Below, piece after piece: positions 1 through 36,648 of a DNA stretch of 36,648 bases (the first letter of the stretch is position 1; each line of letters begins with the position of its first letter). Both the position numbers and the translations under genes were made by a program. This DNA comes from a virus. The notes beneath the pieces are model-generated. The model had not been told where the DNA came from and made no database searches. It was given only the letters and a program-made list of their open reading frames with translations. Where the stretch lies: IMG/VR virus record IMGVR_UViG_3300009537_002297, positions 1-36,648 of that record, one strand, 5' to 3'.

Positions 1-2
1 AC

Positions 3-95
3 TTAAAAGGTTTCATAGACGAGCTAATCGTAACCAAAGACGTAATCACAGCGGCAGAAGCTAAATGGCTTTATGAAGTTGGGCGAGTTAGGTAA
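3..95 (+). CDS. 3' end of upstream phage gene, possibly portal (partial)
   Basis: The frame is open from the left edge and ends in TAA at 93-95, giving 30 residues that finish TAAEAKWLYEVGRVR. A 'T-A-x-E-A-x-x-L' helix close to the C terminus is common in phage portal proteins, and portal normally lies directly before the prohead protease, which is the next gene here. That placement is the main argument. The fragment is too short for a family assignment, so portal is an inference from gene order. Confidence 0.45.
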   Translation, partial: LKGFIDELIVTKDVITAAEAKWLYEVGRVR

Positions 96-116
96 TTATG
101 GAAATTACCAAGAAAA

Positions 117-143
117 CCTTGTGGCTTGCCCCGTGGAGCGTCA
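117..143. repeat. Degenerate GC-rich hairpin unit A
   Basis: This shares the 14-nt core GGCTTGCCCCGTGG with the perfect hairpin at 271-290 and the tail GTGGAG..GTCAC with the unit at 15013-15042. The left arm is degenerate, so it folds less well. It lies just after the stop of the upstream gene. GC-rich sequence is conspicuous in this AT-rich window. Confidence 0.5.
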
Positions 144-189
144 CAAAAATAATTTTTGGAATTCTGTTTTTTTGTATTAGAATAAGAAA

Positions 190-227
190 GTGAACACTCC
201 CCTGAATTTATTCAGGGGAGTGCTCAC
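190..227. repeat. Strong 17-bp hairpin
   Basis: GTGA-A-CACTCCCCTGAA (190-206) pairs with TTCAGGGGAGTG-C-TCAC (211-227) across a four-base loop, with a single A/C mismatch. No T-run follows, so it does not look like an intrinsic terminator. The CTCC..CTG/CAG..GGAG arms recur in the hairpins at 9126-9145 and 15066-15107. Confidence 0.7.
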
Positions 228-244
228 ATCCTGTTAGTAATCTG

Positions 245-298
245 GTAACCTTGCGGCTTCCTTTCAAAAGCCACGGGGCTTGCCCCGTGGTAGGTTAC
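245..298. repeat. Nested hairpin unit B
   Basis: The inner palindrome CCACGGGGCTTGCCCCGTGG (271-290) is perfect. It is enclosed by GTAACC (245-250) and its complement GGTTAC (293-298), so the whole segment can form a two-level stem. It resembles the terminal hairpins of IS200/IS605-type elements, but no transposase is present. Confidence 0.65.
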
Positions 299-334
299 GA
301 TAAAAACTTATCAGAGAAAAATGGATTGAAGAGA

Positions 335-343
335 TGATATAAT
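335..343 (+). promoter_or_regulatory. Candidate extended -10 promoter for the head genes
   Basis: TGATATAAT matches the extended -10 consensus TGnTATAAT. No convincing -35 hexamer lies 16-18 nt upstream, which is tolerated by extended -10 promoters. A start near 350 would leave a leader of about 30 nt before the protease gene at 381. In such AT-rich DNA a chance match is quite possible. Confidence 0.35.
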
Positions 344-380
344 CTATTGTAAAAGTCAAATAATGTTGAGAGGTTTTATT

Positions 381-1706
381 ATGAAAAAAAGAGTTAGATT
401 GAAATCAGATATTGAGAATAAGAAAGAAGTTATTATTCCTGATATTACATTCCATGCTGAACTAAAAGAAATAAAAGGAGATGATGACGGAGATTTATTT
501 ATAGAAGGCTTTGCAAGTACTTCTGATATTGATCGAGTTAATGACATTGTAGAACCATCTGCTTTTAAAAAGACATTGAAAGAATTTATGAAAAATCCTA
601 TTGTAATGCTAAATCATGGCGGGGGGATGTTTGGCAATAGAGAAGGTATAGGCAAAATAGTTGAAGCTGAAATCAAACCTAAAGGGTTATGGGTTAAAGC
701 TTTTATTAGTAAAGCAGAAGAGTCATTAAGGATTAAAATCAAAGAAGGGATATATAAAGCATTTTCTTTTGGCTTTAGGATTCTTGATTCTGATATGATT
801 AAAAAAGCTGGTAAAGAATTAAGAAGAGTAACTAATTTAGAATTGTTGGAGGTTTCTGTTGTTTCAATACCAGCTAACAGAAGGGCATTATTTGACATAG
901 CAAAAGGGTTTGAGTTAGGTTCTGATTTGATTTATGAAAATGGTTATATAGAAGAAATGAAAGAGGAAGTAGATTTAGCTAATAAAAAGATAGAATCTAT
1001 GGAAAGTAAAATTGAAGAATTTAAAACAACTTATGATTCGGTTAAGGAAAAATGGATTAAAGAAGGTGAAGAAAATACTAATGAAAAAGAATCAGATTTA
1101 GAAGAGATAGAAGAGAAACCAGCTCCTGAAGAGACAGAAAACGAAATAAGGATTCGTAGGAGAAATCCTAATTTATTTCAAAAAGATTCTTTTAGAAGAA
1201 TAACTATTAAAAAAGCTTCTCCTCGTGTATTCGCAATAATTGGAAAACTTATCGGCAAGACAAGCACTACTGTTCAGGCGTATAGGTTTCCTAAATCTGA
1301 TGGATGGACTATTGCGAAAGCGTCAAAGTGGGTAAAAGATAATGGAAAGATTTATACAGATATTGATTTTAAATCAGAAGAATTATATGATAGTATTGAA
1401 GATGATATTAAGGGAAATACTCCTAACAAAGAGGAAATAAAAATTTTAGAAGAGGAGATAGCAGATTTAAAAGCTGGTAGAGTTTTGAGTTCTTCAAATA
1501 GAAATACTTTGGAAAAGACTATGTCTTCAATGAAGGTCGCAATATCTTTGTTAGATAGTATTCTTCAAATGGGTCAAAATGATGATACTGATGAAGAATC
1601 TTCTTTTGATTCTGATGTGGAAAAGGATTCTGATGATGAGAATGCTGTATGTGAAGAGGTTATTGAAGAAGTTTGTAATACATTAAATCAATTCACTTTG
1701 TGTTGA
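381..1706 (+). CDS. HK97-type prohead serine protease (S78) with scaffold-like C-terminal extension
   Basis: This is the head maturation protease that cleaves capsid and scaffold during assembly. The protease domain covers residues about 20-175. Likely catalytic residues are His79 (VMLNHGG), Ser129 (YKAFSFGF) and Glu157 (LLEVSVVSIPANRRA). After residue 200 come a coiled coil and acidic stretch, then FPKSDGWTIAKASKWVKDNGK, a motif often seen in phage head protease and scaffold regions, and KAGRVLSSSNRNTLEKTMSS, another motif typical of scaffold tails. The C terminus is very acidic with three cysteines. ATG 381 is chosen over ATG 363 because GAGAGG lies 7 nt upstream. The protein has 441 residues. 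The major capsid gene follows. Confidence 0.9.
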   Translation: MKKRVRLKSDIENKKEVIIPDITFHAELKEIKGDDDGDLFIEGFASTSDIDRVNDIVEPSAFKKTLKEFMKNPIVMLNHGGGMFGNREGIGKIVEAEIKPKGLWVKAFISKAEESLRIKIKEGIYKAFSFGFRILDSDMIKKAGKELRRVTNLELLEVSVVSIPANRRALFDIAKGFELGSDLIYENGYIEEMKEEVDLANKKIESMESKIEEFKTTYDSVKEKWIKEGEENTNEKESDLEEIEEKPAPEETENEIRIRRRNPNLFQKDSFRRITIKKASPRVFAIIGKLIGKTSTTVQAYRFPKSDGWTIAKASKWVKDNGKIYTDIDFKSEELYDSIEDDIKGNTPNKEEIKILEEEIADLKAGRVLSSSNRNTLEKTMSSMKVAISLLDSILQMGQNDDTDEESSFDSDVEKDSDDENAVCEEVIEEVCNTLNQFTLC

Positions 1707-1779
1707 TTTTGATAATTTAGAGACCCAATGGGTTAGTGTAAAATCAAATAGAAGTTTTAATTTTTTGGAGGTTTATTCA

Positions 1780-3267
1780 ATGTCTAAAGAAGATGAAGGA
1801 AAAGACAAGGTTGAAGTTAAAAATCCTAGCCCTAAAAAGGTTGAAGATTTAGTAAAGGTTTTGACGGATTTCACTAAGACTGTTAAAGATTTAAAAGAGT
1901 CTAGTAAAACAACTAATGAACAAAAAGTAGAAATAGATAAAATGAAGGCTGAAATGGCTGTTCTGCTTGAAACAGCAGATAAGGAAAGAGCGGCTATTGC
2001 GGAACGTAAAGTTCTTATCACTAATGATGTCTCTAAGAAAATAGGATATACTGTGAAAGATATTTTTTCAACAAGTGATATGAAAGATCAGTCATTTGAT
2101 GAATTGCTTACACAGCGTGAAGGTTCTGTTTCTCTTAAATCTATGCAGTCAAGAGCTTCTGATATTTATCTTATCGGTAAAATTCTTAGTGGTAAATATG
2201 GTCACTCTGCTGAGGCAATCATTCCTAATTTAAAAAGTTATAAGAATTTTATGAGTGATACTGAAGAAATACGAAAGGCTATGTCAATAGGTTCTGGTGA
2301 TGAAGGGTTTGACTGGATTCCAACAGGATTTAGTTCTGATTTGATTGAGATTTATCATTTACAGCTTGTTCTTGGAAATATGCATCCTAATTTTACGATT
2401 CCTTCCAAAATGACTTCTTGGAAGATTCCTGGAACTAGTTCAGATCTCAAAGCTTTTAGAACTACAGCATCCGCTACTGATACTCCTACTAAGTTTAAAG
2501 CTAGCACAAGAACTACACGTCAGGTTACTTTCACTCCTGAAAAACTTGCTGCTGCTACTGTTTTTGATATGGAACTTGAGGAAGATTCTATTATTCCTGT
2601 CCTTCCAAACTTAAAAGTTAATATCGCTCAGGCTTTAGTAAGGGCAACTGAGGATACTATCATTAACGGTGATACAACAATGACAATGGATAATACAGAT
2701 ATGCATGGCGACACTTTATCTGTTGAGTCTCCAGCGGCTATGTGGAATGGATACAGAAAGTTTATTAACGTTAATGGCAATGTAAGAAGTAATGGCGGCG
2801 GTGGAGCTTCTTATGGAGCTATGATTAGTGTTATGAGAAATATGGGAAAATATGCTGTTTCTCCAAGAGACCTTACTTGGGTTACTGGCCCTAATGGTTA
2901 TTTTGACGCTCTACTTTCTATGCCGGAAGTTAAAACTTTTGATCTGTTTGGCCCTAATGCAGTTATCGAAAGAGGAGAAGTTGCCAAACTGCTTGGTATT
3001 CCTATTGTGATATCTGAGCAGGAAAGGCAAGATCTTAAAACTACAACTGGTGTTTCTGGCGGAGCAAGTTCAGGATATAATGACACTTCAGTTCAGCTTG
3101 TATGGAAACCTGGATTTTCTTTTGGTACTAAAAGGCAGATTACTGTTGATAGTGCTAAGATTCCAAGAACCGATGCGATTGAAGTTTGGAGCACAGCAAG
3201 AATGGATTTTCAGGCTAATTATTCTGCTGGGCAGACAATAGTCGGTGAAGTTACGAATGTAGCATAA
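1780..3267 (+). CDS. Major capsid protein, HK97 gp5 family
   Basis: This forms the icosahedral shell. The first ~130 residues are highly charged and predicted coiled coil (VDKMKAEMAVLLETADKE region), like the HK97 delta domain removed by the protease encoded just upstream. The rest (about 165-495) has the capsid pattern: SIGSGDEGFDWIPTGFSSDLI at the start of the mature shell, the long beta-rich E-loop and P-domain segment, and RATEDTIINGDTT near the middle. A start at ATG 1780 is preferred over TTG 1765 because GGAGG (1767-1771) is placed 8 nt ahead of it. The product is 495 residues. Confidence 0.9.
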   Translation: MSKEDEGKDKVEVKNPSPKKVEDLVKVLTDFTKTVKDLKESSKTTNEQKVEIDKMKAEMAVLLETADKERAAIAERKVLITNDVSKKIGYTVKDIFSTSDMKDQSFDELLTQREGSVSLKSMQSRASDIYLIGKILSGKYGHSAEAIIPNLKSYKNFMSDTEEIRKAMSIGSGDEGFDWIPTGFSSDLIEIYHLQLVLGNMHPNFTIPSKMTSWKIPGTSSDLKAFRTTASATDTPTKFKASTRTTRQVTFTPEKLAAATVFDMELEEDSIIPVLPNLKVNIAQALVRATEDTIINGDTTMTMDNTDMHGDTLSVESPAAMWNGYRKFINVNGNVRSNGGGGASYGAMISVMRNMGKYAVSPRDLTWVTGPNGYFDALLSMPEVKTFDLFGPNAVIERGEVAKLLGIPIVISEQERQDLKTTTGVSGGASSGYNDTSVQLVWKPGFSFGTKRQITVDSAKIPRTDAIEVWSTARMDFQANYSAGQTIVGEVTNVA

Positions 3268-3326
3268 GTTGAATGACTGATTAAATTAAGGGATTTTTTT
3301 TTCCTATTGCAGAATTTTCATTCAAC
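3268..3326 (+). other. Inter-cistronic stem closing the capsid gene
   Basis: GTTGAATGA (3268-3276), directly after the capsid stop codon, is perfectly complementary to TCATTCAAC (3318-3326). A smaller stem, AGGGA/TTCCT around a T-run, lies inside. The structure ends 18 nt before the next ATG and leaves its GGAGG exposed. It could stabilise the capsid message 3' end or partly terminate transcription. Confidence 0.45.
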
Positions 3327-3344
3327 TAATGGAGGTCAAATAAC

Positions 3345-3629
3345 ATGGTTGCGCAAACAGATTTAAATTTATTCGGTGAAGCTTTATCACATTTGAAAAT
3401 CAACTTGATAGCAGGTTTTGCTTCTGCTTCCGGAAACGGTTCTGGAGCTATTACAGGGTTAAGTGCGGCAGTAGATGCCCCTATTAAAGCTGTTGTACTT
3501 TCTGGATCGGCATCAACTAATGCTGATGTATCTACTGGATCTGTTACGTTTGTTTCAAATAGGGTTCAGCTTTCAAATGTAACTAGTACAAATAAATCAG
3601 TAGTTGTATTTTGGTGGGATAGAAGCTAA
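3345..3629 (+). CDS. Small virion-associated protein, possibly head decoration
   Basis: A 94-residue protein rich in Ser, Thr, Val and Gly, with alternating hydrophobic residues suggesting beta strands and ending VVVFWWDRS. There is no signal peptide or membrane segment. A strong GGAGG lies 12 nt upstream of the ATG. I do not recognise the family. Its position directly after the capsid gene, and before a terminator, is where small capsid-decorating or stabilising proteins are usually encoded. That role is inferred from position only. Confidence 0.6.
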   Translation: MVAQTDLNLFGEALSHLKINLIAGFASASGNGSGAITGLSAAVDAPIKAVVLSGSASTNADVSTGSVTFVSNRVQLSNVTSTNKSVVVFWWDRS

Positions 3630-3698
3630 TCAAGGAGATTTTTTGATTAAACATTAAAAAGAGGGTTTGACATAAAAGTTGGATCCTCTTTTTTTTTT
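3627..3698 (+). terminator. Intrinsic terminator after the capsid genes
   Basis: AAAGAGG (3658-3664) pairs with CCTCTTT (3685-3691), followed by an uninterrupted T-run to 3698. Just upstream, TAATCAA (3627-3633) and TTGATTA (3643-3649) form a second small hairpin. This would let capsid transcript accumulate above the downstream sugar genes. Confidence 0.75.
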
Positions 3699-3740
3699 GT
3701 AAGGAATAATATTTTTTTTTGTACAGTTGAGGATAGCCGC

Positions 3741-5054
3741 ATGAGAGAAATAAATAAAACTAAATATGGTCATAAATATGAATTATATTTAGTTATGATT
3801 CTTAAAGATGAAGAAAAATCTATTGAAGAAACTATTTTGGCATTTCATGACAAAGGCGATGGTCCAATATATGATCATCTTATGGTTGAGATTGATGATA
3901 GCACAACAGATAAGACTGAAGAAATCGTAAGAAAATATACAGATGATATTAAATTTTTTACATGGGAAGAAAATTTTGCAAAGCATAGAAATGATTTAAT
4001 AGATAGGATACCAATTGGTGTTTATACGATGTTTCCGGATGGACACGAAGTTATGAGACCTAATGGAATCAATGTCTTGCATAAATTCCTTCAAGATCCG
4101 CCAACTGAAATTAATGCATACGCTCCTTATATAGAAATAGATTGTGATGAATATGATATTCCTGATGTAGTTTTCCCAAGACCAATATTCTTTAAAAATA
4201 CAGGCAAGGTAAAATTTCATAGAGGTGTTCATAATCATTTACTTGATGGAGATGACAAGCCAATAAGAAAATTCTCTTATATTTCTTTTAAGCATAATAT
4301 GCACCCAAAACGTAAAAAGATGAGAAAAGAAATGAGAGCGGATATGAATGTTAGAAAGCTTTTGGAAACTACAAAAACTAATCCTGATGACGCAAGAGAT
4401 TTATTTTATCTTGGTGATGCGTATGATGAGAGAGGTGATGTCAAAAAAGCTTTGGAATACTATGAAAAGGCTTTTAAATTAACTGATAAATATGATACAG
4501 ATCTTGCTGCTCAAATTTGTATATGTGCATTAAATGCTAATAATAAGATAGCAAATTATGGTGATGACGCTACTAAATGGGCATTTAGAGGTATGAGGAA
4601 TAGATGGGATAGAGCGGAACTTTATTATTTTTTAGGATTATTACTTTCTAAAAATAAAAAAGATGAACAAGCTATACATTGGTATAAAATAGCAACAACA
4701 TTAAGATTACCAAATTCAGCTTATTTTTTAATGGGTAAAGTTTATTCATGGTTTCCTTATGATGGATTAATGCTTTCTTATAATAATATAGGTGATTTGG
4801 AAAACTCTTTATTATCGGCAAAGAAAATTCTTGAATGGAAAAAGAATAAGGTAACTGGAGAATTTTGCCCTATAGTTATGAAAAATATAAAAAATATTGA
4901 AGAAGGAATAATTAACGCAAAAAGAGATGAAAAAGCTAGACAGATAATGGCTGACAATCAAGAATTAATTGATGAAGCTTCAGGGCAAGTTAAAAAAGAA
5001 AAAGAAAAATTGCTTGCTGAAGTAAAAAAAGTTGAAGAAATGGAAGTTGTATGA
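3741..5054 (+). CDS. Family 2 glycosyltransferase with C-terminal TPR repeats
   Basis: This probably transfers a sugar from a nucleotide donor. The GT-A domain (about 15-200) has the opening VMILKDEEKSIEETI, the acidic EIDDSTTDKTEEIV and the metal-site region MFPDGHEV (98-104), where the usual DxD-type acid is replaced by His. TPR units follow, for example DDARDLFYLGDAYDERGD then ALEYYEKAF around 217-245, and another near 290-320. The C terminus is a Lys/Glu coiled coil. GT2-TPR fusions are known as protein or surface-polysaccharide glycosyltransferases, and the TPRs may bind the acceptor protein. The start follows GAGG. It is the first gene after the capsid terminator. Confidence 0.85.
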   Translation: MREINKTKYGHKYELYLVMILKDEEKSIEETILAFHDKGDGPIYDHLMVEIDDSTTDKTEEIVRKYTDDIKFFTWEENFAKHRNDLIDRIPIGVYTMFPDGHEVMRPNGINVLHKFLQDPPTEINAYAPYIEIDCDEYDIPDVVFPRPIFFKNTGKVKFHRGVHNHLLDGDDKPIRKFSYISFKHNMHPKRKKMRKEMRADMNVRKLLETTKTNPDDARDLFYLGDAYDERGDVKKALEYYEKAFKLTDKYDTDLAAQICICALNANNKIANYGDDATKWAFRGMRNRWDRAELYYFLGLLLSKNKKDEQAIHWYKIATTLRLPNSAYFLMGKVYSWFPYDGLMLSYNNIGDLENSLLSAKKILEWKKNKVTGEFCPIVMKNIKNIEEGIINAKRDEKARQIMADNQELIDEASGQVKKEKEKLLAEVKKVEEMEVV

Positions 5055-5117
5055 AAAGGTTTTATTTATTTTTGAGAACTATTGTGTAAATTATAATAAT
5101 TATTATGGAGAGATAAA

Positions 5118-5453
5118 ATGAGTGAAGAAAAAAGTAAAATGGTTAGCCTTCAATTTCATGGATGCGATTCAGGATATAAACTTCGTTACAACAGTCATAG
5201 GCGTGGAGAGATTCTTGATTATCCTGAAGAAAAGGCAAATCAATTGATGAGAGATTTTCCAGGAGCTTTTACTATTATTGGTGAAAGCAGAAAGCCTAAA
5301 GAAGATAAAAAAATTGAAAAAATTGATGAGAGAAAAGAATTGGCACAGCCTGAAAATAAAATGATAGATATAGCTCCGGAAGATAAGGGTGGAACAGAAA
5401 AGAAAGAATTTAAAAAAGCGGGGAAGGTTCGTAGACGATTAGGAAAAGAATAG
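5118..5453 (+). CDS. Small hypothetical phage protein
   Basis: A 111-residue protein. Residues 1-55 look like a small beta domain (MVSLQFHGC, YNSHRRGEILDYPEEKA, FPGAFTII) of the kind found in small head or tail proteins that end '..A..L...GaaeiI'. Residues 56-111 are a highly charged Lys/Glu-rich tail ending KVRRRLGKE. The architecture, compact N-terminal domain plus charged tail, is the same as that of the 93-residue protein at 16133, although the sequences differ. TGGAGAG precedes the ATG. The function is unknown; a virion role is a guess. Confidence 0.55.
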   Translation: MSEEKSKMVSLQFHGCDSGYKLRYNSHRRGEILDYPEEKANQLMRDFPGAFTIIGESRKPKEDKKIEKIDERKELAQPENKMIDIAPEDKGGTEKKEFKKAGKVRRRLGKE

Positions 5454-5510
5454 TTTTGGCTTGCTTCAAATAAGATATTCTGCGAATAATGTTTGTGGAG
5501 GGTCGTCTGA

Positions 5511-6461
5511 ATGGGTAAGAGTATCGTTTTATCGTTTAGTAACGGTTTGGGAAATTTCATCCTCTTGTCTCCAACTATTGCCGCATTACAGGATAACGGT
5601 TGGGATGTTGATATCTTACTTGGCTCGCATTCCTCTGATGCCAGAAGAAAAGAATTAGAAATCATAATAAACAGTTATGATCGTAGTATTGGATTCTATG
5701 ATAAGTTCAAAAAATATGATGAGGCTTTTTATGTATGGGGCGAACCAAGAGAAGTTCCTGAAGATATTCATTGGAAAATAAATAAAGAAGCAAAAAAACC
5801 TGTTAAATATTTTTTGGATGGTATGCATGAAGTTCAATTAAATTTTAAAATAGCTGAATATTTAGGGGCTGATAATCAGTCTATTTCTAAACTTTACTGC
5901 CCTAAAAATGTATTTAGTGACGGTAGATTTGATTCAAGAAAAATAAATGTAGGCATCCATATAGGTTCAAGACCGGAAATTTGGTGGCAGAAAAAACGAT
6001 GGAATAATCAATATTGGATAGATTTGATGGCAATGATGACTGAATCTTATCAAAATATTGACTTTCATCTTTTTGCTAGCGAATGGGAAAAAGATGATTG
6101 TGATGTTATTTTTAAAAAATCAAAATCGTCTATTCATACTTATTCCCATCTTAATCTTACAGAAGTAGCTTATTTAATATCTCGCTGTAATTTAATGATA
6201 ACAACTGATTCTGTACCTCTTCATATAGCAGCCGCTGTAGAGACTCCAGTTCTTCAATTGTTTGGATGCACAATACCAAGTAAGAATAGTGCATGGAAAG
6301 CTAAAGGTGAAGTTATTATGTCTGATCTGGATTGTCAACCATGTCTTTATCAGATGAATTTTAAAAGCTGCACTAGTAATATATGTATGGATAAAATACT
6401 GCCAGAAATGGTACTTGAAAAGGTTTTTGATTGGATGCCTGTTGAAGCTAATGCCGTTTGA
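5511..6461 (+). CDS. Family 9 glycosyltransferase (heptosyltransferase-like)
   Basis: A GT-B enzyme of the ADP-heptose:LPS heptosyltransferase group. The N-terminal nucleotide-fold start is SIVLSFSNGLGNFILLSPTI. The C-terminal donor site shows the family signature TTDSVPLHIAAAVETPVLQLFG (within about 231-254), followed by a DLDCQPCLYQ...C cysteine segment common in this family. The length of 316 residues is normal. In bacteria such enzymes build lipopolysaccharide core; here the acceptor could be a virion glycan or host surface sugar. GGAGG lies 10 nt upstream. The 3' end runs to the start of the next glycosyltransferase. Confidence 0.88.
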   Translation: MGKSIVLSFSNGLGNFILLSPTIAALQDNGWDVDILLGSHSSDARRKELEIIINSYDRSIGFYDKFKKYDEAFYVWGEPREVPEDIHWKINKEAKKPVKYFLDGMHEVQLNFKIAEYLGADNQSISKLYCPKNVFSDGRFDSRKINVGIHIGSRPEIWWQKKRWNNQYWIDLMAMMTESYQNIDFHLFASEWEKDDCDVIFKKSKSSIHTYSHLNLTEVAYLISRCNLMITTDSVPLHIAAAVETPVLQLFGCTIPSKNSAWKAKGEVIMSDLDCQPCLYQMNFKSCTSNICMDKILPEMVLEKVFDWMPVEANAV

Positions 6462-6465
6462 AGAA

Positions 6466-7374
6466 ATGAGACTAAATTTAATTGCTCCTGTTTATAATAA
6501 TTCTCCATTTGGCAATGAAAACCGCTTGGTTAATTGGCTAAACAATACAAAAGAAGGAAGAGATTTTGATATAGATTTAACGATAACTGATTTAAGATTT
6601 GAGCAAAATAATCTTTCAAACTTATCAGGAAAATATGATGCCACATTGGTAATAAAAGGTGAAATGTTATCACCGGAACAAATAAAATATTGTTCTTCTC
6701 CTAAGATACTTTATTTTCCAGATGACATTATAGTTTATAAAGGATATAGAGATTATATTAAATTAGTCGGTTCTTCTTATGATTGGGTTTATACATTTGA
6801 TAAGTTTGCAATACCTGAATTTAAGAAATGCGGATGCAAAGATGTAAGATGGTTGCCAAGCTGGACAGGAGTTGATTTTTTTAATCGTAGGTTTATTGAA
6901 AGAGATTTTGATATTTGCTTTATTGGCAGTATTAATGAACAGCGTCAAGAGATGTTAGATAAAGTTACTCAGGTTTTTTTTGATAAAAATTTATATTTTA
7001 AAAAAAATGTTTATGGGAATGATTATGTTTATCTATTGAATAAATCAAAAATAGTTTTAAACTTGGCACAAGGTAAAACAGGAACTTCCCAGCGTGTTTT
7101 TGAAGCAGCAGCTTGTGAAGCTATGGTTTTAACAAATTGGATAGATGAAAGTGAACAATTATATGAAGGTGATAAAGAGGTTGTTTATTGGAATGATCTT
7201 GATGAGCTTATTCAGAAATTAGAGTTGTATTTAAACTCTGAAGATAAAAGGAAATCAATAGCAAATGCTGGTTTTATAAGAACTATAAAAGATCATTTAG
7301 CTGGAAATAGATTTAAAGTTATTTTTGATGATATTAAGAACTTTAATAATGATTTATACAAATTGCTTGCTTGA
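6466..7374 (+). CDS. CgeB-like glycosyltransferase
   Basis: The protein (302 residues from ATG 6466) has the layout of CgeB/glycosyl transferase 1_2 proteins: an N-terminal Rossmann half with ILYFPDDI, a middle YDWVYTFDKF and WLPSWTGVD, then DICFIGSINEQRQEML opening the C-terminal half and QRVFEAAACEAMVLTN near the donor site. ATG 6466 begins the expected first strand (MRLNLIAPVYN). Upstream in-frame ATGs at 6451 and 6415 would overlap the GT9 gene. A second paralogue lies at 9881. It probably adds one sugar to the same glycan; the acceptor is unknown. Confidence 0.82.
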   Translation: MRLNLIAPVYNNSPFGNENRLVNWLNNTKEGRDFDIDLTITDLRFEQNNLSNLSGKYDATLVIKGEMLSPEQIKYCSSPKILYFPDDIIVYKGYRDYIKLVGSSYDWVYTFDKFAIPEFKKCGCKDVRWLPSWTGVDFFNRRFIERDFDICFIGSINEQRQEMLDKVTQVFFDKNLYFKKNVYGNDYVYLLNKSKIVLNLAQGKTGTSQRVFEAAACEAMVLTNWIDESEQLYEGDKEVVYWNDLDELIQKLELYLNSEDKRKSIANAGFIRTIKDHLAGNRFKVIFDDIKNFNNDLYKLLA

Positions 7375-7398
7375 GAATAAAGGAGAAATTATAGCTCT

Positions 7399-8604
7399 AT
7401 GCGAATAGCCTTAATTAATCTTCCATCTCCATTCCTTATTTCTGATAAAGTGTTTCCTCCATTAGGGATTCTTTATATAGCTTCCGCATTACGAGATAAT
7501 GATTATGATGTTAAATTTTATGATTTTGCCGGAAAAAAATTAACTGAAGTTGAAGAAGATACAGTTTTTATAACCATAACTTCTCCGCAGATAAGAATAG
7601 CAATAGATTATGTTAAACAATATTGTAAAGGTAAAAAGACTGTAATAGGCGGGTGCGGAGTAGATAGTTTAAGCGAAGTAGATAAATCTTATTTTACTAT
7701 GATAGTAAAAGGAGAAGCAGAGAATTGCGTAAATGATATTATGAATAAATTGAGCAATTCTTCTGGTAAATATTTATTATATAATTCTACTTCATTTTCT
7801 GATATTGAGTTAGTATCTTTCCCAGCAAGAAGTTTAATTAACGGATATGAGTATAGGATAAATGGGAGGAATACAACTACAATGATTACTTCAAGAGGGT
7901 GTCCGTATTCATGTATTTATTGCATTTCTGGAAATTCTAAAAAACTTAGAATTGCATCTGCTGATAGAGTGTGTGAAGAAATAGATGAAATTTATAATTT
8001 AGATTATGAAGGGTTAATGATTTTTGATGATATTTTTACTTTAAACAAACAGAGATTGAAAATAATAGGCAGTCATATTAAAAGAAAAAATATGGTGTAT
8101 AGATGTTTTTCACATGTACGGTTTGTTGATGAAGAATTATGTGAAATACTTAGTAATACAAATTGTAAAGAAGTGGGAATAGGGATTGAATCAGGAAGCA
8201 ATAAAATTTTAAAAACAATTAAAAAAGGGTTTACAAGAGATCAAAGTATTAAAGCTGTTACATTGTTAAAAAGTTATGGTGTAAGAGTAAAAACTTTTTT
8301 TATGATAGGGCTTCCTGGAGAAGATGATGTTTCTATAGTTGATACAAAGTTTTGGGTAGAAGAAGTTAAACCGGATGATATAGATTTTAGTATTTATAGC
8401 CCATATCCAGAAACAGAAATATGGAATAATAAAAAGAATTATGATATTAGATGGAATGGAGGCGATCCAGTAGCTTTTAAAGGTAGGTTCGGAAAATATT
8501 CTACAAATATTTCTACTTCAAAATTAACAAGCAGTGAGTTGATAAAATACAGAGATCAATTAGAATCTGTTTACAAACACGCATCGAAAAGCCCCTGTCT
8601 TTAG
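7399..8604 (+). CDS. Radical SAM enzyme with B12-binding-like N-terminal domain
   Basis: The N-terminal ~130 residues (MRIALINLPSPF, FPPLGILYIASAL, VIGGCG) match the cobalamin-binding-like domain that precedes the radical SAM barrel in class B methylases and oxidoreductases. The iron-sulfur motif is RGCPYSCIYC with Cys168, Cys172 and Cys175. GIESGSNKILKTIKKG and FFMIGLPGEDD are further family motifs. The length of 401 residues is normal. Such enzymes methylate unreactive carbons or rearrange sugars and lipids; here a modified sugar is plausible. AAAGGAG lies upstream. The stop codon lies inside the hairpin at 8592-8612, so the last few residues (SKSPCL) are encoded by that repeat. Confidence 0.88.
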   Translation: MRIALINLPSPFLISDKVFPPLGILYIASALRDNDYDVKFYDFAGKKLTEVEEDTVFITITSPQIRIAIDYVKQYCKGKKTVIGGCGVDSLSEVDKSYFTMIVKGEAENCVNDIMNKLSNSSGKYLLYNSTSFSDIELVSFPARSLINGYEYRINGRNTTTMITSRGCPYSCIYCISGNSKKLRIASADRVCEEIDEIYNLDYEGLMIFDDIFTLNKQRLKIIGSHIKRKNMVYRCFSHVRFVDEELCEILSNTNCKEVGIGIESGSNKILKTIKKGFTRDQSIKAVTLLKSYGVRVKTFFMIGLPGEDDVSIVDTKFWVEEVKPDDIDFSIYSPYPETEIWNNKKNYDIRWNGGDPVAFKGRFGKYSTNISTSKLTSSELIKYRDQLESVYKHASKSPCL

Positions 8605-8620
8605 GCATGGGGAGTTGTCA
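8592..8620. repeat. Hairpin unit D overlapping the radical SAM stop codon
   Basis: CCCCTGTC (8592-8599) pairs with GGCA-T-GGGG (8604-8612) across the loop TTTA, with one bulged T. It is followed by AGTTGTCA, similar to the GGAG..GTCA tail of units A and C. The form is very like the right-end hairpin of IS200/IS605-family elements. The TAG stop of the upstream gene is at 8602-8604. Confidence 0.65.
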
Positions 8621-8649
8621 AAAACACGCTTAGAAGAATAGTCAATCAT

Positions 8650-8686
8650 CCCTCCCTAAAGGAAGGGGGCTCCTGGAGAAAACTGT
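8650..8686 (+). promoter_or_regulatory. Hairpin leader with Shine-Dalgarno, copy 1
   Basis: CCCTCCCT pairs with AGGAAGGG, then CTGGAG stands 8 nt before the ATG at 8687. The 36 nt before the ATG are 33/36 identical to the 36 nt before the ATG at 35200, without gaps. The CTCC of the left arm can also pair with GGAG of the ribosome site, so the leader could switch between two folds. That switch is inferred. Confidence 0.6.
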
Positions 8687-9136
8687 ATGAAATCTATTAT
8701 TTTAGGTTTATTTTTTATTTTATTTTTATTTAATCAAAGTGAAGCGGCTAAAAATTATGGAAAATTCAATGATGTCGAATATGTTCGGAATTATGATGGA
8801 GACACTGTAACTTTTAATATTTTTGATGTTCATCCGATTATTGGTAGAGAAATATCAGTTAGAGTTTACGGGATAGATACTCCTGAAATACGAGGCAAAT
8901 GTCAAAAAGAAAAAGAGCTTGCAATTAAAGCTAAAAATTTTGTCGGAAATATATTGAGAAAAGCAAAAGTCATTAATTTGATTAATGTCAAAAGAGGGTA
9001 TTATTTTAGAATTGTAGCGACAATTATTGTGGATGGAAAAAATTTGAATGTAGACTTAGTCAAAAACCATCTTGCCGTTTTGTATTATGGCAAATCTGCA
9101 AGAGGTAAAAATTGGTGCAACCTATCTCCTGAATAA
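8687..9136 (+). CDS. Secreted staphylococcal-nuclease-like enzyme
   Basis: A 149-residue protein. Residues 1-20 are a signal peptide (MKSIILGLFFILFLFNQSEA). The rest is an SNase/thermonuclease domain, a calcium-dependent cleaver of DNA or RNA. All active-site positions are kept: Asp39 (YDGDT), Arg59, Asp64 and Glu67 (RVYGIDTPE), and Arg108 (FRIVATIIVDGK). It should be exported to the periplasm or outside. It interrupts a run of sugar genes and is bracketed by hairpins (8592-8612, 8650-8668 and 9126-9145), suggesting independent acquisition as a moron. Possible roles are degrading DNA of competing phages or of the host, or nucleotide scavenging; none can be chosen from sequence. Confidence 0.88.
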   Translation: MKSIILGLFFILFLFNQSEAAKNYGKFNDVEYVRNYDGDTVTFNIFDVHPIIGREISVRVYGIDTPEIRGKCQKEKELAIKAKNFVGNILRKAKVINLINVKRGYYFRIVATIIVDGKNLNVDLVKNHLAVLYYGKSARGKNWCNLSPE

Positions 9137-9145
9137 ATTCAGGAG
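9126..9145. repeat. Hairpin at the end of the nuclease gene
   Basis: CTCCTGAA and TTCAGGAG are perfect arms around TAAA, and the nuclease stop codon TAA lies within the loop. The arms match those of the 190-227 hairpin apart from the missing CC/GG. CAGGAG of the right arm is 20 nt from the next ATG, rather far for a ribosome site. Confidence 0.6.
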
Positions 9146-9165
9146 CTTTCAAGAAGAAAGTAGTC

Positions 9166-9879
9166 ATGGAAATACAACATTATTTACCGTCGAGAAATTG
9201 GTGTAGGAAAAATAAATCTTTAATCGAGCAAATGAGTGATTATCCAAAGTTAAGAACGGATAATACTCGGCTTTGGGAATATCCATTTGTTTATAATATT
9301 CTTAAAGAAAGAGTGTCAAAAAAAACTAATATAATAGATATAGGTGCTGGTGATTGCGCCTTTTCTAATTTTTTAAAAAATAACGAATATGGTGTCACTT
9401 GTGTAGATAATTATAATACTGCTTGCTGGAGCGATATGAAAAAAGCTTCTGCTTTTATTGGTGTGGCAGTCGTTAATAATAATTGTACTGAATTAGAGTT
9501 CACAGATAATCAATTTGATGCGGCTTTATTGGTGAGTGTGATTGAGCATGTTCCATCAAATATGATTTTTGAGCATAAGACAGGAAAATTAAAAAAAGGG
9601 GATGAAGTTGATAGAGAATACCCAATAAGAAAAAAAGTAATCAGTGAAGCTTTAAGGGTGATTAAAAAGGGAGGATTACTGATTCTTACTACTGACATGT
9701 ATTTAGATTTTCCTAAAGAAGCTAATTTATCTTTTGAAAAATTAATGGATTATAAAGGTCTTGAAATGAGTGATATTCATTCTTTAAGTGATGATGTCAA
9801 AAATGATTTGTATATTGTAGATAACCCTTTGCATAAGGGGCGGGTGTTATCTTTTTGTGTAGTTGTAAAAAAGGAATAA
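9166..9879 (+). CDS. SAM-dependent methyltransferase (class I)
   Basis: A 237-residue Rossmann methyltransferase of the Methyltransf_11 type. Motif I is IIDIGAGDCAFSNF (about 57-70), the acidic strand-2 end is VTCVDNYN, motif post-I/IV is FDAALLVSVIEHV (about 118-130), and GGLLILTTDMY is the following strand. The substrate is not evident, but the neighbours suggest O- or N-methylation of a sugar. The next gene starts 1 nt after the stop, so the two are probably co-translated. The start lacks a strong Shine-Dalgarno; AAGAAGAAAG is the nearest purine run. Confidence 0.82.
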   Translation: MEIQHYLPSRNWCRKNKSLIEQMSDYPKLRTDNTRLWEYPFVYNILKERVSKKTNIIDIGAGDCAFSNFLKNNEYGVTCVDNYNTACWSDMKKASAFIGVAVVNNNCTELEFTDNQFDAALLVSVIEHVPSNMIFEHKTGKLKKGDEVDREYPIRKKVISEALRVIKKGGLLILTTDMYLDFPKEANLSFEKLMDYKGLEMSDIHSLSDDVKNDLYIVDNPLHKGRVLSFCVVVKKE

Positions 9880-9880
9880 T

Positions 9881-10849
9881 ATGAAAAAATTAAGAATATT
9901 TTCAGCTATCCAATTTTTCAATTGGGAGTGTGAAAATTTGGTTAAGCCATTACGAGATATGGGGCATGAAGTTATTAATTGGGATTTTAGAGGTGATGGT
10001 TACAATCAATATTCGCATGATTGGGAAACTTGCAAGAAAAAAGAGATGAATGATGAATTATTAAAGCGTGTCAGTAAAGCCCATGCGGAAAAGCAATTAG
10101 ATTTATTTTTTGGATATTTATCAGACCCTGTAATAAGTGTTGATTCTATGATGGAATTGAAATCGTATCAAATTCCACTAGTCAATTTTTCTTGTAATGA
10201 TGTCAATAGCTTTGAAAGAGGGTTAAGCCGTATTTCACCATTTTTTGATTTAACCTGGACAACAAATAGAAAGGCTTTAAAAAATTATCAATCAGTTAAT
10301 GCTAAAGCTAAATTTATTCCATTTGGTGTAAATCCCAATTTTTACAAACTTCTTGATTATAAAGAATTACCTAAATTTGCTTATGATGTTAGTTTTATCG
10401 GACAGCCATACGGTTATAGGTTACCAATGATTATAACTTTAATAAATAAAGGTTTGAGTTATGGTATATTTGGCAAAACAAGTTATAAACGATTAATAAG
10501 AACTATTCTTGAGACAAGAGTATGTTTGAATTTTTTAGGGTTGCCAGAAGCTGATTTTAATAATCATGAAATGAAACAATTACGATTAAGAGATTTTGAA
10601 GTAACTGCGCTTGGTGGTTTATTATTAACAGAGAGAATTCCAGAAATTCAGGAATTATTTGAAGATAGGAAAGAGGTTCTTATGTATAATTCTGTTGATG
10701 AATTTATTGATCTTGCTATTTATTATTCAAGGTATAAAAATAGAAAAGAAAGACTTGAAATATCAAGAGCTGGCAAGAAAAAATGCTTGAATGAATATAC
10801 TTGGGATAATCATTTCAATACTATTTTTAGGGAAATGAAATTAGCATGA
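9881..10849 (+). CDS. CgeB-like glycosyltransferase, second copy
   Basis: A 322-residue GT-B protein of the CgeB/glycosyl transferase 1_2 type. Its N-terminal half starts LRIFSAIQFFNWECENLVKP and contains LDLFFGYLSD and FDLTWTTNRKALKNY. The C-terminal half starts YDVSFIGQPYGYRLPMI and ends with RDFEVTALGGLLLTERIPEI plus a TWDNHFNTIF helix, all family hallmarks. It differs markedly from the copy at 6466, so this is not a recent duplication. AAGGAATAAT precedes the ATG. The end overlaps the next start by ATGA. Confidence 0.85.
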   Translation: MKKLRIFSAIQFFNWECENLVKPLRDMGHEVINWDFRGDGYNQYSHDWETCKKKEMNDELLKRVSKAHAEKQLDLFFGYLSDPVISVDSMMELKSYQIPLVNFSCNDVNSFERGLSRISPFFDLTWTTNRKALKNYQSVNAKAKFIPFGVNPNFYKLLDYKELPKFAYDVSFIGQPYGYRLPMIITLINKGLSYGIFGKTSYKRLIRTILETRVCLNFLGLPEADFNNHEMKQLRLRDFEVTALGGLLLTERIPEIQELFEDRKEVLMYNSVDEFIDLAIYYSRYKNRKERLEISRAGKKKCLNEYTWDNHFNTIFREMKLA

Positions 10850-11478
10850 GAAAAACTTGCTTGCATTTAGGTTGTGGGAAAGTTTATCTTAAAAGTAATA
10901 ATGCTGTAAAATGGATAAATATTGATTTTGAGCAAAAAGGAAGTTTAAAGCTATCTAATTTTTCTAATGAGCAGCAAGAGGATTTTATAAAAAGAAATGG
11001 AACTATTTTCCATAAATATTATAAATTTAGCCCTAGTGATTATGCAAATTTGCCAATTATTGTAGACAAATTTGATGACGCAAGAGAATTAAAATCTTGT
11101 GAAGAAAATAGTATAGAAGAAATTGTTGCTTTTCATATACTTGAACATTTTACTTATGAAGATGGTTTAAAGGCATTAAAAAGATGGTCAAGTTTATTAG
11201 TAAAAAAAGGGAAACTTCATTTAATGGTTCCTGATGTAAAAGAAATTTGTGCAAGGATAATTGGAAATAGAAGTACCGGTTATTATAGTGATGAACATTG
11301 TTACAGATTATTGTATGGGAGCAATAACAGAAATGCTTTTTTAGACGGGCATTCTTCTGGTTATTCTGTTGAAATGATAGCAAGAATACTGCAAAATTTA
11401 AATATGACATGGGAAGTTCACGATACATTTACTGATAATAAATTCAATCCATCTATTTACATAATTGGGGGGAGGTAA
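10846..11478 (+). CDS. SAM-dependent methyltransferase, second copy
   Basis: A 210-residue class I methyltransferase. Motif I is LHLGCGKVYL (6-15), followed by WINIDFE at strand 2 and SIEEIVAFHILEHF (about 88-101) in the motif IV region, then LLVKKGKLHLMVPDV. This subgroup usually occurs in glycan and surface-sugar clusters. It overlaps the upstream glycosyltransferase by 4 nt and the downstream epimerase by 1 nt (TAATG), so translation of the three is coupled. The methyl acceptor is unknown. Confidence 0.82.
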   Translation: MRKTCLHLGCGKVYLKSNNAVKWINIDFEQKGSLKLSNFSNEQQEDFIKRNGTIFHKYYKFSPSDYANLPIIVDKFDDARELKSCEENSIEEIVAFHILEHFTYEDGLKALKRWSSLLVKKGKLHLMVPDVKEICARIIGNRSTGYYSDEHCYRLLYGSNNRNAFLDGHSSGYSVEMIARILQNLNMTWEVHDTFTDNKFNPSIYIIGGR

Positions 11479-12431
11479 TGATTGATTTAAAAAAGAAACG
11501 TTTTATTATTTTTGGTTCTTCAGGGTTTCTGGGTCAAAATTTGATAGAAGAATTTAAAAAAAGAGATTTAACTTATATTGGGTTATCTTCTAATGATATA
11601 GATTTGATTACTGAATCTAATGATTATTATTTATTTAAATCTATCTTTATAAATAAAGATTGTATTGTTATTAATTTAGCGGCTAATTGCGGCGGGATTG
11701 GTTATAACCAAAAGAATCCTGTAAATTTATTTACAGATAATATGAATATTATAATGAATGTTTTTAAGATTTGTCATAATAATAAAGTTGAAAAACTTAT
11801 CAATGTCGGCACAGTTTGTTCTTATCCTATAACACCGTCTATCCCATTCAAAGAAGAAGAAATTTGGGACGGTTATCCAGAACCTACTAATGCTCCTTAT
11901 GGGATAGCTAAAAAATGTAGTTTGGTATTGTCAGAATGTTTTAAAAAACAATATGGATTAAATAGTATTAATTTGATGTTGGCAAATATGTATGGAGAAT
12001 TTGATCATTTCGGTTCTGAAAAGGGTCATGTGATACCGGATTTAATTAATAAATTTATTGAAGCTAAAAATACTAATAGTAAATCTGTTATGTTATGGGG
12101 GACAGGAAAAGCTACAAGAGATTTTCTTTATGCTAAAGATGCTGTTAATATTTTATTAAAAATAATTGAATTTGATTATAATAAAGTATGTCCAGTAAAT
12201 ATAGGGACAGGGCTTGAGTTATCAATAGCTACTTTAGCTGTGATGATAAAAAATAAAATAGGGTTTGAAGGTGATATTTGGTGGGATGGTTCTAAACCAA
12301 ATGGTCAGCCTAAAAGGGTTTTAGATATAACAAAATTAGAATCTATAATCGGGAAGTATGAGTTTACTTCTATTTATGATGGAATTAATAAAACTATAGA
12401 TTGGTATTTGGAAAAAATTAAAGGAGATTGA
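11478..12431 (+). CDS. NAD(P)-dependent sugar epimerase, GDP-L-fucose synthase-like
   Basis: A 317-residue extended short-chain dehydrogenase. The nucleotide site is FGSSGFLG (12-19). The catalytic set is Ser115 (GTVCSYP), Tyr141 and Lys145 (YGIAK). NMYGEFDHFGSEKGHVIPDLI and WGTGKATRDFLYAKDA are characteristic of the GDP-fucose synthase (WcaG/Fcl) branch, where the enzyme turns GDP-4-keto-6-deoxymannose into GDP-fucose. No GDP-mannose dehydratase is visible in this window, so the substrate may come from the host. It supplies an activated sugar to the surrounding glycosyltransferases. The start is coupled to the upstream gene. Confidence 0.87.
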   Translation: MIDLKKKRFIIFGSSGFLGQNLIEEFKKRDLTYIGLSSNDIDLITESNDYYLFKSIFINKDCIVINLAANCGGIGYNQKNPVNLFTDNMNIIMNVFKICHNNKVEKLINVGTVCSYPITPSIPFKEEEIWDGYPEPTNAPYGIAKKCSLVLSECFKKQYGLNSINLMLANMYGEFDHFGSEKGHVIPDLINKFIEAKNTNSKSVMLWGTGKATRDFLYAKDAVNILLKIIEFDYNKVCPVNIGTGLELSIATLAVMIKNKIGFEGDIWWDGSKPNGQPKRVLDITKLESIIGKYEFTSIYDGINKTIDWYLEKIKGD

Positions 12432-12432
12432 T

Positions 12433-13068
12433 ATGGCTGTTGTAGCTTCTGCACAATTTTTAATATCTATGACAGATTTAAAACTTCATCTTGACATAGG
12501 CACAACTGGTCAGGATGGATGGTTAGATAAGGCTTTAGCATCTACAACTAAAAGAATAGAAACTTATTGCAATCGGCATTTTGCTTCTGCTGGATATACA
12601 GAATACGCTGATGGTGTTAATAAAGGATTTTTGCATGTTAAAAATCCGCCAATCATCAACGTATCAGCTTTAAATTCGGATGTTAATAGGGATTTTGGTT
12701 CTGCAACAGAATATGCTACTAATGCGTATATTACTTATGATGATGATGGTAGGATAGAGTTATTAAGTATAGCTGATGTAACTAGTTCATCATTATCTCC
12801 TGTTGTCTTTCCGTCTGGTCAGCAAAATATAAAAATAGTTTACACTGGAGGATATGCCGCTATACCAGAAGATGTTAGGTTAGGGTGTGCCGAGTGGATT
12901 GGTAGAATATATAAAAGAAGAACAAGGAAAAGATGGAATATAGAAGGTGCTGCAAAAGGTGATAAAACAATATCTTATGAAACTTTTGGTGCGATGCCTC
13001 TTGAGGTAAAAGATTTTATTCATCCTTATAGATTAATACCTGCCGGAAGATCAAGGAGACTTAGATGA
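12433..13068 (+). CDS. Head-tail connector (HK97 gp6-like)
   Basis: A 211-residue protein of the phage gp6-like connector family, which forms the ring below the portal. The helix opening TDLKLHLDIGTTGQDGWLDKAL and ASTTKRIETYCNRHF is the family signature for the N-terminal helical part. A beta-rich middle follows, then IVYTGGYAAIPEDVRLGCAEW, typical of the C-terminal part. The C terminus is basic (RSRRLR). AAGGAG from the epimerase 3' end serves as ribosome site, and the gene overlaps the next by 4 nt. It resumes the structural genes after the sugar block. Confidence 0.85.
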   Translation: MAVVASAQFLISMTDLKLHLDIGTTGQDGWLDKALASTTKRIETYCNRHFASAGYTEYADGVNKGFLHVKNPPIINVSALNSDVNRDFGSATEYATNAYITYDDDGRIELLSIADVTSSSLSPVVFPSGQQNIKIVYTGGYAAIPEDVRLGCAEWIGRIYKRRTRKRWNIEGAAKGDKTISYETFGAMPLEVKDFIHPYRLIPAGRSRRLR

Positions 13069-13586
13069 TTAAAGTTAGTTTAACTGGATATAGAGAAACT
13101 ATTCGTAATTATGATAAGGCTATTCGTTTTTCTATATTACGAGATTTGAAAAGAGTTGTTGACCGTAATCTTGAACTTGCTGTTTTTGATGCAAAAAGTA
13201 GAGTAAAAACTAAATTATCTAAATACAGAAGAACAAAAAAAACTGGCAAATTGGCAAGAAGTATAGAATTTAAATCAAAGTTTCATGGCAGATCTGTTGT
13301 TGCTCAATTAATTGCCGGAAGAAGACCAAAAGCTGATTATGCAGGGTTGCATGAAGAAGGTGGCACAGTAACTCCAAAAGTTACTCCAAAATCAAGAGGT
13401 TATTTCTTTTTCAAATATTATGAATCTGGTAAATCTGACAAAAGATGGTTGATGATGGCTATAACTAAAAAACCAGTTATGGTTATTGACATACCTGCAA
13501 GGCCATATTTAAAACCAGCACTTAAAAGAATTTTACCAAGAATAATAAGGCAAGCAAAAATTAAATTAGACTCACTTAATCTATAG
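13065..13586 (+). CDS. HK97 gp10-like neck/tail completion protein
   Basis: A 173-residue basic protein. Features of the family are the helical N-terminal third, YAGLHEEGG near residue 95, and IPARPYLKPALKRILPRI close to the C terminus, which corresponds to the conserved 'PARPFLRPAL' motif. Members join the connector to the tail. A stretch around KSRGYFFFKYYESGK is an insertion relative to short family members. The ATGA overlap with the connector gene and the order connector, gp10, tail terminator are typical of siphophages. Confidence 0.85.
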   Translation: MIKVSLTGYRETIRNYDKAIRFSILRDLKRVVDRNLELAVFDAKSRVKTKLSKYRRTKKTGKLARSIEFKSKFHGRSVVAQLIAGRRPKADYAGLHEEGGTVTPKVTPKSRGYFFFKYYESGKSDKRWLMMAITKKPVMVIDIPARPYLKPALKRILPRIIRQAKIKLDSLNL

Positions 13587-13600
13587 ATTAGAGGTTTATA

Positions 13601-14101
13601 ATGAGTACAACAGATTCGTTTCGTGAACTTATTCTGCAAGATATTATAACTGTTTTAAAAACAATAAAAACAGCTAATGGGTATAGAACAAATGTGTTAG
13701 ATGAGAATATAGGAAGAACTTTAAAAGATTCTTCTGAAATGGATTATTCAGAGTTTCCTGCTTTATTTGTTTCTGATGGATTCGAAAGTTTGACTCCATT
13801 AACTAATAGAGAAATAGAAGCTGATTTAAGAATTATTATTACTGGATATGTTAGATTTAATCCTGATGCCGAAGTAGCTGAAATAGCTTCTCAGCAATTG
13901 AATAAACTTATTGCTGATACTAAAGAGGTTATTATGGATACCACTAAAGTACTTTGGACTAATAATAATGCGGGTTTGACCCGTATTGTTAATGTTGACA
14001 CTGATGAAGGTATCTTAGAACCGGATGCTGTTTTTAGGATGGAAATAGTTTGTCAGTATCAATTTATATTTGATAATGCTGGAAGATCAGTTGCTGTTTA
14101 A
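13601..14101 (+). CDS. Tail terminator-like protein
   Basis: A 166-residue protein with an alpha/beta pattern: RELILQDIITVLKTIK helix, EFPALFVSDGFES strand, DLRIIITGYV strand, a helix with EVAEIASQQLNKLIADTKEVI, and the closing MEIVCQYQFIF strand. This is the pattern of gpU-type tail terminators, and the position after the gp10-like gene agrees. Such proteins cap the tail tube and bind the connector. AGAGG precedes the ATG. Confidence 0.75.
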   Translation: MSTTDSFRELILQDIITVLKTIKTANGYRTNVLDENIGRTLKDSSEMDYSEFPALFVSDGFESLTPLTNREIEADLRIIITGYVRFNPDAEVAEIASQQLNKLIADTKEVIMDTTKVLWTNNNAGLTRIVNVDTDEGILEPDAVFRMEIVCQYQFIFDNAGRSVAV

Positions 14102-14115
14102 TTTTGAGATTGTTG

Positions 14116-14964
14116 ATGAAAATAGGTTGGTTGTCAGATTATAATATAGTGGATAATGGTTTTGTCGGCGGAGGAGAAATTACTGAAGCTGAATTTATAA
14201 AAAGAAAACCTTCTGATATTATATTAGAATTGATAACAAGAAAAAATTTTAAAGATGATTTTGATTTTTACATAGTTAATAATTTTAGAACATTTAGCAA
14301 AAAAAATTTAAATACTGTTTTAGATAATAAATTCATTATGGCTTGGAGAGATGTTATAGAAACACCTCATGATGATTTGATTAGCCAATTATATGAAAAG
14401 GCAAAATTGAATATATTTTTGTCTCCATTGCATTTAAAATCTTTTACTAATAGGTTTAATGTTATAAAGAATAATACTTGTAAAATTATTTCTCCATATT
14501 TTAATGCTAAACGGTATCGTGGAATAGAATTTGCAAATATTTTAAGGAATAAAGATATTTGTTGGGTTGGTCATTTACAGCATCATAAAGGAATTGAAGA
14601 ATGTATCTTATGGGCACGAGACAATAATAGAATCATAGACTTTTACGGCAAGGGGAATCTTCAAATAGTGCATCAACTTGAAGAATCTAAATATGCGAAT
14701 TATAAAGGATTTATTGATGATATTTCTTCTATATTATATCAATATAAGTATTTTATTCATTATCCGGATAAAATAGAAACTTTTGGTCGTTCTTGTATGG
14801 AAGCTTATTTGTGCGAATGTAGGATTATAAGGAATAATAATATTGGAATGTTTTCATGGGATATTTTTACCAAAAATATAGAAATTGATGACATAATTGA
14901 ATGGATTGAAAGAGCACCTTCTGTATTTTGGGATAACATAAAATCATCCTTTTCACAATATTAA
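14116..14964 (+). CDS. GT-B glycosyltransferase (family 4-like)
   Basis: A 282-residue protein from ATG 14116; a TTG at 14104 would only add four residues. The first strand MKIGWLSDYNIVDNGFVGGGE carries a glycine-rich loop. DICWVGHLQHHKGIEECILWA starts the C-terminal donor half, with FYGKGNL and FIHYPDKIETFGRSCMEAYLCEC, where E-x7-E-like spacing surrounds the donor sugar site. It is slightly short compared with standard GT4 enzymes. It lies between tail terminator and tube genes. The Shine-Dalgarno is weak (GAG). Acceptor unknown. Confidence 0.8.
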   Translation: MKIGWLSDYNIVDNGFVGGGEITEAEFIKRKPSDIILELITRKNFKDDFDFYIVNNFRTFSKKNLNTVLDNKFIMAWRDVIETPHDDLISQLYEKAKLNIFLSPLHLKSFTNRFNVIKNNTCKIISPYFNAKRYRGIEFANILRNKDICWVGHLQHHKGIEECILWARDNNRIIDFYGKGNLQIVHQLEESKYANYKGFIDDISSILYQYKYFIHYPDKIETFGRSCMEAYLCECRIIRNNNIGMFSWDIFTKNIEIDDIIEWIERAPSVFWDNIKSSFSQY

Positions 14965-15012
14965 ATTTATTTTTCGTCGATTATTATAATATAATAGAAG
15001 TAGAAGCAGAAG

Positions 15013-15042
15013 CCACAGGACTTGCTCTGTGGAGTAGTCACG
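15013..15042. repeat. Hairpin unit C
   Basis: CCACAGGAC and GCTCTGTGG form an imperfect stem around TT (15013-15032), followed by AGTAGTCACG. The CTTGC core and GTGGAG..GTCAC tail are shared with units A and B at the left end, about 15 kb away. Confidence 0.6.
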
Positions 15043-15065
15043 TCATATTAAAAGAAAGGAGTCAA

Positions 15066-15107
15066 GGGCAATTTCTCCCCTGTTTAAAAACAGGAGTTTC
15101 TTTGCCC
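15066..15107 (+). repeat. Two-level hairpin before a GTG-start gene
   Basis: GGGCAA (15066-15071) pairs with TTGCCC (15102-15107). Within it CTCC-CC-TGTTT pairs with AAACAGGAG. It ends 8 nt before the GTG at 15116. CAGGAG (15091-15096) lies in the right arm, 19 nt from that GTG, so the fold may bring it nearer or hide it. No T-run follows. Confidence 0.6.
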
Positions 15108-15115
15108 TAAAATCT

Positions 15116-16051
15116 GTGAGGTTAAGATTTAAAGAGTTTCAGTATTTTTCATCGGAAGCAATGGGTTTTTCTAATGGTCAAAGGCAAATTAGAAAAGCTC
15201 TTGAAAGGCAAGGGGTCAATATTGTCCATAATGCGGAAACTGAATTACAGCATTTATCTTCTCATTTATATAGTAAAAATTGCAAAAGAAGCTTTATTAT
15301 GCCGACTCATGAAGCTGACAATATACCTGCATCACTTATAGATAAAATAAATGAAGCTGATGAAGTGATAGCGGTTTGTGAGCATAACAAGAAAGTATTT
15401 AAAGATAATGGTGTTACTAAAAAAATACACTTATGCAATCAAGGAATAGATTTGGATATTTTTAAATATACAGAGCATATAAGAAAAGATACTTTGAATT
15501 TTTTATGGGTAGGTCAAACATCTATAAGAAAAGGCTGGGATTTGGTTATTTCTGCCTTTAACAAAGCATTTGGAAATATGAAAGATGTAAGGCTTTATAT
15601 GAAAACAAATGGTAAAGGGCAACAAGAAATAATTGATATTAATAATAATATTGTATTTGATTCAAGGAATTTAGCTCTTGCTGATATGCTTGATTTATAC
15701 AGAGATAATCATATTTTTCTCTTTCCAAGTCGTGGCGAAGCAACAGGCTTGCCTTGTATTGAATCAATGGCTTCCGGAATGATTTGTTTAGCTCCTTCCA
15801 TTGGTGGTATGAAAGAATTTATTGATGACTATTCTGCTATACCTTTGGAATATGATATGGTAGATGCTAATTATGGTGTTAAAATTAAAGTTCCTAATGT
15901 TAAAATTTCTGATTTTGTAGATAAACTGCGTTATGTTTATGATTGGTATGATGACATTATAGATCATTCTAAGATAGTTAGAAAAATAATAGAAGATAAA
16001 TGCGACATAAATTCTATGGCGCAAAAACTTGTTAAAATTATTTTTACTTGA
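15116..16051 (+). CDS. Family 4 glycosyltransferase
   Basis: A 311-residue GT-B enzyme. The C-terminal half starts LNFLWVGQTSIRKGWDLVISAF, and FPSRGEATGLPCIESMASGM contains the E-x7-E donor motif, followed by APSIGGMKEFI. The N-terminal half contains GFSNGQRQIRKALERQGVNIV and EVIAVCEHNKKVF. The GTG start has no near Shine-Dalgarno; an in-frame ATG at 15159 would remove the first strand LRFKEFQYF, so GTG is kept with caution. The hairpin just upstream may control translation. It is separated from the preceding glycosyltransferase by hairpins, suggesting separate insertion. Confidence 0.87.
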   Translation: MRLRFKEFQYFSSEAMGFSNGQRQIRKALERQGVNIVHNAETELQHLSSHLYSKNCKRSFIMPTHEADNIPASLIDKINEADEVIAVCEHNKKVFKDNGVTKKIHLCNQGIDLDIFKYTEHIRKDTLNFLWVGQTSIRKGWDLVISAFNKAFGNMKDVRLYMKTNGKGQQEIIDINNNIVFDSRNLALADMLDLYRDNHIFLFPSRGEATGLPCIESMASGMICLAPSIGGMKEFIDDYSAIPLEYDMVDANYGVKIKVPNVKISDFVDKLRYVYDWYDDIIDHSKIVRKIIEDKCDINSMAQKLVKIIFT

Positions 16052-16061
16052 TGATTTTCGC

Positions 16062-16091
16062 TTGCATACAAGCTTATGTTTTAGCTATAAT
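16062..16091 (+). promoter_or_regulatory. Candidate promoter for the tail genes
   Basis: TTGCAT (16062-16067) and a perfect TATAAT (16086-16091) are separated by 18 nt. A small palindrome GCTTGCATACAAGC overlaps the -35. It lies in the 81-nt gap before the tail module and 41 nt from the next ATG. The -35 matches only 3 of 6 consensus bases. Confidence 0.35.
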
Positions 16092-16132
16092 TGCTTGATT
16101 GGAAAAATAAGTATTTTTAAGGAGGTAAAAAA

Positions 16133-16414
16133 ATGGCAACTTTAATTAAAGTATGGAACCCTACAAGTATTGCTTCTGTTCATCCACAAGCTGGTACTAT
16201 TAAGCCTGGGTTGAATATTGTTGAGGTTAGTATTGGTGAAAGATTGATTTATGACGGGATTGCTGTCAAATATGATAATCAGGACGGACAAGATGAAAGT
16301 GTCAAAAAAGATATTCATGAAGAAGATAAAATCGTAAGTGACAAAGATGAAGATAGTCTTATTTTTAAACCGAAATTTAAAAAAAAAAGAAAGTCAATTA
16401 TGGATGCAAAATAA
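16133..16414 (+). CDS. Small hypothetical phage protein before the tail tube gene
   Basis: A 93-residue protein. Residues 1-50 look beta-rich (LIKVWNPTSIASVHP, GLNIVEVSIGERLIYDGIAVKY). The remainder is charged, acidic then strongly basic (FKPKFKKKRKS). The layout parallels the protein at 5118. A near-perfect AAGGAGG precedes the ATG, implying high expression. A virion or tail assembly role is suggested by position between tail terminator and tube, but the family is not recognised. Confidence 0.6.
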   Translation: MATLIKVWNPTSIASVHPQAGTIKPGLNIVEVSIGERLIYDGIAVKYDNQDGQDESVKKDIHEEDKIVSDKDEDSLIFKPKFKKKRKSIMDAK

Positions 16415-16477
16415 GGTTGTGAATCTTTTAAGAGATACTTAACTATTTATCTATAACATATTGAAAAAGGAGAAGTT

Positions 16478-17608
16478 ATGGTAATTTCCAGAGGATACCT
16501 CGCCAAAAGTGGGGTAAAAAAATCAAGTGTTTGGGGCACTGCTGTAGATTGTAATGTTGCTGGAGCAGGTTTAAATATTTTAAATGAGAGCTTGGTGGTT
16601 AATCCAAACTTATTGGAAGATGAAACTTTAACAGGTACGGCAGATCAAGGTGTCGGTGTAACTTCGAGCACAACTGTTACAGGCGGCATAGAAACAAATT
16701 TGCAGTATAGCAATCCTGTTTTAATGACTTTAATTGCCATGTGTATGGGTAGAGCTGATACTCCTCTTGCGCCTCTTGGATCGAGTTATGCCAAAGCTCC
16801 GTATGCTTATTATATGAGTATGAGACTTGGAGATAATGTAGAGGGATATTTTGCAACTATGTGTTTTGACAAGATGCAGGATAGTTCTACTATACATGAA
16901 TTTGATTCGGTTAAGGTTAATGGTATGACAATTTCTGGTGCTGCTGGAGAATATGTCAAGATAGCTTTTGATTTGATTGGAAGAAGTCAGGCTACTTCTG
17001 GGACAACTACTACATCTTTATCAGCCGCAACAACCTCTTCGCCAATAAAGTATGTCAGGTTTGAAGATTTAGATTTTAGATTAAGTACACAGGATGACAC
17101 AGCATTAGATCAGGCAGATCAATTTTATCCAACAAGTTTTACTATTACACTAAATAATAACTTAGTTGGAGATTTGACTTCTTTAAATGCTCCATATATT
17201 GATGAGCCTATCAGAGATGCCGCAAGGTCTATTGAAGGTTCAGTTGAGATTCCTAAACTTACTGAATCTAATACTGAAACAAGATTCTTGGCGGGTACTG
17301 TAATGAAAATGTCTATCAGAGCAAGGTCTACTACACAGATACCTGCTGCTGGCGGCGGCCCATATTACTATGGATTTGAAATGTACATGCCAGCTGTACA
17401 GCTTACTGAAGCTTCAAGAAGTATAACAGGTTTCGCCAAAACCGGAGCACCATTTTCATTTGTTGCTAAAAAAGCTACTTCTGCACCTGATGGGATGGAT
17501 GGTAATGGTAATCTTGATACATTAACTAATGATGAAGCAAGAGGGTCATTTACAGAAAGCCTTAGGATAGAAGTTTGTTCATTAATAAAAACTAATCCAT
17601 TAGCATAA
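16478..17608 (+). CDS. Major tail tube protein
   Basis: A 376-residue protein rich in Ser, Thr, Gly and beta strands. Its order before the tail assembly chaperones and tape measure is diagnostic. Supporting segments are GYLAKSGVKKSSVWGTAVDCN at the start, GVGVTSSTTVTGGIETNLQY, a repeated pattern where IKYVRFEDLDFRLSTQ introduces a second half, and FYPTSFTITLNNNLVGD. Two similar halves suggest a duplicated tube fold. AAAAGGAG is 5 nt upstream. It would polymerise into the long non-contractile tail tube. Confidence 0.82.
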   Translation: MVISRGYLAKSGVKKSSVWGTAVDCNVAGAGLNILNESLVVNPNLLEDETLTGTADQGVGVTSSTTVTGGIETNLQYSNPVLMTLIAMCMGRADTPLAPLGSSYAKAPYAYYMSMRLGDNVEGYFATMCFDKMQDSSTIHEFDSVKVNGMTISGAAGEYVKIAFDLIGRSQATSGTTTTSLSAATTSSPIKYVRFEDLDFRLSTQDDTALDQADQFYPTSFTITLNNNLVGDLTSLNAPYIDEPIRDAARSIEGSVEIPKLTESNTETRFLAGTVMKMSIRARSTTQIPAAGGGPYYYGFEMYMPAVQLTEASRSITGFAKTGAPFSFVAKKATSAPDGMDGNGNLDTLTNDEARGSFTESLRIEVCSLIKTNPLA

Positions 17609-17622
17609 GTAATTATAGTAGT

Positions 17623-17648
17623 GGAGGAAGACAATCAAGTCTTCCTCC
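17623..17648 (+). other. Perfect 10-bp hairpin after the tail tube gene
   Basis: GGAGGAAGAC and GTCTTCCTCC flank the loop AATCAA. No T-run follows, so a simple intrinsic terminator is unlikely. It may protect the 3' end of the abundant tube message or lessen read-through into the chaperone genes. Confidence 0.6.
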
Positions 17649-17705
17649 GTATAGGGCGTGTCAATAAGCCTATTGGAATAAAAAAAATATTGTGGAGGAT
17701 AATTT

Positions 17706-18119
17706 ATGAAATTAGATTTAGGTAAGGCTGAAAAGCTAATTGAGGGTGTTTGGGCAGAATATGATAATGATGTTAAATTTAAAATTAGATATGTTTCTCC
17801 AAAGCATTCAAGGATGTCCAGAAGAAAATTTACAAAAATGAAAAATATTCAAGGAATCAGACAGGAACAAATGAGCCGTTCTGATGAAGATAAATGGGAT
17901 ATTGATTTATGGGATTATATGATTGAAGATTGGAAAGGTATTGAAATAGATAATAATCCAGCACCATGCACAAAAGAAAATAAGAAATTACTAGCGGATC
18001 ATTCTGCGGATCATGCGACATTTATAATGGATTTTGCTATGTCTATTTCTAATTATCAGGATAGTCAACAACAGGAGATAGAAGAAAAAAACTCCGAGAC
18101 TTCATCACCTTCCGCTTAA
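17706..18119 (+). CDS. Tail assembly chaperone, short form (gpG-like)
   Basis: A 137-residue protein translated in the zero frame. It begins MKLDLGKAEKLIEGVW and contains a beta segment (VKFKIRYVSP), then helices (WDIDLWDYMIEDWKGIE, ADHATFIMDFAMSISNYQ), a layout common in short tail chaperones. The end, after the slippery site at 18086, is a low-complexity NSETSSPSA. In lambda the equivalent gpG is 140 residues. It sits between tube and tape measure, as expected for the protein that coats the tape measure during tail assembly. Confidence 0.82.
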   Translation: MKLDLGKAEKLIEGVWAEYDNDVKFKIRYVSPKHSRMSRRKFTKMKNIQGIRQEQMSRSDEDKWDIDLWDYMIEDWKGIEIDNNPAPCTKENKKLLADHSADHATFIMDFAMSISNYQDSQQQEIEEKNSETSSPSA

Positions 18120-18484
18120 CATATCCAAATGTAAATTGTAATAATTGTGAACAAAAGATTGAAGATGATGAAGATTATGAACCAAATTGTAAAAAATGTG
18201 TGGATGTTTATGGTTTTACTCATTTATTAGAAGAAAACTATCTTGCTTATGAAATGTATAATAAGTTATGTTCAAGGATTGTTCAGGAATCAAACCTTCA
18301 AAGGATTATATGGAATAGCTATTCTGAAGAAATAGAATTAGAAGGTTTTGATGAAGTATTTAGAAAGCTTGAAATTATTTATGATACTGTAGATAGTCAT
18401 CAGAAAGGCATACAGGAATCAGAAGAAAGAATGTCTCAAAAAAGGGCTTTATCACAGCCTACTAAATCTGATACTGATAATTGA
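17706..18484 (+). CDS. Tail assembly chaperone, -1 frameshifted long form (gpGT-like)
   Basis: Join 17706-18092 with 18092-18484 gives 259 residues. After slipping, the ribosome reads LRDFITFRLTYPNVN and then CNNC...CKKC, a four-cysteine CxxC-x13-CxxC motif likely to bind zinc. It continues with LLEENYLAYEMYNKLCSRI, which fits the 'L-x-E-N-x-x-A-x-x-x-Y' pattern of tail chaperones in other phages. The shifted frame is open from 18065, so it covers the site. The long form should contact the tape measure. A GTG at 18200 could start the downstream frame alone, but that would cut off the cysteine motif and lacks a ribosome site. Confidence 0.8.
18086..18092 (+). promoter_or_regulatory. Programmed -1 ribosomal frameshift site A AAA AAC
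   Basis: The heptamer is in the correct phase: zero-frame codons are AAA (18087-18089) and AAC (18090-18092); after a -1 slip both are AAA. It lies within the short overlap of the two frames (18065-18119). No obvious downstream pseudoknot is visible in the AT-rich sequence. Confidence 0.85.
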
Positions 18485-18496
18485 GGTGCTGTTTTT

Positions 18497-21400
18497 ATGG
18501 CTGTAGTAAAGCTTGATGTAATAGCTGAATCAAAAAAAGCTATTAGTGGAATTAATAAATTTGTCAAATCTCTCGACAAAATAAAAAAATCTTCAGAGAC
18601 AATCACAAAAAGCCTACAAAGACAAAATGCCGCTTTAAATAAATTAACAAAACGTATTAATTCTACTGGCCGTTCTACTCAAGCTTTTAGCCATAGATCA
18701 AAAACTGCAACTAAAACAATAACTGCACAAACCGTACAAACTGCTTCTCTTGGCAAAGTAACGCATGGTCTAAGATCAGCTCTGGAGGCTTTAGGGGCAA
18801 CTTTAGCAGTAATGACTACAAGATTTGGCTTGCTTGCTACAAGCACAAAAGGATGGGCAATTATATTATCAGCAATAGCGAGTGCCACTATCATTGGATC
18901 TGTTGTAAAAGGAGCTGTTAATCTTGAAGATCAGATGTTAGCTGTCAGAAAAACAACAGGTTTAGTTTCTATAGAAATGAAAAAATTAACTAAAAATTTT
19001 ATTGATATGTCTAAAGAAATTCCTTTAAGTACAGAAGAATTAGCACAAATTGGTGCTGTAGCTGGTCAAATTGGTATAAGGGGTACAAAAAATATATCTG
19101 AGTTTACTAGGGTAATTTCTATGATGGCTACTGTTACAGATTTGGCGGCAGAAGAAGCTGCTATAGCAATTTCTCAATTATCAAATGTATTCAGAATACC
19201 AATACCTGATGTTGAACGTCTTGGTTCTGTTATAAATGAATTAAGTAATACTACAGCAGCAACAGCAAGAGATTTAGCTATAATTGCTAAGCAGGCAGGT
19301 TCTGCAGCAACAGTTTTTGGGCTTACTGCTTCACAAACATTAGCTTTTGCGGCAGTACTTAGAGATATTGGTGTTACATCTGAAGTTGCAGGGACAGCTC
19401 TTAGCCAATTATTTACGAAATTAGTTACTAACACAAAAAGAATAGCAAGGTCTGCAGAAATAGATTTTACAACTTTAAGTAATGCTGTTAAAAATGAACC
19501 AGTTAAAGCTGTTCAGATGTTATTTGATAAACTTTCAAAATTAAGTAAAACAGAAGCTGCTTCAGCATTAAAAAAAATGGGATTCGAAGGTAAAAGAGCA
19601 ACAAGTGTTATGTTTGGGCTTATGAACAATACAAGTTTACTTAATAAAACCTTAAAAACAGCAGAAGGAGAGTGGGAAACAAATACTTCTTTAATGAAAG
19701 AATTTAGTATATTTACTTCTGGTGTCAAAAGGCAATTTATATTATTCAAAAATGAAATATCTGCTGTAGCTATAACTTTAGGTACAAATTTTTTGCCAAT
19801 ATTTCAAAAAGTAATTACAGAAATAAAAGGAAGTTTAGTGCCAGCTCTTGGTAGTGCTGCAAAAGTAGTAAAAGAAAATCAAAAAAGTATATCAGATTTT
19901 CTTGTAAATACTCTAATTACAATTAAAACAGTCTTTAAAACACTTTATATTGCGCTAACAGGGGCAAATTCTGCTGCAATAGTATTAGGAAAAACATTAC
20001 TTACACTTTGGGTTTTAGGTAGAATTAAGATGTATGCGGCTATTCTTACTACTATGACTACAAGTATGAACTTAATAGCTAGTAGCCCTATTCTTGGTTT
20101 TTTTTCAAAATTAAATCTTATGTATACAACTACAACTAAAAGAGCGAATCAACTTAATTTAGCTTTAACAAAAACAAGTAAAAATGCAAGAACTGCGTTT
20201 ATTGGGTTTATGTCTCTTGCTAATGCATTAAATTTATTGTTTGCAGGCTTTGTAGGGTTTCAAATTGGAACTTGGATTGAAAAATGGGATAAGGTTAAAC
20301 TAGTCGCACTAGCAACAATTGGTGCTTTGGGAAAAGGTTTTTATAGCCTTAAAGATATTTGGGCTCAAGTAACAGGAACAATGCAGATTATCTGGTATAA
20401 AATGTTAGGAAGTATAAGTGAAAAATTGGAAGATAGCTTTATAAAAAAATTTATAGATAAGTTTAAAAGTATACCACAATTTGTTTTGCGAAATCTCTCG
20501 CCAGCATTAGCTGATTTAGTTCTTGCTTTTGGAGGCACAGAAAATGCTACAAATAATTATAATGATGCGATAGCAGAACTTGAAAAAAAGATGAGTTCAT
20601 CGACAGAAGAATTAAAGAAAAATAAAAAAATTGTTGATGAAACTATTGTGTCATTGTTTAATGATATTCAAGTAACAAGAAAATTAGGAGAAGAAACAGT
20701 AACATTAGCAAAATTAAAAACTAAACTTGCTGGGATGACAGTTAAAACAGTACAAGAACTTACAGATACATGGGAAAGATATCGAAAAGATTACAAAGGT
20801 AATGTAGAAGCGATTGCTTTGATAGATAAAACATTTTCTGAATTAAAAATAAAATTAACACGAAAAGAAATGGAAGAAAAATTAAAAGCGGATGAAGAAC
20901 GTCTTACCAAAACTCTTTCTAATAATAATGTAGAATTATCTAATTTTAAAGAAACTATAGAAGTGATGAGTAAATTTAACGAGAATTATTATAAAAAAAG
21001 ATTAATTGGAAATATTGACACTTTAGAAAGTTTAGTTTTTTCAGAAAATGAATTTAAAAAATTAATAAAAGATAATGCTGATTATAAAGTAATAGTTGAA
21101 GATTTTTATTATGCAAAACGTATTGAACTTGCAAAGAAATCTTTAGAAGCTATTAGTAGCTTAGCTGATAAAAGTACTAAAATAACTGTTCATGGTTTAA
21201 AATTACAATTAGAATCTGTTAAAGGTAATGCTGCGGAAAGAGAAAGAGTAGGCAGACAATTGGTTGCTGCTGTTGAAAAAAATAGTAATAGTGAATTGAT
21301 TAACATCACTAAACACTATAAAAACGTAATAGGCGTGCATGGAATGTATAGTACAGAAACTATAGAAGCCACACAAAATATGATTATGATAATAAATGCT

Positions 21401-24184
21401 TTAAATGAAAAAGCTGCTGCTGATAAAGCGGCAATAATAAGATTTATCGCTAATTTTGAAATAAAACAGCAGAAAAAAATCCTTAAAGAAATATTTAAAG
21501 GAAATGAAGCTAAGCTGAAATCGGAACAAGATTATCTTAAAAATATAATAAAGGATAATAGTGAGAATTTGTCAAAAAGACTTACTGCTAATAAAAAATT
21601 TATATCTAATATCAAAAAATTAGCTGATCTTAGGGAAAAATATGAAAAAGATATAATAGAAGTAATAAAAGGGCATTGGAAAGGTAGTCAAGAAGATCTT
21701 ATAAAATTAGTAAACGCTTTTCAGGAAAAAATTAAAGCTATAAGGCAAGAAGAAGTGAAAGATGTGGAAGAAGCTGAAAATCAAAAATTGAAATTGACTC
21801 AGGAGTTTGTTTCTAATATCGGAAAATTATTTGGAAGTGTGGGTGGAAAGTGGGCAGGTGTAGTGAATGCCATGTTAGTTGCATTTCAAGAATTTACAAG
21901 AAGTAGTGCAAAAGCTGGTTCTACTATGGCAGGTTCTTTAGGTAATGCCTTTGGTGCTCTTGGTGTGGCTCTTAGCGGAATTACCGGTTCAACAGGTGCT
22001 TTTGGATCCGCTATTGGTGCAGTAAGTAAAGTTGCTGGAGCTTATACTACTGTTCAAACAGGTATGACTAATGCTATAGCCGCAGCTAATAAAGCGGCGT
22101 TAGCTGGTAGTACGACGGCGGCAAGTTTGGCAAGCGGATTAACATCAATATCAACAGTAGCTCCGTATGCGGCAGCAGCGATTGCAGCTGGAACTATAGC
22201 TTATAAAGCTTTTTCAAAAGCAAATAGGTCAGCAGCAGAAAAATTAGGTATTACTAAAAAAGGTATTGAAGGGGTTAGTCAAGCTATAGGGGTAAGCATA
22301 ACAGAACTTGGTAAATGGAGGATGGGAATACTTGATACAACTATGAATATCGGCGTTGCGTTAAAAGCTATAGGTGAATTAGCTAATGAAACTGTTAATT
22401 TAACTAAAATCCTTGGCGGTAGTAGTGGCGCAACAAATGCAGTAATATCATTATCAGATGCCGCTTATGGGTTAGGTCTTGCCTATCAGAACCTTGCATT
22501 AAGTCAATTACAAGTAGAAATTACTTCTGGAACACTTAAAGAAGAAACTATAAATTTAGAAAATGCCACAAATATTTTAACTCAGGAATCTTTAAATTAT
22601 GAGGAGGCACTTCAGAATTTAGCTAGGCAGCAGGTAATAACAAATGAGGCAATGGCGGCGCATGAAGCTGCTTTGAATAGTGTTACTATCGCAAATCAAG
22701 CTGTAACTCAAGAATCTATTCATTTTGGCAATGCTCTTAGAACATTGTCAGCAGAAGCAGCTATAAATGGAGGTCAAACAGCAAAATTATATAAAGAATT
22801 TACAGCATTAAGAGACCATCTTATTGCTTCTACCATATCTTCTGAAGCTTTTCAAAAAGCTACAAAAGATTTAACTTTGGCTCAAAAAATACAAGCGGAA
22901 GCTTCTGTTAAACAGCGGTTAGGTTTGGATAACTTATCAATCGCCACAGGGGAATACGAGAAAACACTTATGACGCTTATTGCAACTACAGGGTTAAGTG
23001 CTGAAGAGCAAGGGGAATTAATCCAGCAATTAATAAGATCTAAAGGTAATGTAGAAGTTTTATCTTCTAAAACCGCAAGATATAATGAAGTTTTAAAACA
23101 AATGGGCATAGAAGCAGCAAAAGGGAATGCTCCGGCATTAGCTAAACTTGCGAATGAAGCAAGAGCATTGCGGACAGAATTAGGATTAGGAACAACTACT
23201 TATGAAAAAAATACAAAAAGTATAAATAACAATACAAATTCTCTTGCCAACAATAGTAGTCAAGCATTAATAATAAATGAGAGTATGACAACTTTGAATA
23301 CTTCTATAGGTGAATTAACAGAAGCTTTACTTGCAATAAATGAAATAAAATTAAATAATAAAACTTTTTCTGTAACTCAAATTAATAAAACCGCATCTCC
23401 TACGGCATCATCTTCACCAGCAGCTAAATCATCTCAATCTGCTATGAGTATGAGTAGTAGTTTGATCGGAGGGTTACAACAATTAAATGCTTATCAGATA
23501 CAAGATAAAACATATACTGTTACCCAAGTAAATAAAACAGTTGCTACTTCAGGGTTTCCAAGTAGCGGAGTTGCTACTGGCTCTGGAAGTCCAGCTTTAA
23601 CAAGTGCCAAAACCAAATTATCTTCTCAACTGATAGGAATATTAAGTGGAAGAGGCTATGCAGGGAATCAGCTTAATATGTTTATGAATCAAATAAGAAG
23701 AGTTTCCGCTTTAGGAAATCAAACAAAAAGCTATTATGAACTTTTAGAAAAATTAACAAGTGACCCAACATTGTCAATAGAGGAAACAGGAAGCCTAATC
23801 ACTCAATTGAGAGGATTATTTAGGAATTTAGGTCTTGGTACTAAATCTGTAGCACACTCATCTATGTCGTCATATGATGGAGGCACTTCATTTGTTCCGA
23901 AAAACACAATTGCATCAATTCATCGTGGAGAAAGAGTTGTACCAGCATCAGAAAATAAAGTATTAACAGAATTTTTAAATCAAATAAAACCATTTTTATC
24001 TAAAAAAGGTACAACAGGTACAGGCGGTGGGAATGTTACAGTCAAAGTAGAAAATTTATTTGCTAAAGATTTAAATTCTTTGATAGATGAGATTAATGAA
24101 GATAATAGAAGAAGAGATGTTGGCGAATTTAATGTGTTTGTGGAAAAGCAAAATAAATCTAACTTAAACCTTATGGACGCATAG
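18497..24184 (+). CDS. Tail tape measure protein
   Basis: A 1895-residue protein, the longest in the window. Residues 1-70 are a coiled coil, and about 95-145 are hydrophobic. About 145-430 match the TP901-type tape measure core (NLEDQMLAVRKTTGLVS, MSKEIPLSTEELAQIGAVAGQ, AKQAGSAATVFGLTASQT, EVAGTALSQLFTKL). Long Lys/Glu helices span about 690-1110, a Gly/Ala-rich hydrophobic part about 1110-1240, and Asn/Gln/Ser-rich repeats follow. SYDGGTSFVPKNTIASIHRGERVV near 1795 is a C-terminal motif frequent in tape measures. It sets tail length and may help DNA cross the cell envelope. At about 1.5 angstroms per residue the tail would be near 280 nm, an inference. Confidence 0.95.
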   Translation: MAVVKLDVIAESKKAISGINKFVKSLDKIKKSSETITKSLQRQNAALNKLTKRINSTGRSTQAFSHRSKTATKTITAQTVQTASLGKVTHGLRSALEALGATLAVMTTRFGLLATSTKGWAIILSAIASATIIGSVVKGAVNLEDQMLAVRKTTGLVSIEMKKLTKNFIDMSKEIPLSTEELAQIGAVAGQIGIRGTKNISEFTRVISMMATVTDLAAEEAAIAISQLSNVFRIPIPDVERLGSVINELSNTTAATARDLAIIAKQAGSAATVFGLTASQTLAFAAVLRDIGVTSEVAGTALSQLFTKLVTNTKRIARSAEIDFTTLSNAVKNEPVKAVQMLFDKLSKLSKTEAASALKKMGFEGKRATSVMFGLMNNTSLLNKTLKTAEGEWETNTSLMKEFSIFTSGVKRQFILFKNEISAVAITLGTNFLPIFQKVITEIKGSLVPALGSAAKVVKENQKSISDFLVNTLITIKTVFKTLYIALTGANSAAIVLGKTLLTLWVLGRIKMYAAILTTMTTSMNLIASSPILGFFSKLNLMYTTTTKRANQLNLALTKTSKNARTAFIGFMSLANALNLLFAGFVGFQIGTWIEKWDKVKLVALATIGALGKGFYSLKDIWAQVTGTMQIIWYKMLGSISEKLEDSFIKKFIDKFKSIPQFVLRNLSPALADLVLAFGGTENATNNYNDAIAELEKKMSSSTEELKKNKKIVDETIVSLFNDIQVTRKLGEETVTLAKLKTKLAGMTVKTVQELTDTWERYRKDYKGNVEAIALIDKTFSELKIKLTRKEMEEKLKADEERLTKTLSNNNVELSNFKETIEVMSKFNENYYKKRLIGNIDTLESLVFSENEFKKLIKDNADYKVIVEDFYYAKRIELAKKSLEAISSLADKSTKITVHGLKLQLESVKGNAAERERVGRQLVAAVEKNSNSELINITKHYKNVIGVHGMYSTETIEATQNMIMIINALNEKAAADKAAIIRFIANFEIKQQKKILKEIFKGNEAKLKSEQDYLKNIIKDNSENLSKRLTANKKFISNIKKLADLREKYEKDIIEVIKGHWKGSQEDLIKLVNAFQEKIKAIRQEEVKDVEEAENQKLKLTQEFVSNIGKLFGSVGGKWAGVVNAMLVAFQEFTRSSAKAGSTMAGSLGNAFGALGVALSGITGSTGAFGSAIGAVSKVAGAYTTVQTGMTNAIAAANKAALAGSTTAASLASGLTSISTVAPYAAAAIAAGTIAYKAFSKANRSAAEKLGITKKGIEGVSQAIGVSITELGKWRMGILDTTMNIGVALKAIGELANETVNLTKILGGSSGATNAVISLSDAAYGLGLAYQNLALSQLQVEITSGTLKEETINLENATNILTQESLNYEEALQNLARQQVITNEAMAAHEAALNSVTIANQAVTQESIHFGNALRTLSAEAAINGGQTAKLYKEFTALRDHLIASTISSEAFQKATKDLTLAQKIQAEASVKQRLGLDNLSIATGEYEKTLMTLIATTGLSAEEQGELIQQLIRSKGNVEVLSSKTARYNEVLKQMGIEAAKGNAPALAKLANEARALRTELGLGTTTYEKNTKSINNNTNSLANNSSQALIINESMTTLNTSIGELTEALLAINEIKLNNKTFSVTQINKTASPTASSSPAAKSSQSAMSMSSSLIGGLQQLNAYQIQDKTYTVTQVNKTVATSGFPSSGVATGSGSPALTSAKTKLSSQLIGILSGRGYAGNQLNMFMNQIRRVSALGNQTKSYYELLEKLTSDPTLSIEETGSLITQLRGLFRNLGLGTKSVAHSSMSSYDGGTSFVPKNTIASIHRGERVVPASENKVLTEFLNQIKPFLSKKGTTGTGGGNVTVKVENLFAKDLNSLIDEINEDNRRRDVGEFNVFVEKQNKSNLNLMDA

Positions 24185-24197
24185 AAAAGAGGAATCG

Positions 24198-24950
24198 ATG
24201 AATCCTATTAAAATATTAATTGCAGTGCCTATTTCACCATACGAAAAAATAGAGCCAAATCTTGTTAAATGGCTTTTTAGAAATATAATTCATTTCAATT
24301 ATGAAGATCCTGGAAAAATAAATTTATCGTATGATTTGGTAGAAGGGAAACCAATTGACTCTGTAAGAAACAATATAATGAATAAATTTTTAAAAACTGA
24401 TAATGATTATATACTAACCATCGACAGTGATATTGTTCCGGAAGATAATTGTATTAATACATTGCTTGCATGGAATGTTCCGATTGTCGGAGCAACTTGT
24501 TTTTCCTTTCAATACGGCAGACCTTTTCCTGTCATTTTAAGCAAAGTAAATGGAGGCTATACTGAAACTAAGTTAAATGGTAACAGGCTTCAGAAATGTG
24601 AAGCCACAGGGGCAGCTTGTGTATTAATAAAAAGGGAAGTTATAGAAAATATGAAAAAAGATTTATTGGAAAAAACAGGAAAGACTATGTTTTATGAGAC
24701 CAAATATAATCCTCAAGGAGAAATTGGATGGGGACAAGATTTTATGTTTTGTGAAAATGCTATGAGTATAGGCTATAAAATTTATGTGGATACGGGAATC
24801 ATTTGCGGACATTATGTGTCTCGTTTAGATATAAAGAGAGTTAATGATCTTTTAGTTATGGAGCAAAGAAAAGCAGAAGAAAAGCATCAACAATTTAAAG
24901 CAATAGCGGAGGTGGAGAACGATGGGTCTTCCAATTCTGCTAACAAATAA
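24198..24950 (+). CDS. GT-A glycosyltransferase
   Basis: A 250-residue protein. It starts IKILIAVPISPYEKIEPN, then KPIDSVRNNIMNKFLKTDNDY, and has the metal- and nucleotide-sugar site TIDSDIVPEDN (DSD near residue 76-78). ATGAACVLIKREVIENM and GWGQDFMFCENAMSIGYKIYVDTGI are the acceptor-side motifs seen in the glycosyltransferase 2-like proteins encoded by phages. GAGGAATCG precedes the ATG. It lies immediately after the tape measure gene, and its last 29 nt overlap the next tail gene. It is the fourth separate place where sugar genes interrupt virion genes. Confidence 0.83.
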   Translation: MNPIKILIAVPISPYEKIEPNLVKWLFRNIIHFNYEDPGKINLSYDLVEGKPIDSVRNNIMNKFLKTDNDYILTIDSDIVPEDNCINTLLAWNVPIVGATCFSFQYGRPFPVILSKVNGGYTETKLNGNRLQKCEATGAACVLIKREVIENMKKDLLEKTGKTMFYETKYNPQGEIGWGQDFMFCENAMSIGYKIYVDTGIICGHYVSRLDIKRVNDLLVMEQRKAEEKHQQFKAIAEVENDGSSNSANK

Positions 24951-25227
24951 AAATTTAACTTCAGATAATTTTAAATCAGCAACATCTGAATTTGATGAAT
25001 TTATAGATCAACCGGTAAAAGGAGCGAACAATACAGGTTCTTTGACACTTGTAAGTTCAGGAAACTATTTTGGTACGGCTGCTGCAAATATTAAAGTTCA
25101 AATTAAAACTGCTGGAGATACAGGTGTATCTCGATTTATATTTTCTGATGACGGAGGCACTACTTATTTTGGAAAGAATCAAGTACCGGTTTTTGAGGAT
25201 TTTGAAGTCATAGAAGAAACAATTTAG
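24922..25227 (+). CDS. Small tail-region protein, unknown
   Basis: A 101-residue protein with beta-rich composition (SLTLVSSGNYFGTAAANIKVQIKTAG) and an Asp-box-like SDDGGTTYFGK near residue 75. It has no signal or membrane segment. GGTGGAG lies 7 nt upstream of the ATG, inside the end of the glycosyltransferase gene. The downstream gene begins 4 nt later. It may be a small tail tip or fibre component. I do not recognise a family. Confidence 0.55.
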   Translation: MGLPILLTNKNLTSDNFKSATSEFDEFIDQPVKGANNTGSLTLVSSGNYFGTAAANIKVQIKTAGDTGVSRFIFSDDGGTTYFGKNQVPVFEDFEVIEETI

Positions 25228-25230
25228 ATT

Positions 25231-28200
25231 ATGAAAAAAAATCTTTTATATTCAGATAAAAATTCAGATAGAATTTACAAATTTTCAAATTTTAATTCTA
25301 CTGTTTTAGATAGCTTTAGTAGTATAAGTACTGAACCGCAAGGAATAGCTTATGACGGACAACATGTAATTTCTGCTGATAGTAATACTGACAGAATCTA
25401 TAAATTTTCAGGTTTTTCTTCTACTGTATTGGATAGTTTTTCAAGTATTGGAACAGCTCCAACAGGTTTAGTTTGGGATGAAGCTAACCTTTATAACGCA
25501 GATTCCACAACTAACAGAATCTACAAACTTTCTGGTTTTTCTTCTACTGTAGTGGATAGTTTTTCAAGCCCTGGAACTGCCCCTCAAGGTTTGGCATGGG
25601 ATGGAAATAATCTTTGCAATTCAGATTCCGTAACTGACAGAATCTATAAATTTTCAGGTTTTTCTTCTACTGTATTGGATAGTTTTTCAAGCATTGGGGC
25701 GACCCCAACAGGTTTAACATGGGATGGAAATAATCTTTACAATGCTGATTCGACAACTGATAGAATCTATAAATTTTCAGGTTTTTCTTCTACTGTGTTA
25801 GATTCATTTTCAAGCACTAATACAGATCCAACCGGTTTAGCTTTTGAAGCTACTATATCAACTAATGATTGTTTTGAATTAAATAATGGTGATCTTTTAT
25901 CTGTGTATAATTCAGGTCAAGGCGGAACTTCGTATTCCGCTATTTCAAAAAGATATGACACTTCTACAAAAACATGGGGAAGTGAAGTTACTATTGATTC
26001 TGGTAATACGGGATACACTCATCCAACAGTTTGTCAATTAGCTTCTAATGCTTCCACACCAAACCGAATACTTTGTGCTTATAGAGATAAAGCAGCTGGA
26101 ACCATTAATATTTATAAATCAGATGACAATGCTTCAATCTGGACTTCTTTAACAACTATTACGGTAACTCTTGAAGAAAATACGAGATTATCGTTAGCAA
26201 GGTCGGGTAATACTATTTGTTTGGTTTATAGCAAAGGAAGAGTTTCTTATTCAAGAAAATCAACAGATAATGGTTCTACATGGTCAATTGGAGACGATGT
26301 GGTTGCTATATCTGCTCAAGGTGGAGCTATTTATCCAAGCATAACTGTCATGGATTCAGATTCTTTTGCTTGTGCTTATCAAACATATCACACAACAAGC
26401 GGTGTTTATGGAAGGATTTATATTTCAAGTTCAGTAGACGGTTCATCATGGGGGCTAGCTTCTTCAGGAGTAATGATTAATGCAACAGAAAGATATGACA
26501 GACCCGCTATTGCTAAAGATGATTTAGGTAAACTTTATGTAGTTGCTCAAGATACTATCTCAAAAGATTTAAGAATAGTAAAATCTACAAGCGTAAACGG
26601 TCATAATTGGAGTGGAGTTGAAAATGTAAATCCTTTAACTAATGAAGCTAATAAAGGTTTATACTCACCTTCAATTTGTTCCTATGACGGTAAATTATTT
26701 ATCCAGGCAGAAGCTTGGGACGGAACTAATAGTCATTTAGTGGGTATTAAAACTAAAAATTGGAGAAATATAAATGAAAGTTTAGGTTATACTTATCACT
26801 ATACACCAATTTTAGGATTGCCTGATAGAGTTGGCGGATGGGCATTTACAAATTCAGACGGAACATCAAGTGAATCTGCTGGGCTTTTAAATCTTGTAAC
26901 AACCTCATCTGTTGACAATCATTCTTATACTAAATCGGATATTGGAGACACAAGAACTTCTGCTGGAATAAAATTAAGATTCAAAGTAAAAGTAAATAGC
27001 GGAGGCTCAATAACAGCTGATGATATTATTTTAACCTTAATCCTTTCTGATGGGGTTAATTCCTGCAAATTAACTTTAAGATTAAAAACTACAGATTGCA
27101 GATTAATAGATGTTGAAGATTCTAATGCGACTATAGCTACTGTAACTCATGCCTTTACAAATGAACATGAATTTCTGATAGCAATTCAAAATAATGATTT
27201 ATCCGCATGGTATAGAAGCACCCATGATAAAGAAATTGAATGGAATGAGATTACTGATAATTATCAAATAGATGTTACAGGCACAGACACTGACAGCTCC
27301 ATCCAATTTGGAATATTAACTGCAATAGCGGATATTGATGTTTATGATGTAGCATACGTTTTAGATGATGACGGTTTATCTGATGGTTTTACAAATCCAG
27401 ATGATTTAATTTCTGAATTTACAGCGGGTAATTCTATTAGTCAATATTTAACTGATGGAGTAGAAATAACATGGAGCGGCTCAGATGGGATTGTAAATGA
27501 TTCCTGGACTATACAAAGTGCTTTTACTTTCCCAAAAGAAGATATGCTAACTGATAGCCCGTCTAATTTTGTAAGAACAGAAAATGATGGTTCTGAACAT
27601 GTCTACGTTTTAGACGCCGGAGAAAATAAAGTATTTAATGTAGATCAATTTAATTTTGTTAATGGAAACATTAGAACTGGAAAATTTCAAATGAATGCTA
27701 CTGATTCCTGGAGCAGCCCTACTTTAGATCAATCTTTTACAGTAGTCTCTCAAGTTTCCGGTTCTATAACTGCAATTACAGAAAATACATTAACGGATTC
27801 TTCTTTATCGATGAATATAAATCAATTGGCAAGACCAAATAGGCCAATGTTTTTAAGGATGACAAGCGGGTCGGCAAGCGGTAATACTTATGCAATAGAA
27901 TCTAATACATCTACATTAATTAAATTAACTACTGCTTCATTGGTAGCTGATGGAGCAGCTACAAGTGATACTTATGTTGTTTACGGTGACAGAATAACGC
28001 AACAGGTTACTGCTACAAATTTAAGATTTATTAGGTTTGTAATTGATGCTCAGGAAACTTCTGATGATTATTATAAAATAGGAAAATTTGTTGCTGGCAT
28101 GAAATTGCAATTATCTAAAAATTTTAGATCAGAACATACAACGGCAATTATTCCGAATGTTCATATAGATAATTCTTCAGAATCAGGGCAAAAGTTTTCA

Positions 28201-28446
28201 AGCAAAGAAGGGGAAAGCAGAGAAATATTTAGATTAAATTTTACTCATAAAACTTCTGGTTTTACTAATGAAGTAGAGCAATTTTTTGAATCTATAGATT
28301 GGATGAACTCTCCGTTTATTTTTATAAAAGATAGTGATAATTTGCAAGATTTTGTGTTGGCAAGATTGAGCAGTAATTATCAAAGAAGTCATATTGTTAT
28401 TAATATTTATGATATTGAATCTTTAACTTTTGAAGAAGAACTATGA
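25231..28446 (+). CDS. Distal tail protein with propeller repeats and Asp-boxes
   Basis: A 1071-residue protein. Residues about 12-215 are five near-identical 41-residue units (DRIYKFSGFSSTVLDSFSS then PTGLxWDGNNLYNADS), the pattern of NHL/YncE-like propeller blades. Residues about 235-510 carry three Asp-boxes (SDDNASIW, STDNGSTW, SSVDGSSW) as in sialidase-type propellers; catalytic residues were not identified, so binding rather than cleavage is possible. A LamG-like beta region follows near 545-700. The C-terminal ~200 residues, including KSDDLQ-like IKDSDNLQDFVLARL, resemble the tail-tip attachment part of distal tail proteins, which is a tentative call. The end overlaps the hub gene by ATGA. 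Confidence 0.72.
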   Translation: MKKNLLYSDKNSDRIYKFSNFNSTVLDSFSSISTEPQGIAYDGQHVISADSNTDRIYKFSGFSSTVLDSFSSIGTAPTGLVWDEANLYNADSTTNRIYKLSGFSSTVVDSFSSPGTAPQGLAWDGNNLCNSDSVTDRIYKFSGFSSTVLDSFSSIGATPTGLTWDGNNLYNADSTTDRIYKFSGFSSTVLDSFSSTNTDPTGLAFEATISTNDCFELNNGDLLSVYNSGQGGTSYSAISKRYDTSTKTWGSEVTIDSGNTGYTHPTVCQLASNASTPNRILCAYRDKAAGTINIYKSDDNASIWTSLTTITVTLEENTRLSLARSGNTICLVYSKGRVSYSRKSTDNGSTWSIGDDVVAISAQGGAIYPSITVMDSDSFACAYQTYHTTSGVYGRIYISSSVDGSSWGLASSGVMINATERYDRPAIAKDDLGKLYVVAQDTISKDLRIVKSTSVNGHNWSGVENVNPLTNEANKGLYSPSICSYDGKLFIQAEAWDGTNSHLVGIKTKNWRNINESLGYTYHYTPILGLPDRVGGWAFTNSDGTSSESAGLLNLVTTSSVDNHSYTKSDIGDTRTSAGIKLRFKVKVNSGGSITADDIILTLILSDGVNSCKLTLRLKTTDCRLIDVEDSNATIATVTHAFTNEHEFLIAIQNNDLSAWYRSTHDKEIEWNEITDNYQIDVTGTDTDSSIQFGILTAIADIDVYDVAYVLDDDGLSDGFTNPDDLISEFTAGNSISQYLTDGVEITWSGSDGIVNDSWTIQSAFTFPKEDMLTDSPSNFVRTENDGSEHVYVLDAGENKVFNVDQFNFVNGNIRTGKFQMNATDSWSSPTLDQSFTVVSQVSGSITAITENTLTDSSLSMNINQLARPNRPMFLRMTSGSASGNTYAIESNTSTLIKLTTASLVADGAATSDTYVVYGDRITQQVTATNLRFIRFVIDAQETSDDYYKIGKFVAGMKLQLSKNFRSEHTTAIIPNVHIDNSSESGQKFSSKEGESREIFRLNFTHKTSGFTNEVEQFFESIDWMNSPFIFIKDSDNLQDFVLARLSSNYQRSHIVINIYDIESLTFEEEL
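25267..25881 (+). repeat. Five in-frame 123-bp tandem repeats
   Basis: The unit begins GA(C/T)AGAAT at 25267, 25390, 25513, 25636 and 25759, exactly 123 bp apart. Middle units share runs of 30 or more identical bases, which implies recent duplication or gene conversion. Each unit encodes 41 residues. Confidence 0.85.
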
Positions 28447-30869
28447 TTTCAGATAAAAATTGGGTAGACGCTATTTCAGATAAGAAAGTTCAAAAGCATC
28501 TTATTCTGAAAATGAATATTTCCGGAAAAGAAAGTAATTTTGCTACTGATAACCTTTCTATTATGGATGTAACTTCTAAATATACAACAGGTACAGTAGA
28601 TGTAACTAATTTATCTAAAATTTTTACTTTCACAGGAGCAACTTTAGTTGGGAATGTTTTTGACGGAGATTATTTTAGAATAACTTCCGTGCCAAATTCT
28701 CCGTTTTATAGAATTAACGATCCAACAACGATAGGGATTTGGAACGGATTAACTTGGAATGGAAGAACATGGGGAGAATTTGGAGATTCCTTTTTAAAAG
28801 ATTTTTATCAAGAAGAAACTTTGTCAGGGCAAACTTTTGAAATATTAACCGATGTTACTTTTAAAAAATTTAAAGCTGGTTTAAAATTAAACGGAGCAAT
28901 AAAACATCCGCATAATTTATATACTATGTCAAGCACTATAGGCTCTATTTCTTTAGCTATAAACGGCTCTTATAGGTTGCAAGATTTAAGAGAAGATTAT
29001 ATATTAACAAACATGGCAGCAGAATTAGGTTTGTATGTCAAAGGACAAACTTATCAGGATAGATTAAAATTATGCGACGGAGTAATAAGGCAGGCATCAT
29101 GGGGCGGAGAACACGCACCATTTACTTTTCAACTAGTTGATTTAAGAAAAAATCTTGATAGGAAATTTCCTCCTAATAAAATTACATTATCATTTTCAAC
29201 TGGAGGAAAAGGTTATGTATTTGATGGGACAGGAGACTACTTAAATGTACCAGCTCATGCAGATTGGGATATTGGAACTTCAGCAGATTATACAATGGAG
29301 CTTTTTGCCAATATCCAACATGCAACAGCTCAAATGTATTTAATGAGTGTGGCTACAAATGCCGGAATACAAATTAGTCAAGGAAAGCAACTTGAAGGAC
29401 CTGGAGGGATCGTGAAAACATGGAATTATAGCACGAATACATGGTATCATATAGCAGCTTCAAGAGCTTCAGGGACATTAAGATTATTTGTAGATGGAGT
29501 ACAAATTGGGGCAGATATTTCAGACTCTACCAATATAGGAGATGCTATTAATCCATTAAGAATTGGATGTGTATCACCAAGTACTCAAAATTTTTTTAAT
29601 GGCTATGTTGATGAAATAAGATTTAGTAATAGTGCAAGATATACCTCAAACTTTACACCGCCAACAACAGAATTTACAAGTGATGACGCCACTAAACTTT
29701 TAATCCATTGCGGAGAAACTAAAGAAGGGGCTTCAGGAAGCGGAGCTACTTTTACTGATTCCGGTGGTACAGGTCATACGGTAACAGAAGTTGGTAATGC
29801 TATAGAAAGTACCACTTATTTTAAAACTTTGACATATTCTTTTAGCCAAGCAGCAATTGGTAATGTTTATCCTGTTCTTTATGGTTCAGTAATTGAATCA
29901 CCATGTTTTTATCTTGGCACTATTATTACTAATCATAGATGGTTAGTAGCTGGACATGATATAAATTCATTAACTACAGCTTACCATGATGGTGCGGAAT
30001 TTACCCCGTCAGAAACAGGAGTAACAACTGATTTGGAAGGTAATACTTATTATTATATTGAATCAGCCACTGATTATTCTTCTCAAAAAGTTACTGTAAG
30101 CGCAAATGGAGTAAAAAACGGAACAACTTATTTTGAAAATGCTGGAGAAGTTATTGAAAATTTAGTAACAAATTACAGTGGTTTAGCCGCAAGTCAAATT
30201 GATACTGAATTATTTGGTACGGCAAAAAATAAATTAAAGAATTGGAAATTAAGTTCTATTTTCAACGGTTCAGGTAATAATGAATCAACAATATTTCAAA
30301 CAATTCAAAAACGATTGTCTCCGCAATTACCAATAATTCCCGTATGGAAAAATGAAAAATACGGAATAATTGTTATTGACCTTGACAACCCTAAACCTGT
30401 TTTAAAATTAAGAAAAGGGAAAAATATTATAAAATTAGAAGGTCATGTTTCTGATACAGATGTTGAAAAACTTCATAACTCTTTTGAATTAAATTATGGC
30501 TATAATCCAAGAACACAAAAATTTACCAAATATAAAAAACTTTCTTCTTCAAATTCAGAATTATTACAGTTATCTGAAAATAGGTATGGGTTATTAGAAG
30601 CACCAATTATTAATGCTATAGATATTCAAGATGATAATACTGCGGATAAACTTTTAGCGTTTAAGGCTCAATTATTATCTGAAGCTTTTTTGCATGTACA
30701 TTATAGATGCGCTCAAGAGGCGTATATAGTTGAAGAAGGAGACTTTGTAACGGTAACAGATTCTGAACATGGATGGACTGATAAATTATTTATTTGCGTG
30801 GAAAGAGAATTTACAATGCAAAGTATTCTTTTGCATTTAATTGAAACCAGATGGACGGAAAGCACTTAA
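28443..30869 (+). CDS. Tail hub/baseplate protein with inserted LamG domain
   Basis: An 808-residue protein. The N-terminal 255 residues (KHLILKMNISGKE, NGLTWNGRTWGEFGDSF, LKLCDGVIRQASWGG, LVDLRKNLDRKFPPNK) and the part after about 465 (QAAIGNVYPVLYGSVIESP, SIFNGSG...QTIQKRLSPQLPIIPVW, EEGDFVTVTDSEHGW) look like one tail hub protein. Between them, about 260-440, lies a concanavalin-like LamG/laminin-G domain: YVFDGTGDYLNVPAHADWDI, TWYHIAASRASGTLRLFVDG, GYVDEIRFSNSARYTSNF. LamG domains bind glycans or proteins. The hub half before and after the insert would be adjacent in an uninterrupted homologue. The gene is coupled by ATGA to the previous one. Confidence 0.78.
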   Translation: MISDKNWVDAISDKKVQKHLILKMNISGKESNFATDNLSIMDVTSKYTTGTVDVTNLSKIFTFTGATLVGNVFDGDYFRITSVPNSPFYRINDPTTIGIWNGLTWNGRTWGEFGDSFLKDFYQEETLSGQTFEILTDVTFKKFKAGLKLNGAIKHPHNLYTMSSTIGSISLAINGSYRLQDLREDYILTNMAAELGLYVKGQTYQDRLKLCDGVIRQASWGGEHAPFTFQLVDLRKNLDRKFPPNKITLSFSTGGKGYVFDGTGDYLNVPAHADWDIGTSADYTMELFANIQHATAQMYLMSVATNAGIQISQGKQLEGPGGIVKTWNYSTNTWYHIAASRASGTLRLFVDGVQIGADISDSTNIGDAINPLRIGCVSPSTQNFFNGYVDEIRFSNSARYTSNFTPPTTEFTSDDATKLLIHCGETKEGASGSGATFTDSGGTGHTVTEVGNAIESTTYFKTLTYSFSQAAIGNVYPVLYGSVIESPCFYLGTIITNHRWLVAGHDINSLTTAYHDGAEFTPSETGVTTDLEGNTYYYIESATDYSSQKVTVSANGVKNGTTYFENAGEVIENLVTNYSGLAASQIDTELFGTAKNKLKNWKLSSIFNGSGNNESTIFQTIQKRLSPQLPIIPVWKNEKYGIIVIDLDNPKPVLKLRKGKNIIKLEGHVSDTDVEKLHNSFELNYGYNPRTQKFTKYKKLSSSNSELLQLSENRYGLLEAPIINAIDIQDDNTADKLLAFKAQLLSEAFLHVHYRCAQEAYIVEEGDFVTVTDSEHGWTDKLFICVEREFTMQSILLHLIETRWTEST

Positions 30870-30907
30870 GATAAAAGATAAGTTAATTTTTGAAAGGAGA
30901 TGATTCA

Positions 30908-31729
30908 ATGGCATTGAATTCTGGAACATTACCTACAGCAACTAATTCAGATGTTGCTCAAACACAATTTAATCTTGTAACTTCCGCAATTAATAATGCT
31001 ACTCCTTGGGAGATTGTAGATGGTGGAACAGGAGAAAACATTAAAAGTTCCGCTTTTAATGCATTAGCTCCTTCAACTACCAAAGGAGATATTCCGATTT
31101 ATAATGCTTCAGGGGTTCATGGAAGATTTACTGTTAGTTCTGTTGATAATTTAATGCTGGTTTCAAATTCAGGAACACATAGCGGTTATAATCTAATTTC
31201 GTCAACTATAGGCAAACAAACTATATGGGTTCCTGTTGAAGCAATGTCTCCTGCTGGAACTAATGGTTGTAGTTCTTTAACTCTTGTGGATTCCGGTGGT
31301 AATAATGTCGAATACAATGTTTTGGATTTTGACACAAGTTCAGATGAGTATGCTCATTTTAATATTAAATTCCCAAATGGATGGAATGAAGGCACAATTA
31401 CTTTTAGAGTTTCCTGGACAACAACAGCTACAGATACAGATGGAGTAGCTTGGGGATTACAGGCAGTTGCTGTATCAGATAATGATACTATTAATGCTGC
31501 TTATGGGACTGCTATTGTAGTAACAGATGACAATCAGTCTGCTGCTGGTGACGAATTAGTAACTTCAGAATCATCCGCATTAACAATAGCTGGAACTCCT
31601 GCCGCTGGAGATACTATAGAATTTAGAATTTTTAGAGATGTAAGTAATGCTAATGATGATATGACAGAAGACGCAAGATTAAGAGGAGTAGAAATATTTT
31701 TTACTTTATCAAGTGCAAATGATTCTTAA
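30908..31729 (+). CDS. Tail fibre protein with conserved phage beta-domain
   Basis: A 273-residue protein. ATG 30908 is chosen over TTG 30890 because AAGGAGA ends 7 nt upstream. Residues 1-95 form the N-terminal part (WEIVDGGTGENIKSSAFNAL, DIPIYNASGVHG), common at the start of phage fibres. From KQTIWVPVEAMSPAGTNGC onward it matches a beta-domain that I recall from many siphophage and podophage fibre proteins: DEYAHFNIKFPNGWNEGTITF, GVAWGLQAVAVSDNDTI, DTIEFRIFRDVSNANDDM, RLRGVEIFF. It is probably a receptor-facing structural protein. Confidence 0.78.
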   Translation: MALNSGTLPTATNSDVAQTQFNLVTSAINNATPWEIVDGGTGENIKSSAFNALAPSTTKGDIPIYNASGVHGRFTVSSVDNLMLVSNSGTHSGYNLISSTIGKQTIWVPVEAMSPAGTNGCSSLTLVDSGGNNVEYNVLDFDTSSDEYAHFNIKFPNGWNEGTITFRVSWTTTATDTDGVAWGLQAVAVSDNDTINAAYGTAIVVTDDNQSAAGDELVTSESSALTIAGTPAAGDTIEFRIFRDVSNANDDMTEDARLRGVEIFFTLSSANDS

Positions 31730-31743
31730 AAAGGAAATTATTT

Positions 31744-32211
31744 ATGTCTAAAGGTTTTAAAGTTTGGGATAATACTTATGATACAAAAATAAATCCTACC
31801 AACTATCCGTTTGGTGTGGAAATGCCTTCTAATTATGCTACAGGAAAAAAGATTAATAATAAATTAATATGGCGTCCGGTTGTAATAGGAACTAATCCTG
31901 TTTTTGATTCTGAAATTCAGGAAAGAACATCAGTTTATATAATTCAGAATAATCAAATAATTATTAATTATTCAGTTAATGATAAGCCTTTAAATGCTTA
32001 TAAAAAATTTAGAGGCAGGCAATTTATGCAGGAAGGTTGGAGAATATTATTAGAGAAATATCCTGATGATTTTGACAGAGAAGGTTCGGCTTATATAACT
32101 GACAGGGCAACTTTAAAAAATTATGTTGTCAATACATTAAAACCCGCAATAATAGCAGCTACTACTGTTAAGGAAGTTAAGAATGTAACTGCAAATTGGC
32201 CAGCGATATAA
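31744..32211 (+). CDS. Hypothetical tail-region protein
   Basis: A 155-residue protein with no signal peptide. It contains mixed alpha/beta pattern, beginning MSKGFKVWDNTYDTKINPTNYPFGVEMP and ending with helices (TLKPAIIAATTVKEVKNV). It lies between two fibre-like genes, so it may be a fibre chaperone or a minor tail protein, but nothing in the sequence proves this. AAGGAA is placed 7-8 nt before the ATG. Confidence 0.55.
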   Translation: MSKGFKVWDNTYDTKINPTNYPFGVEMPSNYATGKKINNKLIWRPVVIGTNPVFDSEIQERTSVYIIQNNQIIINYSVNDKPLNAYKKFRGRQFMQEGWRILLEKYPDDFDREGSAYITDRATLKNYVVNTLKPAIIAATTVKEVKNVTANWPAI

Positions 32212-32215
32212 AATT

Positions 32216-33199
32216 ATGAGAGTTCCAAAAGAATATCATAAAGATAAAAGCGGTTTGTTTTCGTCTAATAATCGAAATTTATTTGGTTATAGAAATTTAG
32301 GGTTTGGTGGATACGCAAATAGAGTAGCCGCTGAAGGAGATAGAGGGCTTTTTTGTGGTGGTAATGATGAAACTTCTGATGTTAATATTATTGAGTACGC
32401 AACTATTTCAACTACAGGAAACTCTATTGATTTTGGTGATTTAACAGTTGCGAGAGATGGATGCAGAGCAACATCTAATGGAGCTACTGATAGAGGTGTA
32501 AATGGTGGTGGGCTTCCAGCAACCAATGTTATAGATTATGTTACTATTTCTAGTACAGGTAATGCTACAGATTTTGGAGATTTAACACTTAGTAGAGCTT
32601 ATGCTGGATCTTCTTCTAATAATACTTCAGATAGAGGAGTTTGGGGCGGTGGTTCTGGTCCAACTAATGTTATAGATTATATCACTATTTCTTCAACAGG
32701 CAATGCTACAGATTTTGGCGATTTAACAGTTGCGAGACAAAATACAAGCGCAACATCTAATGGAACTTCAGATAGAGGAGTTTGGGGCGGTGGTTCTGGC
32801 CCAACCACCAATGTTATAGATTATGTTACTATTTCTAGTACAGGTAATGCCACAGATTTTGGAGATTTAACAACATCAAGAACTGAGGGAGCAGGTTCAT
32901 CTAATTTAGAAAATGATAGAGGTATTTTTAATGGTGGAGATAGTAATGTTATAGATTATATCACTATCTCTTCAACAGGTAATGCTACAGATTTCGGAGA
33001 TTTATTAAATTTAACTAAAGAATTAAGTGCTTGTTCAAATGGGACTTCTGAAAGAGGGCTTATAGTTGGAGGAAAAAATTCTGTTGGAACTGTTTTAACA
33101 GATATGGAATATATAACAATTAATTCTGCTGGTAATGCTTTAGATTTTGGAGATTTGACTTTTAAAAGAAGGGAAATCGGAAGCACATCCGATGCGTAA
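32216..33199 (+). CDS. Kelch-like repeat tail protein
   Basis: A 327-residue protein made mostly of about six 45-48-residue repeats, each with RGVWGGG, then NVIDYVTISSTGNATDFGDLT, then a variable Ser/Asn-rich turn. Such repeats are known from marine and other environmental phages and are expected to fold as a beta-propeller. The first 35 residues (VPKEYHKDKSGLFSSNNRN) are the attachment part. It most probably forms a receptor-binding head on a tail fibre. The start ATG 32216 has no clear Shine-Dalgarno, but the stop of the previous gene is 4 nt upstream, so translation may be coupled. Confidence 0.75.
   Translation: MRVPKEYHKDKSGLFSSNNRNLFGYRNLGFGGYANRVAAEGDRGLFCGGNDETSDVNIIEYATISTTGNSIDFGDLTVARDGCRATSNGATDRGVNGGGLPATNVIDYVTISSTGNATDFGDLTLSRAYAGSSSNNTSDRGVWGGGSGPTNVIDYITISSTGNATDFGDLTVARQNTSATSNGTSDRGVWGGGSGPTTNVIDYVTISSTGNATDFGDLTTSRTEGAGSSNLENDRGIFNGGDSNVIDYITISSTGNATDFGDLLNLTKELSACSNGTSERGLIVGGKNSVGTVLTDMEYITINSAGNALDFGDLTFKRREIGSTSDA
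32384..33164 (+). repeat. Six tandem repeats of 135-156 bp
   Basis: The repeated block AATGTTATAGATTATNTNAC starts at 32525, 32666, 32810 and 32945, with divergent first (32384) and last (33098) units. Spacings of 141, 144 and 135 bp keep the frame. The conserved part is nearly identical between middle units, while the bases between them vary. Confidence 0.8.
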
Positions 33200-33213
33200 A
33201 GAAAAGGAGATTT

Positions 33214-34011
33214 ATGGAAAAATCATTAGTTAAAACAATTAGTAATATTACAGAAGATATTGGGGCAAAATTTTCTTGTATAGATGAAACTAAGTTAGCA
33301 GAAATATCAAAAAATATGATAGCAATAAATAAAGCTACTAAGAGTTTTGGTAAAAAGAATAGTCAAACTTCTGCAAAATTAATGACTCTTAATATGCTTG
33401 CGTGTTCTCCTTATCGAGCTTTGAGGCAATGTTTAAGTCAAATTGAAAGCAAACGAAAAGCTATTAAAGAAAATATGTTTGATTTAAGGCAGAAAAGATT
33501 AATCATAAATGATTTAGAAGGTTCAAAAAATAAATTTAAAATTTTAGAAAGAGAAAAATTATCTTCTGAAATTAATGATTCTATTTTGTATATAGAAGGG
33601 GCATTAAAAGAGTTAGCTGGATACCAAGATGCTTATGAACAAATACGAAAAAATAATAATATTAGAGAAAATTGGGATGAAAAAGATTTTGAAGATTCGG
33701 AGATAAAGCATCATGTGATGTCTGCTTTTAGAAATGGTGTTAGAGATTTACTTGCTTACGGTAATATGGGGCATGGGACAAGTGAATATTTTGAACAATT
33801 TGGAATAAATCCGATGGAAGCGATAATACAAATTAAAAAATATGTTGATGGATGTACACAATCTTCTAATGGTAATTTAAGTTATAAAGCTTATATAGGA
33901 TTCTTAAATGATATGGCTAATAAATATAAAGAAAATTATAAAGAAGCCATGAAACGACTCGGTCTTACATCTTTATTAACTGAAAATTTTTTATATAGGA
34001 ATGTTAAATGA
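33214..34011 (+). CDS. Coiled-coil phage protein, unknown function
   Basis: A 265-residue, almost wholly helical protein. A short motif SAKLMTLNMLACSPYRALRQ is followed by a coiled coil (LSQIESKRKAIKENMFDLRQ to LEREKLSSEI, about 70-115), then EGALKELAGYQDAYEQIRK and DFEDSEIKHHVMSAFRNGVRDL, and GHGTSEYFEQFGINPMEAI. I have the impression that this arrangement recurs in tailed environmental phages next to structural genes, but I cannot name a family. No signal peptide. AAGGAG precedes it. It overlaps the following lipoprotein gene by 4 nt. Confidence 0.6.
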   Translation: MEKSLVKTISNITEDIGAKFSCIDETKLAEISKNMIAINKATKSFGKKNSQTSAKLMTLNMLACSPYRALRQCLSQIESKRKAIKENMFDLRQKRLIINDLEGSKNKFKILEREKLSSEINDSILYIEGALKELAGYQDAYEQIRKNNNIRENWDEKDFEDSEIKHHVMSAFRNGVRDLLAYGNMGHGTSEYFEQFGINPMEAIIQIKKYVDGCTQSSNGNLSYKAYIGFLNDMANKYKENYKEAMKRLGLTSLLTENFLYRNVK

Positions 34012-34565
34012 AATATTTTCTATTAGTTTTTTGTTTATTTTTTTTGATAAGTTGTAAAAATATTGAATTATTATTAGATATGGCTGATAAAATTGGAAGT
34101 CAACCTAAAACTGTTGCACCAAAAGCTACTTCAACTATTCCCAAGACAAATAATCAGCCTATAGATTTATCTAAAGTCAAATGGCTTCATGCAAATGTGT
34201 CTGAATGGCCACAAACAGGAACACTTATTTCTGTAGATATTTCCAATTCTATAATTAAATTAATTTATGATAAAGCTAATACGTGGCCAGCAAAAGTAAT
34301 ATTCAATACTCAGCTAAATGCTAATCCGTGGATATTCGTTAAGCAGAATAATGTTTGGTACGCAGGAACTTTTGAATGGTTTAGGAAAGGTCAAACTTCC
34401 AAATCAATTAAGGTTGTAAAAGGCGATCATATAAAAGTTAAGCCGTTACATAATTTTATTCCAAAATCAGGCGAAACTTATGGCTTCATGGTTAGCGGAT
34501 TAGCTCGAACAAGCACAAGGAATGTTAAAGAAAGAACAAATATTCTAATGAAGGTATGGCCTTGA
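34008..34565 (+). CDS. Lipoprotein with conserved C-terminal domain
   Basis: A 185-residue protein with a lipoprotein signal peptide, MKYFLLVFCLFFLISC, cleavable before Cys16 (lipobox LISC). A linker rich in Thr/Pro/Lys follows. From VKWLHANVSEWPQTGTLISV onward it has a Trp-rich domain (NANPWIFVKQNNVWYAGTFE, RKGQTSKSIKV, GETYGFMVSGLARTS, ERTNILMKVWP) that I recall as widespread in phage and bacterial surface proteins of unknown function. It should be anchored in a membrane and exposed to the periplasm or exterior. It is the first of three adjacent lipoproteins. Confidence 0.72.
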   Translation: MKYFLLVFCLFFLISCKNIELLLDMADKIGSQPKTVAPKATSTIPKTNNQPIDLSKVKWLHANVSEWPQTGTLISVDISNSIIKLIYDKANTWPAKVIFNTQLNANPWIFVKQNNVWYAGTFEWFRKGQTSKSIKVVKGDHIKVKPLHNFIPKSGETYGFMVSGLARTSTRNVKERTNILMKVWP

Positions 34566-34583
34566 CTTGAGGAGACAAAATTT

Positions 34584-34742
34584 ATGAAATTTGTAGAAAA
34601 ATTTTTATTAATAATATCTGTGTTATCTTTGATTATTGGTGCGGGACTAATCATTCAGGCTTGCGGAGATACTAATCTAATAGTTTCTCCTGTATCAACT
34701 ACAAGTGGTTCAGGTAGGATTAATATTATCCAAACAACTTGA
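34584..34742 (+). CDS. Small lipoprotein (52 aa)
   Basis: MKFVEKFLLIISVLSLII then GAGLIIQAC gives an N-terminal hydrophobic segment with lipobox IQAC; Cys27 would be lipidated. The remainder is 25 residues, Ser/Thr-rich, ending RINIIQTT. GAGGAG lies 9 nt upstream of ATG 34584, and TGA is at 34740-34742. The size and position at the lysis end would suit an outer-membrane spanin, but no partner with the expected inner-membrane layout is certain. The second of three consecutive lipoproteins. Confidence 0.72.
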   Translation: MKFVEKFLLIISVLSLIIGAGLIIQACGDTNLIVSPVSTTSGSGRINIIQTT

Positions 34743-34758
34743 TTAATAAGGAGTAAAG

Positions 34759-35154
34759 ATGAATAGAAGAGAAATGGTAGTAGGTTCAATTGTTACCTTA
34801 TCAACAGTTCCTATGTCTGGTTGTATTCCTGCCATAAAACAACTTGCGGCTAAAATTGCGGAAATTGATTATAAATTTAGAATGATTTATGAAATGTGGG
34901 AATCATATAAGGCTATTTATATTGATGTCAGGGCAAGAGTAATAAAACATAAAGAGAAATTAAATTTGCCTCCGGAACTATGGGTAAAAATGGAAAAATT
35001 AAATAGCGGATTAGTAGAAGCAGATAAAATTATTGCGGATATAAAAATAGGAAAAGATATTGTTGAAGAAGAAATGAAAAAAGTAATTAAATCTGCGAAT
35101 TTAATGACAGAGATTGTTAAAGGGACAATTAAAGTTCTACCTTTAATACTTTAA
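34759..35154 (+). CDS. Lipoprotein with helical domain
   Basis: A 131-residue protein. The signal is MNRREMVVGSIVTLSTVPMSGC with lipobox MSGC, and lipidation at Cys22 is expected. The Arg-Arg at positions 3-4 is reminiscent of a twin-arginine signal, but the motif is incomplete. The mature part is helical and charged (IAEIDYKFRMIYEMWESYKA, RARVIKHKEKLNLPPELW, IADIKIGKDIVEEEMKKVIK). A coiled-coil lipoprotein at this position fits a spanin or envelope-spacing role. AAGGAG lies 8 nt upstream. This is the third lipoprotein in sequence. Confidence 0.72.
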   Translation: MNRREMVVGSIVTLSTVPMSGCIPAIKQLAAKIAEIDYKFRMIYEMWESYKAIYIDVRARVIKHKEKLNLPPELWVKMEKLNSGLVEADKIIADIKIGKDIVEEEMKKVIKSANLMTEIVKGTIKVLPLIL

Positions 35155-35161
35155 AAGAAAT

Positions 35162-35199
35162 CCCCTCCCTAAAGGAAGGGGTTTCCTGGAGAAAACTGG
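35162..35199 (+). promoter_or_regulatory. Hairpin leader with Shine-Dalgarno, copy 2
   Basis: CCCCTCCCT pairs with AGGAAGGGG, and CTGGAG stands 8 nt before ATG 35200. The 36 nt before the ATG differ from the leader of the nuclease gene at 8651-8686 in only three positions, with no gap, and both continue ATGAAA. It begins soon after the lipoprotein stop codon. Confidence 0.6.
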
Positions 35200-35754
35200 A
35201 TGAAAAGAATACCAATGCCAATAGTAGAAGTTTTACCAATAATAACTAAATTTGATAAGCCTGATTGGGTATTTGATAAAAAAATATTAAAGACTATGGG
35301 AATACGCTCATGGTTTAGTTTAAAAGGCTATTGGAATAAATTAAGCCCTCGTAAATTTAAACTTGCACGAGATTATAAGCTGCGTATATCTTTTTTGAAA
35401 TCTACACTATTTGTACCTAAAGGATTTATTTTTGATGGTGCGAGTATTCCTTTCTTTTTGCAGCCATTAATGTCGCCAACAGGAATTTTATTTATTGCCG
35501 CATTATTCCATGATTACGCTTATAAGCATAATAGGTTATTAGTTGAGATAATAACTAAAAGATCAAATAATGTTTATAAAAAAAGAGTAATTCCGTATAT
35601 GGAAAATGCCGGTAAAATGAAATTTGATAATTTATTTCGTAAAATAGCTATTCATACCAATGGGCTAAATTTACAATGCAATACCGCATGGTTAGGTTTG
35701 ACTATTGGTGGGTTTAAAGCATGGTATAAGCATAGGAGAAATAATGATGATTAA
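35200..35754 (+). CDS. DUF1353 family protein
   Basis: A 184-residue protein. The core VPKGFIFDGASIPFFLQPL (72-90) and ALFHDYAYKH (101-110) is the DUF1353 signature found in many phage lysis and tail regions. The His-Asp pair of FHDYAYKH is conserved in the family and may be catalytic or bind metal, but the activity is not established. The first 60 residues are a family-variable part. The gene has its own hairpin leader and a strong ribosome site. The 3' end overlaps the next gene by a few bases. Confidence 0.82.
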   Translation: MKRIPMPIVEVLPIITKFDKPDWVFDKKILKTMGIRSWFSLKGYWNKLSPRKFKLARDYKLRISFLKSTLFVPKGFIFDGASIPFFLQPLMSPTGILFIAALFHDYAYKHNRLLVEIITKRSNNVYKKRVIPYMENAGKMKFDNLFRKIAIHTNGLNLQCNTAWLGLTIGGFKAWYKHRRNNDD

Positions 35755-36121
35755 GAAAATAATTTTGGTAATTCTATTTTTGCTAATCACAAGCCAACCT
35801 GCAATAGCTACGGAATATATCTTCAAGCATACTATTGAAGACATGGTCACTTCAACTATTAAAGATAATGCTATTCCGGAAATCATTAAAACGGCTACAA
35901 TTAAAATGCTGAAGAATAAAAATTCACGATTCACGATGGCATCTACATTTGTTGTGTTCATGTGGGACGAAACAACAACTATCACTATGCAGTTCACTCC
36001 TCCAAAATTCTATGCGACAAGTTTAACATCTAAAAGGTTTTTGATTCCAATATTATTTTCTCTTGTTAAAGTGGATGTAGGAGGAACCGGATTGATAAAA
36101 TTGCTATGGGCAAGGAAATAA
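35747..36121 (+). CDS. Small exported protein
   Basis: A 124-residue protein from ATG 35747 (ATG 35744 is equally possible). The N-terminal MIKKIILVILFLLITSQPAIA is a signal peptide with an AxA cleavage site; AGGAG lies 8 nt upstream. The mature part has ATEYIFKHTIEDMVTSTIKD, a central TFVVFMWDETTTITMQFTPP and a hydrophobic FLIPILFSLVKV. The latter could be a second membrane segment. The location, between DUF1353 and DUF5675 genes, suggests lysis or envelope function. I do not recognise a family. Confidence 0.6.
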   Translation: MIKKIILVILFLLITSQPAIATEYIFKHTIEDMVTSTIKDNAIPEIIKTATIKMLKNKNSRFTMASTFVVFMWDETTTITMQFTPPKFYATSLTSKRFLIPILFSLVKVDVGGTGLIKLLWARK

Positions 36122-36609
36122 TGGAATTAGAAGTTTTACGATTTAGCAGTCAAAAAGAATCTACATTAGGATTATTGTTTGATGTCAGTTTAAATAAAAG
36201 GAAATTTCTTTGCTTTACTTTAGAGGATGAATATAGAACAAAAAAAATATATGGGCAAACAAGAATCCCCACAGGAACTTATGAAGTCAAATTAAAAAAA
36301 GAAGGTGGATTTCATAATAGATATAAAATTAAATTTCCTGATTTTCATAAAGGAATGCTGGAAATAACAAATGTTAAAGGGTTTGATTATATACTAATTC
36401 ATATAGGCAATAATGATGATGATACTGCTGGTTGTTTGTTAGTAGGTGACTCTTTGAGGCAAAATATAACTGATAAAGGCTTTGTTGGTTCATCTACAAT
36501 CGCATATAAAAGAGTTTATTCAATTATAGCAAATTTACTTGATCTTGGGGGCAAAGTGGTTATTAAGTATATTGATTTTGACACTAAGTCAAATTTACAT
36601 TCAGGATGA
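36121..36609 (+). CDS. DUF5675 family protein, possible lysis-related enzyme
   Basis: A 162-residue protein. The domain includes FLCFTLEDEYR (about 29-39), IYGQTRIPTGTYEVKL (43-58), YILIHIGNNDDDTAGCLLVG (90-109). The His94..Cys105 arrangement HIGN...DTAGC is like the active-site pattern of L,D-transpeptidase-type folds, but that is my inference. DUF5675 genes are commonly found at phage lysis ends. ATG 36121 is chosen over ATG 36106, as AAGGA is 4 nt upstream and TAATG couples it with the previous stop codon; it also begins the conserved MELEVLRFS. Confidence 0.8.
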   Translation: MELEVLRFSSQKESTLGLLFDVSLNKRKFLCFTLEDEYRTKKIYGQTRIPTGTYEVKLKKEGGFHNRYKIKFPDFHKGMLEITNVKGFDYILIHIGNNDDDTAGCLLVGDSLRQNITDKGFVGSSTIAYKRVYSIIANLLDLGGKVVIKYIDFDTKSNLHSG

Positions 36610-36648
36610 TTGAGAAATCGCTATGGATCAGCTTAAACTTTACACCTC

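Follow-up and report, generated by a model that had tools for sequence, protein, structure and literature searches.

The virus record IMGVR_UViG_3300009537_002297, analysed here over its whole length of 36,648 bases (the window), is a fragment from an uncultured long-tailed phage. The window contains the late module of this phage, with genes for large BNR and LamG proteins located 3' of the tape measure gene; the G+C content is 28-36% (2 kb windows) and no tRNA gene was found across the 36,648 bases. Between the head and tail genes lie eleven genes of glycan synthesis and modification (Table 1): seven glycosyltransferases (GTs), an epimerase, two methyltransferases and a radical SAM enzyme, all of which had been proposed by the initial annotation and are present, with coordinates exact or within a few codons. 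Their placement 3' of the genes for capsid, tail terminator and tape measure, all on the + strand, was likewise confirmed, with two of the GT calls (14116 and 24198) below threshold.

Table 1. Features of the late module and of the glycan genes threaded through it (positions in the window; orthologs and identities refer to the sister lineage).
Feature	Position	Strand	Evidence
S78 protease	363-1706		Family matches
Major capsid protein, HK97 type, possible acceptor	1765..3267	+	Phage_capsid 1.5e-6; PHROG major head protein 5e-14; 65% identity
94-aa protein, capsid-to-first-GT gap	3345..3629	+	Same slot in G004, L036, L037, L039, 47-49% identity
Terminator-like hairpin before first GT	3656..3693	+	16 pairs and T run; fold z -1.98
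GT2 glycosyltransferase with C-terminal TPR (GT2-TPR)	3741..5054	+	Pfam, E 2e-8; same-slot ortholog 48%
Small protein, conserved slot	5118..5453	+	37% identity to G004 counterpart
GT9, heptosyltransferase-like glycosyltransferase	5511..6461	+	PF01075 1e-21; ortholog 49%
Glyco_trans_1_2 glycosyltransferase	6466..7374	+	PF13524 1e-23; ortholog 52%
Radical SAM enzyme, weak B12-binding-like N-terminal domain	7399..8604	+	PF04055 1.6e-22; CxxxCxxC; orthologs 55-56%
Methyltransferase 1	9166..9879	+	PF08241 1e-10; orthologs 59%
Glyco_trans_1_2 glycosyltransferase	9881..10849	+	PF13524 1e-18; orthologs 57-60%
Methyltransferase 2, HLGCG motif	10846..11478	+	PF13489 8e-5, under cut-off; orthologs 41%
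GDP-fucose-synthase-like epimerase/reductase	11478..12431	+	Pfam 3e-40; YGIAK motif; orthologs 54%
Head-tail adaptor (12433), neck protein (13065), tail terminator (13601)	12433..14101	+	PHROG matches; same-slot orthologs (adaptor 55-57%, terminator 48%)
GT-B type glycosyltransferase, 3' of tail terminator	14116..14964	+	PF00534 (Glycos_transf_1) 4e-5, under cut-off; EX7E; orthologs 48-49%
GT4-type glycosyltransferase, 5' of tail tube	15116..16051	+	7e-12; EX7E motif; orthologs 69%
Tail tube protein, possible acceptor	16478..17608	+	PF18906 4e-20; orthologs 61%
Tail assembly chaperone	17706	+	Family matches; sister ortholog 54%
Tape measure protein	18497..24184	+	PHROG tape measure 6e-48
Probable GT-A type glycosyltransferase, 3' of tape measure	24198..24950	+	PHROG glycosyltransferase 8e-7; DSD motif; same-slot orthologs 60-62%

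Eight of the eleven assignments clear the curated Pfam cut-off. The three that fall under it (methyltransferase 2 and the GTs at 14116 and 24198) all carry fitting motifs, and for both GTs the orthologs give similarly weak family matches: the ortholog of the 14116 enzyme reaches 6e-6 against Glycos_transf_1, also under the cut-off, while the 24198 enzyme, which is the weakest GT call, and its ortholog match Anp1 at 6e-4 and 1.6e-5, both under the cut-off, with the DSD motif conserved. The GT9 enzyme matched the heptosyltransferase II model at 9e-17, which is under the equivalog cut-off. For the GT at 6466, the ATG was taken as the start in preference to a longer TTG frame at 6415 because it matches the start of the protein in a relative. 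No membrane (hydrophobic) segment was predicted in the cassette enzymes at the threshold used. Profile searches of the PDB with the GTs at 9881 and 24198 gave no useful match, and the AlphaFold models obtained for the 24198 GT (pLDDT 36) and for GT2-TPR (pLDDT 53) were too poor for a fold search. The glycan run also contains a gene for an SNase-like nuclease (8687-9136) with an N-terminal hydrophobic stretch.

Relatives were traced by a search with the radical SAM enzyme, which led to two IMG/VR contigs (54% identity), and more were recovered by aligning further proteins, namely the head-tail adaptor, GT4, methyltransferase 1 and GT2-TPR. In the gene maps, all eleven glycan genes have orthologs in this sister lineage, in the same order and in the same slots, which places the arrangement beyond chance. 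This sister set was pieced together from overlapping contigs, each spanning only part of the stretch, and because the contigs are alike among themselves they were counted as one sister lineage and not as many independent ones. The glycan genes are 41-69% identical to their counterparts, a level near that of the structural genes (Table 1), and dN/dS values among the sister contigs are 0.09-0.19 for the glycan genes and 0.02-0.30 for the other genes. Retention of order and slots, structural-like identity and these dN/dS values together indicate that the set belongs stably to the morphogenetic module and is not recent cargo: judged from sequence comparison, the glycan enzymes are kept by selection and inherited together with the virion genes. 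The joint divergence of GT2-TPR and a 99-aa protein in L036 and L039, in which the capsid protein has not diverged, was considered as a case of coevolution and rejected, since the protease diverges too.

Several other features of the relatives were recorded along the way. NUMOD3/HNH endonuclease-like genes occur at many junctions between glycan and tail genes in L002, L003, L004 and L018 (HNH-type insertions, for example, at 1265-1981 and 13107-13973 of L004; two are Pfam-confirmed and the others were recognised by eye), and none was found in the cassette of the window. A DUF3326 protein (1.6e-74) is encoded at 3308-4303 of L004 among the GT genes of the sister's cassette. Finally, the tape measure protein has 1895 amino acids in the window versus about 1063 in the sister contigs (L004 13976-17170), and this gap despite orthologous flanking genes means that tail lengths probably differ greatly.

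The tight spacing of the genes and their common strand had initially been taken to imply late expression. Close spacing is confined to parts of the run (9879-14116, with genes touching or overlapping at 9879-13068), the SNase gene and small genes interrupt the run, and the strong terminator-like hairpin at 3656-3693 splits off the capsid genes. A hairpin of other sequence occupies the same gap in G004, L036, L037 and L039 (z of -3.85 in L037). The argument from strand to late expression must therefore be qualified, since both lineages place a terminator-like hairpin 3' of their capsid genes. Further hairpins occur 3' of the tail tube gene, both in the window and in G001, G002 and G003. Post-tube hairpins are strong in both lineages (window 17609-17705, z -3.77; L004 12312-12373, z -2.10) and mark a second site where a major structural gene stands apart from the genes downstream. 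Promoter-like matches showed no excess over chance. In the scenario that we propose, strong capsid and tube transcripts would be damped before the enzyme genes, which would then be expressed in the same late period at lower levels than the structural proteins.

The enzyme encoded next to the capsid genes, GT2-TPR, was the most informative about a possible acceptor. Its profile retrieved from the PDB only two solved GTs at E<=0.01, SunS (2.8e-8) and GmaR (9.2e-8), whereas the other PDB matches came through the TPR-type repeats, mostly of designed proteins. As in SunS and GmaR, the GT2 domain is followed by TPR, and the sequences are related, although remotely (E 1e-8 to 1e-7). SunS is the peptide S-glycosyltransferase of sublancin, and GmaR a flagellin GlcNAc transferase. 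The substrate of SunS is a precursor peptide (PMC6405829), and the TPR domain of GmaR was proposed to be the part recognising flagellin (PMC9638930). The kinship of GT2-TPR with these two enzymes is a hint, and the strongest biochemical pointer, to a protein acceptor, with the caution that the similarity is remote and that the PDB holds few GT2-TPR proteins. In contrast to SunS and GmaR, no bacteriocin or flagellin gene was seen near GT2-TPR in the window, and its acceptor is putative. A distant homolog (24% identity) is found in Pseudomonas phage PaBG, among head-protease and tail genes.

Candidate acceptors were sought among the proteins of the phage itself. A scan for S/T-rich acceptor sites over about 30 proteins identified no acceptor site; residues 170-189 of the tail tube protein are S/T-enriched (p 0.006 before any correction for the number of proteins), an enrichment that is not conserved. 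The 94-aa protein encoded between the capsid gene and the first GT, for which no family match was found, is a possible decoration protein and candidate glycan acceptor.

Which sugar is made can be approached through the remaining enzymes. The epimerase is a member of the GDP-fucose synthetase family (3e-57), clearly so at the family level only, since it scores 233 bits against a cut-off of 500 for the GDP-L-fucose synthase equivalog, with the YxxxK motif present as YGIAK. The suggestion of B12-radical chemistry survives in its radical half: the enzyme has a radical SAM domain with CxxxCxxC as CPYSCIYC, and its nearest models are PhpK, HpnJ and AprD4, but the match to the B12-binding domain PF02310 (23.7 bits) is under the cut-off of 32.1, and cobalamin use is considered possible. 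Further indications came from G003 (IMGVR_UViG_3300025118_004856), a sister contig of 65 kb in which the GT4 gene is followed by tail, lysis and replication genes and then by a sugar-nucleotide module. This module encodes enzymes of GDP-heptose supply, namely an HddA-like kinase (whose first third lies in frame 5' of the called start), an HddC-like nucleotidyltransferase, for which the best PDB matches are proteins of the 6-deoxy-D-manno-heptose pathway, and a 4,6-dehydratase, for which the best PDB match is a GDP-D-glycero-D-manno-heptose enzyme (3e-69). Judged by best PDB match, G003 thus has the trio of the GDP-6-deoxy-heptose pathway known from Campylobacter and Burkholderia; unlike in these bacteria, the genes are phage-encoded, they are absent from the window fragment and their product is predicted only. 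No sedoheptulose-phosphate isomerase GmhA was recognised by eye among the listed proteins of G003. The module also holds an RmlC-like epimerase, two more epimerases, an FkbM methyltransferase and a second B12-radical SAM protein. Because of the GDP-heptose enzymes of G003 and the GT9 of the window, 6-deoxy-heptose is a reasonable guess for the sugar, plausible with its supply enzymes taken from a sister contig. Two other features of G003 were noticed: a TPP-dependent E1 alpha/beta pair with an HNH gene between its halves among the sugar-nucleotide genes (reversed 41730-44328), and, 3' of the tail genes (reversed 15790-16389), a sulfotransferase-like protein, recognised by eye from an N-terminal P-loop, which could add sulfate to the glycan.

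Gene neighbourhood alone is no proof of the glycan target, and the reading that we favour, with a probability of roughly 0.6, draws on several kinds of evidence. It holds that the genes form one conserved, phage-owned system that builds a methylated sugar, probably of the 6-deoxy kind, step by step onto head and tail proteins of the phage itself. The reaction would take place in the cytoplasm during particle assembly. GT2-TPR would add the first sugar to a head protein, onto which its TPR part would dock it; the remaining GTs would lengthen the glycan, those encoded next to the terminator, tube and tape measure acting on tail proteins. The epimerase would provide a GDP-6-deoxy sugar to be modified by the methyltransferases and perhaps by the radical SAM enzyme, and the probable gain would be shielding of the particle or altered adsorption. 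What speaks for virion glycosylation is that seven GT genes sit in the late, structural region in slots kept across divergent relatives, that they appear to be coinherited with the virion genes, that one GT resembles protein-acting enzymes, that the enzymes are predicted to be soluble, and that mycobacteriophages offer a precedent. A more elaborate arrangement, in which separate GTs have their genes next to those of the subunits that they modify (on the head, tube and tape-measure side) and jointly build a methylated 6-deoxy-heptose-type glycan from phage-made nucleotide sugars, is tentative and on balance rather unlikely.

The initial annotation had weighed decoration of the virion against a change of the host surface. 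Self-decoration emerged as the better supported, but its acceptor is putative and the host-surface alternative, which we judge unlikely, keeps part of its force. In that alternative, the enzymes would act during infection on the LPS core, O-antigen or capsule, and could thereby block re-adsorption of progeny to debris or exclude other phages. GT9 and the 6466 GT are indeed nearest in sequence to LPS and capsule GTs, and distant bacterial relatives of methyltransferase 1 have, at some loci, a GT or epimerase homolog less than 10 kb away. Serotype conversion of the gtr type uses membrane proteins, a flippase and a polytopic glucosyltransferase. The cassette has no membrane GT, flippase or O-acyltransferase, and neither a hydrophobic segment nor a family match to the gtr-type proteins was found in any of its GTs; a flippase is, for its part, not needed for GTs of the LPS core. 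A tyrosine integrase, as lysogenic conversion would use, was not found in six records (the window and relatives, all fragments; controls positive). Coinheritance of the glycan genes in virion-gene slots and the protein-glycosylating type of the post-capsid GT also argue against the host surface, whereas the sugar genes of cyanophages, by analogy, are usually read as host-surface genes (PMC9602691).

Two other explanations fare worse. Loosely held cargo (morons), acquired singly and without shared function, is very improbable: in relatives, the same units are indeed separated by additional genes (HNH endonucleases, DUF3326, a phosphoesterase, further GTs), and their maps show no ortholog of the window's SNase gene, but all eleven glycan genes have kept order and slot over deep divergence under purifying selection. 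That some or all GTs decorate phage DNA carrying hypermodified bases can be given hardly any weight, since, although DNA-glycosylating phage GTs are known (Pyle 2024, as cited in PMC12619734) and DNA methyltransferase-like genes occur on a sister contig, the GTs sit in the virion module and not with replication genes, and a thymidylate-synthase-family gene (base hydroxymethylase) was not found in the window and five relatives (all fragments; controls positive).

Glycosylated virions, sugar pathways in phages and GTs close to structural genes have all been described before. Mycobacteriophages such as Che8 were reported to bear glycans on capsid and tail tube (Freeman 2023, as cited in PMC12619734 and PMC11256854); they share with the window phage-encoded GTs, and the reported targets correspond to the genes flanking the cassette. 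They differ from it in that the window has seven GTs with methyltransferases, radical SAM enzyme and epimerase over several slots, for a glycan predicted from genes; the GT genes of the related phage Maravista are close to the genome's 3' end. The size of the pathway, initially thought unusual, was overstated, since the T4-like cyanophage S-SCSM1 carries 13 cell-wall/sugar genes, annotated as cell-wall/LPS synthesis, with a run of them within ORFs 113-135 (PMC9602691). S-SCSM1 resembles our phage in combining GDP-sugar epimerases, dehydratases and many GTs, but only in the window are the sugar genes threaded between head and tail genes, and it is this conserved threading that is unusual. Streptomyces phages (Stanwilliamsviridae) have GT4-type homologs (about 25-28% identity) near late genes, grouped, unlike in the window, 5' of the portal gene and not between head and tail genes. 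Among 50,697 phage records, no close relative of the capsid protein or methyltransferase 1 was found, and the radical SAM enzyme, head-tail adaptor, GT2-TPR, GT4 and 24198 GT had distant relatives only. We also tried to assign a host through methyltransferase 1 in genome contigs and assigned none, the matches being of 25-30% only and scattered over varied phyla.

A literature search returned no described case of GTs interspersed among structural genes. What is new, with no match in the literature and phage records searched, is a conserved set of eleven genes distributed among several slots of the virion gene order, including a SunS/GmaR-like enzyme encoded 3' of the capsid genes. Glycosylation of virions is documented in few phages. 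With its deep conservation, its protein-type GT beside the capsid genes and the specific sugar predicted for it, the set provides a defined case in which to ask which subunit is modified, with which sugar and to what benefit. It may also suggest a rule for annotation: GTs lodged between virion genes may indicate modification of the virion and not, as they are usually read, of host LPS.
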